From contig CAMTOS010000011.1 in assembly GCA_947074195.1 (NCBI GenBank), positions 1 through 48,792 of the forward strand: a DNA stretch of 48,792 nt. The letters run 5' to 3'. Shown piece by piece: positions 1-48,792 of the stretch. This DNA comes from an uncultured Bacteroides sp. Lineage in GTDB: Bacteria > Bacteroidota > Bacteroidia > Bacteroidales > Bacteroidaceae. The position numbers and the translations under genes are program-made. Every line of letters begins with the position of its first letter. The stretch's first letter is position 1. The notes beneath the pieces were generated by a model. The model saw nothing but the letters and a program-made list of their open reading frames with translations. It was not told the origin of the DNA and did no database searches.

Positions 1-50
1 TGGCAAACCACATATTCCCTGTTTCATCTTCAACAATACGACGAATATAA

Positions 51-497
51 GTGGGCTATTCTGTAGGTAATAAGATCATCAACTCAATGTATCAATCACT
101 TTACAGTACAGATATGTTCGAAACCAATATCAGCAAAGATATGGCATTGAATCACTGGTCTCCTGAAAATCCTGATTCAAATCTTCCACGTCTGGCTCTG
201 ACAGACTCAAACCAGAATGGTACAGCATTCAGCGATCGTATGGTTGAGAACGGTTCTTATTTCCGCATCAAACAACTTCAGCTGGGTTATACTTTCCCTA
301 AACTTATGACAGCTAAAGCAGGTATTCAGAATCTCAGAATCTATGCTTCTGTAGATAATCTTAAAACCTTTACAAAATATAGCGGACTTGATCCGGAAGT
401 ATTCGGTCTTTACGGTAACCCACTTTACTATGGTATCGATATGGTGAACTACCCACAGCCACGTACATTCTCGTTCGGTCTTAATATTTCATTCTAA
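51..497 (+). CDS. SusC/RagA-type TonB-linked outer membrane protein, C-terminal part
   Basis: This is the last 148 residues of a SusC-like TonB-dependent glycan importer; family members are about 1000 residues, so most of the gene lies outside the window. The segment shows the typical C-terminal barrel: a strand with YSVGNKI, the conserved LPRL stretch, GSYFRIKQLQLGYTFP, then YASVDNLKTFTKYSGLDPE and a last strand ending in aromatic Phe (FGLNISF). A susD gene follows 12 nt downstream, the normal susCD order. Oddity: the frame is closed by TAA at 48-50, directly before GYSVGN, and the upstream bases do not continue it in this frame. The GTG at 51 is therefore not a real start; a frameshift (true or a sequence error at the window edge) is likely. 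Family call is sure, integrity is not. Confidence 0.85.
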   Translation: MGYSVGNKIINSMYQSLYSTDMFETNISKDMALNHWSPENPDSNLPRLALTDSNQNGTAFSDRMVENGSYFRIKQLQLGYTFPKLMTAKAGIQNLRIYASVDNLKTFTKYSGLDPEVFGLYGNPLYYGIDMVNYPQPRTFSFGLNISF

Positions 498-509
498 TAT
501 ATACAACAC

Positions 510-2189
510 ATGAAAAAACTAAAATATTATTTCGCATCAGCGGCATTAGCGCTGTCGGTGTCTTCATGTAATTTCCTTGATTTGACCCCACAAGGGGCTG
601 AAAACAGCGAAAACTATTTCAATGCCCTTGACAATGCCATCTACGCAGTTAATGGTATTTACGATATGCTTCAGTTAGACGAAGGTAACGGCCCCGACGG
701 ACAATGGGTAGGCGGTCACTTCGATTTCTTCCTGGGCGATATGACTTCTGATGACTCAGAAAAAGGTAGTGATGATACCGATAATATCGGTTTGCTGCGT
801 ATTGCCGGTGGTACCGCTGCTTCATCACTTGATCAGGCTGAATCTTTCTGGATTCACGGATTCTGGGGTGTATCAAGAGCCAACTATTGCATCGAAGGTC
901 TGGAGGGAGCAACTTTTGATTCTGCTATGCGCGATCGCCTGATGGGTGAAGCATTGTTCCTCAGAGCTTATTTTAACTGGTATCTGGTACGCATGTTCGG
1001 TCCAATTCCATTATTCACTGCATCTGTTCAGCCATCTGACTTTGGTACTGTGGGGAGATCTTCAAGAAATGAAGTATATGCACAGATTGCAGAAGACCTT
1101 TTGAAAGCAGCAGATTTGCTTCCGACAAGAAGCCAGTATTCTGCTAATGATATGGGTAGAGCTACTAAAGGTGCTGCTCAGGCATTACTCGCACGTATCT
1201 ATATGTATCAGATTGGTACTGACCCGGATAATACAACTGTAAACTGGACAAATGTATACAATCTGACAGACGCTGTTATCAAATCGAGTGAGTACAGATT
1301 GTTAAGCAATTATGCCATGATCTGGGAAACAGAAAATGATAACTCCGCAGAAGGTGTATTTGAAATTCAGTTTGGCAATGGTTCTGAAGAATATGCACCG
1401 GGATCAATCGGTACAAACTTCTATCAGTATCAGGGTCACCGTGATTCTGGGTTAGGCTGGAACTTCAATAGCCCTACTCATGACCTTGTAAATTCATTCG
1501 AAGAAGGTGACCCACGTTTGTCTTCTACAGTATATGGTGAAACTTTCAACGAAGGCATTCTGTATGGTGAAAGAATGAAATACGAAACACAAAAAGGTTC
1601 TCCATGGTTAAGCCGTAAAGCTGCACTTCCTGAAGTGCCATCGTTTGCACGTGCTGCCGACCGCAACATCCGCATCATCCGTTATTCTGATGTATTGCTG
1701 ATGCATGCTGAAGCTGCTTACTATACAAATAAAGAAGAAGAAGCACGCAATATGATTGAGATGGTTCGCGACAGAGCACGTAACAGTACTTATTGTATGG
1801 GATATGCTGAAGGTAAGAAAGATTACAGCGCTGCTCCTGCTGATGCAAGTGGCATTCTTCCAAGAGTAACTGCATCGGGTAATGATTTACTTCTGGCTAT
1901 CTGGCAGGAACGTCGCGTAGAGCTGGCTATGGAAGGTCATCGTTTCTATGATCTGGTTAGAACCGGTCGCTTCCTTGCAAATATGACAAAAGAAAAAGAA
2001 ACTGAGCGCCAGGGTAATGGCGTCTATGCAGGATTGTACAGCGATGCTGTTAACCAATACTTCTCGGGTATCAATGGTAATCTGTCTGCACGTTGCCTGA
2101 ACGGACCTAATGGCCATGCCGTATATGTATTGCCTATTCCACTGAAAGAGGTACAAGGTTATGGTTTGGAGCAAAACCCTGGTTATTAA
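510..2189 (+). CDS. SusD/RagB family surface lipoprotein
   Basis: SusD-like glycan-binding lipoprotein that caps the SusC pore on the cell surface and helps capture oligosaccharides. The 559-residue length is usual for the family. A lipoprotein signal ends in a lipobox with Cys20 (SVSSC), followed by NFLDLTPQ, the classic SusD mature N-terminus. Further family marks are the helical TPR-like segments (GEALFLRAYFNWYLVRMFGPIPL), RIYMYQ, the VLLMHAEAAYY helix and the C-terminal ELAMEGHRFYDLVRTG and LPIPLKEVQGYGLEQNPGY endings. It lies 12 nt after the susC end and is followed after 19 nt by a surface glycan-binding protein gene, so the three form one operon. The specific glycan cannot be read from this protein; the downstream GH26 suggests beta-mannan. 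Confidence 0.95.
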   Translation: MKKLKYYFASAALALSVSSCNFLDLTPQGAENSENYFNALDNAIYAVNGIYDMLQLDEGNGPDGQWVGGHFDFFLGDMTSDDSEKGSDDTDNIGLLRIAGGTAASSLDQAESFWIHGFWGVSRANYCIEGLEGATFDSAMRDRLMGEALFLRAYFNWYLVRMFGPIPLFTASVQPSDFGTVGRSSRNEVYAQIAEDLLKAADLLPTRSQYSANDMGRATKGAAQALLARIYMYQIGTDPDNTTVNWTNVYNLTDAVIKSSEYRLLSNYAMIWETENDNSAEGVFEIQFGNGSEEYAPGSIGTNFYQYQGHRDSGLGWNFNSPTHDLVNSFEEGDPRLSSTVYGETFNEGILYGERMKYETQKGSPWLSRKAALPEVPSFARAADRNIRIIRYSDVLLMHAEAAYYTNKEEEARNMIEMVRDRARNSTYCMGYAEGKKDYSAAPADASGILPRVTASGNDLLLAIWQERRVELAMEGHRFYDLVRTGRFLANMTKEKETERQGNGVYAGLYSDAVNQYFSGINGNLSARCLNGPNGHAVYVLPIPLKEVQGYGLEQNPGY

Positions 2190-2208
2190 TATTCTAAAGA
2201 CTATTATT

Positions 2209-3897
2209 ATGAAAAAGAAATTATTATATACTCTCCTTTTCGCAACTACCGGTTTTATACTGGGTAGTTGCCACGATGATGATTTTTCGGAAAACTATGA
2301 TATCAATTTTCCCGTAGCAACAATCACATCGGTATCTAAAACGAATCCTTATGTAGACGAGGAAATTACTCTTAGCGGGGAGAATTTAAATACAGCGACT
2401 TCAGTGAGCATCGGTTCTTACAGATTTAATCTGGTATCGACTTCAGAAGATGGTTTAAGTGCTGTAGTTGCTGTACCAAGAACGGTTGAAGCTGGTGCGT
2501 TGACAATATTGAACAAATACAAACGTACTTTTGAATCTGATGTAAGAATCACACCTCAGTTTTATCCGGCAATCGTTACAGAATGGCCTTCGGTTATCCA
2601 GATGGGAAGAACCTTTACTTTGAAAGGTGAAAACATGGATTTAATTGAAACCGTGAAAGTGAATGGTTCAGTTGCCGCTCCTGCAGGTGCTGCATCTTAT
2701 GAATCGGCTTCATTCGCATCGAAAGATTTAGATGTAGCAGTGGGTGATTTTGTAACCATCGAAGTTACACCTAAAGCTGGTTTAAAACAGGAAATGGATG
2801 GCATCGAAATTATCAGAGCAACAGATAAGTTTGTTCCAAAAAGCACATTGCTGATTCTTGATATCAACAAAGGTTATACAGTTGAAAATGGTAGCGATGC
2901 TGCAGTTTGCACAATGAGCGAAGAAAAAGGTATGTTTGGTAATGCATTCCGCGTAACTGCTCCTGTGGGTAATGGCTGGAACGGTATTTACTGCAAAATC
3001 TACAGCGATAATAATGGTCAGGGCTTCGATTTATCGGCTTACAATAACCCATGTATTACTATGCTTATCAATACGAATGGCAAACAGGGTTATATGCAAC
3101 CATTAACTTATGATGCTGCAAACGGTGAACAAGACCGTCACCTTGAAAGCAAGCATGGTTATGGTGACGACTATATGAGTACAACCGATGGCTGGGAATG
3201 GCGTTCATACTCGCTGGCCGATCTTGGATTCCCTGTAACTACAGGCTTCATCGAAAAGATTGGTGTTCAGTTCCGTGGTGGTAATATCGGTAATAGCAAT
3301 GACATGGAATTTGACATCTCTGTAAACTGGGTAATCCTTACTGATGGTCCGTTGAACCCAACTGTAGCATGGGATACTGAAACCGATGTTGACAGCTATG
3401 AAGCTGGTGCATTCTCATTCATGGCAAGTGGTTCTGATGCATCACATACTGGTGTTTCTCAAGGCGACCGCTATGCAAACTATAAAGGCTCTAACCTTGG
3501 TTGGGACAAGAGTGTAATTGGTGTTGTTAAATGTAGTCCACTCGATCCAGTGGTATATTCAAATGGTATCTGGATTAACTTCCTTGTAAATACCGGTGCA
3601 TTTGGCGGATATATCCAACCATGTATGGGGGCAGGCTGGATGAACCTGACATCTCCACAGGGATATGGTGATGACTATCAGGTGAATCCAACCAACAACG
3701 AATGGCAATGGCGTTCGGTACGTGTAACTCCGGGCGAAGGCGACTTGAGTGGCTGGGATGCAACTCAGGAATTCGACTTCAAGATCCAGGTTCTTGGTGG
3801 TAATTATACCGGTGGTACACTCGATATCAGCTGTGATTACTTTGTATTCACAACTGCGCCTATCGATCCAACTCTAAACACAAACGATTTTAAATGA
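2209..3897 (+). CDS. surface glycan-binding lipoprotein with IPT/TIG domains and duplicated C-terminal module
   Basis: Likely an outer-membrane surface glycan-binding protein of the PUL, in the gene position after susD. I chose ATG 2209 rather than the in-frame ATG 2161, because 2209 starts a lipoprotein signal with Cys21 (FILGSC) and 2161 lies inside susD. Residues about 35-200 contain two IPT/TIG-like immunoglobulin folds (YVDEEITLSGENL; GRTFTLKGENMD). Two related modules follow, about 215-375 and 395-547. Each carries G-Y-x-Q-P, then GYGDDY (317-322 and 485-490), then W-x-WRS (329-333 and 499-503), and each ends in a strand like DISxxWVILT or DISCDYFVFT. The duplication suggests two tandem carbohydrate-binding modules. 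I infer glycan binding from context and architecture; no catalytic motif is seen. Confidence 0.8.
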   Translation: MKKKLLYTLLFATTGFILGSCHDDDFSENYDINFPVATITSVSKTNPYVDEEITLSGENLNTATSVSIGSYRFNLVSTSEDGLSAVVAVPRTVEAGALTILNKYKRTFESDVRITPQFYPAIVTEWPSVIQMGRTFTLKGENMDLIETVKVNGSVAAPAGAASYESASFASKDLDVAVGDFVTIEVTPKAGLKQEMDGIEIIRATDKFVPKSTLLILDINKGYTVENGSDAAVCTMSEEKGMFGNAFRVTAPVGNGWNGIYCKIYSDNNGQGFDLSAYNNPCITMLINTNGKQGYMQPLTYDAANGEQDRHLESKHGYGDDYMSTTDGWEWRSYSLADLGFPVTTGFIEKIGVQFRGGNIGNSNDMEFDISVNWVILTDGPLNPTVAWDTETDVDSYEAGAFSFMASGSDASHTGVSQGDRYANYKGSNLGWDKSVIGVVKCSPLDPVVYSNGIWINFLVNTGAFGGYIQPCMGAGWMNLTSPQGYGDDYQVNPTNNEWQWRSVRVTPGEGDLSGWDATQEFDFKIQVLGGNYTGGTLDISCDYFVFTTAPIDPTLNTNDFK

Positions 3898-3919
3898 TAG
3901 ATTAACAAATGAGCTGCAT

Positions 3920-3966
3920 GAAAGAGGGGAAACTACCTAAGCACGACATTCCCCTCTTTCTCTTTT
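3920..3966 (+). terminator. intrinsic terminator after the glycan-binding protein gene
   Basis: A perfect 12-bp stem, GAAAGAGGGGAA (3920-3931) with TTCCCCTCTTTC (3949-3960), and a 17-nt loop is followed by TCTTTTATTA. It separates the susCD/glycan-binding genes from the GH26 gene, so the enzyme gene is probably transcribed partly or wholly on its own. Confidence 0.8.
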
Positions 3967-4048
3967 ATTATAAATAACCATTAATCAATTTATTAAATAG
4001 TAATTTAAGTATTCAGATATCTTAGTCAGATAATAATTTAAGGTAAAT

Positions 4049-5167
4049 ATGAAAAAAATTCTATACATGATTGTTTTCCTCGTTTCTGTGATAATGCTGA
4101 TGACGCATTGCAAAAACGAAACAGTCACTATCACTACTCAGACTGCTGAAACTCAGTTATTACTTTCAAACCTCAAACAATTAAGCAACAAAGGCTATAT
4201 GTTCGGGCAGCACGATGCAACACTCTATGGCATCGGTTGGAAAGGTGAAGAAGAAAGATCGGATATTAAAAGCGTATGCGGTGATTATCCGGCAGTTATC
4301 AGCTTTGATCTGGGCAGAATAGAAAAAGGTGCTTTGCAAAATCTTGACGGGGTTTTGTTTAAAGATATCCGAAAAGAAATTATTCGTCATTACGAAAGAG
4401 GAGGTCTGGTATCCATCAGCTGGCATGTGGACAATCCTTTAACAGGAGGTGATTCATGGGATGTATCGAATAAAAATGTGGTCGAATCGGTTTTACCGGG
4501 CGGCGCAAACCATGAAAAGTTTCAGGGTTGGCTTCAACAAGTGGCCAATTTTATGAATTCACTTCAGACAATCAATAATGTAAAAGTACCGGTTATTTTC
4601 CGCCCATGGCATGAACATACCGGAAGCTGGTTCTGGTGGGGACAGGATTTATGCACCACTAAACAATATAAATCGCTTTGGGAAATGACCGAAGAAAGCA
4701 TGCGTAAAGCAGGTGTTAACAATGTACTTTATGCTTATTCTCCAGGAGGTGATGCAGCCGATTATATGGAACGTTATCCGGGTGATAATTATATAGATAT
4801 TCTTGGGTTTGATACCTATCAGTTCAATAATGATGAAGGTGCCGGAGCATTTAAAGAATTGTTTCAGAAAAACCTGGAATTCCTTGATAAATACTGCCAA
4901 AAGAACAATAAGCTATATGCCATTACCGAGGCAGGTTATGAGAAAGTTCCTAATCCAAACTGGTGGACAGAAGTTTTACAGGAGTCGATAGGCGATTATA
5001 AACCAGTTTATGTTCTGGTATGGAGAAATGCATACGAACAAGAAGACAATCATTACTTTGCACCATTTCCGGGACAAATTTCAGAAGATAATTTTATTAC
5101 CTTCTACAAACATCCAAGAACATTATTCCTGAATGATATAGATAATTTATATCAATCATCTCTATAG
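4049..5167 (+). CDS. glycoside hydrolase family 26 beta-mannanase, lipoprotein
   Basis: A GH26 enzyme, expected to cut beta-1,4-mannosidic bonds in mannan, glucomannan or galactomannan with retention of configuration. The catalytic acid/base is Glu189 in RPWHEHTGSWFWWG and the nucleophile is Glu294 in AITEAGY; the spacing of 105 residues fits the family. Other GH26 features are FGQHDATLYG near residue 52, PAVISFDLGR (81-90), SISWHVDNP (122-130) and the Trp-rich subsite after the acid/base. The signal peptide ends at Cys21 (MTHC), so the enzyme is lipid-anchored, either on the surface or in the periplasm. It is a single-domain protein of 372 residues with no carbohydrate-binding module. A terminator precedes it and another follows. 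GH26 also holds some beta-1,3/1,4-glucanases and xylanases, so mannan is likely but not certain. Confidence 0.9.
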   Translation: MKKILYMIVFLVSVIMLMTHCKNETVTITTQTAETQLLLSNLKQLSNKGYMFGQHDATLYGIGWKGEEERSDIKSVCGDYPAVISFDLGRIEKGALQNLDGVLFKDIRKEIIRHYERGGLVSISWHVDNPLTGGDSWDVSNKNVVESVLPGGANHEKFQGWLQQVANFMNSLQTINNVKVPVIFRPWHEHTGSWFWWGQDLCTTKQYKSLWEMTEESMRKAGVNNVLYAYSPGGDAADYMERYPGDNYIDILGFDTYQFNNDEGAGAFKELFQKNLEFLDKYCQKNNKLYAITEAGYEKVPNPNWWTEVLQESIGDYKPVYVLVWRNAYEQEDNHYFAPFPGQISEDNFITFYKHPRTLFLNDIDNLYQSSL

Positions 5168-5211
5168 TGTAAATAAACCCATCTAAATCTCATGACACGA
5201 TAAAAGGGGTT

Positions 5212-5276
5212 CCACAAAGCTTGCAGCCATATATTTTTGCATCTGCAGGAAAAAAGGCAGCAGCTTTGTGGTTTTT
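5212..5276 (+). terminator. intrinsic terminator of the GH26 gene
   Basis: CCACAAAGCTTGC (5212-5224) pairs with GCAGCTTTGTGG (5260-5271) with one bulged T, and is followed by TTTTT. The loop is long (35 nt). It closes the PUL. Confidence 0.65.
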
Positions 5277-5455
5277 ACAAATCCGTCTGATCAAAATATA
5301 ACATACATAACTTTATTTCTTCTATAATAGATTATTTGGTTTAAAATATACACGACAAAACAAACTAGTAGATTTGGTTTTTCATCCCTTACCCGTGAGC
5401 GATTTCATAAGTAAGGGATATTTTTTTATTTACTATACACCCTTTTAACAACTGG
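5277..5455 (+). other. AT-rich intergenic stretch with a second terminator-like hairpin
   Basis: No ORF is visible here. ATCCCTTAC (5384-5392) pairs with GTAAGGGAT (5411-5419), followed by ATTTTTTT, a good intrinsic terminator. The GH26 gene already has its own terminator 110 nt upstream, so this second one either acts as a backup or ends an unannotated short transcript. No clean TAnnTTTG promoter is visible between them (a weak ATTATTTG lies at about 5331-5338), so a small RNA is only a guess. Confidence 0.4.
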
Positions 5456-5543
5456 TGCAGAAGGCTATGCACTGTAGTGCATACAGGGATGCAAGAGAGT
5501 GCATAGCGTTATGCACTAAACCGGCAACAGCTCGGCAATACGC
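5456..5543. repeat. 22-nt tandem array, TGCA family (4 units)
   Basis: Four consecutive 22-nt units start at 5456, 5478, 5500 and 5522. The first three begin with TGCA and have a second TGCA (ATGCA) at unit position 13, for example TGCAGAAGGCT followed by ATGCACTGTAG. The fourth unit is strongly degenerate. The same unit is found in five copies at 27273. It lies between the PUL terminators and the histidine kinase gene; the rest of this gap (5544-5712) is AT-rich upstream sequence of the kinase with no feature I can support. Confidence 0.8.
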
Positions 5544-5712
5544 ATCTAAAGAACATTCCATAACATAGATAATCAGACCCATAAGCAAGGCAAGCATGCC
5601 GATGATTAATTTTATTCATTATGCCGCTCATTTTTTAATACAACACAACGCGTGTTTTAATATTTTTTTGCTTTATTTGCTTAATTAAATCAATTTACAT
5701 CATCACAGCAGC

Positions 5713-7761
5713 ATGCGTTTCGTTAAAATCTTATTTTCCCTGGCATTATTGTGCACTATTGTAAGCAGTTGTAAAAACCACAATAATGATAAAACAGAAC
5801 AAGCCATAAAGGCTCTTGACCATTTTATGGCCGATAATAATGAACTAAAGATGAATCAGCCGGATTCAATTATTCATTTATTAAATCAGAAGCAAAGTGA
5901 ATTCAATGATAGTATTCTCTGGTATTTTTATGAAACGTACAAAGCAAATGTCTACTTTTACAGCAATCAGGATAATGCCGCAATAGATTGCTGCAATCGT
6001 GTTTCCGGATATCTTAACAGAACACCTCCCTCCTACTGGTCCTATATTCTGAAAAGTGTAAACAGCAACCATCGCGGTGTAATGATGCAGATTCTTAATC
6101 AGAAAGATTCGGCCATCACTTGTTTTATGGATGCACTTAATGCGCTCGAACATACAGAAAAAGGAAGCAAGAATATTGATATTTGTATCAATATTGCCGA
6201 TACATACCGTCATTTCGGTAAATTACCGGAATCATCGAACTGGTATAGAAAAGCACTGTATCTTACTGATTCATTAAATGAAAACGGAGCAAAACATAGT
6301 ATCTACATGGGACTCGGACAGATTTACACGGATCTGGAGAACTACGAACTGGCTCAGGATTATTTTGTAATGGCCGATACTCTTTTCCCTCCGCAATCGC
6401 AATATGAGCAATACTTCTTTTACAATACGCGCGGAAACTGCTATTTCTTTGAGAAGAAATATGCCGAAGCGCTGGAATGCTTTAAAAATGCTTACCAGAT
6501 TACTCAGTCATTTAAGTATCCGTTTATGAATGCACTTGTTGAAGCCAATCTGGGTGAAACTAATATGCTACTCGAAGAAATGGATTCGGCTACCTATTAT
6601 CTTAACCGTTCATACGATTATTTCAGCAATCAGGAAAATACCGGTGGTGATGTTCTTTTTTATATGCACGGATTGCTGGCAGCTAAAGCACTGGCAGAAG
6701 ACGATCTGAAAGAAGCCAACTATTATCTGAGCAAACCCTATGATCCTTCACAGATAGGACCCACTTATCAATACATTTACCATAAAAGGCTGCTTGACTA
6801 CTATCGTAAGAAAGGCGATTATAATGTCGCTTTTATCTATCAGGATATGGTCGATCTTTATGATGATTCATTACGCAATGCCAATCAGCGAAACCGTATT
6901 GCCGAAGTGGAATTCAGACATAGACAGGACACAACCGTCTTGCAAAGAAATCTGATGATTATTCGCAAAGAGGCTCAAATCTCACGCCTGCGCATTATTA
7001 TAATAGGAGGTGCATTCCTGGTGCTTGCCATTATCATAGCCATCATAGCATTTGTGCGATATAACAAACAAAAGCAGGAACGAATGAGACAGCAACAGGT
7101 GGAGCTGATTACAAAACTTCGTATGGAAAATGTGCGCAACAGATTCTCGCCTCATTTCATATTTAATGTACTCAATCTTGTTATCTCTTCATTAAAAGAA
7201 AAAGAAGAGGTGATGGATCCGATTAAACTGTTGATTCAGATTCTTCGAAGCAATTTGCTGGTGTGCGATAAGATGTCGATTCCGATGGATGAAGAGCTCG
7301 AGATGGTCGGTAATTTCATTGCACTGCGTCAGTGTATGTCGAAAGATGCACCACAAATTAAATGGAATATAGATCCGAAAGTAGATATGCAATTGCAAAT
7401 TCCGGTGATGTGTATTCAGATTCCCGTAGAGAATGCCATAAAGCATGCTTTCCCGGAAGACGGTAACATTGAGCATCCGGAAATTGAAATAGCCGTGTCG
7501 AAAGCTGATGCAGTCTATTATAAAATTCAGATTGCAGATAATGGTGTTGGCTATGGAAAAGGCAGAATGCAACAGAATGCCGAAAGAAATGACAGCACCG
7601 GAACAGGGTTAAGAATATTATACCGCACCATAGAATTACTCAATAAGTACAATGAACATCCGATCCATTTTGAAATGGAAGATTCATCGGCTAAAAAAAG
7701 TATTCAGCATGGAACGTGCATTACTATTCTTATCCCTAAAACATACAATTATGACATCTGA
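5713..7761 (+). CDS. lipidated TPR sensor histidine kinase, LytS type
   Basis: A 682-residue membrane sensor kinase. The N-terminus is a lipoprotein signal with Cys20 (TIVSSC). Residues about 30-390 are alpha-helical TPR-like repeats (for example YAEALECFKNAYQI and YELAQDYFVMADTLF). A single transmembrane helix lies at about 428-448, followed by a short coiled coil. The kinase part is of the His_kinase/LytS class: RFSPHFIFNVLN with phospho-acceptor His481, Asn574 of the N box (PVENAIKHAF), DNGVGYG at about 609-615, and a GTGLR loop. It should phosphorylate the LytTR regulator encoded by the next gene, which overlaps it by 11 nt. The ligand of the TPR domain is unknown. It sits between a mannan PUL and a pectin esterase locus, but nothing shows that it controls either. 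Confidence 0.9.
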   Translation: MRFVKILFSLALLCTIVSSCKNHNNDKTEQAIKALDHFMADNNELKMNQPDSIIHLLNQKQSEFNDSILWYFYETYKANVYFYSNQDNAAIDCCNRVSGYLNRTPPSYWSYILKSVNSNHRGVMMQILNQKDSAITCFMDALNALEHTEKGSKNIDICINIADTYRHFGKLPESSNWYRKALYLTDSLNENGAKHSIYMGLGQIYTDLENYELAQDYFVMADTLFPPQSQYEQYFFYNTRGNCYFFEKKYAEALECFKNAYQITQSFKYPFMNALVEANLGETNMLLEEMDSATYYLNRSYDYFSNQENTGGDVLFYMHGLLAAKALAEDDLKEANYYLSKPYDPSQIGPTYQYIYHKRLLDYYRKKGDYNVAFIYQDMVDLYDDSLRNANQRNRIAEVEFRHRQDTTVLQRNLMIIRKEAQISRLRIIIIGGAFLVLAIIIAIIAFVRYNKQKQERMRQQQVELITKLRMENVRNRFSPHFIFNVLNLVISSLKEKEEVMDPIKLLIQILRSNLLVCDKMSIPMDEELEMVGNFIALRQCMSKDAPQIKWNIDPKVDMQLQIPVMCIQIPVENAIKHAFPEDGNIEHPEIEIAVSKADAVYYKIQIADNGVGYGKGRMQQNAERNDSTGTGLRILYRTIELLNKYNEHPIHFEMEDSSAKKSIQHGTCITILIPKTYNYDI

Positions 7762-8515
7762 TCTAATTAACATAATGATTGTGGATAATGAACAATCATG
7801 TATTGATGTTTTACAGAAAGATTTGCAGGCTAATCCACAATTTAATATTCTCGAAACGTTTAACTCGCCGGTAAAAGCGATAAGTAAAATAATAAAGGCA
7901 CAGCCCGATGTACTTTTTCTCGATGTGGAGATGCCAACTCTCAACGGGTTTGAGCTATTGAGTGAAATACGCTCGTCGATGCGGCCGGATCTTTGTGTTA
8001 TTTTTTACAGCGCTTTCGATAAATATATGCTGGAGGCACTACGGGCATCAAGCTTCGATTTCCTGCTGAAGCCTTATCAGGAAGAAGAGTTAAAGGTCAT
8101 TATTGAGCGAATTGAAGAGAATCACAAGAACAAGAAACCGGTGTTTGAAAGTGCAATGAACAGCATCGAAAATACCGATAAGAGAATAGCGATACAAACC
8201 ATCGATGGCCTGCGCCTGCAAAAGAGTGATGATATTGTCTGCTTTCAGTTTCTGTCCGACCTGCGCTGCTGGCAAATGATGCTGAGCGACAGAAGCCTGC
8301 ATAAACTACGCAACACCACGGTCGCCAAATCGCTGCTCGGTATAGGCAACAACTTTATGCAGACCTCTCAGGATTGTATCCTTAATATTGATTACCTTTT
8401 CTCCATAGAGAATAAAACACTGAACTGCAAACTATATCCACCCTATCAGGATGTTGAGATACAGCTTTCCCGAAGATATTACAGTAAAATAAAGGCTCAG
8501 CTCGATATTATTTGA
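7751..8515 (+). CDS. LytTR-family response regulator
   Basis: A 254-residue response regulator: a receiver domain (residues 1-120) and a LytTR DNA-binding domain (about 150-250). Asp12 lies in the acidic pocket (IMIVDNEQS), Asp58 in FLDVEMP is the phosphoacceptor, and LKPY holds the conserved Lys. The start ATG at 7751 is chosen because it begins directly with the receiver and overlaps the kinase stop by 11 nt; an upstream ATG at 7652 would add 33 residues that belong to the kinase in another frame. The overlap implies translational coupling with the kinase. The C-terminal half has LytTR-like strands (GLRLQKSDDIVCFQFLSDLRCWQMML, HKLRNTTVAKSLL). Targets are unknown. Confidence 0.9.
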   Translation: MTSDLINIMIVDNEQSCIDVLQKDLQANPQFNILETFNSPVKAISKIIKAQPDVLFLDVEMPTLNGFELLSEIRSSMRPDLCVIFYSAFDKYMLEALRASSFDFLLKPYQEEELKVIIERIEENHKNKKPVFESAMNSIENTDKRIAIQTIDGLRLQKSDDIVCFQFLSDLRCWQMMLSDRSLHKLRNTTVAKSLLGIGNNFMQTSQDCILNIDYLFSIENKTLNCKLYPPYQDVEIQLSRRYYSKIKAQLDII

Positions 8516-8528
8516 ACAGACAACATAC

Positions 8529-8577
8529 AAGAATGCCATCCTGCATTGATGATGATTTTTTGCAGGATGGCATTCTT
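8529..8577. terminator. bidirectional terminator between convergent genes
   Basis: A 17-bp perfect stem, AAGAATGCCATCCTGCA (8529-8545) with its complement at 8561-8577, and a 15-nt loop. It lies between the response regulator (plus) and the hybrid sensor gene (minus) and can serve both, although T-runs are short. Confidence 0.75.
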
Positions 8578-8596
8578 TATGCGTTATTAAAAGGGG

Positions 8597-11500
8597 CTAT
8601 CGTTTAAAAAGACTGTCGCGATATTCGGTAGGGGTCATTCCCATCTTCATCTTGAAGCACTTACTGAAGTAGCGCGGATCGTTAATACCCACCATATAAG
8701 AGATCTGTGTCATATTAAACTCTCCGGTTTCAATGAGCTGAACTGCGCGGTTAATACGCATCTCTTTAATGAACTCAATAGGGGCAAGTCCAGTTATCGT
8801 CTTCAGCTTCTTAAAGAATACCGAACGGCTTACAGCGACTTCACGCACCAGATCATCGACTACCAGGTCACCATTATCCATATTCTTTTCCATCAAGTCG
8901 ACCAGCTTATCCATAAAACGGCGGTCGGTTGGCGACATATCAGGTATCTGTTCTGCCTCTTCAGCCGGTTGGTGTTGCTGTTCATCTCCTTCGGCAACAT
9001 GTGCATGCATCAGGTTGTCACGGAAATGGTTTTGCAACTTGCGGCGTTGTTCCAGCAAGTTTTCCACACGTGCTTTCAGATAGGTCGCACTGAATGGTTT
9101 TGTTATATAATCATCGGCACCATACTCCAGGCCTTCGAGCTTGCTTTCAATCGAAGTCTTTGCAGTCAGCAATATCACCGGAATATGACTTGTAGTGATA
9201 TCGGCACGAAGATCTTTTACCATTTCGATACCATCCTTCTCAGGCATCATTACATCACTAATAATAATATCAGGAATGAATTTCAGTGCTTTGCTTAAAC
9301 CTTCGAGTCCGTTTTCGGCTTCAATCACACGGTAAGTCGGATTAAACAGCGTATGAAGGAATGCTCTCAGTTCCTGATTATCTTCCACCAAAAGCATCAG
9401 AGGTTTGGACTGTTCATCTTCAATCAATGGTTGTGAAGAGATATCCTCTACCGATTCTTCAGGTACGACACCATCAATCTTAATAACTTCGCCGGCAGCA
9501 TAATCTTCGATAATAAACTCTACCTCGGGTCCGTAATGAGATTTGCCTTTATGGAAATCCATTTCGAAACAACTACCCTCGCCCAGTTTACTATCTACTT
9601 TAATAGATGCTTTATGCATTTCGACCAACTCTTTCACCAATGAAAGACCGATACCGGTGCTTGCATGTTTAAAGAGATTGCGGTCGACCATATTCTCGAA
9701 ACGAACGAAGAGAGATTTCTTCTGATTCTCGGCAATACCAATACCCTGATCCTGCACACCAATCGAGATGTTCTTTTCATTCTCGTGTACATAGACACGA
9801 ATCATCTTACCATTGGGCGTGTATTTAAAGGCATTCGATAGAAGATTGAAAAGAATCTTTTCGAATTTATCAGTATCAATCCAGATATATAGCGGTTCTT
9901 TTTCTACTTCAAGGATAAAGTCAATTTTATGATCTTCGGCAAGAACATCGAAATTACTCATCACTTTGCGAACAAAGCCAACAATATCCACCTTCTCCAC
10001 CTGCATCTTCATCTTCTTGTTCTGAATCTTACGGAAGTCAAGAATCTGATTTACCAGACGAAGCATACGGTTCGTATTACGTTCTACCACAAGCAGCTGT
10101 TCGCGGGCATCATCGGGCAAGGTCGAGTGTTTCAGCACATGACCAACCGGGCCAGATATCAGCGTAAGCGGCGTACGCAATTCGTGAGAAATATTTGTAA
10201 AGAAGCGCAGTTTAATATCTGATACCTGCTGTTCTACCGATACCTCATGTTTCAGACGGTAGATGGTAAACAGAATATAAACGGCCGTGAAAATAATCAG
10301 TAATATAAATGCGACATACAAGAAGTATGCAAATGGTGTTTCCCAGAAAGAAGGCAATATTTCGATAGGAAGCGCACGTTCATTGTCTACCCATACTCCA
10401 TCACTGTTTGTTGATCTTACTTTAAATACATACTTACCTTTGGGCAGATTAGTGTACGTCGCACTGCGCTGCTTGTCGGCAAATGTCCAGTCGGTATCAA
10501 ACCCTTCGAGGATATAAGCATACTGTATGTTCTGCGGATTGGTATAGTCCAACGCAGCATACTGAAGAGAGATAATGATATCTTTGTGAGAAATCTCAAG
10601 TTTATCGGTTTCATCAATCACAACATCAAGCGCATCGTGTTCGCCGGGGATTACTTCTTTATTACCCAAACTCAGCTTAGAGAAAACGATGGGAGGCACA
10701 TAAGTACTCTTCTGGATCGAATCGGGATTAAAGTAGAAGATACCATCGCTTGTACCGAATAGTATATCTCCGTTCGAAGCAACCAGTGAAGCAGCCTCGC
10801 TGAAACGTACATAGAAAGTGATACTGCGTTCATCGTAATTCTCGAAAACCTCGGTTTCGGGCATAAAACGTGTAACACCATTCTCGGTGCTTATCCATAG
10901 ATTCTTATTCTTGTCTTCGCGCATAGAGAGCAGGATATCCGAAGGCAAACCATCCTGAACAGAGTATGATTTGAACTCGGCCTTACCATCAGCATCCATT
11001 TTAATCAGCTTCTGAAGTCCGCCACCGAAAGTACCCAGATAAAGTTCATTGTCTGATGTAGAAGTAATCCAGTGCACATCGTTATTGCTCAGGCTATTCG
11101 GGTCATCAGCATTGCGCTGATACAAGTTAAACTGAATAGACTCAGGAGTAGTAAAATTCTCGTCGAAAGCCACAGCTCCGGCAGTTGTTCCTACCCAGAT
11201 ATAGCCATTATTATCGCTGGTAATATAGCGGGCTTTATAGCAAAGATCAATAGGATAGCCCTTCATATTATTCCGGTGGTTCACAAAAATAGTGTTCCCA
11301 TTGCTATCTGTATCGATATAATTTATACCATTGGCAAAGGTCGCCACCCAGATACGTCCGTTGTGATCTTCGTAGATGGAGTAAACATTATCATTGCTGA
11401 GACTGTACATATCGTTTTCATTGTAACGAAAACGGGTTAGTTTATATGACAGGCCATTCTTACTAGTTGGTTCGGCCAGTATAAGACCATCTCCTTTGGT

Positions 11501-13060
11501 AGCCAGCCAGATTCTGTCTTTAGAATCCTGAAGAATGAAATACACAGTCCCCTTTATCGGCTCACCGCTTTTTGAGATCATACCTTCGTTATTCAGAATA
11601 CCCAGATAGTTGCGGTTCTTATCGTATACACGCAAACGTCCGTCTTTCAAACCTACCCAGATATTGTTGTTCTTATCTTCACAGATTGAGCGTACCTCAT
11701 TTGCCAGAGATTCATAGCTATGCATCTCCGGAGTCTGCAAGTTAAACTGAACAGAACGGAAGGTAACTTTCTCTAATCCTTTAGAGTGAGTACAGATCCA
11801 TAAGTCTCCCTGATTGTCGGAGAATGAAGAGTGTATTTTGTTTGAAAAACGCCAGTCTTCGCTCCCAAGTTCATTGTAGAAAGGCATTAGTTGATTCTTT
11901 TCTCTATCGAAGAAAGAGAATCCACCCCCGTAAGGATGTACCCAGAGAAAGCCATTGGCATCTTCGTGCACATGAAATGATGGACGAGAGCGATCGGCAG
12001 CAGTTGGTTCCACACGCACAGTTTCTCTTTTCAGCGTCTGTCTGTGCGGATTAAAGTGTGTTACGGTTCCCGGAATTTCCTGTTCAAACCATACTTCATC
12101 TGCACGGTCTACATAAGCCGACAAGATGGGTGCATCTGATAGCTCTTTATATACCATAGGCGAATAATGCATACGCTTCTTCTGCCCGGTGTCATAGGTA
12201 AAGAAGCCATCAGTATCGGTGGTCAGTACCAGTTGTCCGGGTTCAATAATATTAATCGATGTAAAACGTCCGTGAGTAGGGAATTCAAGGAGTTCAAACT
12301 GATCGGTTGATTTCAGATAACGCCACACACGACCGCGATCGGAACCAAACCAGATCTCTTCTGGAGTTTCTACGATAGAGTAAAACCCTTGTTTAGGATC
12401 AGAAAAGCGCTCTTTGGTCTCTACAAAGAAGTTGGTTGGCACAGAGTTGCCGTTGCGCAGCATCCCTAAACCATTATCGGTCAGCATCCATTCGTTTTGG
12501 TTAGCATCCTGATAAACCTTATACACTTTTGAGGCAGGGAAGCGTCCTGATTTTGCTGAATAAATAGCAGAACTCAGGTCTTTTCCGGCATTTGTGGCAG
12601 AGACACGTATGGCTCCGTCATGTTCGGTAAGTAGCCAGGTATTGCCATTGGGCAACACGGTGATTGTACCAATATTGTATTGACTGCCATCTTCATTAGC
12701 GGCAGGAACTTGTTCGAATGTTTCGGTGCGGGGATCAAAGCGATGCGCTCTGTTATCGTAGGTAAGCAACCACAAATAACCGTTTGTATCTTCGTACATA
12801 CGGTCAACGCGATTATTGGTCAGGTTAATATCATTACCCTGACTGGCTTTATAAGTCTTAAAGGAATAACCATTAAAACGATTGATTCCATCCCAGGTAG
12901 AAAACCAGAGATTTCCGTTGCGGTCTTGCAACATACTCATTACCGTATTCTGCGATAAGCCTTCTTTCGAAGAATAATGAGTAAAAAAGGAGTTCGGCTG
13001 TGCATATACCGCTCCAAAAAGACATAAAAAGTTGATTAGAAATAAGATATTCTTTTTCAT
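8597..13060 (-). CDS. hybrid two-component system sensor/regulator (HTCS)
   Basis: A one-protein signalling system typical of Bacteroides PULs, 1487 residues from the chosen start. That start, ATG at 13060, begins a signal peptide (MKKNILFLINF) and has AGGAA upstream; the ATG at 13075 would only add five residues. Order of domains: signal peptide, two seven-bladed Reg_prop propellers (about 25-780, many copies of D-x-x-G-x-[LI]-W), Y_Y_Y domain (about 840-905), transmembrane helix (about 909-931), HisKA with His959 (NISHELRTP), HATPase (NAFKYTPNG, GIGIA, TGIGLSL), receiver with Asp1269 (IISDVMMPEKDG) and a C-terminal AraC-type DNA-binding domain. It is codirectional with, and downstream of, the pectin-esterase genes; esterase induction by a pectin fragment is a reasonable inference, mannan the alternative. 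Confidence 0.93.
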   Translation of the reverse strand: MKKNILFLINFLCLFGAVYAQPNSFFTHYSSKEGLSQNTVMSMLQDRNGNLWFSTWDGINRFNGYSFKTYKASQGNDINLTNNRVDRMYEDTNGYLWLLTYDNRAHRFDPRTETFEQVPAANEDGSQYNIGTITVLPNGNTWLLTEHDGAIRVSATNAGKDLSSAIYSAKSGRFPASKVYKVYQDANQNEWMLTDNGLGMLRNGNSVPTNFFVETKERFSDPKQGFYSIVETPEEIWFGSDRGRVWRYLKSTDQFELLEFPTHGRFTSINIIEPGQLVLTTDTDGFFTYDTGQKKRMHYSPMVYKELSDAPILSAYVDRADEVWFEQEIPGTVTHFNPHRQTLKRETVRVEPTAADRSRPSFHVHEDANGFLWVHPYGGGFSFFDREKNQLMPFYNELGSEDWRFSNKIHSSFSDNQGDLWICTHSKGLEKVTFRSVQFNLQTPEMHSYESLANEVRSICEDKNNNIWVGLKDGRLRVYDKNRNYLGILNNEGMISKSGEPIKGTVYFILQDSKDRIWLATKGDGLILAEPTSKNGLSYKLTRFRYNENDMYSLSNDNVYSIYEDHNGRIWVATFANGINYIDTDSNGNTIFVNHRNNMKGYPIDLCYKARYITSDNNGYIWVGTTAGAVAFDENFTTPESIQFNLYQRNADDPNSLSNNDVHWITSTSDNELYLGTFGGGLQKLIKMDADGKAEFKSYSVQDGLPSDILLSMREDKNKNLWISTENGVTRFMPETEVFENYDERSITFYVRFSEAASLVASNGDILFGTSDGIFYFNPDSIQKSTYVPPIVFSKLSLGNKEVIPGEHDALDVVIDETDKLEISHKDIIISLQYAALDYTNPQNIQYAYILEGFDTDWTFADKQRSATYTNLPKGKYVFKVRSTNSDGVWVDNERALPIEILPSFWETPFAYFLYVAFILLIIFTAVYILFTIYRLKHEVSVEQQVSDIKLRFFTNISHELRTPLTLISGPVGHVLKHSTLPDDAREQLLVVERNTNRMLRLVNQILDFRKIQNKKMKMQVEKVDIVGFVRKVMSNFDVLAEDHKIDFILEVEKEPLYIWIDTDKFEKILFNLLSNAFKYTPNGKMIRVYVHENEKNISIGVQDQGIGIAENQKKSLFVRFENMVDRNLFKHASTGIGLSLVKELVEMHKASIKVDSKLGEGSCFEMDFHKGKSHYGPEVEFIIEDYAAGEVIKIDGVVPEESVEDISSQPLIEDEQSKPLMLLVEDNQELRAFLHTLFNPTYRVIEAENGLEGLSKALKFIPDIIISDVMMPEKDGIEMVKDLRADITTSHIPVILLTAKTSIESKLEGLEYGADDYITKPFSATYLKARVENLLEQRRKLQNHFRDNLMHAHVAEGDEQQHQPAEEAEQIPDMSPTDRRFMDKLVDLMEKNMDNGDLVVDDLVREVAVSRSVFFKKLKTITGLAPIEFIKEMRINRAVQLIETGEFNMTQISYMVGINDPRYFSKCFKMKMGMTPTEYRDSLFKR

Positions 13061-13220
13061 ACTGATTCCTTGCATGCCGTAAAGATATATAATTTACAAC
13101 TATGCACCCTTGTTTCACTCCTTATTTTACAAGTAGTTAATAGCATTTTATTAATCTTTTGTAAGTAGGAGATAAAGATTTCAAATTAATAACATAATTA
13201 TTATTAACTAAAAATATATA

Positions 13221-14372
13221 TCATTTTAACCAGTTATCAAAAAAAGTAATTATTTCTGACTGCATTTCACGGTTGCAAACGTGATTCGTATCCCATAATT
13301 TTGTGACTAATTTCTGATCTGCGGCATTGTCTTTCCAGACATTATGCAAAGAATTATAGGCTGACTCTACAGCCGGAACGGGAAACAGTTTATCTGTTTT
13401 CCCATTGAAGAAAAGCATTGGTTTTGGTGCTGCCAGTGATGCGATATGCGGATAATCCATATAGCGACGCAAACCCGGAAGCACACTGGCATAATTTGAA
13501 TCACCCTTTCCGCGACCAGCCTGAGATGAAAGCTGATGCTCGGTTGTTGTCATCCAGCAAATAGCTGCTCCGGCTTTGATTTTATCGGTCAGCGCCGCCA
13601 GCATCCACGAGCGGTAACCACCCATAGAAAAGCCCATACAGCCTATCTTATCGGGATTGACTTCGGGAAGTGTAGCAAGGAAATTGGTGGTATATAAATC
13701 TTCGTAAGTAATGAATGCACTCCAGCTACGCCCCAGCATTTCGAACACCGCGGCTATGGCTTGCTGACTCTCATAGCGTGCCCCTTCTTTACGTCCGCGC
13801 TCGCCCCAAAACAAGGCATCAACAGCCAGAACGACATACCCGTTTGCTGCCAGTTCATCGCCGGCAAACTGTCCTTCGTAGCACTTACCGGCCCAGTCAA
13901 GTGCATCGTTCATCACGATAGAATCAACCTCAAACGGTCTGACCATCTTTTCTTTGCCGATGGTAAAATGTGCCCCATGATCGTGCAATAGTACTACGCC
14001 CGGAAATGGGCCCTCTCCATCGGGCACAAGCAGATAGGCCGGAACACGCGAATAGTCTGTCAGATTAAATTCAATTTTACGCGCTTCGTAACCATTACGC
14101 TTTTCGGTAGCCAGCACTTTCATATCGTAATCATCGGCAGGAGTAGGTGCAAGCATCATGGCATTGAATACACAATCGCGACCACGTTTTTGCCATTTGG
14201 CAAAACTCATCTTATGGCGGTTTTCCCAGGCATAAGGATAAGTCAGCTCTTCTTTAAGCTGATCGAGAAAGGCAGGATAATCTTTTACGAATTCATAGCC
14301 TTTTACCTCCTGCCCCTTTACAGGAGCAGATGCAAGGATTAAAAAAAAGAGTGCAAAAGACAGAAGTCGCAT
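13221..14372 (-). CDS. secreted alpha/beta-hydrolase, probable carbohydrate esterase
   Basis: An exported alpha/beta-hydrolase of 383 residues, similar in style to the dienelactone-hydrolase-like 'Abhydrolase_7' and acetyl xylan esterase proteins of Bacteroides. The signal peptide is cut near residue 20 (SAPVKGQ). The nucleophile is Ser249 in GFSMGG; likely partners are Asp327 (NGKTDKLFP) and His364 (DTNHVCN). HDHGAH at about 130-135 would provide the oxyanion-hole region. It starts 18 nt after the stop of the CE12-CE8 gene on the same strand, so the two are cotranscribed. Together they suggest removal of acetyl or methyl esters from pectin. The exact ester substrate cannot be read; methylesterase, acetylesterase or glucuronoyl esterase are all possible. 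Confidence 0.75.
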   Translation of the reverse strand: MRLLSFALFFLILASAPVKGQEVKGYEFVKDYPAFLDQLKEELTYPYAWENRHKMSFAKWQKRGRDCVFNAMMLAPTPADDYDMKVLATEKRNGYEARKIEFNLTDYSRVPAYLLVPDGEGPFPGVVLLHDHGAHFTIGKEKMVRPFEVDSIVMNDALDWAGKCYEGQFAGDELAANGYVVLAVDALFWGERGRKEGARYESQQAIAAVFEMLGRSWSAFITYEDLYTTNFLATLPEVNPDKIGCMGFSMGGYRSWMLAALTDKIKAGAAICWMTTTEHQLSSQAGRGKGDSNYASVLPGLRRYMDYPHIASLAAPKPMLFFNGKTDKLFPVPAVESAYNSLHNVWKDNAADQKLVTKLWDTNHVCNREMQSEIITFFDNWLK

Positions 14373-14390
14373 AAGTATATTATATAAAGA

Positions 14391-16118
14391 TTATCGTGCT
14401 ACCTGAACCAGTTCGTTACCATTTGCCACAGGATTCCAGCCATCGGTTCCTTCAAGAACTTCATGCATCTGGTATCCGTTCAGATTCTTAAGATGACGTG
14501 AGAATCGGGCACGTGCTTTCGGATTAGCTCCGGGACCCTGACTTTCGAATTCCACATATGTCACAGTTTTTTCGGCGTCTTTCTTGTTCCAGTTGTTCCA
14601 TCCTTCCGGAAGAATATGTCCGCCCAGATTACAACGGATAAAAGCTGCCTGCGCATACGGTCTCCAGGGACGAGAAAGATATACTTTATCTACACCGTCA
14701 TTAGCTATCAGATTGCAGTTATAGAATACATAGCCGTGCTTTTTACCTGCATCGGTAGCAGGAGCAGTTACATAACCATTGCCCAGACTCTTGATGGTGC
14801 ACTCGTTGAACAGTGCCGTAGACCAGCCAAAGATAAAGTCTACAGTTCCCTCAATATAGCAGTTGTCGTAATACTGACGGCTGTCTTTGCCATAAGTATA
14901 AAGTGTATCCTGATTGCCCAGGAAGCGACAGTTTTTGAAATAGGCACGATCACCCGATACGAAGCAAGCTACAGCCTGCCCCACTTGTCCGGCAGTATTC
15001 TCGAACGTGATATTTTCTGCATAGAAGTCTGGTGCATATACATAGAAAGTCGATGATCCCGATGTACCAGTCTCCTCGCCGAAGCGGTTTAGTTTTTTAG
15101 CATAATCGTCATAAGTGATCACTGCACCATCTTCTCCAATTAAAGAGACATTGATCTTGCTTTCAGGAACGACTACTTTTTCTTTATAGTTGCCTTTGCG
15201 GACAAGAATCGTTGTTCTGATGTTTTTGCGATAATCAGGCACGGCATCAATGGCCTCCTGAATGGTAAAGAAATCGCCACTACCATCCTGAGCAACTACA
15301 TAGTCGTATTTACGCACAAACGGAGTAAGTTCAGGCAGAGTTTCTGCAATAGCATCTGCTGCAATGCCTGCCACTATGCGACCACCCTTCACATTAAGAT
15401 GCGTATTGTCTTCACGACCTTTAGGGAAGGCAGGAACAGCGTTCGGTTCCACCCACATAAAGAGCGATCTTGATGCTTCAGTACCCATTCCCTGAACGAG
15501 TTCATGTGTCAAAGCATTCATATCGATAAATGGAACATTCAGTTCTTTGGCTACATTGCGTGGTGAATTAAGATATTCGCCATGAGTATCGAACAGTGTA
15601 TCGCCTTCTACAGGTTTATCGGTTGAACCGGCATCATGACGTGCATCTGTACTGATCGATTCATCGAGCGGCTTCACGAAATTGCGGCGAACAATAGAGT
15701 TGAACAACACTGGCTGACCACCTTTAGCTCTGGTTTCATTTACGAAGCGACGCAGATTATCGTCAAAACTTCCTCCGGGCACAGTGTGGCGTGTAGAGTC
15801 GGCTTTCTCGTCGTTATGACCGAACTGAATGAAAACATAATCGCCTTTTTTGATTTTAGCCAATACTTTATCCCAGCGGCCTTCATCGATAAAGCTTTTC
15901 GAGCTACGACCGTTCACCGCATGATTATCGATTACGACATCGTTAGAAAAGAAGCCGGGCAGCATCATTCCCCAGCCACGCTCAGGGTTACCACCGGTAA
16001 TATTTTTGTTGGCCATCGTCGAATCGCCAATCATGAATATAGTCAGCTGTGGCTTATCAGCCTTAAATGCTGTGACAATAAAGAATAAGCAAAGCAGTAA
16101 AATCGATTTGTATTTCAT
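14391..16118 (-). CDS. two-domain pectin esterase: CE12-like SGNH acetylesterase plus CE8 pectin methylesterase
   Basis: A fused enzyme of 575 residues with a signal peptide (residues 1-20). Residues about 24-265 are an SGNH hydrolase of the rhamnogalacturonan acetylesterase type: GDST with Ser33, an Asn near 69, GHND (100-103) and the catalytic D-x-x-H pair Asp237/His240. Residues about 270-565 are a right-handed beta-helix pectin methylesterase with all hallmark residues: Gln381 (GQAVA), Gln403-Asp404 (GNQDTLYTYG), Asp427 nucleophile (GTVDFIFG), Arg483 and Trp485 (LSRPWRPY). It should strip both acetyl and methyl esters from pectin, preparing it for lyases or GH28 enzymes. It is the first gene of an esterase operon whose own promoter is seen at 16151. 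No pectin-cutting enzyme is in the window. Confidence 0.92.
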   Translation of the reverse strand: MKYKSILLLCLFFIVTAFKADKPQLTIFMIGDSTMANKNITGGNPERGWGMMLPGFFSNDVVIDNHAVNGRSSKSFIDEGRWDKVLAKIKKGDYVFIQFGHNDEKADSTRHTVPGGSFDDNLRRFVNETRAKGGQPVLFNSIVRRNFVKPLDESISTDARHDAGSTDKPVEGDTLFDTHGEYLNSPRNVAKELNVPFIDMNALTHELVQGMGTEASRSLFMWVEPNAVPAFPKGREDNTHLNVKGGRIVAGIAADAIAETLPELTPFVRKYDYVVAQDGSGDFFTIQEAIDAVPDYRKNIRTTILVRKGNYKEKVVVPESKINVSLIGEDGAVITYDDYAKKLNRFGEETGTSGSSTFYVYAPDFYAENITFENTAGQVGQAVACFVSGDRAYFKNCRFLGNQDTLYTYGKDSRQYYDNCYIEGTVDFIFGWSTALFNECTIKSLGNGYVTAPATDAGKKHGYVFYNCNLIANDGVDKVYLSRPWRPYAQAAFIRCNLGGHILPEGWNNWNKKDAEKTVTYVEFESQGPGANPKARARFSRHLKNLNGYQMHEVLEGTDGWNPVANGNELVQVAR

Positions 16119-16150
16119 ATCTATCAGTTTAATTCAAAAAATCAGTGATG

Positions 16151-16158
16151 CAAACTTA
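16151..16158 (-). promoter_or_regulatory. Bacteroidetes -7 promoter element for the esterase operon
   Basis: Read on the minus strand this is TAAGTTTG, a full match to TAnnTTTG, 32 nt upstream of the CE12-CE8 start. A T-rich stretch about 15-20 nt further upstream (minus strand, near 16173) may be the -33 element. Confidence 0.5.
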
Positions 16159-16316
16159 CAATGTTTCGTTGGTAAAAGCGTATAAATTCCGTTTCAATAG
16201 GTGGAAATATTGTGTATACTTTTTAAGTTAGATAACTTAATGTTGAACAACATACGCCATTTAACATTTATAAGCGCAAAGGAACATAAATCAGCGGTAT
16301 TTTAGCAAAAACACCC

Positions 16317-16347
16317 TTGATAAAATGATATCTATTTTTTATCTTTG
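16317..16347 (+). promoter_or_regulatory. Bacteroidetes promoter for the 86-residue protein gene
   Basis: TTG at 16317-16319 and TATCTTTG at 16340-16347 are separated by 20 nt, matching the Bacteroidetes -33/-7 arrangement. The expected transcript has a leader of about 125 nt before the ATG at 16481. This element and the divergent esterase promoter occupy the 362-nt gap 16119-16480. Confidence 0.6.
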
Positions 16348-16382
16348 TTAGTAGAAGATTATTCTTTCAGTGTTCTTTCGTT

Positions 16383-16426
16383 TTCAGTCCGTGAAGCAGT
16401 AAAAAATACTACTTCATACCGCTGAA
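16383..16426 (+). other. hairpin in the 5' leader of the small-protein gene
   Basis: TGAAGCAGT (16392-16400) pairs with ACTACTTCA (16408-16416) with one mismatch and a 7-nt A-rich loop. It is enclosed by TTCAG/CTGAA (16383-16387 with 16422-16426). It sits in the long leader, about 55 nt before the start codon, and has no T-run, so it is not a terminator. Confidence 0.4.
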
Positions 16427-16480
16427 CCAACTTTGTAAAATAGATGTTATTCCTTAGTAATACTTTAAATTATAATAATT

Positions 16481-16741
16481 ATGGAGAAGTATCTTATTCA
16501 CAGCAACGAACTGCATCTGATTCCTAAAGAAGAAATTCATAAAGCAGTAGCAAAAATGGTAGACAGTCTTGGTATGGCTGCAGGGTCAACAGACAACTTT
16601 GATCTTTACAAGGTTGTTGAGAGTTATTTTACTGACCTGCATTTACGAGAGAAAATAAACCGTGAATTGCATATTACAGATGATGATTACGAATTAGATG
16701 TCGAGTTGGGTGAAAAACCACATTACAGACTTCAAAATTAA
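16481..16741 (+). CDS. small conserved-looking protein of unknown function
   Basis: An 86-residue, acidic, soluble protein with no signal peptide or membrane segment. I do not recognise its family. The first half looks helical (LIPKEEIHKAVAKMVDSLGMAA) and the C-terminal half is rich in Asp/Glu (ITDDDYELDVELGE). That it is a real gene is supported by a good promoter at 16317-16347, a long leader with a hairpin, the start ATG right after an AT-rich stretch, and a strong terminator 20 nt after the stop codon. It is monocistronic. No cysteine, no metal motif and no DNA-binding motif is evident. Confidence 0.75.
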   Translation: MEKYLIHSNELHLIPKEEIHKAVAKMVDSLGMAAGSTDNFDLYKVVESYFTDLHLREKINRELHITDDDYELDVELGEKPHYRLQN

Positions 16742-16761
16742 ATCATTAAAAAACAGGAAAA

Positions 16762-16799
16762 GCCCTGAACAATCACCACGCTTGTTCAGGGCCTTTTTT
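16762..16799 (+). terminator. intrinsic terminator of the small-protein gene
   Basis: GCCCTGAACAA (16762-16772) pairs perfectly with TTGTTCAGGGC (16782-16792), with a 9-nt loop and a following T6 run. Confidence 0.9.
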
Positions 16800-16889
16800 A
16801 TGCTTTCACTCAACGACATCACTCCCTTATAAGACTGTATATCTGTATCTTATACAACATTAAACAACTTCTCCTTTCAGAGTTTTCTG

Positions 16890-16977
16890 ACAAGTGCTTG
16901 CCAACTCATCAGCAAGCTATACCCAGCTCACTGGGAAGCGCTTCTCAGCATGCTGCCGATAGCTTGTCAGGATTTGA
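16890..16977. repeat. 22-nt tandem array, CAGC/AAGCTT family (4 units)
   Basis: Four units of 22 nt start at 16890, 16912, 16934 and 16956. Each joins two 11-nt halves: for example GCAAGCTATAC then CCAGCTCACTG, and GGAAGCGCTTC then TCAGCATGCTG. Halves centre on short palindromes (AAGCGCTT, CAGCnnGCTG). The array lies between the terminators of two convergent genes. The remaining part of this 335-nt gap holds nothing else I can support. Confidence 0.8.
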
Positions 16978-17014
16978 CATAGCAGATACCCTTTTTTGCC
17001 TTGGGTATTAACGC

Positions 17015-17053
17015 AAACTCTCCCGATAACAACCAGGGTTATCGGGAGAGTTT
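17015..17053. terminator. terminator after the MscS gene
   Basis: AAACTCTCCCGATAAC (17015-17030) pairs perfectly with its complement at 17038-17053, 16 bp with a 7-nt loop. It lies 24 nt beyond the mscS stop. Confidence 0.8.
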
Positions 17054-17076
17054 GTCTATCTTCAGTGATGAATTTC

Positions 17077-18069
17077 TTAATTCTTAGCCTGATGTACAGT
17101 AAGCTGTGGGAAAGGGAAACCGATACCACGTTCGTTGAATGTTTTATAGATCTTTTCATTCATATCGAAGTATACAGGCCAGTAGTCATCAGCCTTCACC
17201 CATCCGCGCATCATTATATTAACACTGCTTGAATCGAGCTTTTGCAGGGCAATAGTCAATGCAGGATTATCAAGGATACGAGGTTCGGCATGAGCCAGTT
17301 CTTTCATTACTTCGTGCACGGTGTCGTAATCCTGTCCGTATTCCACACCTACAATCCACTCCACGCGGCGAAGATTCTGGTTAGTATAGTTGGTAATTAC
17401 ACCGCTACTCAGCGCACCATTAGGTACATACACCATCTTATTATCGGCAGTACTCAGAATGGTATGGAATATCTGGATCTCTTTTACAGTACCCATCTGT
17501 CCCTGACATTCAATCCACTCGCCTATCTTATAAGGTTTCAACAGAAGAATAACCAGACCACCGGCAAAGTTTTGCAGATTGCCCGAAAGCGCCATACCAA
17601 TGGCAACACCACCAGAGGCAAGAAGAGCAGCAAAAGAAGTGGTTTCTACACCTAAAGCTGAAATGACAGAGATAATCAGCAGAACAGTCAGAGAAATGCT
17701 GACCATACTTCTGGTAAATGTCTTTACGCTGATATCAACATCTTTCTTATCCAGAAAACGAAGAACAAGTTTGTTAATGATGCGTATAAGGAAACGACCA
17801 ATGATGAAAACCAGAATAGCTTTCAGAATATGGCCACCCATACTCATTGAACCATCAATCAGTTTCTGAAAGATATCTCCCAGTTTATCGAGCTCGAGTG
17901 CTTCTTCGAACTGATGAATACCATGACCAATAACGGTCGAATCATTGGCAAGATACTGTGCATCATGTGCCAGCTTTGCGGAATCTTTAATAAGTCTTGA
18001 CGAGTCAACTGCAAGTTCAGCAGTCTCTACTGCTGTTTGAATACCTTGTGAGGCTTGAAATAAAGACAT
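17077..18069 (-). CDS. MscS-family small-conductance mechanosensitive channel
   Basis: An inner-membrane tension-gated channel that releases solutes in osmotic downshift. The start is set at 18069 (MSLFQASQGIQ), giving 331 residues; the longer frame from 18171 would begin upstream of the promoter element at 18117. An amphipathic N-terminal region (about 1-65, AVDSSRLIKDSAKLAHDAQYLANDS) precedes three membrane segments. The pore-lining TM3 signature GVAIGMALSGNLQNFAGGLVILLLKPYKIGEW is clear, followed by the beta domain (QGQMGTVKEIQIFHT, VPNGALSSGVITNYT) and an alpha/beta C-terminal domain. The length is near that of E. coli MscS (286) with an extra N-terminal stretch. It is transcribed alone, divergent from the thiamine operon. 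The extra N-terminus has no recognisable domain. Confidence 0.92.
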   Translation of the reverse strand: MSLFQASQGIQTAVETAELAVDSSRLIKDSAKLAHDAQYLANDSTVIGHGIHQFEEALELDKLGDIFQKLIDGSMSMGGHILKAILVFIIGRFLIRIINKLVLRFLDKKDVDISVKTFTRSMVSISLTVLLIISVISALGVETTSFAALLASGGVAIGMALSGNLQNFAGGLVILLLKPYKIGEWIECQGQMGTVKEIQIFHTILSTADNKMVYVPNGALSSGVITNYTNQNLRRVEWIVGVEYGQDYDTVHEVMKELAHAEPRILDNPALTIALQKLDSSSVNIMMRGWVKADDYWPVYFDMNEKIYKTFNERGIGFPFPQLTVHQAKN

Positions 18070-18116
18070 GTAGATTAGATATTTAATTAATTGATATTTA
18101 TTATTATTTGAATCTG

Positions 18117-18124
18117 CAAAAGTA
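18117..18124 (-). promoter_or_regulatory. -7 promoter element of the MscS gene
   Basis: The minus strand reads TACTTTTG, a match to TAnnTTTG, 47 nt upstream of the chosen mscS start. A TTTTT stretch about 19 nt upstream of it can act as -33. This rules against the longer upstream start. Confidence 0.5.
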
Positions 18125-18153
18125 ATTGAAAGCAAACAATTATAAAAACTTTT

Positions 18154-18185
18154 TTTGTTTTGTTGGTGCAATATCAGTAATTTTG
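18154..18185 (+). promoter_or_regulatory. promoter of the thiamine uptake operon
   Basis: TTTG (18154-18157), 20 nt, then TAATTTTG (18178-18185): both Bacteroidetes elements at the expected spacing. Transcription would start just before the TPP riboswitch at 18204. Confidence 0.65.
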
Positions 18186-18203
18186 TAGTCGATTCACTTG
18201 AAA

Positions 18204-18281
18204 AAGGGGTGCCTTAAAACGACGGGCTGAGAACATACCCAAAGAATCTGAACCGGGTAATGCCGGCGTAGAGAACTTATA
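18204..18281 (+). ncRNA. TPP riboswitch (THI element)
   Basis: The conserved parts of the thiamine pyrophosphate aptamer are present in order: GGGGTGCC, GCTGAGA, ACCC, GAACC, GGGTAATGCCGGCGTAGAGAA. It ends about 12 nt before the ATG of the TonB receptor gene. With so short an expression platform, TPP binding probably blocks translation initiation. It controls a TonB receptor, PnuT and TPP kinase, all consistent with thiamine salvage. Confidence 0.96.
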
Positions 18282-18293
18282 ATTAACCCAAAA

Positions 18294-20591
18294 ATGAAGA
18301 AGATTGTCTTAACGGTTGCTGCCTTTGCGGCTGCCAGCGGCATTGTCTATGCGCAAGAGATTGTAAACGACAGCCTGCAAAATGTTAATCTGCAAGAGGT
18401 GCAGATTGTATCAACACGTGCCACAGCCAAAACTCCGGTGGCGTATACCAATGTTTCAAAAGAAGATATACAGAAGCAAAATACAGGTCTCGACCTGCCT
18501 TTCCTGCTCCTCAACACTCCTTCGGTGCTAACCACATCTGATGCCGGTGCCGGTATCGGTTATACATCTATCCGCGTTCGTGGTACAGATGCAACACGTA
18601 TCAATGTAACGGCTAACGGCATTCCGATGAACGATGCGGAAAGCAGTTCAGTGTATTGGGTGAACACGCCCGACCTTGCTACATCGCTTGAAGATATTCA
18701 GATTCAGCGTGGTGCCGGAACATCGACCAATGGTTCGGGAGCATTCGGGGCAAGTATCAATATGCGTACACAAAATGCATCGGCTACTCCTTACGGAGAG
18801 GTATCGGGTTCGTACGGCTCATTTAATTCGCACAAAGAGATGATTCGTCTGGGTACAGGCATCATCCGCAATCACTGGGCTTTCGATGCACGTATCTCGA
18901 ACATCGGCAGTGATGGTTACCGCGACAGAGCCTCATCTGATCTGAAATCGTATTTTGCACAAGGAACTTATTTCGGTGAAACAACAACTGTGAAATTCAT
19001 CACTTTCGGCGGTCGCGAAAAGACTTATCATGCCTGGGACGGTATCAGCCTGAAACAGCTTAACGAAGATCGCACGTACAATCCGAATGGAGCAATCAAG
19101 GATGATAACGAGAATAAAGGTAAGGTCATCGGTTTCTATGATGATCAGATCGACTATTATAAACAAACGCACTATCAACTGATTCTTACTCAGCGTCTGG
19201 CTGCCGGATGGCAACTGAATGCTGCTTTGCATTACACCAAAGGTTATGGTTATTATCAGGAATATAAGAATGGACGTACGCTTAAGGAATATGGCATTGC
19301 GCCATATTATGCGCCAACTTTCGGCGAAGATGGTACGCCGGATGGTTATGAACTGATTAAGAAACAGAATCTGATTCGTAAGAAGATTGTAGATAATCAT
19401 TTCGGTGGTGGTGTCTTCTCGGTTGATTACAATATGGGCCGCTGGGCTGCTTCGTTTGGTGGTGGTGGTAATCATTATACCAACGATCACTTCGGACAGG
19501 TGCTTTGGGTGAAGAATTATATCGGCAACCTTGACCCTGATCAGGAGTATTATCGCAATACGGGTAAGAAGACGGATGTAAACTTCTATGCAAAAGCGAA
19601 CTATCAGATTGTAGGTGGACTTCATGCGTATGCGGATCTTCAGTACAGATTTATTCATTATACCATCGATGGTACAAATGATAAGTGGGACTGGACGGCA
19701 TCACCTGAACGTTCGCAGATTCTGGATGTAGATAAGAAGTTCAACTTCTTTAATCCGAAAGCAGGACTTTTCTGGCAAATCAATGCGAACCACTCGGCTT
19801 ATGCATCGTTTGCTATGACCAATAAAGAACCAACCCGAAACAACTATACCGATGGCTTGTTTAATAGTCCACCGAAAGCCGAAAGACTTTTAGACTATGA
19901 ATTGGGTTATACGTATCGTAGTCATATCTTTAATGCAGGTGTAAATCTGTATTATATGGATTATAAAGATCAGCTTGTTCTTAATGGTAAGCTTAACGAA
20001 ATCGGCGAGCTGATGGCAGAGAACGTGAAACATAGTTACCGCATGGGTATCGAATTGATGGCAGGCGTTAAAATTACCCGTTGGCTGGACTGGAATGTGA
20101 ATGCAACCATCAGCAAGAACAGAATTAAAGGCTATACCGGCTACATGAGCGATTATGATGATCAGTGGAATGACATGTGGACACAGACAGCAGTAGAAGT
20201 TGGTGATACGCCGATTGCTTTCTCGCCTAAGTTTATGGCCAACAGCAACATCGGTGTAAACTTCGGTGGTTTTATGGCCAATTTGCAAACGCAGTACGTT
20301 AGTCGCCAGTATCTCGATAACTTTGGCCGCAAAGAAGATTCACTCGATGCCTATTGTGTGAGTACACTGAGTGCCAGTTATACCTTCAGCATACCGGCGG
20401 TTAAAAGCATTACGGTAGGTGCAACTGTTTACAATCTGTTCAATAAGAAATATGTAACCAATGGTTATTCGCAGACTGCTGCCATTTATCAGCAGGGCGA
20501 TAAACAATTAGAGGCACAATACTCATCTGATCCACGCTTCTACCCTATGGCGGGTATCAATGCGCTGGGTACAGTAACCATTCGCTTCTAA
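18294..20591 (+). CDS. TonB-dependent outer membrane receptor for thiamine (or precursor)
   Basis: A 765-residue TonB-dependent receptor. The signal peptide ends near residue 20 (GIVYAQ), followed by a plug domain (about 30-160) with a TonB-box-like start (VQIVSTRATAKTPVAYTNVS), SIRVRGTDATRINVTANGIPMND and the IQRGAGTSTNGSGAFGASINM motif. The rest is a 22-strand barrel ending in aromatic Phe (GTVTIRF). It is the first gene behind the TPP riboswitch and lies 14 nt before pnuT, so it most likely imports thiamine or a phosphorylated or related form across the outer membrane. This arrangement (outer membrane receptor, PnuT, TPP kinase) is known for Bacteroidetes from comparative genomics; substrate assignment is by regulation and neighbours. 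Confidence 0.9.
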   Translation: MKKIVLTVAAFAAASGIVYAQEIVNDSLQNVNLQEVQIVSTRATAKTPVAYTNVSKEDIQKQNTGLDLPFLLLNTPSVLTTSDAGAGIGYTSIRVRGTDATRINVTANGIPMNDAESSSVYWVNTPDLATSLEDIQIQRGAGTSTNGSGAFGASINMRTQNASATPYGEVSGSYGSFNSHKEMIRLGTGIIRNHWAFDARISNIGSDGYRDRASSDLKSYFAQGTYFGETTTVKFITFGGREKTYHAWDGISLKQLNEDRTYNPNGAIKDDNENKGKVIGFYDDQIDYYKQTHYQLILTQRLAAGWQLNAALHYTKGYGYYQEYKNGRTLKEYGIAPYYAPTFGEDGTPDGYELIKKQNLIRKKIVDNHFGGGVFSVDYNMGRWAASFGGGGNHYTNDHFGQVLWVKNYIGNLDPDQEYYRNTGKKTDVNFYAKANYQIVGGLHAYADLQYRFIHYTIDGTNDKWDWTASPERSQILDVDKKFNFFNPKAGLFWQINANHSAYASFAMTNKEPTRNNYTDGLFNSPPKAERLLDYELGYTYRSHIFNAGVNLYYMDYKDQLVLNGKLNEIGELMAENVKHSYRMGIELMAGVKITRWLDWNVNATISKNRIKGYTGYMSDYDDQWNDMWTQTAVEVGDTPIAFSPKFMANSNIGVNFGGFMANLQTQYVSRQYLDNFGRKEDSLDAYCVSTLSASYTFSIPAVKSITVGATVYNLFNKKYVTNGYSQTAAIYQQGDKQLEAQYSSDPRFYPMAGINALGTVTIRF

Positions 20592-20605
20592 ACCAACCAA
20601 AGAAT

Positions 20606-21178
20606 ATGGATTATTTTGAAATAACCGGTACCGTTGTTGGCCTCATCTATTTGTGGCTGGAGTATCGTGCCAGTATTTATTTATGGATTGCAGGTATCAT
20701 TATGCCTGCCATCTATATATATGTATACTACGAAGCCGGTTTGTATGCCGATTTCGGTATCAACATCTATTATCTTTTAGCCGCAGTCTATGGTTTCCTG
20801 GTCTGGAAATTCGGCAAACGCAAAGGCAGCGACAAAGAATTGCCTATTGTAAAGATGCCGTTGAAAAGAGTTATTCCGGCAACGGCCGTCTTCATCATAG
20901 CCTTTATCGGCATTGCAGAGATTCTGATTCGTTTCACCGACAGCGATGTTCCCTGGCTCGATTCATTTACCACCGCACTTAGCATAATCGGTATGTGGAT
21001 GCTGGCACGTAAGTATCTGGAACAATGGCTGGTCTGGATTGTTGTTGATGTGGTATGCTGCGGACTTTACATCTATAAAGGTCTGCACTTTACATCGGCT
21101 TTATATGGTCTTTATGCCATTATAGCTATCTTTGGATATTATAAATGGAAAAAAATGATGCATGATGCAGCTAAATGA
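20606..21178 (+). CDS. pnuT: PnuT-type thiamine transporter (PnuC family)
   Basis: A 190-residue inner-membrane transporter of the PnuC vitamin-uptake family, with about seven hydrophobic segments (for example GIIMPAIYIYVYYEAGLYADFG, NIYYLLAAVYGFLVWKFG). The PnuC signature around Y-x-x-x-Q-x-F is replaced here by the YADFGINIYYLLAAVYGFLVW pattern seen in family members with a hexahelical bundle, and WLVWIVVDVVCCGLYIYKGL matches the typical C-terminal motif WxxWxxxxxxxxxLYxxKxL. Position between the TPP-regulated receptor and TPP kinase indicates facilitated thiamine uptake trapped by pyrophosphorylation. It overlaps the TPP kinase gene by 17 nt, suggesting translational coupling. A nicotinamide riboside role is unlikely in this context. 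Confidence 0.9.
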   Translation: MDYFEITGTVVGLIYLWLEYRASIYLWIAGIIMPAIYIYVYYEAGLYADFGINIYYLLAAVYGFLVWKFGKRKGSDKELPIVKMPLKRVIPATAVFIIAFIGIAEILIRFTDSDVPWLDSFTTALSIIGMWMLARKYLEQWLVWIVVDVVCCGLYIYKGLHFTSALYGLYAIIAIFGYYKWKKMMHDAAK

Positions 21179-21800
21179 TTTACCCAACGAAGCGCAGGCC
21201 GTGATATTGGCCAATGGTTCCTATCCGCGCCATGAAATCCCATTGGATTTACTTAAGAATGCAGCCTATCTGGTATGTTGCGATGGTGCAATTAATGAAT
21301 TAGCGCTTCAACACATTACTCCGGATGTGATTATCGGTGATGGTGATTCCATCTCTGAAGAAAACCGCAGGCGTTTCAACGATATATTTATTCAGGTCGA
21401 TGATCAGGAGACCAATGATCAGACGAAAGCGATTTCTTTTCTTGGTAAGAAAGGAATAAAGAATGTAATTATCCTCGGGGCAACCGGTGGACGCGAAGAC
21501 CATGCGTTGGGAAACATCAGTCTGCTGATAGACTATATGCATCAGGGATTCAATGTTATGATGTATACCAACTATGGTTTATTCATCCCTATGAATGATG
21601 ACAATGTCTTTACCACTTTTACCGGACAGCAAATCTCAATATTCAGCTTTGGCGCTAAAGGTCTGCTTTCCGATGGGCTAAAGTATCCCCTTCACGAGCT
21701 CACCAACTGGTGGCAGGGTACTCTGAACGAGGCCATCGGCGATGAAGTTTCTATCAAAGCCAAAGGCGATTATCTGGTTTATCTGGAATATCCGCAATAA
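21162..21800 (+). CDS. thiamine pyrophosphokinase
   Basis: A 212-residue cytosolic enzyme that makes thiamine diphosphate from thiamine and ATP. Family marks are VCCDGAINEL (about 29-38), the substrate loop DVIIGDGDSIS, DDQETNDQTKAISF (metal and ATP binding acidic motif), ILGATGGREDHALGN and the C-terminal beta domain (IFSFGAKGLLSDGLKYPLH, LNEAIGDEVSIKAKGDYLVYLEY). The length is normal. The start is either ATG 21162 or the adjacent ATG 21165; both overlap pnuT. It is the last gene of the TPP-riboswitch operon, with a terminator 5 nt past the stop. By phosphorylating imported thiamine it also makes the riboswitch ligand, closing a feedback loop. It corresponds to the TPP kinase (tnr3/thiN) in published Bacteroidetes operons. 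Confidence 0.93.
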   Translation: MMQLNDLPNEAQAVILANGSYPRHEIPLDLLKNAAYLVCCDGAINELALQHITPDVIIGDGDSISEENRRRFNDIFIQVDDQETNDQTKAISFLGKKGIKNVIILGATGGREDHALGNISLLIDYMHQGFNVMMYTNYGLFIPMNDDNVFTTFTGQQISIFSFGAKGLLSDGLKYPLHELTNWWQGTLNEAIGDEVSIKAKGDYLVYLEYPQ

Positions 21801-21804
21801 CATA

Positions 21805-21840
21805 AACCCCTGCTTTCTCTTTGTTTGAGAAGCAGGGGTT
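21805..21840. terminator. bidirectional terminator between the thiamine operon and the nitroreductase gene
   Basis: AACCCCTGCTTTCTC (21805-21819) pairs with GAGAAGCAGGGGTT (21827-21840), one bulged T, 7-nt loop. Confidence 0.85.
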
Positions 21841-21857
21841 AATTATTATATCTCTTA

Positions 21858-22487
21858 TTAATTCAAATAAATTATATTCTCTGGTTTCCATTTATCTTTC
21901 GGCGCAGGTTCTTCGGCAGGATAACCTATGGCAACTAAATTAAACGGAACTAAATTAGGGGGAAGATTCAATAATTCCCGAATATAATCTTCACGGGCAG
22001 AAACGGGATAGATGCCACACCATACAGCGCCCAATCCTAATGCATGAGCAGCAAGCAGCATATTCTCCGTAGCGGCTGATGCATCCTGTATCCAGTAGGG
22101 TTGTGCCGTACCGGACAATGCTTTATCTAAGTTTCCGCAAATAGCGATAACAAGCGGAGCGCCGGCTACCATTTTTGAGGTACTTATATTGGCTGAAATA
22201 CTGTCTTTCACTGCCTGATCATTGATCACCACAAATGCCCAGGGTTGTTGATTGCGGGCCGATGGTGCAGCCATAGCAGCTTTCAACAAAGTTTCCACAT
22301 CTTCTCCTGAAACAGGTTGATCAGTATAGGCACGGATGCTTGTACGGGTCATGATGTTGTCGATAACCGCCTGAGCTGTATCGACTGGTTCATGTTCGTG
22401 ATTCCCGTCTGGAAAAAGAATTATTTTCACTGAAAGTAGCACAACGGCAAGTGCTAAAATGATGTTCACAAATTTAGTTGTATCCAT
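21858..22487 (-). CDS. membrane-anchored nitroreductase-family flavoprotein
   Basis: A 209-residue protein with an N-terminal hydrophobic helix (about 6-26, FVNIILALAVVLLSVKIIL) and an FMN-dependent nitroreductase fold after it. Family marks are RTSIRAYTDQPVSGEDVETLL (phosphate-binding start), APSARNQQPWAFVVI, and AATENMLLAAHALGLGAVWCGIYP. Most nitroreductases are soluble, so the anchor is unusual. With few positive residues before the helix and a polar HEHEP linker after it, the catalytic domain may face the periplasm. It follows 3 nt after the stop of the FMN/4Fe-4S membrane protein gene, so they form an operon and probably an electron-transfer pair. The physiological acceptor is unknown. 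Confidence 0.85.
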   Translation of the reverse strand: MDTTKFVNIILALAVVLLSVKIILFPDGNHEHEPVDTAQAVIDNIMTRTSIRAYTDQPVSGEDVETLLKAAMAAPSARNQQPWAFVVINDQAVKDSISANISTSKMVAGAPLVIAICGNLDKALSGTAQPYWIQDASAATENMLLAAHALGLGAVWCGIYPVSAREDYIRELLNLPPNLVPFNLVAIGYPAEEPAPKDKWKPENIIYLN

Positions 22488-22490
22488 ATC

Positions 22491-23573
22491 TTATTTTTGA
22501 TTTTGATAGATTTTTATCAGCGTTCCCGTTGGGCAAACGAACCGGCAGTAGGGTCTGTTAATGAATAATGATACAATAATGAAGAGTACCGTAATTACAA
22601 TTACAATAACAGAAGTCTGATTCACCATAAATGCACTGAACAGTTCGTAGTCCATCCAGCTAAACAACAATCCGCTCCAAAGCAATAGCATGAGTAGTGC
22701 CCATAATACTTCACGGAAAAGAGTGAGGTATTTATTGGTTTTATCGGATAACCGGAGTTTTCGCTTTGTACATTTGCCGGCTACTTCCTGCAAAGATCCC
22801 AGCGGACAAATCCAGTTGCAGTAATGATTAGATTTACCAAAAAGTGGATAAAGGAAGACAACAAGCAGCAGAATAACTGGTATAATGGATGACCAGATGC
22901 GCACACCATTAGAGGTATAGTTTACCAGCAGAAGATAAGACACGAAATGGCCGCACCAGAAGCCCAACACCCCGATATTCAGAACCAATTGCACCATTCT
23001 GTATCGCTTTGAGCGAATAAACAGTGGTAAAACACACGCCATCAAAATGACAATCAGCGCGCAAATGAACTTAGGAGAATAGACAACCGTATAGCTTGGA
23101 ATATCATCGACATTCAATGAAGATGCATACTGCAACCCACGTCTAACTGATCCGATTACTGCATCCGAAGTATAAGTAGCACCCGATATGGCATCGACTT
23201 TCAGGTTCAAGGCTTCTTCGGGAGTCAGTCCGATCCATGCTTTAAACACACGGGTCCGTTTTACATCATCGATATAAGATGGAGTCTCGGCGTTGCGCAA
23301 TGCTTTCACATCGATAATACGTCCATCGCGAATGTATATTTCTAAAGGTATCGGACCGCCATAGCCTATAATGTCGGAAGCCAGCGAACGTGTTGAGATA
23401 ACAACAGTACCGTCGTTCAGAATATTTTCAGGGTTTACCGATTCCTCTTCTTCTACCTTGTAATTGTTTAATTCATAACCAAATACCCGGCCGTCTCTGT
23501 TGACAGATATAGCGATAATCATCAATAGGCAAGTGACAAAACTAAAGACAAGTTGCCATTTAAAATACTTCAT
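22491..23573 (-). CDS. FMN-binding and 4Fe-4S-binding membrane protein (NosR/NapH-like)
   Basis: A 360-residue membrane redox protein from the chosen start ATG 23573 (MKYFKWQLVFSF); a longer frame to 23708 would add a 45-residue tail overlapping the divergent upstream region. After one N-terminal membrane helix lies an FMN-binding domain (about 40-155). Its DAISGATYTS holds the flavinylation motif, with Thr133 as the expected FMN attachment site added by an ApbE-type transferase. Then come about five membrane helices and two CxxxCP motifs (CNWICPLG and CRFVCPTG) of the NapH/NosR polyferredoxin type, which would bind iron-sulfur centres at the cytoplasmic side. It probably moves electrons between the membrane and an extracytoplasmic flavin. 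The nitroreductase gene 3 nt downstream is the likely partner. No apbE gene is in the window. Confidence 0.85.
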   Translation of the reverse strand: MKYFKWQLVFSFVTCLLMIIAISVNRDGRVFGYELNNYKVEEEESVNPENILNDGTVVISTRSLASDIIGYGGPIPLEIYIRDGRIIDVKALRNAETPSYIDDVKRTRVFKAWIGLTPEEALNLKVDAISGATYTSDAVIGSVRRGLQYASSLNVDDIPSYTVVYSPKFICALIVILMACVLPLFIRSKRYRMVQLVLNIGVLGFWCGHFVSYLLLVNYTSNGVRIWSSIIPVILLLVVFLYPLFGKSNHYCNWICPLGSLQEVAGKCTKRKLRLSDKTNKYLTLFREVLWALLMLLLWSGLLFSWMDYELFSAFMVNQTSVIVIVITVLFIIVSLFINRPYCRFVCPTGTLIKIYQNQK

Positions 23574-23769
23574 GTTTTTGCATTTATAGTCTTTTGCAAA
23601 ATAAACAGTTTTTGGGAGAAATCTCAGAATATCCTTCAGAAAAAACACGAAATTGATTATATTAAGAAGACTTGGCTTCACTCTGTCTGAATAAATATTG
23701 TTAATCAAAGAACATTATTTCTTTCATTGCATTGATGTATTATTACTATCATTTAAAACCAGAGAATTT

Positions 23770-24444
23770 ATGCCAAGAGTATTATTTATTCTTTCTTCCT
23801 GCAGTAAAATGGGGAATGAAGATACGGGATGGTGGATGAGTGAAGCAGCGCATCCCTGGAAGATGTTACATGATGCAGGTATAGAAGTAGATTTCGTTTC
23901 ACCGCAAGGTGGCGAGCCACCGGTGACGGGTGTTGACATGAATGATCCGATTAATCAGGAATTCATGAAGGATGCTATAGTCAGCGAGAAGCTAAAACAT
24001 ACGATTAAACCTGAAGAGGTAGATTTCGATAAGTATGTAGCCATTCATTTCGTAGGTGGGCATGGCGCATGTTACGATTTTCCCGATAATGAGTATTTAA
24101 AAAAACTAACGACCCGATTCTTTGAAAGCGGCAAGATAGTAAGTGCAGTTTGTCACGGACCAAGTGGTTTGCTCAATGTAAAACTGAACAATGGTGAGTA
24201 TCTTTTAAAAGGACGCACTGTAACAGGATTCTCAGATCTTGAAGAGAGGGAAGTAAAACATTGTTATGATGTGCCGTTCCTGCTTCAGGAAGAGATGATG
24301 CTGCGCGGTTGTAACTTTATACTTACACCAAACTGGAGTGACAATGTGCAGGTAGACGGACGTTTACTTACAGGACAAAATCCACAATCGGCGTTAAGTC
24401 TTGGCAAAGTTCTGGTCGACTTGATACGGAAATATAAGCTTTAA
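23770..24444 (+). CDS. DJ-1/PfpI superfamily protein (Hsp31-like type 1 glutamine amidotransferase fold)
   Basis: A 224-residue cytosolic protein. The start is set at ATG 23770 (MPRVLFILSSCSKMG); the frame extends upstream to 23698 but those residues look non-coding. It has the nucleophile elbow SAVCHGPSGLL with the conserved Cys-His, the GGHGACYDFPDN loop with its His and acidic residue, and the Hsp31-type N-terminus TGWWMSEAAHPW with VDFVSPQGGEPPVTG. Members act as deglycases, glyoxalase III or chaperones in aldehyde or stress defence; which of these applies cannot be read. It is divergent from the flavoprotein operon and has its own terminator. Confidence 0.88.
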   Translation: MPRVLFILSSCSKMGNEDTGWWMSEAAHPWKMLHDAGIEVDFVSPQGGEPPVTGVDMNDPINQEFMKDAIVSEKLKHTIKPEEVDFDKYVAIHFVGGHGACYDFPDNEYLKKLTTRFFESGKIVSAVCHGPSGLLNVKLNNGEYLLKGRTVTGFSDLEEREVKHCYDVPFLLQEEMMLRGCNFILTPNWSDNVQVDGRLLTGQNPQSALSLGKVLVDLIRKYKL

Positions 24445-24455
24445 ACGATGCGATT

Positions 24456-24488
24456 AAAATCCCTTCTTCCCTAATGAAGGGATTTTTT
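24456..24488. terminator. terminator between the PfpI gene and the convergent TauE gene
   Basis: AAAATCCCTTC (24456-24466) pairs with GAAGGGATTTT (24476-24486), 9-nt loop, with T and A runs flanking, so it can work in both directions. It touches the stop of the TauE gene. Confidence 0.8.
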
Positions 24489-25257
24489 ACAGATGTATAA
24501 TTTGAAACAGGATGATATATAAACCGGCAAGCGAAAGGATAACAAGAACCAGATTGCGAATGAAACGTTTGCTTAGTTTAAGCGTGAGTCCGGCAGCGAA
24601 ATATGCCCCGATAGAACTACCTACCCCGAGAACAAGCCCATCGACAAAATTTACTTTCTTATTGATAGTAAAGACAATAAGGGCAATAACACTGATGACC
24701 AGACCAAGTGCAATGCGAATAGCCGTAATCTTTACATAGCATAACTTCATACGCCAGCTGCAAATGGCATACCAGATCATTCCGATAGCCACAGAAATGA
24801 ACCCTGCATAAATGCCGGCAATCAAAAACAGTATCCACGTAAACCAGTTGACTTTTCTTTCGGGAACAGATCCATCGCATGGACATTTCTTTTTAATGTC
24901 CATATTAAGAGAAATATATATTATAGAGAACACGATGATGCTCAACAGAAGAATGTGCATAAACAGATTGCTCATGTTGCGGGCCAGAAACGCGCCACCT
25001 ATGGTGCCGATTGCTGTAGGAATAGCAATGACCGAGAGTAGCTTCCAGGGCATTTCTCCATCCCTGGAATATTTAATGAGCGCAATGATGTATTGCATCA
25101 CCAGGTTGACACGGTTTGTACCATTGGCAACCGGCGCGGGCAAGCCTGCACCCATATAAACAGGAAGTATAATAAGACCTCCTCCACCAATCATAACATT
25201 GATGAAACCACCGCCTATACCACCGGCAACCAGAATGAGATAATGGAGAAAATCCAT
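24487..25257 (-). CDS. TauE/SafE-family permease, copy 2 of a tandem pair
   Basis: A 256-residue inner-membrane protein with about eight helices in two repeats, each opening with the family's glycine-rich motif: GGIGGGFINVMIGGGGLIILPVYMGAGLPAPVANGTNRV in the first half and GFISVAIGMIWYAICSWRMKLCYVKI in the second. The family (PF01925) exports sulfite, sulfoacetate or other small anions. The gene is 67 nt downstream of a close paralogue on the same strand, likely cotranscribed. Differences from the paralogue are concentrated in the loop after helix 4, where this copy has two Cys (KKCPCDGS). Substrate is not determinable from sequence. Confidence 0.88.
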   Translation of the reverse strand: MDFLHYLILVAGGIGGGFINVMIGGGGLIILPVYMGAGLPAPVANGTNRVNLVMQYIIALIKYSRDGEMPWKLLSVIAIPTAIGTIGGAFLARNMSNLFMHILLLSIIVFSIIYISLNMDIKKKCPCDGSVPERKVNWFTWILFLIAGIYAGFISVAIGMIWYAICSWRMKLCYVKITAIRIALGLVISVIALIVFTINKKVNFVDGLVLGVGSSIGAYFAAGLTLKLSKRFIRNLVLVILSLAGLYIILFQIIHL

Positions 25258-25324
25258 AGCGTTCTTCGTTTAAAAGGTAACAGATTGGAAGATAATAAGT
25301 TTGTTGCAAATGGAATAGAATCTT

Positions 25325-26098
25325 TTAATGTATGACATGGAAGATTTTGAACAAAAGCATATAAGCAGCCGCAAGTACAAGGATAACCAGCATGATATTC
25401 CTTATCACTTTCTTGCTCAGCTTCATAGCCATCCCTGATGAAATCCACGCCCCGACAGATGCGCCTACACCCAAAACAAGCCCATCGATTATATTGATTT
25501 TGCCGGCAATAGAGAAAATAATCAGTCCGACGGAGCTTACCAGTAAGCCTACCAATACCTTAACAGCAATGATCTTTACATAATCCATTTTCAGTCGCAG
25601 ACTAAAAATCGATAGCAACAGCATACCCGCACCTACCGCAATAAAACCGATATAAAAACCAACGCAAAGAATCAATACCCAGCTAAGCCAATCGATCTTA
25701 ACCGGAGCATTGATATCACAATGAGGATTGGTTTTTACTTTCAACCCGAACCATACGGAGAAAAAAGAAAAAACAATGATACCGAGCAATACAAAGTGAA
25801 GGATATTATCGCTGATATTGGTGGCCAGCAACGCACCCGCCACAGATCCCATAACGATAGGTATAGCAATCTTAAATGCAAGCCGCCACGGCATCTTTCC
25901 TCTTTTGGAAAACTTATAGATGGCAATGATATAAAGCATGAAAAGATTGACACGATTGGTTCCGTTGGCAATAGACATAGGCAAGCCGGCACTCATATAA
26001 ACGGGCAGCACAACCAGTCCACCGCCACCAATGAGCACATTCATGAAGCCGCCAAATAATCCGCCAATAATCAGAATCAGATAATGTACAAAATCCAT
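25325..26098 (-). CDS. TauE/SafE-family permease, copy 1 of a tandem pair
   Basis: A 257-residue inner-membrane anion permease from the start ATG 26098 (MDFVHYLILIIGG), chosen to match the paralogue's MDFLHYLIL start; ATG 26107 would add three residues. The two halves each carry the TauE/SafE motif: GGFMNVLIGGGGLVVLPVYMSAGLPMSIANGTNRV and GFYIGFIAVGAGMLLLSIFSLRLKMDYVKI. By eye it shares about half its residues with the downstream copy, including the whole first motif. It is the upstream gene of the pair. The nearby redox genes might hint at sulfur-compound stress, but this is only context. Confidence 0.88.
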   Translation of the reverse strand: MDFVHYLILIIGGLFGGFMNVLIGGGGLVVLPVYMSAGLPMSIANGTNRVNLFMLYIIAIYKFSKRGKMPWRLAFKIAIPIVMGSVAGALLATNISDNILHFVLLGIIVFSFFSVWFGLKVKTNPHCDINAPVKIDWLSWVLILCVGFYIGFIAVGAGMLLLSIFSLRLKMDYVKIIAVKVLVGLLVSSVGLIIFSIAGKINIIDGLVLGVGASVGAWISSGMAMKLSKKVIRNIMLVILVLAAAYMLLFKIFHVIH

Positions 26099-26280
26099 AA
26101 GTTGCATTTATGATTATGGCTTAATAACGCATTTCGCGGAGTTATAGTTGCAGGAAAGAGAAAAAGGTGCAGATTTTAAGAGGTTTATGAAAGGAGGTGA
26201 TTAGAATGCCTGGCCAATAATATTGTATCGTTTATTATCGATGAGCAACATAAGTTATTTTACTATAGAGGATTGCAACA

Positions 26281-26373
26281 ATGGGGCATATCAACGAATA
26301 TCTGTCAGATACCTGCTTGAGTGCTCAGGATAATTTCCGGGAAATCATGAAGTATTTCAGGATTAGTGAGTAA
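26281..26373 (+). other. possible 30-codon small ORF in the gap between TauE and the hydrolase gene
   Basis: ATG at 26281 opens 30 codons ending at TAA 26371 (MGHINEYLSD... to ...MKYFRISE), amphipathic and without repeats. An in-frame TAG lies 18 nt before the ATG. No convincing promoter is seen. It could be a random ORF or a gene remnant. The rest of the 26099-26377 gap shows a Shine-Dalgarno-like AGGAGGTGA (about 26192-26200) before a four-codon ORF and nothing else. Confidence 0.2.
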
Positions 26374-26377
26374 TAGT

Positions 26378-27190
26378 TTACAACACAACTCCCTCCAAAT
26401 CATCCGGAACTAAAACATTACCGCTAAAATTAGCAGAAGCCTCAGCAGTATATTTCTTTTTACGGGTAGAAAGCGTCTCGTCTTCAGTATGAAACAAGAT
26501 AAGATTTTTTACACCTAATTCCTGAGCCACTATACCGGCTTCTATCGGAGTGCTGTGCGATTTCTCATAAGGTTTAAATTCTTCACGATCTTCGTAAAGA
26601 CAAAAGGCTTCGTGCATCAGCCAATCTGCACCTGCAACAGAATCTTTATTAACTTCATTGTAGGGTTCATCGCCCAGGCATACAAAGATTTTATCTTCGG
26701 GTAAATCGACTTTACAACCAAACTGTTTGCATTTTTTCGACTGAATATCGAAGCAAGTCACCTCCATGCCGGCTGCATTAAACTTATCACCATCTTTTAG
26801 TTCGATAAGATTTACCCCATTGCCTATTCTTTCTGCAATTTTTCCCGGAAGAAGATTAGTACACATCCAGCGAAGAGCGTTAAGCACCTCATCATGTCCG
26901 TAAACATTCAGTTCGCCGGTGTATTTCCCTTTACGCATCTCTTGTGCAATCATTCGGATAATCCACACTGCACCCAGTATATGATCGGTATGTGTATGGG
27001 TAATAAATAAATTGTGAATATCATTATATGCTATTCCGGCTTTTTCCAACTGACCAAGAATGCCATTACCACCGCCAGCATCGATAAGAAAATATTGTTT
27101 ATCATTCTTTATCGCGAAGCATGCGTTATAACATTTTGTGGCAGCTGCATTGCCCGTACCCAGCATAATTAATTCGGTATTCATTTTCAT
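26378..27190 (-). CDS. metallo-beta-lactamase-fold hydrolase (RNase Z/phosphodiesterase-like)
   Basis: About 270 residues. The start is ATG 27190 or ATG 27184 (MNTELIMLGTGNAAATK); a frame to 27217 exists but would begin upstream of the -7 element at 27207. The zinc-binding signature THTHTDH is clear, preceded by FLIDAGGGNGIL. Further metal ligands are likely in CLGDEPYNE and ADWLMHEAFC, and in the C-terminal ILFHTEDE; KSHSTPIEAG matches the ELAC/RNase Z-like HST loop (H-S-T-P). It lacks the long exosite arm of tRNase Z, so a general phosphodiesterase or other hydrolase is as likely. It is transcribed alone on the minus strand. Confidence 0.85.
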   Translation of the reverse strand: MKMNTELIMLGTGNAAATKCYNACFAIKNDKQYFLIDAGGGNGILGQLEKAGIAYNDIHNLFITHTHTDHILGAVWIIRMIAQEMRKGKYTGELNVYGHDEVLNALRWMCTNLLPGKIAERIGNGVNLIELKDGDKFNAAGMEVTCFDIQSKKCKQFGCKVDLPEDKIFVCLGDEPYNEVNKDSVAGADWLMHEAFCLYEDREEFKPYEKSHSTPIEAGIVAQELGVKNLILFHTEDETLSTRKKKYTAEASANFSGNVLVPDDLEGVVL

Positions 27191-27206
27191 CGTTTTTATT
27201 TCATAG

Positions 27207-27214
27207 CAAAGATA
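27207..27214 (-). promoter_or_regulatory. -7 element of the metallo-hydrolase gene
   Basis: The minus strand reads TATCTTTG, a full match to TAnnTTTG, with TTTA about 21 nt further upstream. The transcript start would leave a leader of only about 10-15 nt before ATG 27190 or 27184, fixing the gene start. Confidence 0.6.
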
Positions 27215-27272
27215 CATGATTATCAGTTAGCCTGGTAAATTTTAATTCATTGGTAAGCTATTTAACATTTGG

Positions 27273-27382
27273 TGCATAAGGCTATGCACTAAAATGCAGA
27301 AGGCTATGCAGCATAGTGCAAAAGGCTATGCACTAATCTTCCAAAGGCTTGGCAGGAAATTGCAGAAGGTTGTGCAGCATAA
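27273..27382. repeat. 22-nt tandem array, TGCA family (5 units)
   Basis: Five units of exactly 22 nt start at 27273, 27295, 27317, 27339 and 27361. Units 1-3 are close to each other: TGCAnAAGGCT then ATGCACTAAAA, ATGCAGCATAG or ATGCACTAATC. Unit 4 is divergent (TTCCAAAGGCT then TGGCAGGAAAT) and unit 5 keeps the pattern (TGCAGAAGGTT then GTGCAGCATAA). The array lies between the thrC terminator and the promoter of the metallo-hydrolase gene. The same unit occurs at 5456. Confidence 0.9.
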
Positions 27383-27396
27383 TAGACTTACAGGCA

Positions 27397-27442
27397 CAAA
27401 AAATCCGCAAGGCGACTTTCAAAGAAAGACAACCTTGCGGAT
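27397..27442 (-). terminator. terminator of the threonine operon
   Basis: On the minus strand ATCCGCAAGG pairs with CCTTGCGGAT (27433-27442 with 27403-27412), followed by a run of T. The loop carries a small inner hairpin (CTTTC/GAAAG). It begins 32 nt beyond the thrC stop. Confidence 0.85.
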
Positions 27443-27473
27443 AGCTATAATATTTGTTTGAGAAATGAGCAGA

Positions 27474-28775
27474 TTAGATGCTCATCAGATACTGTTTAAA
27501 GTCAGCAAAATCTTTCGACATTTCGATAGATTGTTTTTCACCTTCCATAAATGCCTGAAGTTTAGCTGGAATCTCAATCTTATCACCAATAATTCCTTCT
27601 ACTGTATCCAGGAACTTAGCCGGGTGGGCAGTTTCAAGAAATACACCGATTTCTTCGGGCATCAGATTCTCTTCGAGAGCACGATAACCACAAGCCCCGT
27701 GAGGATCGAGCAGATAATTGTGCTCCTTATATACCTGCTTCATCGTTTCGGCAATCTGCTCATCGGTATAAGTTGCACCGGTAATCTCTTTTTTGATAGT
27801 CGGATAAGAACCACCATAAAGAGCCAGCACGCGGGCAAAGTTACTCGGATCGCCTACATCCATTGCATTGGCAATTGTAGTAACTGATGGTCTTGGGTTA
27901 TATTCGCCGGTTTGCAGGTATTGATAGAAAATATCATTCTTATTATTGGCTGCAATAAAACGTTTGATAGGCAGCCCCATCTTTTTAGCAAACAATCCAG
28001 CAGTGATATTACCAAAATTACCGCTTGGCACACATACTACCATCTCTTCCATGCGGCCTAACTTACGATATTGCGCCCAGGCATAGAAATAATAGAATGA
28101 CTGAGGCAGGAATCGGGCCACATTAATAGAGTTGGCGCTAGTTAGTACCATATGGTCGTTGAGCTCCTGATCCATGAAAGCCGATTTCACCAAAGCCTGA
28201 CAATCATCAAAAGTACCATCGACTTCGATAGCTGTGATGTTCTGACCAAGGGTAGTGAATTGCTTCTCCTGTATCTCACTGACCTTTCCTTTCGGATAAA
28301 GCACATAGACATGAATGCCTTCTACGCCTAAGAAGCCGTTGGCAACTGCACTTCCGGTATCACCTGATGTCGCTACCAGGACATTTACTTCTTTCTTGCC
28401 GGCTTTCTGAATGAAATAACCCAGCAAACGTGCCATGAAACGGCCGCCCACATCTTTAAAGGCAAGCGTAGGGCCATGAAACAATTCCAGTGAAAAGATA
28501 TTGCCGGTTACTGGTACTAATGGTACATCGAAATTCAGCGTATCATTTACAATCTGAGTCAGTGTTTCAGCCGGAATGTCTTCGCCAAAGAAAGCATCAG
28601 CAACCTTACAGGCTATTTCCTGAAAGGTGAGTTTATCTATATTTTCGAAGAATTCGTAAGGAAGGGATTTAATCGTATCGGGCATAAAAAGCCCTTTGTC
28701 TGAAGCCAGTCCTTTTACAACTGCCTCCTCGAGTGAAGCATTGGTTGCTTGTCCGTTAGTGCTATAATAATTCAT
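27474..28775 (-). CDS. thrC: threonine synthase
   Basis: A PLP enzyme of 433 residues that converts O-phospho-L-homoserine to L-threonine. The N-terminus MNYYSTNG and EAVVKGLASDKGLFMPD are typical of the long, E. coli-like threonine synthases. The PLP lysine is Lys107 in ELFHGPTLAFKDVGG. VATSGDTGSAVANGF is the phosphate-binding loop and VPSGNFGNITAGLFAKKMGLP the next conserved block. The C-terminal part contains DPHGACGYRAL and TAHPAKF. It is the last gene of the operon thrA, proposed homoserine kinase, thrC, and starts 10 nt after the preceding stop codon. The whole operon is probably controlled by the leader region upstream of thrA. Confidence 0.97.
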   Translation of the reverse strand: MNYYSTNGQATNASLEEAVVKGLASDKGLFMPDTIKSLPYEFFENIDKLTFQEIACKVADAFFGEDIPAETLTQIVNDTLNFDVPLVPVTGNIFSLELFHGPTLAFKDVGGRFMARLLGYFIQKAGKKEVNVLVATSGDTGSAVANGFLGVEGIHVYVLYPKGKVSEIQEKQFTTLGQNITAIEVDGTFDDCQALVKSAFMDQELNDHMVLTSANSINVARFLPQSFYYFYAWAQYRKLGRMEEMVVCVPSGNFGNITAGLFAKKMGLPIKRFIAANNKNDIFYQYLQTGEYNPRPSVTTIANAMDVGDPSNFARVLALYGGSYPTIKKEITGATYTDEQIAETMKQVYKEHNYLLDPHGACGYRALEENLMPEEIGVFLETAHPAKFLDTVEGIIGDKIEIPAKLQAFMEGEKQSIEMSKDFADFKQYLMSI

Positions 28776-28785
28776 AGATATTCTA

Positions 28786-30000
28786 TTATTTACAGTTCAT
28801 AAATTCGTTCATAAATTCATCTTCTTTCAACAATCCATAACCACCTTTGCAAGCCGAAACTTCATCATAGGCGGTAACTTCATCCGGTGTGATTCCCGGA
28901 TACCAGATAACAAACGGCACTGGTTCGGCAGTATGAGTGCGGAGTTCACAAGGTGTCGGATGATCGGGAAGAACAGCAATTGCTACGGGTTCATCCCAAT
29001 TCTTTACAGCTTCATAAATAGGTCCTACCGCACGTTTATCCAGATTCTCAATGGTCTGAAGCTTTAAATCGACATCGCCTTCGTGACCGGCCTCATCGCT
29101 GGCCTCGATATGCAAATAGACAAAATCGTCCGTCTTCAAAGCTTCGAGAGCGGCCGTCACTTTATTCTCATAATTGGTATTGTATAAGCCGGTTGCACCC
29201 TCTACATCAATACGGCGAAGTCCGGCATAGAAGCCGATACCCATAATCAGATCGACCGCAGAGATTACAGCTCCTTTCTTAAGCTGCGGATAAGTCTTGC
29301 TCAACGGATCCATTTGCGGACGATAGCCCGGACTCCATGGCCAGATACTATTAGCAGGATCTTTCCCCTCGGCAATACGCTTCAGGTTGACAGGATGATC
29401 TTTCAAAAGTTCTTGCGATTTCAGGATTAAGTCGTTTAGTAAATCAGCCGTTTCTGTAGCTTCCTCATTTAATGGCTTAATCATTAATGGTGCAAAAGGT
29501 TTTAAAGGAACATCATGTGGTGGCGTACAATCGAGATTCTTATTTCCATCTTTTACTACTAATAAATGGCGATATTGAACACCCGTATGGAAACGCACTT
29601 TATCATTGCCTAAGTGCTCCTGGAGGTATTTAACCAGTTCATCAGCCTCCTCCGTAGAGATATGTCCTGCTGAATGGTTCTTTATCTTTTCATCTTCGAT
29701 ACAGATGATGTTGCAGCGCATAGCCATTTCGCCCGGTTGCAAATCGACACCGATGCTGGCAGCCTCGAGTGGACCGCGGCCTTCGTAAACTTTCGGAAGA
29801 TTATAGCCCAGCACAGACATGTTGGCTACTTCGCTACCTGGATGAAAACCATCGGCAACAGTCATTAACCGGCCACTTCTGCCCAGACGCGCCAGCTCGT
29901 CCATATAAGGAGTATGTGCATGTTGCAGAAGAGTTTTACCGTTAAGTGAAGGTACAGCCCAATCGGCCATACCGTCACCCAGTATAATAATATGTTTCAT
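28786..30000 (-). CDS. ApgM-type cofactor-independent phosphoglycerate mutase family protein, proposed homoserine kinase
   Basis: A 404-residue metalloenzyme of the alkaline-phosphatase superfamily, close to archaeal-type phosphoglycerate mutases. The metal and phosphoryl site is visible: the N-terminal IILGDGMAD with a metal Asp, GSEVANMSVLGY with the catalytic Ser, and YLHIEASDEAGHEGD plus AVLPDHPTPCELRTHT with the remaining metal ligands. No classical GHMP-type ThrB is in the operon. This gene sits exactly between thrA and thrC, with gaps of 21 and 10 nt. Such proteins are annotated as proposed homoserine kinase in Bacteroidetes and other bacteria lacking thrB, and the context here supports that role. 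Direct glycolytic mutase activity is the alternative. Confidence 0.85.
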   Translation of the reverse strand: MKHIIILGDGMADWAVPSLNGKTLLQHAHTPYMDELARLGRSGRLMTVADGFHPGSEVANMSVLGYNLPKVYEGRGPLEAASIGVDLQPGEMAMRCNIICIEDEKIKNHSAGHISTEEADELVKYLQEHLGNDKVRFHTGVQYRHLLVVKDGNKNLDCTPPHDVPLKPFAPLMIKPLNEEATETADLLNDLILKSQELLKDHPVNLKRIAEGKDPANSIWPWSPGYRPQMDPLSKTYPQLKKGAVISAVDLIMGIGFYAGLRRIDVEGATGLYNTNYENKVTAALEALKTDDFVYLHIEASDEAGHEGDVDLKLQTIENLDKRAVGPIYEAVKNWDEPVAIAVLPDHPTPCELRTHTAEPVPFVIWYPGITPDEVTAYDEVSACKGGYGLLKEDEFMNEFMNCK

Positions 30001-30021
30001 AAAGATTCGGTTTGGAGAAGA

Positions 30022-32457
30022 TTATACGTTGGCGATGCTCATGATATCGGCAAAGACACCGGCAGCAGTTACACCTGCACCAGCACCGTAACCCTGAATC
30101 ATCATCGGATATTCTTTGTAGCGTTCAGTGGTAAGAAGAATCACGTTGTTACTTCCTTCCAGATTATAGAATGGATGGTTTGAAGCTACTTCCTGTAAGC
30201 CTACCGAACCTTTTCCGTTTTCGAATTTAGCTACAAAGCGCCAGTGCTTATGTTCGCTTTCCAAAATTTCACGGCGAGCCTCAAACTCAGCATCCATCGT
30301 TGGAATGCGTTTCCAGAAATCTTCGAGTGAACCTTCAAAAAACTCTTCAGGAATGAAAAGATGCTTCTCTACATCTTCCTGCTCAATAGCATAACCTGCT
30401 TCGCGGGCAAGAATCACCAACTTACGGATAACATCTTTGCCACTCAGGTCGATACGCGGATCGGGTTCAGAGTAGCGTTCTTCCTGTGCCATCTTTATCG
30501 TTTTGCTAAAAGGTATCTCTTTACTAATCTTATTGAAGATATAGTTCAGTGTACCACTCAGTACCGCTTCAATTTTCAGAATCTTATCGCCACTATGAAT
30601 AAGGTCATTAATGGTATTGATAATCGGTAGTCCGGCACCTACATTGGTTTCGAACAAATATTTCACACCACGCTGACGGGCAATCTGTTTCAGTTCACGG
30701 TAATTATCGTATTCCGATGAAGCCGCAATCTTATTGGCTGCCACCACAGAAACATTATGTGAAAGCAAATCTTTATATAAGGAAGCAACTGCCGCGCTTG
30801 CTGTACAGTCGACAAACACAGAGTTGAAGATATTCATATTAATAATCTCATCACGAAGTTTATCGATGTTGCTGTCTATACCGTTCTCTTTCAATTCTTC
30901 GCGATAATTATCGAGGTTGATGCCATTACGATTGAAAAGTCCTTTCGATGTATCAGCAATACCTACCACATTAAGCTTTAGACCATTTTCGGTCTTTAGC
31001 CTTTCACGTTGAGCGCAGATTTGTTCAATCAGACTGCCACCCACAGTACCTATACCACAGATAAACAGGTTCAGTACCTGATATTCTGACAGGAAGAAAG
31101 AGTCATGGATAACATTAAGCGATTTACGAAGTGATTTTGAATCGACAACAAAAGATATATTGGTTTCTGATGCCCCTTGTGCACAAGCTATTACGCTGAT
31201 ACCATTACGACCGAGTGTACCAAATAACTTTCCGGCAATACCCGGAGTGTGTTTCATGTTTTCGCCTACGATAGCCACCGTAGCCAAGTTCTTTTCAGCC
31301 TGAATAGGTGAAATTTCACCCATGCTGATTTCTTTCTCGAACTCTTCGTTCAATACAACACAAGCCAGGTCGGCATCGGCATTGCGCACACCGATAGATG
31401 TACTGTTCTCAGATGAAGCCTGCGATACCATGAATACACTGATACCACTTACAGCCAAAGCTTTAAATATTCGGTAATTCACCCCGATAACGCCAACCAT
31501 ACCTAAACCCTGAACAGTAATCAGACTGGTATCATTGATAGATGAAATACCCTTAATGGCTTTAGCCTGCGGGCTCGAAGCTTCTTGCTTAATAATAGTG
31601 CCCGGTCCATCAGGGTTGAATGTATTCTTTATTAATATAGGTATATTCTTATGATATACCGGATAGATTGTAGGAGGATATACTACTTTAGCGCCGAAGT
31701 TACAAAGTTCGGTTGCCTCTGCGTAGCTTAATTCGCTGATGGTATATGCGGTAGAAATCACGCGTGGATCGGCAGTCATGAAACCATCTACATCGGTCCA
31801 TATTTCCAGACTGTCAGCATTAAGTGCGGCAGCAATAATTGCAGCAGTATAGTCGGAACCACCACGGCCAAGATTAGTAATCTCGCCCGAATATTTATCT
31901 GATGAGATAAAACCCGGAACAATAGCTATACCTTTCATCGACTGGAAAGTTTTCTGCACCAGTTCGTTGGTTAGTTCGGCATCAAGCGTATGCTTACCAT
32001 GCTTAGGTTCGGTTTTAATAAACTCGCGTGCATCAAAACATTCGGCACCATCGATTAAATCGGTAACGATGATAGACGAAAGTCGCTCGCCATAACTCAC
32101 AATTGTATCGGATGTTTTTGTCGAAAGATCTTTTATCAGGTAGATACCCTGGAATATATCTTTCAGCTCATTCAGTAATTCACCCACTCTACGTTGCAGG
32201 CTAACCTGTTTTTCACCAACCGGGAAAAGCTCTTTCACCATTTCTACATGGCGGTAAACGATTTCACGGAACTCACCTTCGTAACCCGGGTCACCTTTGG
32301 CAGCCATGCGCGAGGTGTGCAATAATTTATCGGTTACACCACCTAAAGCCGAAACGACGATGATTAAAGGTTTTTGGTTATTTTCTACTATGCGCTTTAC
32401 GCTTAAAAGACTATTCACGGAACCTACGGATGTTCCGCCGAATTTCATGATTTTCAT
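30022..32457 (-). CDS. thrA: bifunctional aspartokinase / homoserine dehydrogenase
   Basis: An 811-residue fusion that catalyses the first and third steps from aspartate to homoserine. Residues 1-about 290 are the aspartokinase (MKIMKFGGTSVGS, VSALGGVTD, LGRGGSDYTAA, EIWTDVDGFMTADPR). Residues about 300-460 are two ACT regulatory domains (LITVQGLGMVGVIG; VAIVGENMKHTPGIAGKLFGTL), the usual site of threonine feedback. Residues about 465-811 are homoserine dehydrogenase (FICGIGTVGGSLIEQI for NADPH, VAANKIAAS, FETNVGAGLPIINT, LSGTLNYIF, GYGAGAGVTAAGVFADI). It is the first gene of the threonine operon. A 140-nt leader separates it from a Thr-rich leader ORF. Confidence 0.97.
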   Translation of the reverse strand: MKIMKFGGTSVGSVNSLLSVKRIVENNQKPLIIVVSALGGVTDKLLHTSRMAAKGDPGYEGEFREIVYRHVEMVKELFPVGEKQVSLQRRVGELLNELKDIFQGIYLIKDLSTKTSDTIVSYGERLSSIIVTDLIDGAECFDAREFIKTEPKHGKHTLDAELTNELVQKTFQSMKGIAIVPGFISSDKYSGEITNLGRGGSDYTAAIIAAALNADSLEIWTDVDGFMTADPRVISTAYTISELSYAEATELCNFGAKVVYPPTIYPVYHKNIPILIKNTFNPDGPGTIIKQEASSPQAKAIKGISSINDTSLITVQGLGMVGVIGVNYRIFKALAVSGISVFMVSQASSENSTSIGVRNADADLACVVLNEEFEKEISMGEISPIQAEKNLATVAIVGENMKHTPGIAGKLFGTLGRNGISVIACAQGASETNISFVVDSKSLRKSLNVIHDSFFLSEYQVLNLFICGIGTVGGSLIEQICAQRERLKTENGLKLNVVGIADTSKGLFNRNGINLDNYREELKENGIDSNIDKLRDEIINMNIFNSVFVDCTASAAVASLYKDLLSHNVSVVAANKIAASSEYDNYRELKQIARQRGVKYLFETNVGAGLPIINTINDLIHSGDKILKIEAVLSGTLNYIFNKISKEIPFSKTIKMAQEERYSEPDPRIDLSGKDVIRKLVILAREAGYAIEQEDVEKHLFIPEEFFEGSLEDFWKRIPTMDAEFEARREILESEHKHWRFVAKFENGKGSVGLQEVASNHPFYNLEGSNNVILLTTERYKEYPMMIQGYGAGAGVTAAGVFADIMSIANV

Positions 32458-32590
32458 ACAGATGAATATTTTGAATTGCCTCTTGAAGATAGTATGATTA
32501 CAAGAATGACAAAAAATGAGTAAAATAGAAAAGAAATTAAATTGAGTTTGCTTACTAATTATAAGCGTGGTTCACGTAGAAACACAAAAT

Positions 32591-32649
32591 CTATCCATTA
32601 ACCCCAAAGGGTCATGGTCGTACACATGGATGTGACTGTTAATAGATAG
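32591..32649 (-). promoter_or_regulatory. candidate attenuator hairpin upstream of thrA
   Basis: On the minus-strand RNA, CUAUCUAUUAAC (32649-32638) pairs with GUUAAUGGAUAG (32602-32591), 12 bp with one G-U, followed by AUUUUGUGUUU. The loop contains nested shorter pairs (GUCA/UGAC and CACAU/AUGUG). The 5' arm lies in codons 6-10 of the leader ORF and the 3' arm covers its stop codon, so ribosome position would decide whether the stem can form. This is the geometry of translation-controlled attenuation. The T-run is modest. Confidence 0.55.
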
Positions 32650-32666
32650 TTATGCATGAAGTTCAT
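32598..32666 (-). CDS. candidate threonine leader peptide
   Basis: A 22-codon ORF, ATG at 32666 to TAA ending at 32598, lies between a TATATTTG promoter element and thrA. Its peptide starts MNFMHNYLL and continues with TVTSMCTTMT before LWG. Five of 22 codons are Thr (ACA, ACA, ACG, ACC, ACC), all within ten consecutive positions, and four are Met. An in-frame TAA lies 12 nt upstream of the ATG, so the ORF is not an extension of anything. It overlaps the hairpin at 32591-32649. Leader peptides rich in the end-product amino acid control thr, his and trp operons in Proteobacteria and have been proposed in Bacteroidetes. Function is inferred from composition and position. Confidence 0.6.
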   Translation of the reverse strand: MNFMHNYLLTVTSMCTTMTLWG

Positions 32667-32695
32667 CGTTTCTCGTTACTATTGAAAAGGTGTCG

Positions 32696-32703
32696 CAAAT
32701 ATA
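32696..32703 (-). promoter_or_regulatory. -7 element of the threonine operon
   Basis: The minus strand reads TATATTTG, a full match to TAnnTTTG, 30 nt upstream of the leader-peptide ATG and 239 nt upstream of thrA. The -33 element is not clear. Confidence 0.5.
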
Positions 32704-32832
32704 TACATTTAAACATTCAATCTATTACTTTTTACGATTATTTTCTAATAAAAAGATTTTCAGCAAGCATTACCAATTTGTTAACGAATGTAAGATAATT
32801 GACATTTTGTTAGTTTTTCATAGATATATCAT

Positions 32833-32840
32833 TATCTTTG
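32833..32840 (+). promoter_or_regulatory. -7 element of the asparaginase gene
   Basis: TATCTTTG, full match to TAnnTTTG, 27 nt before ATG 32868. TTTTG at 32805-32809 is a possible -33 at a slightly long spacing. AGAGGA at 32862-32867 is an unusually clear ribosome-binding sequence. Confidence 0.6.
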
Positions 32841-32867
32841 TGGTATAACAATGTAACATTTAGAGGA

Positions 32868-33914
32868 ATGAGCCCGCAAAATACTTCCGTATTGATAATA
32901 TACACAGGTGGAACAATAGGTATGATACAAAATGCTGAAACAGGTGCACTCGAAACATTCAACTTCGAGCATCTGCACACACATATACCTGAGTTACAAA
33001 AGTCGTATTGCAGAATCGATACTATTCAGTTTGAACCGCCTATCGACTCATCTGATATGGAACCTGATGCGTGGCGGAAAATTGTAAAGATTATCAGCGA
33101 TAATTACGATCAGTATAATGGCTTTGTTATTCTTCACGGCACAGATACCATGGCTTATACTGCCTCAGCCTTAAGCTTCATGCTCGAAAATCTGGCTAAA
33201 CCTGTAATTCTTACCGGATCGCAGTTACCAATTAGTGTGTTGAGAACAGATGGAAAAGAAAACCTGATGACCAGTATAGAGATTGCTACCGCTCAAAATC
33301 CTGATGGTACTCCGGTTGTACCCGAAGTTTGCATACTTTTCGAAAATCACCTGATGCGCGGTAACCGTACGACTAAGCTGAACGCCGAAAATTTCAATGC
33401 TTTCCGTTCTTTCAATTATCCGGTTTTAGCCGATGCAGGTATTCATATTAAATATAAATATGGTGCTATTCACAAACCAGAGAATGATTTGCCGCTCGAA
33501 CCACATTACTTGCTCGATACCCGTATTGCCGTATTAAAACTATTCCCCGGAATTCATGAGAATGTTGTGGCTGCAACGCTAGCCATCGAAGGATTAAGGG
33601 CAGTGGTACTCGAAACGTATGGTTCGGGAAATGCTCCACGCCGCAAGTGGTTGCTGCGTTTGTTGCATGAGGCTTCGAAACGGGGAATCGTGATTGTAAA
33701 TGTTTCGCAGTGTTGTGCAGGTACCGTAGAAATGGAGCGCTATGAAACAGGCTACCATTTATTGCAGTCAGGTATTGTTAGTGGTTATGATAGTACGACT
33801 GAATCGGCTGTAACAAAACTGATGTTTTTACTGGGACATGGTTATTCTCCCGAGAAGATAAGAGAATTAATGAAACAGTCTATTGCAGGCGAAATCACTA
33901 TTCCTGAATCATAA
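32868..33914 (+). CDS. ansA: type I L-asparaginase
   Basis: A cytosolic asparaginase of 348 residues that hydrolyses L-asparagine to aspartate and ammonia. The start is ATG 32868: the frame runs ten codons upstream, but that part lies inside the promoter. The first nucleophile motif is IIYTGGTIGM with Thr13, and the second is VILHGTDTMAYTASAL, holding the conserved Thr-Asp pair. VILTGSQLPISVLRTDGKENL, and the C-terminal half with YGSGNAP, agree with the E. coli AnsA type. No signal peptide is seen, so it is not the periplasmic type II enzyme. It is divergent from the threonine operon, whose pathway also begins from aspartate. A hairpin follows the gene. Confidence 0.95.
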   Translation: MSPQNTSVLIIYTGGTIGMIQNAETGALETFNFEHLHTHIPELQKSYCRIDTIQFEPPIDSSDMEPDAWRKIVKIISDNYDQYNGFVILHGTDTMAYTASALSFMLENLAKPVILTGSQLPISVLRTDGKENLMTSIEIATAQNPDGTPVVPEVCILFENHLMRGNRTTKLNAENFNAFRSFNYPVLADAGIHIKYKYGAIHKPENDLPLEPHYLLDTRIAVLKLFPGIHENVVAATLAIEGLRAVVLETYGSGNAPRRKWLLRLLHEASKRGIVIVNVSQCCAGTVEMERYETGYHLLQSGIVSGYDSTTESAVTKLMFLLGHGYSPEKIRELMKQSIAGEITIPES

Positions 33915-33927
33915 CATATTAATAAAA

Positions 33928-33966
33928 AAATGATATATCGCTTTTCTACAAAGCCATATATCATTT
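33928..33966 (+). terminator. hairpin after ansA, probable terminator
   Basis: AAATGATATA (33928-33937) pairs with TATATCATTT (33957-33966), 10 bp of mostly A-T pairs, 19-nt loop, with a weak T-rich tail. Confidence 0.5.
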
Positions 33967-34863
33967 CTTATTTAAGGGGATTAATTGCATAAAAAACGGG
34001 AACTAACTGAACATTTACTTATTCTTTTTAATCAGTCCAATAATCTTTTCTGATGTATCAGTTCCACTCTGCAGCAAGACCAAATCTCAATCAAGAAATT
34101 ATTAGTTGCTGTTATTAAAAACAATAATAGTTCCCATCTTTTATTTCGAAAGAAATTAACTCTTTCGAAGGTTAAGTTTAATGCTTTGTTTGTTTCTTAA
34201 GTCGACTATAAATGTCTAAATATTTTCACACACAGTAAAACGTTAATTCAATAAAAAAGAGATTTCAGTTGAATAATTCGTTCTTTGAATACAGGCTCTA
34301 TATATTACAGAGCACTATATTCCAAAGAACGTAATAGTAGTTCTAAATTTATAATAGTGTCTTTTGTGCTTTAAACCTGATGCAAAGCTAACACCTCCTG
34401 CAATAATTTCATAAAAACAGCAATTTACAATTCAATTTACAATCGATTAACAAGGCGTTTGAGCATATTACAGAGGGTATTTTCTATAAATCGGGAATTG
34501 ATTTTTCAGGCAGATTTATATTGTTATTATTCCATTTTACCTGAATATTACAACTATATTACAAGCTTTTTTCCAGTTGTTTACTCATAAAACATCGTTT
34601 TAAGAAGATCAAATCAAGTCTTTATTTCTAAGTTTTCCATATAATAGTTACAGAAATACAGATATTTGAACAATACGATTAATATATCCGGATATTTTAC
34701 CTTCCAGCTATTGATTTTATTTATCAGCAATGCATACTTTCTATATTATAAGAATAAATAAATAGAGACTCAGTCATAGCTTCTTAATAAAATAAATGGC
34801 TAACTTTGAGCTTTAAAACATAACACAAGTACATTTATTATAGCTTATTACAAAATATCTCTT
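33967..34863. other. long AT-rich gap between ansA and the TPR regulator
   Basis: Nearly 900 nt of very AT-rich DNA without an ORF of convincing length. Two things stand out. On the minus strand 34086-34015 reads DLVLLQSGTD followed by TSEKIIGLIKKNK and a stop, directly after a TGA; it looks like the last turn of a protein whose upstream part has decayed. At 34279-34331 an imperfect inverted repeat has CGTTCTTTG/CAAAGAACG outer arms and GCTCT/AGAGC inner arms. The remainder, including the region just before the ATG at 34864, shows no motif I can support. Confidence 0.5.
34279..34331. repeat. inverted repeat in the AT-rich gap
   Basis: Outer arms CGTTCTTTGAATA (34279-34291) and TATTCCAAAGAACG (34318-34331) differ by one extra base; inner arms GCTCT (34295-34299) and AGAGC (34309-34313) pair too, giving a two-part hairpin or cruciform. 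It is not followed by a T-run. Confidence 0.6.
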
Positions 34864-37029
34864 ATGAAAAAGCCCTCTTTTCTTTTTTTAATTTATCTGC
34901 TTATCACAGGAATTTATTTCACTTCCTGTACACGCCGCAGTGATATTGATCTGACCATACAGATGCAGGATTCACTAAGAAACATATGTGAGCGTATGGC
35001 GATGGAGTTGCAAACCGATTCGCTAAGAAATAATGCTGCAGAATATTTGAAGGTCACACAACCTTACAGTCGCGATTATTTCAAAGCCCTGCAGTTTCAA
35101 ATACTTGCAGATTTTAATGAGCGCAATTACGACAAAGTTCTTGAAAATATACATCGCACCACATTACATCCCAAATTTTCTGACTACGAAGACATTAACT
35201 GTCATTATGAATTTACCCGTGCACGCTGTTATCAGTATAGCGGAAAGTTCGATCAGGCTATAGAATCGTTTAAGAATTGCCTGAAATTCGATTCTGAAAC
35301 AGATAGTTTGCGTGAGAGTATTCGTGTCATTACACTGAATGCCATGCTGCAAATGATGAATACCTATATTAATAGTGGTAAGGCAGATGAAAGTGCAGCC
35401 TATTTTACTTTTCTGAAAGATCATCCTACACCAATTATAAATGATTACTGCCAGAGAGATGTACGTTCGCTGCTGGCCTATTCTTATTACTGTATCGATA
35501 GTATTCCGCAAGCCGAAAGATATATTGAGGAAGCACTGAACATGTCGATGTATGAGGCCAGTCCGGCCCGCAAGTTTCGCGATTATTCATATGCCGCAGC
35601 CATCTTTTATGGAAATGCACAAAGACATGAAGAGGTCGTTGAATGGTGTCACCATGCGATTGATGCTGCCGAAGAATATGAGTATACCATCGGAACAACA
35701 TGGACAAAAGCGTTACTGGGAAGGATTTATTATAAGATGGGACATCTGGATGATGCGCTGGAACTCTATACGAAGAGTGCTGTTGCCGCCCGTTCTTCCG
35801 GCGATTTCAAAGGTGAAGCGAATGCATATAATTCCCTGGCCAATCTCTATTTATACTGGGAACAATATCCGCATGCCAATGAATATGCCACGATTGCACT
35901 GAATAATAACTTGAATCAACCCAACCGTGATATGACGTTGTGCGGTGAATCGTATGTCATGAAAGGGCTGGTGATGTCGAAAATGGGAGTAGCAGATTCC
36001 TCTATATATTACTGGAATAAAGCCGACAGTTGTTTTGCCGATTTGCCTTATGCATCGGGCAGTATCAATGTAGACAAGCATTTAGGAGCTTTTTATGTGG
36101 ATCAGGAAGATAATAAAAATCTGCAGGAAGGCATTGACAGACTAAGACGTGTCCTGTGTTCATCGGCATGGTACGACCGCGCGCCATCATATTTCCTGCT
36201 GGCCAAGGGTTTGATTCGCCAAAACAAAACGGTTGCCGGTGAAGCGATGCTCGACAGTATGTATCATATTCTGAATTCATCATCCTCTCCGCTTTTTGTG
36301 GATGAGGCGAACAAATATGCATTGCAGCATTATCTGGATAAAAACGATCAGCAAAACATTCAACGCTATGCGAAGTTGTATCTGCAGGAAACAGAAAGTA
36401 AGCTGAACGATGTGGTGGCCAAGAAAGTGACCGAGGCCATGATTGAGTATCAGACTGAAAGAAAAGAACAACAATTATTGCTGGCCCAGGCGGAGTTAGA
36501 ACAACAGGAGTTGCGTGTAAAGCTTTACATTCTTATCCTGATTTGCCTTTTTGCAGTGTTGTGCAGCTTCCTGATATGGTCTTTCCATAAGCGAAGATAT
36601 TACCATTTACGCCATCAGTTGGTGGAACAGCGTTGTCAGAATTTGCTGAAGAATATGGAGGTAGTGACGCAACGCAGTCGTGAAACGGAGTCGCAGCTCA
36701 GCGAATTGCTTTCTAATAAGGAGAGTCGCATGGAGATCGCATCAGTGGCACCTGCCTTATATCGTCAAAGCGGAGAAACCAAGTTCAGAGAGCGTTTTTC
36801 GCAATTACACCCCACGTTCTTACCAAAACTCAAAGAACGGGTGCCAAATATTACCCATAGCGAAGAGGTACTGTGTATGCTGATAGTGCTCGATCAAACG
36901 ACGGAGCAGATGATAGATATTCTGTGCATCGCCCGAAGTAGTGTGAATATGGCGCGACACCGACTTCGCAAGAAAATGGAACTGAATAAAGAAGATTCGC
37001 TGGAAGATGTGATAAAGATATTGCTATAG
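34864..37029 (+). CDS. lipidated TPR transmembrane regulator with C-terminal helix-turn-helix
   Basis: A 721-residue membrane protein. The N-terminus is a lipoprotein signal with Cys22 (GIYFTSC). Residues about 40-530 are TPR-like helices (for example ARCYQYSGKFDQAIESFKNCL, LLGRIYYKMGHLDDALELYTKSA). One transmembrane helix lies at about 554-574, followed by a cytosolic coiled coil (about 580-620) and a C-terminal LuxR/GerE-like helix-turn-helix (about 662-715: HSEEVLCMLIVL, TTEQMIDILCIARSSVNMARHRLRKKM). No histidine kinase domain is present, so it would act as a one-component, membrane-tethered transcription factor sensing a periplasmic signal through the TPRs. This domain order is common in Bacteroides proteins of unknown target. 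It is monocistronic. Confidence 0.8.
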   Translation: MKKPSFLFLIYLLITGIYFTSCTRRSDIDLTIQMQDSLRNICERMAMELQTDSLRNNAAEYLKVTQPYSRDYFKALQFQILADFNERNYDKVLENIHRTTLHPKFSDYEDINCHYEFTRARCYQYSGKFDQAIESFKNCLKFDSETDSLRESIRVITLNAMLQMMNTYINSGKADESAAYFTFLKDHPTPIINDYCQRDVRSLLAYSYYCIDSIPQAERYIEEALNMSMYEASPARKFRDYSYAAAIFYGNAQRHEEVVEWCHHAIDAAEEYEYTIGTTWTKALLGRIYYKMGHLDDALELYTKSAVAARSSGDFKGEANAYNSLANLYLYWEQYPHANEYATIALNNNLNQPNRDMTLCGESYVMKGLVMSKMGVADSSIYYWNKADSCFADLPYASGSINVDKHLGAFYVDQEDNKNLQEGIDRLRRVLCSSAWYDRAPSYFLLAKGLIRQNKTVAGEAMLDSMYHILNSSSSPLFVDEANKYALQHYLDKNDQQNIQRYAKLYLQETESKLNDVVAKKVTEAMIEYQTERKEQQLLLAQAELEQQELRVKLYILILICLFAVLCSFLIWSFHKRRYYHLRHQLVEQRCQNLLKNMEVVTQRSRETESQLSELLSNKESRMEIASVAPALYRQSGETKFRERFSQLHPTFLPKLKERVPNITHSEEVLCMLIVLDQTTEQMIDILCIARSSVNMARHRLRKKMELNKEDSLEDVIKILL

Positions 37030-37044
37030 TAGCTCTTAAATGTA

Positions 37045-37087
37045 AAATGGCATAACGTGAACCGCTTGGGTTCATATTATGCCATTT
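37045..37087. terminator. bidirectional terminator between the TPR regulator and catalase genes
   Basis: AAATGGCATAA (37045-37055) pairs with TTATGCCATTT (37077-37087); an inner TGAACC/GGTTCA stem extends it. Confidence 0.85.
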
Positions 37088-37114
37088 ATTGTTTTAAGTT
37101 TGACTTAACACATA

Positions 37115-38578
37115 TTATCGGGTTTCTTTCAGCGCATCTTCGAGCGAGATTCCCAAAGCCGCTGCAACACCTGTGCCATAGACAGGATCACAATAATAAC
37201 AATTGCGCACGTGTCGTTGTTTAACAAACAGTTCTGCATCGCCCATTGCCCGTGCGGTGTTCTCGAATAAAACTTGCTGTTGGTCTTTAGTCATCAGGTT
37301 GAACAGTGCCCGTGGTTGTGAGTAATAATCGCTGTCATATTCGCGCTCATTATAGTTATAGATTTCTCCGTGTACGGCCAGCGGCGGTTCTTTCACTTCG
37401 GGTGAGTCTTGCCATTCGCCATAACTGTTTGGTTCATAACCAATGGTCGAACCATGATTATCGTCTACACGCATTTGTCCGTCGCGATGGTAGCTGTGCA
37501 CCGGACAACGGGCGCGGTTTACCGGAATATCATTATGGTTTATACCCAACCGATAACGTTGTGCATCGCCATAAGAGAATAAACGTCCCTGAAGCATTTT
37601 ATCGGGCGAGAAGCCAATGCCATCGGGCACATTCATCGGATTGAAAGCCGATTGCTCTACTTCGGCATAATAGTTATCGGGATTTCTGTTTAGTTCGAGC
37701 ACGCCAACATCTATCAACGGAAAATCTTTGTGCGGCCATACTTTAGTCAGATCGAACGGATGGATATGGTATTTATTGGCTTCATCTTCGGTCATAACCT
37801 GAATCTTCATATCCCAGCGCGGGAAATCTTTATTTTCTATGGCGGTATACAGGTCGCGTTGATGAGAATCACGATCTTTACCGATAATCATTTCGGCCTC
37901 AGCATCGGTCAGATTCTTAATGCCTTGCTGTGTTTTGAAATGAAACTTCACCCAGGTACGTACATTGTCTTTATTGATAAAGCTGAATGTGTGACTACCG
38001 AATCCGTGCATATGGCGATAGGAAGCCGGCAAACCGCGGTCGCTCATCACGATGGTGACCTGATGAATGGCTTCGGGTAACAGTGTCCAGAAATCCCAGT
38101 TGCTGTTGGCGCTGTGCATGTTGGTACGTGGATCGCGTTTTACCACATGGTTCAGATCGGGGAATTTCAGTGGGTCGCGAAGGAAAAAGACGGGCGTATT
38201 GTTGCCTACCAGATCCCAGTTTCCGCCATCGGTATAAAACTTAATAGCAAAGCCGCGGATATCGCGTTCGGCATCGGCTGCACCACGTTCGCCGGCTACA
38301 GTTGAGAAACGCATAAAACAGTCGGTTTTCTTGCCGACTTCTGCGAAAATAGCTGCACGGGTGTATTGGGTAATATCGTGCGTCACGGTAAATGTGCCAT
38401 AGGCTCCCGAGCCTTTGGCATGCATACGTCTTTCGGGAATAACTTCTCTGTCGAAGTGGGCTAACTTTTCGAGGAACCAGGGGTCTTGCATGGCAATTGG
38501 TCCGGGTTGACCGGCCGTCTGTACATTCTGATTGTCGGCTACAGGCCGCCCCGACGCTGTGGTCATTTTTTTCGTCAT
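37115..38578 (-). CDS. haem catalase
   Basis: A 487-residue monofunctional catalase of the small-subunit clade, which breaks down hydrogen peroxide. The catalytic His53 lies in [14 protein letters not shown], the partner Asn in [16 protein letters not shown], and the proximal haem-ligand Tyr in [42 protein letters not shown] and [10 protein letters not shown] are further family blocks. No signal peptide is seen, so it is cytosolic. It is a single-gene unit, divergent from radA. No clear TAnnTTTG element was found in front of it, as would fit an activator-dependent (for example OxyR) promoter, though this is weak evidence. Confidence 0.97.
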
Positions 38579-38763
38579 ACGTTCCGATTTAAAAGATTTG
38601 GTTTAACAAAGGGAGTTAGCAAAAACAGCTTTATTACTTTTCTTCGCTAACTTCTGACAATTTATTGATTTTTATCCGATTATCCAAATATTTTCCCACT
38701 TAATTATCTTATACACTTATAGTTATATCTTTTATCAACCAGGATATAATCGGCACAAACCCA

Positions 38764-38851
38764 GCCATAGCTTCTCAGCACGGTGGCGATAGCTTGCCAG
38801 CCGGCCAGCGATAGCTGCCTGGTAAGTCAGCAATAGCTTCCTGAGGAATGA
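38764..38851. repeat. 22-nt tandem array, CAGC/AAGCTT family (4 units)
   Basis: Units of 22 nt start at 38764, 38786, 38808 and 38830. Each starts with GCnATAGCT: GCCATAGCTTC then TCAGCACGGTG, GCGATAGCTTG then CCAGCCGGCCA, GCGATAGCTGC then CTGGTAAGTCA, GCAATAGCTTC then CTGAGGAATGA. It lies in the 386-nt gap between the divergent katA and radA genes; the rest of the gap holds the radA promoter. Confidence 0.85.
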
Positions 38852-38904
38852 TACATTAAGGGGTAGTTTTTAAAAGATGAGACTGCAAAAAACAGAGGGA
38901 TGAT

Positions 38905-38935
38905 ATTTAATATCTGAGACTTATAGTTACTTTTG
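38905..38935 (+). promoter_or_regulatory. radA promoter
   Basis: TACTTTTG (38928-38935) matches TAnnTTTG, with TTTA at 38905-38908 19 nt upstream as a -33. The leader before ATG 38965 is short. Confidence 0.55.
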
Positions 38936-38964
38936 TCTTTACAAAAACTGAAGCGTTAAACGAT

Positions 38965-40332
38965 ATGGCGAAGGAAAAAACTGTATATGTATGCAGCAAT
39001 TGCGGACAAGACTCACCAAAATGGCAGGGTAAATGTCCGGCATGTGGTGAATGGAATACTTTTGTAGAAGAGATTGTACGAAAAGAAACTACGAACCGCA
39101 GACCTGTATCGGGTATCGAGACATCGAAACCAAAACCTGTGACGCTTCATGAAATTAAGGTCGATGATGAACCCCGCATCCATATGCACGATGATGAACT
39201 GAATCGTGTACTGGGTGGCGGATTGGTTCCGGGTTCGCTTGTACTGATTGGTGGTGAACCGGGTATCGGTAAATCGACTTTAGTACTGCAAACCGTGCTG
39301 CGTATTCCCGAAAAGCGCATTCTCTATGTCTCGGGTGAAGAAAGTGCACGCCAGCTAAAGTTACGTGCCGACCGTTTGTCGCACACTCCATCGGATTGCC
39401 TCATCGTTTGTGAGACTTCGCTGGAGCAGATCTATACCCATATAAAGAATACGAAACCCGATCTGGTAATTATCGACTCGATACAAACCATATCTACCGA
39501 AAACGTGGAATCATCTCCGGGAAGCATCACGCAGGTGCGCGAATGTTCGGCATCTATTCTGCGTTTTGCCAAAGAGACACATACACCAGTTATCCTCATC
39601 GGACATATCAATAAAGAAGGAAGCATTGCCGGACCGAAAGTACTGGAGCATATTGTAGATACTGTGTTACAGTTCGAGGGCGACCAGCACTATATGTACC
39701 GCATTCTGCGCAGCATCAAAAACCGTTTTGGAAGTACTGCCGAACTGGGCATTTACGAGATGCGTCAGGACGGTTTGCGACAGGTTAGTAACCCATCAGA
39801 ATTGCTATTGTCTCAAGATCATGAAGGCATGAGTGGTATTGCCATCGCATCGGCTATCGAAGGAGTTCGTCCTTTCCTTATCGAAACACAGGCACTGGTC
39901 AGCAGTGCTGTTTATGGTAATCCGCAACGCTCGGCTACCGGATTCGACATTCGCCGCATGAATATGCTGCTGGCTGTACTCGAAAAACGTGTCGGCTTTA
40001 AACTGGGACAAAAAGATGTCTTTCTAAACATTGCAGGCGGATTGAAAGTAAACGATCCTGCCATTGACCTTGCCGTGATCAGTGCTATCCTCTCCTCTAA
40101 CATGGATACTGAAATCGATTCGGATGTATGCATGGCGGGCGAAGTAGGTCTGTCGGGAGAAATACGTCCCGTTAACCGTATCGAACAACGAATTGGCGAA
40201 GCTGAGAAGCTGGGCTTTAAACGATTTATCCTCCCCAAATATAACCTCCAAGGACTTAACACCAAGAAACTAAAGATCGAATTAATACCTGTCCGTAAAG
40301 TGGAAGAAGCCTTTCGGGCATTGTTTGGATAA
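38965..40332 (+). CDS. radA: DNA repair protein RadA
   Basis: A 455-residue ATPase that promotes branch migration during recombination. It has all RadA parts in order: the N-terminal C4 zinc finger (CSNCGQDSPKWQGKCPACGEWNT), Walker A (GGEPGIGKST), the RecA-like core with VIIDSIQT as Walker B, the RadA-specific KNRFG motif (SIKNRFGSTAELGIYEM), and the C-terminal Lon-protease-like domain (DVFLNIAGGLKVNDPAIDLAV, GEVGLSGEIRPV). Length and start are standard. Genes for a barrel protein and a flavoprotein follow in the same direction with gaps of 28 and 9 nt, so they may be partly cotranscribed. Confidence 0.97.
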   Translation: MAKEKTVYVCSNCGQDSPKWQGKCPACGEWNTFVEEIVRKETTNRRPVSGIETSKPKPVTLHEIKVDDEPRIHMHDDELNRVLGGGLVPGSLVLIGGEPGIGKSTLVLQTVLRIPEKRILYVSGEESARQLKLRADRLSHTPSDCLIVCETSLEQIYTHIKNTKPDLVIIDSIQTISTENVESSPGSITQVRECSASILRFAKETHTPVILIGHINKEGSIAGPKVLEHIVDTVLQFEGDQHYMYRILRSIKNRFGSTAELGIYEMRQDGLRQVSNPSELLLSQDHEGMSGIAIASAIEGVRPFLIETQALVSSAVYGNPQRSATGFDIRRMNMLLAVLEKRVGFKLGQKDVFLNIAGGLKVNDPAIDLAVISAILSSNMDTEIDSDVCMAGEVGLSGEIRPVNRIEQRIGEAEKLGFKRFILPKYNLQGLNTKKLKIELIPVRKVEEAFRALFG

Positions 40333-40360
40333 AAGATAACTTAAATAAATACTTAACGAT

Positions 40361-41044
40361 ATGAAGAAACTAACGATGTTAATATTGGTGCTGATTGCTG
40401 CAACAGGCCTCCATGCACAGCGTCTGTTCCTTGAATATAATCTGGGCTATGGCACTTTTAGTATGAGTAGCATGCGCCATACATTCCTTGAACAAGAAGA
40501 GCCGGTAAAGGGTATGAAACTGAACGATGACTTTCCGGGTAAATTGACTCAGGATGTTAAGGCTGGACTGAGCTTTTACCGCTGGGATGCCGGAGTGGAA
40601 TTTGGCTATCTGACGACAGCGGCAAAGAAATCGCTTACCGACTACTCTGGGAAATATAAGAATGAGATTCGGAATAAAGGCTTTAAAACCGGTATCTTTG
40701 CACGTTATTGCATGATTGGCCAGGATTTCCCGCTTAAGATGTATGCACAACTTTCGGCAGGAACTATTTTCACCAAATCGAGATTAACGGAAAAACTGAA
40801 TTTACCTAACGGAGGACATACTGAGATGGAGGAGGTCAAATTGAAGACTACGAACTTATATCTTCAGCCAGCGTTAGTAATTCAATACCATATTATTCAG
40901 TCACTGGCTATTCAGGCTCAAATTGGTTATGAATGGGACGTCTATAAAGGTAAAAAGTATTATGAACCGACAAAGACGAACTTTAAGGCCGATTGGGACG
41001 GATTGCGTGCCAGCATAGGTCTTGTGGTTTATCTAACTAATTAA
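40361..41044 (+). CDS. small outer membrane beta-barrel protein
   Basis: A 227-residue exported protein with a Sec signal peptide (MKKLTMLILVLIAATGLHAQ, cut after Ala19). The mature part is a series of alternating amphipathic strands (FLEYNLGYGTF, KAGLSFYRWDAGVEFGYL, LYLQPALVIQYHIIQSLAIQAQIGYEWDVY) ending in RASIGLVVYLTN, as in 8- to 10-stranded barrel proteins of the OmpW/PorT-like kind. No specific family is recognised. It lies 28 nt after radA and 9 nt before the flavoprotein gene. Function unknown; a porin or membrane-stability role is possible. Confidence 0.75.
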   Translation: MKKLTMLILVLIAATGLHAQRLFLEYNLGYGTFSMSSMRHTFLEQEEPVKGMKLNDDFPGKLTQDVKAGLSFYRWDAGVEFGYLTTAAKKSLTDYSGKYKNEIRNKGFKTGIFARYCMIGQDFPLKMYAQLSAGTIFTKSRLTEKLNLPNGGHTEMEEVKLKTTNLYLQPALVIQYHIIQSLAIQAQIGYEWDVYKGKKYYEPTKTNFKADWDGLRASIGLVVYLTN

Positions 41045-41053
41045 TATTATAAA

Positions 41054-42640
41054 ATGATTCAGGAATATCAATTGAGAGTGTTGCCCGAAGTAGCGGTGAA
41101 TGAACAACGTCTGAAGGAGTTTTTGCAGGAAGAAAAAGGCCTCAATCCTTCAGAAATAAATGCTGTACGAATACTTAAACGTAATATAGATGCACGTCAG
41201 CGTACAGTCTATATGAATCTGAGTGTTCGCGTGTTCATCAATGAAATACCTCACGATCAGGAATTCCCGGTAACAGATTATCCGAATGTGGAAAATAAAC
41301 CACAGGTGATAGTGGTTGGTGCCGGTCCCGGTGGTTATTTCGCAGCACTACGCTTAATTGAACTTGGCCTTCGACCTGTTGTTGTGGAGAGAGGTAAGAA
41401 TGTACGTGACCGTAAAGTTGATATTGCACTGATCAGCCGCGAACATACCGTTAATCCTGAATCGAACTATAGCTTTGGAGAGGGAGGTGCCGGTGCTTAC
41501 TCCGATGGTAAACTATTTACCCGAAGCAAGAAGCGTGGTAATACCGATAAGATTATGCATGTATTCTGTCAGCATGGAGCATCGACTTCTATTCTGATAG
41601 ATGCTCATCCACATATTGGTACCGATAAGCTGCCGCGTGTTATCGAGAATATGCGTGAAACCATTATCAGATGTGGTGGAGAGGTTCATTTCGAAACCCG
41701 TATGGATGCTATTATCATTGAAAACAGTGAAGTAAAAGGTATTCAGACTGACAATGGTAAAACGTTCATGGGTCCGGTGATTCTTGCTACCGGACATTCT
41801 GCCCGCGATGTTTATCGCTGGCTGGCCAATAATGATGTCACACTCGAAGCTAAAGGGATTGCAGTTGGTGTACGTCTGGAACATCCTGCCAAACTGATTG
41901 ATCAGATCCAGTATCATACCAAAGATGGTCGTGGAAAATATCTTCCTGCAGCCGAATATAGTTTTGTTTCGCAGGTAGAAGGCCGTGGTGTATATAGTTT
42001 TTGTATGTGCCCCGGTGGTTTCGTTGTACCGGCAGCCAGTGGTCCTGAACAGGTAGTAGTAAATGGTATGTCGCCATCAAACCGTGGTTCACGATGGAGC
42101 AACTCTGGGATGGTTGTCGAAATACAGCCGGAAGATCTTGCCCGTACCGATTTACAGGTATTAGGCGAAGAAACTGCAGAACACCAAGTGTTGCAGATGC
42201 TTAACTTCCAGGAAGCACTGGAACGTCAGTGCTGGATGCAGGGAGGTCGCACACAGGTGGCACCTGCGCAACGTATGGAAGATTTTACACGTCGCAAACT
42301 TAGCGTTGATCTGCCGGAATCATCTTATAGCCCGGGATTAATTGCCTCTCCGCTTCACTTCTGGATGCCTGAGTTTATTACGAAACGCCTTTCGCTGGGG
42401 TTCCAGAACTTTGGCCGTTCACGCCGTGGTTTCCTGACTAACCAGGCCACGATGATCGGTATAGAAACACGTACTTCTGCACCTGTTCGCATTGTCCGCG
42501 ACCGTGAAACACTGCAACATATCACTGTTAGTGGTCTGTTTCCTTGTGGTGAAGGTGCAGGTTATGCAGGAGGTATAGTATCGGCAGGAGTAGATGGTGA
42601 AAGATGCGCAGAAGCAGTAGCTAACTACCTAAATCTGTAA
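41054..42640 (+). CDS. FAD-dependent oxidoreductase (COG2509-type flavoprotein)
   Basis: A 528-residue cytosolic flavoprotein. After an N-terminal domain of about 90 residues (LRVLPEVAVNEQRLKEFLQEEKGL) comes the Rossmann FAD motif VIVVGAGPGGYFAALRLIELGLRPVVVERG. YSFGEGGAGAYSDGKLFTR and ILATGHSARDVYRWL are typical of the uncharacterised COG2509 'FAD-dependent dehydrogenase' family. The C-terminus has GLFPCGEGAGYAGGIVSAGVDGERCAEA, the second FAD-contacting block. Substrate is unknown. The LuxR-type regulator gene begins 6 nt after its stop, so the two are cotranscribed. Confidence 0.88.
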   Translation: MIQEYQLRVLPEVAVNEQRLKEFLQEEKGLNPSEINAVRILKRNIDARQRTVYMNLSVRVFINEIPHDQEFPVTDYPNVENKPQVIVVGAGPGGYFAALRLIELGLRPVVVERGKNVRDRKVDIALISREHTVNPESNYSFGEGGAGAYSDGKLFTRSKKRGNTDKIMHVFCQHGASTSILIDAHPHIGTDKLPRVIENMRETIIRCGGEVHFETRMDAIIIENSEVKGIQTDNGKTFMGPVILATGHSARDVYRWLANNDVTLEAKGIAVGVRLEHPAKLIDQIQYHTKDGRGKYLPAAEYSFVSQVEGRGVYSFCMCPGGFVVPAASGPEQVVVNGMSPSNRGSRWSNSGMVVEIQPEDLARTDLQVLGEETAEHQVLQMLNFQEALERQCWMQGGRTQVAPAQRMEDFTRRKLSVDLPESSYSPGLIASPLHFWMPEFITKRLSLGFQNFGRSRRGFLTNQATMIGIETRTSAPVRIVRDRETLQHITVSGLFPCGEGAGYAGGIVSAGVDGERCAEAVANYLNL

Positions 42641-42646
42641 ACAGGA

Positions 42647-43243
42647 ATGATGAAGCATGCACCCGAAATTGCGATAATCGATGCCAATACACTAAGTGCG
42701 CTGGGATTGCAGAATATACTGGAGGAACTTATTCCGATGGCTACCATTCGTATATTCAACAGTCTTAGTGCATTAGTAGAAGATACTCCCGATATGTATG
42801 CTCATTATTTCATATCGGCACATTTATATATGGAGCATACGGCTTTCTTTATTCCCCGCAAGAAGAAAGCGATAGTTATGGCTGGCGAGAGTCAGTCGTT
42901 TCAGTTGTCGGGTGTGCCTATCCTTAATATATATCAACCCAAAGAGATGTTAGTGAAAGATATTCTGAAGCTTCATCAACATGCACATCACAGAGGGAAT
43001 CCCCCTGAAGCAATGCCCCCAAAGCGAATGCTGGAGCATGAACTCTCTGCCCGCGAAGTAGAGGTTTTAGTACAGATTACTAAAGGTTTTATCAATAAGG
43101 AGATTGCCGACAAACTGAATATCAGTCTGACAACGGTCATTACGCATCGCAAGAATATCACTGAAAAACTTGGCATTAAATCAGTTTCTGGTCTTACAAT
43201 CTATGCGGTGATGAATGGTTACGTGGAGGCGGATCGTATATAA
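42647..43243 (+). CDS. LuxR-type transcriptional regulator with degenerate receiver domain
   Basis: A 198-residue protein with a C-terminal LuxR/GerE helix-turn-helix (about 133-195: LSAREVEVLVQITKGFINKEIADKLNISLTTVITHRKNITEKLGI). The N-terminal 120 residues resemble a receiver (IAIIDANTLSALGLQNILEEL), but where the phosphoacceptor Asp of strand 3 is expected the sequence reads HYFISAHLY, with no Asp. Phosphorylation is therefore unlikely; the domain may bind a ligand or a partner. It sits 68 nt upstream of a TonB-dependent receptor gene, which it may control. No partner histidine kinase is adjacent. ATG 42647 is followed by a second ATG; either could be used. Confidence 0.85.
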   Translation: MMKHAPEIAIIDANTLSALGLQNILEELIPMATIRIFNSLSALVEDTPDMYAHYFISAHLYMEHTAFFIPRKKKAIVMAGESQSFQLSGVPILNIYQPKEMLVKDILKLHQHAHHRGNPPEAMPPKRMLEHELSAREVEVLVQITKGFINKEIADKLNISLTTVITHRKNITEKLGIKSVSGLTIYAVMNGYVEADRI

Positions 43244-43260
43244 ATCCTAATAAATGAGGA

Positions 43261-43291
43261 TTGTACATTCGCATCATTTGTTGTTCCTTTG
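43261..43291 (+). promoter_or_regulatory. probable promoter of the TonB receptor gene
   Basis: TTG (43261-43263) and TTCCTTTG (43284-43291), 20 nt apart; the -7 element has one mismatch to TAnnTTTG. A weak core element fits control by the upstream regulator. Confidence 0.4.
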
Positions 43292-43311
43292 CAGCGAATA
43301 ACAAATGAAGA

Positions 43312-45732
43312 ATGAAGAAAACACTATTTTTTATTGCACTCTCTTTTATAACATGTCTGTTTGTCCGTGCGGATGAATTACCACAAGACTCTGTCAGAGT
43401 AGTCGATGTAGAGGAGATCTTAGTCATTGGTACTCCTAAAGAGAATCGTAAACTGCGTGAATTACCTGCTGCTGTTACTCTATTATCACAGAAAGATATG
43501 CAGGCCAATCAGGTGACTTCCATTAAGAGTCTGAGCGCTCTTGTTCCAAGTATTTATATCCCCGACTATGGTTCAAAACTGACTTCCGCTATCTACATAC
43601 GTGGAGTAGGTTCACGTATAAATACTCCATCAGTAGGATTGTATGTGGACAATGTGCCTTATATCGATAAGTCGGCTTTCGATTTCAACTATTCTGATAT
43701 TGAACGCATCGATGTACTTCGCGGACCGCAGGCTACACTTTATGGCCGCAATACTATGGGTGGATTGATTCGCGTGCATACCAAGTCACCTTTTAGCTAT
43801 CAGGGGACTGACCTTAAACTCGGGGCAGCGACTTATGGCACTTACAATGCATCATTAACTCATTTTCACCGGATATCAGAGAAGTTTGCCTTTTCTGTGG
43901 GTGGTTTTTATGACCATGCCAATGGTTTCTTTAAGAATACAGCATTAGATAAAAAGGTAGACTGGCTTAATTCGGGTGGTGGTCGTATCCGTGCAATACT
44001 TTTGCCCTCGGACAATGTGAAACTGGACTTTAATGTCAATTATGAATACAGCAAGCAGGGTGGATATCCGTATATCTATACCGGGAGAGTTTTCTTAGCC
44101 GATGGAGAAACTGATCCACGCGAAGATAAGATTGGCAAGATCTCTTACAATGATGAGAGTACCTATAAGCGCAATCTGTTTAATACCAATCTGAATGTAG
44201 TCTATCAAGGCAATAAATTTATATTCAATGCCGTAACTGGTTACCAGTATCTGAAGGATCGTATGTTCCTGGATCAGGATTTTACGGAGAAGGATATATT
44301 TAATCTGGATCAGCGACAAAAGCTGAATGTGCTTTCGGAAGAGATTGTGTTTAAGTCGAAACCGGGAACATGGTGGGAATGGACTTCCGGCGCTTTCGGG
44401 TTCTATCAATGGCTGAATACAAACGGACCTGTAACTTTCAAAGGACAAGGTGTTCAGGAAGTTATTCAGGATAATATCAACAATAATATACCATCAATGG
44501 GGGCTATGGGGAGCATGGATATCGATATCACCTCGCGCCCACTCTATGTTAGCGGTAACTTCGATACGCCCATTCTGAACGGGGCCATCTTTCATCAATC
44601 TATCTTTAAAATTGTGCCGGGCTTTACGGCGACAGTTGGTTTGCGTCTGGATTATGAAAAGACATCGCTGACTTACAATTCGGGCAGTCAGATTAACTAT
44701 GATTTCAATATGGATAGCCGCATGTTGCCCGAACCGATTAAACAATCACTTAGCTTGTCGCCTGTGCTGAAAGGGAAGATAGAAAATAGCTATCTGCAAC
44801 TACTTCCTAAGTTTGCTTTGCAGTACGAATGGAAGCAGGGAAGCAATGTGTATGCCACTATTTCAAGAGGTTATCGCTCGGGTGGATACAATGTACAGAT
44901 GTTCTCTGACCTGATACAGACTTGTATGGAGAATGGAATGAAAGGACAGGTGAAAGACGAAGTGATTAAGATTTTTGATAACATTCAGGGAATGCCTGAA
45001 TCAATTAAAGAGAGTATCATCTCTAAAATTCCCGGAGCTGGTCCGGAACCTGATGTAAAAGGATCTACGACTTACAAACCTGAATATACATGGAATTATG
45101 AAGTGGGTGCCCGCCTTAATTTGTTTAATAACCGTTTGGTGATGGATGGTGCGCTATACTTTATGGATACAAAAGATCAGCAGGTAGCCAAATTTGCGGA
45201 GAGCGGGCTGGGCCGCATCACAACAAATGCAGGAAAAAGTAAGAGCTATGGAGCGGAAGCAACTATACGTGCAGGTATCACCGAGTGGCTGAGTGTTCAT
45301 GCAAACTATGGATATACGCATGCCACGTTTAAAGATTATGAGACTAATGAAAAAGTAGATGGTCAACTCGAGACGATTGACTATACCGGTAACTACGTCC
45401 CTTTTGTACCCAGACATACGCTTAGCGCAGGGGCACAATATATCTGGAAGATGCCTACCCGTTGCCTATGGCTGGATCGAATTCAGTTTAACCTGAACTA
45501 CAACGCAGCCGGGCGAATATACTGGACAGAAAACAATGAGGCCAGCCAGTCGTTTTACGGAACAATGGACGGTCGTATCAGCTTTGAAAAAGGTCCTGGG
45601 GCTGTGGCATTCTGGGTACGAAATGCACTCGACAAGAAGTATCAGACGTTCTACTTCGAATCAATGGGCAATGGCTTTATGCAACGGGGTCGCCCCCGAC
45701 AGTTCGGTGTAGAAGTGAGATGTCGCTTTTAA
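43312..45732 (+). CDS. TonB-dependent outer membrane receptor
   Basis: An 806-residue TonB-dependent receptor, not of the SusC type (no carboxypeptidase-like N-terminal extension). The signal peptide ends near residue 20 (CLFVRADELP). The plug has VEEILVIGTPKENRKLRELPAAV as TonB-box region, SAIYIRGVGSRINTPSVGLYVDNVPY and IDVLRGPQATLYGRNTMGGLIRV. The barrel ends in RRPRQFGVEVRCRF-like strands with terminal Phe (FGVEVRCRF). This plug style is common in siderophore, haem and other small-ligand receptors. No riboswitch is in front; the adjacent LuxR-type regulator is the likely controller. Substrate unknown. Confidence 0.9.
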   Translation: MKKTLFFIALSFITCLFVRADELPQDSVRVVDVEEILVIGTPKENRKLRELPAAVTLLSQKDMQANQVTSIKSLSALVPSIYIPDYGSKLTSAIYIRGVGSRINTPSVGLYVDNVPYIDKSAFDFNYSDIERIDVLRGPQATLYGRNTMGGLIRVHTKSPFSYQGTDLKLGAATYGTYNASLTHFHRISEKFAFSVGGFYDHANGFFKNTALDKKVDWLNSGGGRIRAILLPSDNVKLDFNVNYEYSKQGGYPYIYTGRVFLADGETDPREDKIGKISYNDESTYKRNLFNTNLNVVYQGNKFIFNAVTGYQYLKDRMFLDQDFTEKDIFNLDQRQKLNVLSEEIVFKSKPGTWWEWTSGAFGFYQWLNTNGPVTFKGQGVQEVIQDNINNNIPSMGAMGSMDIDITSRPLYVSGNFDTPILNGAIFHQSIFKIVPGFTATVGLRLDYEKTSLTYNSGSQINYDFNMDSRMLPEPIKQSLSLSPVLKGKIENSYLQLLPKFALQYEWKQGSNVYATISRGYRSGGYNVQMFSDLIQTCMENGMKGQVKDEVIKIFDNIQGMPESIKESIISKIPGAGPEPDVKGSTTYKPEYTWNYEVGARLNLFNNRLVMDGALYFMDTKDQQVAKFAESGLGRITTNAGKSKSYGAEATIRAGITEWLSVHANYGYTHATFKDYETNEKVDGQLETIDYTGNYVPFVPRHTLSAGAQYIWKMPTRCLWLDRIQFNLNYNAAGRIYWTENNEASQSFYGTMDGRISFEKGPGAVAFWVRNALDKKYQTFYFESMGNGFMQRGRPRQFGVEVRCRF

Positions 45733-45770
45733 ACGATAAGACAATCAGCAGACTTTAGAATAACTTTGCA

Positions 45771-45824
45771 AATTCGCTTAATTGTGTGATGACAATCGTC
45801 ACCGGTTAAGCGAATTATTTTTTT
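45771..45824 (+). terminator. terminator of the TonB receptor gene
   Basis: AATTCGCTTAA (45771-45781) pairs with TTAAGCGAATT (45806-45816), with an inner GTGA/TCAC stem, followed by T7. The 3' arm overlaps the stop codon of the convergent ion-channel gene. Confidence 0.8.
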
Positions 45825-46624
45825 GTATCAGCTGATGCATTGCCGGGATTTGCAGGAGCAGATGAAGCCGTATTGCCTGAAGGAGTACCGGGTGTTTGTC
45901 CGGCATTTTCCTGACTTGAAAAGAACTGATCTTCTCTGTTATTTGCCTTCTGTATCATATTGGTAATGTATACAGTAAAGATCGGGAACATCATCATGCC
46001 CAAAGCGGCCAGCAATACTGACAATACCTTTCCGGTTACACTCATGGCTGTTATATCTGAACCTACGGTTGTACAATCCATAAATGCCCACCAGATGGCA
46101 TCGCCGTAAGTAGTTACCAACGGATTGATTTTATGCTCAATAACGTAAAAGGCAAGACTAGAAAAGTAGATGGTAGAAAATAACATCATCGAATATGAAA
46201 TCAGCAATCGCGATGCCTTATTGTAGGTAAGCCATCCCACAACAATGGCCAGTGCGTAACCACCTCTGACAAGTGGTATAAAACGAAGAAAATAAGTGAG
46301 TTCTTCTGAGAATGTCCACCCGAAATAAGCGATAATATTCTGATAAGGAATGGCAATTAGAAAGAATAGAAAACGCGAGCGAATATAGCGCCATTTGCGA
46401 TTGGCCATGAAGAGTTCCAGGAAAAAGTTGAACAGAAACCATATACAGATCCACAACTGCACTTTCATATATGATGTCTGCGAATAGAAGGCAATGCCTT
46501 TAAAAGTATCTATCGAAATACTGATGACAAGAAACAAAGACAGAATCAGTGTCACAATATGAAGTATATTGTATATTGTCTTCTTCTGGAAGATAAAGTT
46601 TACTAATGAAAATGACATATTCAC
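45815..46624 (-). CDS. voltage-gated-like ion channel with atypical selectivity filter
   Basis: A 269-residue inner-membrane protein of the six-helix ion-channel type. Hydrophobic segments lie at about 20-38, 55-73 and 85-101. An S4-like segment with two Arg (FLRFIPLVRGGYAL, about 112-125) follows, then S5 (140-163), a pore helix and filter, and S6 (197-225). The pore reads AIWWAFMDCTTVGSDI: the filter TTVGSD (185-190) resembles the potassium TTVGYGD but lacks Tyr-Gly, being one residue shorter. The C-terminal 40 residues are a low-complexity Gly/Ser/Pro/Ala tail. A potassium channel is the nearest family; ion selectivity is uncertain. It is transcribed alone. Confidence 0.8.
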   Translation of the reverse strand: MNMSFSLVNFIFQKKTIYNILHIVTLILSLFLVISISIDTFKGIAFYSQTSYMKVQLWICIWFLFNFFLELFMANRKWRYIRSRFLFFLIAIPYQNIIAYFGWTFSEELTYFLRFIPLVRGGYALAIVVGWLTYNKASRLLISYSMMLFSTIYFSSLAFYVIEHKINPLVTTYGDAIWWAFMDCTTVGSDITAMSVTGKVLSVLLAALGMMMFPIFTVYITNMIQKANNREDQFFSSQENAGQTPGTPSGNTASSAPANPGNASADTKK

Positions 46625-46782
46625 TACGTTTTAAATAATAAGAACTCTTTTGGTTTAGGTGTATCGTTGGTTAAGCTTATAGAAAAACAACATAGCTTCG
46701 AACTTTGTTTAATGATTTATATATTATACATATGTATATACTATTTATGTTTCGAGCTCCATTTACTGGTAAAATGTTCTGA

Positions 46783-46815
46783 TTTGCTGGTATAGTTAAC
46801 AGTTTTATAGATTTG
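46783..46815 (+). promoter_or_regulatory. promoter of the MFS transporter gene
   Basis: TTTG (46783-46786), 21 nt, TAGATTTG (46808-46815): both Bacteroidetes elements. The leader before ATG 46874 is about 50 nt. The rest of the 46625-46873 gap is AT-rich with a short palindrome TATACATATGTATA near 46730. Confidence 0.6.
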
Positions 46816-46873
46816 TTGAACATTACTTTAATCAAATTGTTTGTTTAAAATATAACCTAAATAAATTCAGCAT

Positions 46874-48124
46874 ATGAAAATTCAAACGGGTCGGGGAACC
46901 ATTCCATTACTTACGTTAATAGGAATATGGTCTATTTCAGCTCTTACATCACTACCAGGATTAGGAGTATCGCCTATACTGGGAAAATTGGCTGAAGTCT
47001 TCCCTACGGCATCAGATCTGGAAGTACAAATGTTGACTTCTTTACCGTCGCTTCTCATCATCCCATTCACTCTACTGGCGGGTAAACTGACAGAAAAAAA
47101 TAACTATGTAGGCATACTTTTAACCGGGCTTATCATATTTACAGCCAGTGGTGTACTTTACATGCTATCCGATAAGATGTGGATGCTTATTGCGGTAAGT
47201 GCTTTGCTCGGTATCGGGGCAGGTATCATAATTCCATTATCAACAGGACTTATATCGAGATTCTTCGTTGGCAAATATCGTGTAAAACAGTTTGGTTTAA
47301 GTTCTGCCATTACTAATGTTACGCTGGTAATTGCGACATTTGTTACAGGTGTGCTTGCCGATCTGAAAAACTGGCACTGGCCATTTATCGTCTATCTTCT
47401 TCCGGTATTCTCTATCCTTTTGTCCTATTGGTTAAGAAGCAGCATCAATAAGAAACAGGGTGTTACCACTGTTCTTGATGATCCGGCAGATAAAGTTGTC
47501 ATTCCTGATGATTTGGCCAAAAGCAAACATGGCATCAATGTAAAACATCTTGGAAGCATCATGGGTCTGTATGGAATTATAACTTATATCGTAATTATCG
47601 TGTCGTTCAATCTGCCATTCCTGATGCAGTCGTACGGATATGACAGCGGACATTCTGGTTTCATGATATCACTGTTCTTCCTCGCTATCATGGCTCCCGG
47701 ATTCTTCCTGAATTATATACTGAAATTCCTCAAAGGAAAAGTAATAATCTTCAATCTGATAATTATTGCGGTGGGGCTCTTCCTGGTTTGGGTATTCCAT
47801 GCCGAATGGATTATTGCTATAGGTTGTATTTGTATGGGATTAGGTTATGGTATTATTCAGCCACTTCTTTACGAAAAAACAACTTTGTCGGCCATTCCGC
47901 AGAAATCTACTCTTGCTCTTGGGTTTATGATGGCCATGAACTATGTAGCTATTCTATTGTGTCCGTTTATCGTCGATTTATTCGAACTGATATTCCATAC
48001 AAAATCAGAACATTTCCCGTTTGTATTCAACTTGGTACTTACCGGAATTCTTATTGCGATAGCAGTTGTTCGTCATAAAACATTCTTGTTTACCGATATT
48101 AATAAGCAGAGTTCTTTAGACTAA
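46874..48124 (+). CDS. major facilitator superfamily transporter
   Basis: A 416-residue permease with 12 predicted membrane helices. The MFS loop-2/3 motif is present in modified form (LAGKLTEKNNYVGILLTGLIIF), and ALLGIGAGIIIPLSTGLISRFFVGKYRVKQFGLSSAITNVTLVIATFVTGVLAD covers helices 4-5 with their conserved glycines and the basic loop. A central cytoplasmic loop of about 40 residues (about 190-225) separates the halves. FLNYILKFLKGKVIIFNLIIIAVG and GCICMGLGYGIIQPLLYEKTTL mark the second half. Substrate cannot be told; it resembles CynX-like and multidrug-type carriers. It is a single-gene unit. Confidence 0.88.
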   Translation: MKIQTGRGTIPLLTLIGIWSISALTSLPGLGVSPILGKLAEVFPTASDLEVQMLTSLPSLLIIPFTLLAGKLTEKNNYVGILLTGLIIFTASGVLYMLSDKMWMLIAVSALLGIGAGIIIPLSTGLISRFFVGKYRVKQFGLSSAITNVTLVIATFVTGVLADLKNWHWPFIVYLLPVFSILLSYWLRSSINKKQGVTTVLDDPADKVVIPDDLAKSKHGINVKHLGSIMGLYGIITYIVIIVSFNLPFLMQSYGYDSGHSGFMISLFFLAIMAPGFFLNYILKFLKGKVIIFNLIIIAVGLFLVWVFHAEWIIAIGCICMGLGYGIIQPLLYEKTTLSAIPQKSTLALGFMMAMNYVAILLCPFIVDLFELIFHTKSEHFPFVFNLVLTGILIAIAVVRHKTFLFTDINKQSSLD

Positions 48125-48162
48125 TCTTCACAGATTATTACTCATAAATAAAGCAATTATCA

Positions 48163-48250
48163 GCTATATATACTCAGCGTGCTGGCAAGCTATTGTCAGC
48201 ACGCTGGGTATATATGGCCAGCACACCGGCAAGCGCTTACCAGCAAACAG
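48163..48250. repeat. 22-nt tandem array, CAGC/AAGCTT family (4 units)
   Basis: Units of 22 nt start at 48163, 48185, 48207 and 48229: GCTATATATAC then TCAGCGTGCTG, GCAAGCTATTG then TCAGCACGCTG, GGTATATATGG then CCAGCACACCG, GCAAGCGCTTA then CCAGCAAACAG. Units 1-3 fold into a 19-bp hairpin (48166-48184 with 48197-48215, one G-T pair) with a 12-nt loop, which may also terminate the MFS transcript. The rest of the gap 48125-48426 holds only the terminator at 48370. Confidence 0.85.
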
Positions 48251-48369
48251 AATAAGAGCTGTCTTGTTTGGAGGATGTTATATTTATCTTTATTAGGCTT
48301 TTATCTATCATCTAAGAGTGATATTATGAGACCATTTTGTTAATCGTTTCGTGCAACTAAGAAACAAAA

Positions 48370-48403
48370 AATGGTGAAATGTCCCGGGAGACATTTCACC
48401 ATT
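48370..48403 (-). terminator. terminator of the Ser/Asn-rich protein gene
   Basis: AATGGTGAAATGTC (48370-48383) pairs perfectly with its complement at 48390-48403, 6-nt loop CCGGGA. On the minus strand it is followed by TTTTTTG. It starts 23 nt after the stop codon. Confidence 0.9.
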
Positions 48404-48426
48404 CTTATCATATCGTCTGAATATAT

Positions 48427-48792
48427 TTATCTTCTTGAGCTACTGTTGCTATCGCTGTTTGAAGTCTTGCTGCTCCGGCTACTTGAACTTTTTGATTCGC
48501 TCTTCTTTGAATCCGAAGAAGATGAACTGCGAGTTGAGCTTTTACTGCTTGATGATCCTGAAGTTGAACTTCCAGAACTACTGCGACGTGAAGTAGAGCT
48601 ACTGCTATTGTTGGTATTGCTGCTCTTATTGCTACTGCTACTCGATGGTCTTGAAGACGATGAATTGCTATTATTATTACTGTTCGATGGTCTTGAAGAC
48701 GATGAATTGCCATTATTATTACTGTTCGATGGTCTTGTCGTAGAGCTATTACTGCTGTTATTGTTAGACGGTCTGCTGGTCGAAGAACTATT
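48427..48792 (-). CDS. Ser/Asn-rich low-complexity protein, C-terminal part (cut by window end)
   Basis: On the minus strand the frame from 48792 to TAA 48427-48429 is open for 121 codons and encodes a Ser/Asn/Arg-rich tail, with repeats of RPSNSNNNGNSSSS and then a Ser-, Lys- and Arg-rich end (SSSGSSTSGSSSSKSS, ending SNSSSRR). The start lies beyond the window. This frame, rather than the overlapping Ile/His/Gln-rich frame on the same strand, is taken as real because the composition is typical of Bacteroidetes exported proteins with flexible Ser tails and a strong terminator follows directly. No domain is visible in the part present. Function unknown; a surface or secreted protein is possible. 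Confidence 0.7.
   Translation of the reverse strand, partial: NSSSTSRPSNNNSSNSSTTRPSNSNNNGNSSSSRPSNSNNNSNSSSSRPSSSSSNKSSNTNNSSSSTSRRSSSGSSTSGSSSSKSSTRSSSSSDSKKSESKSSSSRSSKTSNSDSNSSSRR
48644..48792. repeat. 42-bp coding tandem repeat
   Basis: Two almost identical 42-bp units (48644-48685 and 48686-48727) are followed by a 39-bp variant (48728-48766) and the start of a fourth unit that runs off the window. Each encodes a 14-residue (13 in the variant) unit with RPSN then Asn- and Ser-runs. Unit lengths are multiples of three, so copy changes keep the frame. Confidence 0.85.

Follow-up and report, generated by a model that had tools for sequence, protein, structure and literature searches.

Dispersed arrays of 22-nt dyad units along a Bacteroides chromosome, candidate platforms for a DNA-binding protein

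The window analysed here, a 48,792-nt stretch of DNA from an uncultured Bacteroides species, carries arrays of 22-nt units in two sequence families, with no strand assigned to any of them. Three arrays of a CAGC-type family (F3), called by both the profiles and the R2 model, lie at 16885..16972 (units at 16885, 16907, 16929 and 16951), 38759..38846 and 48158..48245. Each has four units, as a sequence-only reading of this DNA had already described for these places. Self-match at lag 22 is 46–52% in each of the three, and symmetric (dyad) centres recur every 11 bp. A sister family of TGCA type (F1), with the motif TGCAnAAGGCTnTGCA, was found by lag scan, pattern and profiles at 5453..5540 (four units, the fourth F3-like) and at 27270..27379 (five units). 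Of the window's top six lag-22 stretches, five are F1 or F3 arrays; the remaining one, around 13150, is AT-rich, and the profiles did not call it. At gathering thresholds, Rfam reported the TPP riboswitch alone in the window and no family at the arrays.

The genic context given in the sequence-only reading, two arrays between convergent genes and one between divergent genes, holds in part. Array 38759 does occupy a divergent gap, flanked by a catalase gene (−) and an AAA-ATPase/Lon-like gene (+). Array 16885 is convergently flanked only if an 86-aa open reading frame at 16481–16741 is a gene. Array 48158 lies downstream of an MFS transporter gene (+); the gene beyond it is truncated by the end of the contig, and a convergent setting there is possible.

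In 449 kb of the genome, a lag scan gave 20 arrays at lag 22, 10 at its multiple of 44, and 0–1 at other lags not divisible by three. Profile search identified 47 distinct arrays, exactly four units being present in 37 of them, and the step from unit to unit was 22 nt in 155 of 155 cases. The period holds while the letters vary. The sequence-only reading would have been refuted by a genome scan with no further arrays or with a lost 22-nt spacing, and the scan showed neither. In the whole genome, the CAGC-type pattern (one mismatch allowed) had 41 matches and the TGCA-type pattern 85, versus 0 for either pattern read backward. Chance origin of the arrays is excluded, since the backward-read patterns gave 0 matches and both controls of the 449-kb sample (Markov-simulated and reversed sequence) gave 0 arrays. 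Counted strand-wise, two sequence models match this genome at least 150 and at least 154 times, and this Bacteroides chromosome probably contains well over a hundred short intergenic arrays. The units thus share with REP and REPIN elements an extragenic, palindromic character at more than 100 copies, and their 22-bp steps, equal to two helical turns, set degenerate dyads in clusters as expected of an Lrp/AsnC-type platform.

Arrays are placed between genes and most often behind them: in same-strand gaps, the array is closer to the end of the upstream gene in 22 of 25 cases, and divergent gaps hold 10 of the 44 arrays for which both neighbours were called. Along the chromosome the arrays are evenly spaced. 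In 847 kb, 38 arrays define 25 gaps of 9.4–40 kb (mean 20.1 kb, CV 0.38), with no gap under 8 kb where 10 were expected, a result matched by 0 of 5000 simulations; when each contig kept its own number of arrays, 0 of 20,000 runs reached this evenness. The two families avoid each other as well, the closest F1–F3 pair in the 847-kb sample being 10.4 kb apart. Outside this sample, one hand-read pair of arrays (C77) lies 2.9 kb apart. The further gaps read by hand omit contig C24 (a predicted array at 4183 and a single-unit match at 22453) and a one-mismatch single unit at C46:4812, which has an array roughly 1.4 kb away; on C25, C98 and C128, two matches within about 110 nt were provisionally counted as one array. 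As a side observation, F1 and F3 arrays alternate at 19 of 25 neighbours (P = 0.009), a pattern noticed post hoc on which we place no weight. The sister family (arrays 5453 and 27270), the usual number of four units and the even chromosomal spacing were all absent from the sequence-only reading.

The degeneracy of the units resembles that of binding sites. Unit identity within arrays exceeds that of permuted units by a small amount, both for F1 (15.20 of 22 positions versus 14.82, P = 0.011) and for F3 (13.62 versus 13.30, P = 0.027), and likeness among CAGC-type arrays is no greater than among column-shuffled ones. Because units are hardly more alike within an array than between arrays, the arrays look, on their letters, like independent degenerate sites rather than duplicated copies, with a little shared descent possible in the TGCA family. 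In four hand-matched pairs of 23-nt arrays, core letters were kept in 64 of 64 cases and spacer letters in 98 of 108. The F3 arms combine a symmetric consensus with no compensatory change (414 of 500 shuffles reached their covariation score), a pattern that suits a binding site for a protein dimer rather than a hairpin. In F1, 80.5% of arm cells pair and 0 of 500 shuffles reached the covariation score; a pure protein-site reading does not predict such compensatory pairing, which F1 shows to some degree.

Relatives carry the same plan in other letters. The first patterns hinted that arrays were confined to this species, a view discarded once models and lag scan revealed motifs of the relatives' own. 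The related species G157 has its own motif on the same array plan, and its arrays are also evenly spaced (P = 0.0003 over 19 gaps, the shortest being 8.9 kb). G160, with 8 called arrays, has too few for a spacing test, and two of its three seed profiles, which finished at 3 and 1 units, gave no information. Array positions are common to relatives at 5 of 10 comparable places, a partial orthology; the G160 gap matching window array 16885 (lag-22 score 34, AT-rich) was scored absent by eye. A single exact match in G059, a genome of another family, found no confirmation with the R2 model.

Our leading explanation, held tentatively at somewhat below even odds, is that the arrays serve as platforms, each for four dimers of a protein, at intervals along the chromosome, where they most likely mark or anchor topological or nucleoid domains. 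Each array would offer four degenerate, dyad-symmetric 22-bp sites two helical turns apart, hence on a single DNA face. Four dimers of a DNA-binding protein could fill these putative sites cooperatively and bend or wrap about 90 bp, as octameric Lrp/AsnC-type proteins do. Such platforms, set between genes, often just past gene ends, and recurring every 9–40 kb, would most likely mark or anchor domains. We infer the protein binding, the joint action of four dimers and the chromosome-organising role, and the sequence-only suggestion of selected spacing and a cooperative protein on one face of the DNA fits the constant steps and the dyad centres every 11 bp. Several observations count against the platform reading: the 10 of 47 arrays with other than four units, the compensatory pairing in F1, the close pair on C77, a 50-kb contig (C9) with 0 arrays, and the partial orthology of positions. 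AsnC-domain genes speak for both sides: the presence of 2–3 per genome in 8 of 8 genomes searched favours a protein of this type, while their occurrence regardless of array motif counts against it.

One unlikely alternative is that the arrays are non-autonomous mini-elements, in which four 22-bp sites bind a transposase whose target immunity blocks nearby insertion and so produces even spacing. Tn7 carries four 22-bp TnsB sites at one end, and the fixed 4 × 22 plan, the spacing minimum near 9 kb, the species-specific families and the absence of 5 of 10 positions from relatives would all fit. However, a search for target duplication around the 47 arrays (lengths 2–9, offsets −14 to +14) found equal flanks in excess at no pair of offsets lying outside the arrays, a result on which a MITE was also rejected. 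Read by eye, the flanks showed nothing in common apart from T at −9 and A at +8, both half-unit-like. In addition, no recent near-identical copies were found among F3 arrays, F1 and F3 arrays avoid each other and not only their own kind, and three motif patterns had 0 exact matches in viral contigs. The sequence-only proposal of young copies of one mobile unit is likewise not supported, given the near-equal unit identity within and between arrays, the result of column shuffling for the CAGC type and the lack of any target duplication in that search. The transposase search covered Y1_Tnp (PF01797, RAYT) only; this genome (assembly 90.9% complete), G157 and G160 gave no match, leading us to reject RAYT-driven REPs, and of the 8 genomes searched only G091 had one.

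We regard as quite unlikely that the arrays are strong sites for DNA gyrase or another topoisomerase behind transcription units, by analogy with E. coli BIME-2. Placement at the 3′ ends of genes and dyads every 11 bp would suit this. In excerpts of one study, BIME-2 shows enriched gyrase cleavage in E. coli and might, according to its authors, have a part in organising the genome; G/C content varies in phase at gyrase sites (PMC6379681). The phase of the E. coli motif given there (PMC6379681) is 10 bp, however, versus the 11/22 lattice here, and we would hardly expect gyrase specificity to change its motif between related species.

Rather improbable is a role as RNA, in which as many as four small hairpins in the 3′ part of a transcript would serve its stability, processing or termination. 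Arms able to pair around a 4-nt core, the F1 covariation and the position at gene 3′ ends speak for it, but F3 covaries no more than its shuffles, 10 of 44 arrays sit in divergent gaps, no Rfam family matches, and a transcript-end signal would not predict even chromosomal spacing. Very improbable, and rejected here, are ordinary minisatellites born of replication slippage: the tandem phase is perfect and the 23-nt, four-unit TR1 of B. fragilis does differ in repeat number among isolates (PMC7585543, in excerpt), but within-array units are not local copies, most arrays keep four of them, and spacing is even. As the sequence-only reading also held, contiguous degenerate units without spacers are not CRISPR arrays, which require identical repeats and unique spacers.

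Extending the platform reading, it is possible, if on balance doubtful, that Bacteroides chromosomes carry ruler-like four-dimer platforms at fairly regular intervals. Their lattice, of about four sites at 22 or 23 bp, would persist from species to species under changing letters, as though a rapidly evolving architectural protein had been re-coded along with its many dispersed sites, and in this species two site classes would alternate along the chromosome. The evolutionary puzzle is that many dispersed sites would swap motif yet retain number, period and spacing. To our knowledge, the sites that organise bacterial chromosomes are either REP/BIME repeats or short motifs that occur singly. If the reading is true, an intergenic four-site lattice with near-regular spacing would offer a direct handle on how chromosomes of Bacteroides, dominant gut bacteria, are divided into domains.

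Among known systems, the BrickBuilt MITE of Porphyromonas gingivalis comprises 19 copies of a 23-nt minisatellite with 1 to 22.8 non-identical intergenic tandem units, leader and tail segments and IS5-like terminal repeats (PMC4596501). The arrays here resemble it as non-identical intergenic tandem units of 22–23 nt in Bacteroidales, but most have four units, and the search around them revealed no target duplication. The VNTR locus TR1 of Bacteroides fragilis YCH46, a non-coding typing marker with four units of the 23-nt AACATCCGGATGTTTTAATATAT in the excerpted description (PMC7585543), is our array L391; the window arrays differ from it in motif and period (22 versus 23 nt). REP/BIME elements and REPINs are, in the excerpted account, extragenic, palindromic, present at >100 copies per genome, and often composite with alternating orientation (PMC2817692). 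Our arrays are likewise extragenic, palindromic and mostly behind genes, but they differ in keeping strictly to a 22-nt lattice, in having four units as a rule and in being evenly spaced, and no Y1_Tnp/RAYT gene was found in this genome. Lrp-type dimers, as excerpted, bind degenerate 13–17 bp imperfect inverted repeats clustered two or three turns apart in the control regions of target genes, and the proteins are often octamers that wrap DNA (PMC2995911). The predicted sites described here are similarly clustered degenerate dyads two turns apart but, unlike those in that account, are found for the most part behind genes and at even distances on the chromosome.

The three CAGC-type arrays that the sequence-only reading had proposed for the window are real, with four 22-nt units apiece at 16885-16972, 38759-38846 and 48158-48245, and two further arrays of 22-nt units, at 5453-5540 and 27270-27379, belong to a second family with the motif TGCAnAAGGCTnTGCA. 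The window is contig C11 in its entirety, and start-to-start distances of its five arrays are 9.4 to 11.5 kb. Self-match at 22 nt is 46-52% in the three CAGC-type arrays, where dyad centres recur every 11 bp, giving each unit two symmetric centres, A around AAGCGCTT/ATAGCTT and B around CAGCnnGCTG. The array at 16885 is flanked, by eye, by two terminator-like hairpins (16763-16801 and 17015-17055) and is therefore not the obvious terminator there. Searched with Rfam at the gathering threshold, the whole window gave no match besides a TPP riboswitch (RF00059, 56.9 bits) at 18195-18292 on the + strand. At the contig end, a 42-nt unit is repeated in tandem some 2.3-2.6 times (48602-48752); read by eye on the + strand, it stays open and could encode a repeat rich in acidic residues and leucine.

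In a lag scan (lags 6-100, 66-nt window, at least 38 matches) of 449 kb, comprising 20 stretches of 20 kb and the window, lag 22 yielded 20 arrays and lag 44 yielded 10, with 0 or 1 array at each of the other lags that are not multiples of three and 0-4 at multiples of three. A profile of two families, TGCA-type (F1) and CAGC-type (F3), called 23 arrays in the same 449 kb; Markov-simulated and reversed sequence gave none. One of the lag-22 arrays (L067:19044), called by neither family profile, could reflect chance or a different family. Once loci from pattern searches were added to the profile calls, there were 47 distinct arrays, of four units in 37 cases, three in 1, five in 6, and six, seven and eight in one each. 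The step between units is exactly 22 in 155/155 steps, under a profile that tolerated steps of 21 and 23 at a penalty. Four-unit stretches from 43 of the 47 arrays (22 F1, 21 F3; the six five-unit arrays cut to four, the three-, six-, seven- and eight-unit arrays excluded) align without gaps across 88 columns. An A-N4-T around the A centre is common to both families; each unit column conserves it fully or to at least 90%, which is partly by construction because the arrays were found by profile.

With ORFs called by a simple length rule, 40 of the 47 arrays overlap no ORF of at least 70 aa, six overlap just a short and possibly spurious ORF (73-104 aa), and one (L065:19556) lies at the putative start side of a 900-aa ORF. 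The 44 arrays with both neighbours called occupy 9 convergent, 10 divergent and 25 same-strand gaps; the corresponding numbers for 83 background gaps of 150 nt or more are 7, 28 and 48. In 22 of the 25 same-strand gaps the array lies closer to where the upstream gene ends than to where the downstream gene starts.

Along the chromosome, arrays are evenly spaced. A count over 14 stretches of the host genome, nine of them complete contigs and 847,420 bases in all, gave 38 arrays, and the 25 within-contig gaps average 20.1 kb (CV 0.38, minimum 9.4 kb, maximum 40.3 kb), with 0/25 under 8 kb. When 38 sites were drawn randomly from all 182 intergenic gaps measuring 130 nt or more, the CV was 0.86 +- 0.15, 10.0 +- 2.3 distances fell below 8 kb, and 0/5000 runs equalled the observed evenness. 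With counts per contig fixed, 10.5 +- 2.2 distances below 9 kb were expected, and 0/20,000 runs came down to the observed number. On other contigs, an incomplete set of hand-read places among the matches listed yields 15 gaps between 2.9 and 16.4 kb; a single one, of 2,886 nt on C77, is shorter than 8 kb. No array was called on the 50-kb contig C9, where 4/5 genes scanned carry glycan-utilisation or hybrid two-component domains, from which we infer a polysaccharide-utilisation island. On contigs C1-C14, 19/25 adjacent array pairs combine one F1 with one F3 array, against 12.8 on average in shuffles (P 0.009, a post hoc observation), which looks like an interleaving of two classes of site. Such regularity suggests that the arrays act at the scale of the chromosome and not on individual genes. 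It would also result from the main rival explanation, that the arrays are target-immune mini-elements.

On the origin of the arrays, units of the same array resemble one another just a little more than permuted units do (15.20/22 versus 14.82/22 in F1, P 0.011; 13.62/22 versus 13.30/22 in F3, P 0.027), and 87/88 F1 and 84/84 F3 units are distinct. Likeness between F3 arrays stays within the range of column shuffles (maximum 64/88 versus up to 67); the closest F1 pair scores 77, above 200 shuffles (72), so F1 arrays may share some descent. The pattern is that of independently drawn degenerate sites, not of tandem duplication or recent transposition, which speaks against the earlier suggestion of young copies of one mobile unit. 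No target duplication was found at the 47 arrays at offsets from -14 to +14, and the flanks were screened for inverted repeats by eye.

Ten host arrays have flanks aligned on both sides in the related genomes G157 or G160, and the matching gap holds a 22-nt array for five and none for the other five, a modest excess over the 38/182 gaps occupied (binomial ~0.04, hand calculation). Three of the shared arrays are profile-called and two rest on lag scores of 37 and 36, where other lags reach at most 27 and 31; one of these two arrays lies in a 3.8-kb gap. In the reverse direction, a host array is present for 2/3 G157 and 1/1 G160 arrays with aligned flanks. The motif mostly differs within shared pairs, both being TGCA-type at C8:11247; sites may have been re-coded where they stood or regained at the positions they once held.

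Searches of relatives with one sequence-only model per family (R1 and R2) scored at most 150 candidates per genome. On this basis G157 has at least 135 strand-wise R2 matches and G160 at least 36 with R1, numbers are lower in G161, G091, G156, G175, G018 and G019, and there are none in G072, G097, G092, G013, G076 and G066 (both models), G129 and G130 (R1 only) or G059 (R2 only). G157 has its own motif on the identical plan, with consensus GGTGACtAGgcCTaGTCACC. Of 25 arrays in seven stretches (six complete contigs plus 20 kb of C5), 18 have four units and two have two; 62 steps measure 22, 7 measure 23 and 1 measures 21. The G157 profile called none in simulated sequence, and the 19 gaps between arrays average 24.7 kb (minimum 8.9 kb, CV 0.45; P 0.0003 with counts per contig fixed). 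A 23-nt family, made up of ACATSSSSATGT and a further 11 nt, is found in other members of the genus; its two-unit pattern occurs in 37/158 genus genomes versus 1/295 genomes drawn from the order, the single match being a congener. In four hand-matched pairs, with orthology judged from the strings alone, core letters are kept in 64/64 and spacers in 98/108 positions (Fisher P 0.014); the search pattern had fixed the arms, not cores or spacers. Array L391 of G072 is flanked by both primers printed for locus TR1 of B. fragilis YCH46 in PMC7585543, which makes G072 Bacteroides fragilis or a very close neighbour. Since the genomes are assigned to one genus, the window too is most likely Bacteroides DNA. 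On G077:C1, 23-nt-family arrays among the matches listed lie at ~715, 800, 901, 1071, 1152 and 1316 kb, with 81 kb or more between neighbours, so this family may be spaced too, more widely than the 22-nt arrays. Further repeats include palindrome pairs like CGATAACTGTTAACAGTTATCG, 44 nt apart, in G161 (L248, L249, L250; another repeat class), 23-nt arrays with a TATATACT core in G097 (L241, L243; a further motif on a similar lattice), and 22-nt arrays of TTGCCAAAGCCTTGGCAA-like units, some with more than four, in G091 (a 7.1-Mb congener; L232:8770, L235:11648).

Each array would bind four cooperating dimers, judging from its symmetric sites two turns apart, usually four in number, whose period is strict although their letters are degenerate. 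The best-described model is the Lrp/AsnC proteins, whose dimers (PMC2995911) recognise imperfect inverted repeats of 13-17 bp at degenerate, clustered sites two or three turns apart, with octamers and wrapping. AsnC-domain genes number 2-3 per genome in 8/8 genomes searched, but nothing ties these genes to the arrays. A second rival to such dimers, after the mini-elements, is gyrase sites of the BIME-2 type (PMC6379681). The third, RNA hairpins, finds covariation in F1 (score reached by 0/500 shuffles) yet not in F3 (414/500), so the constraint that the families share is not strand folding.

Open-access PMC, searched by words and motif letters (most subscription papers and bioRxiv lie outside it), returned no account of four-unit or evenly spaced Bacteroides arrays. 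Published comparisons are the B. fragilis VNTR paper (PMC7585543) and the BrickBuilt repeat of P. gingivalis (PMC4596501); BrickBuilt differs from the present arrays in its copy range, its leader and tail, and its terminal repeats. By form the arrays belong among the extragenic palindromic repeats, as a new variant, and their function is possibly new.
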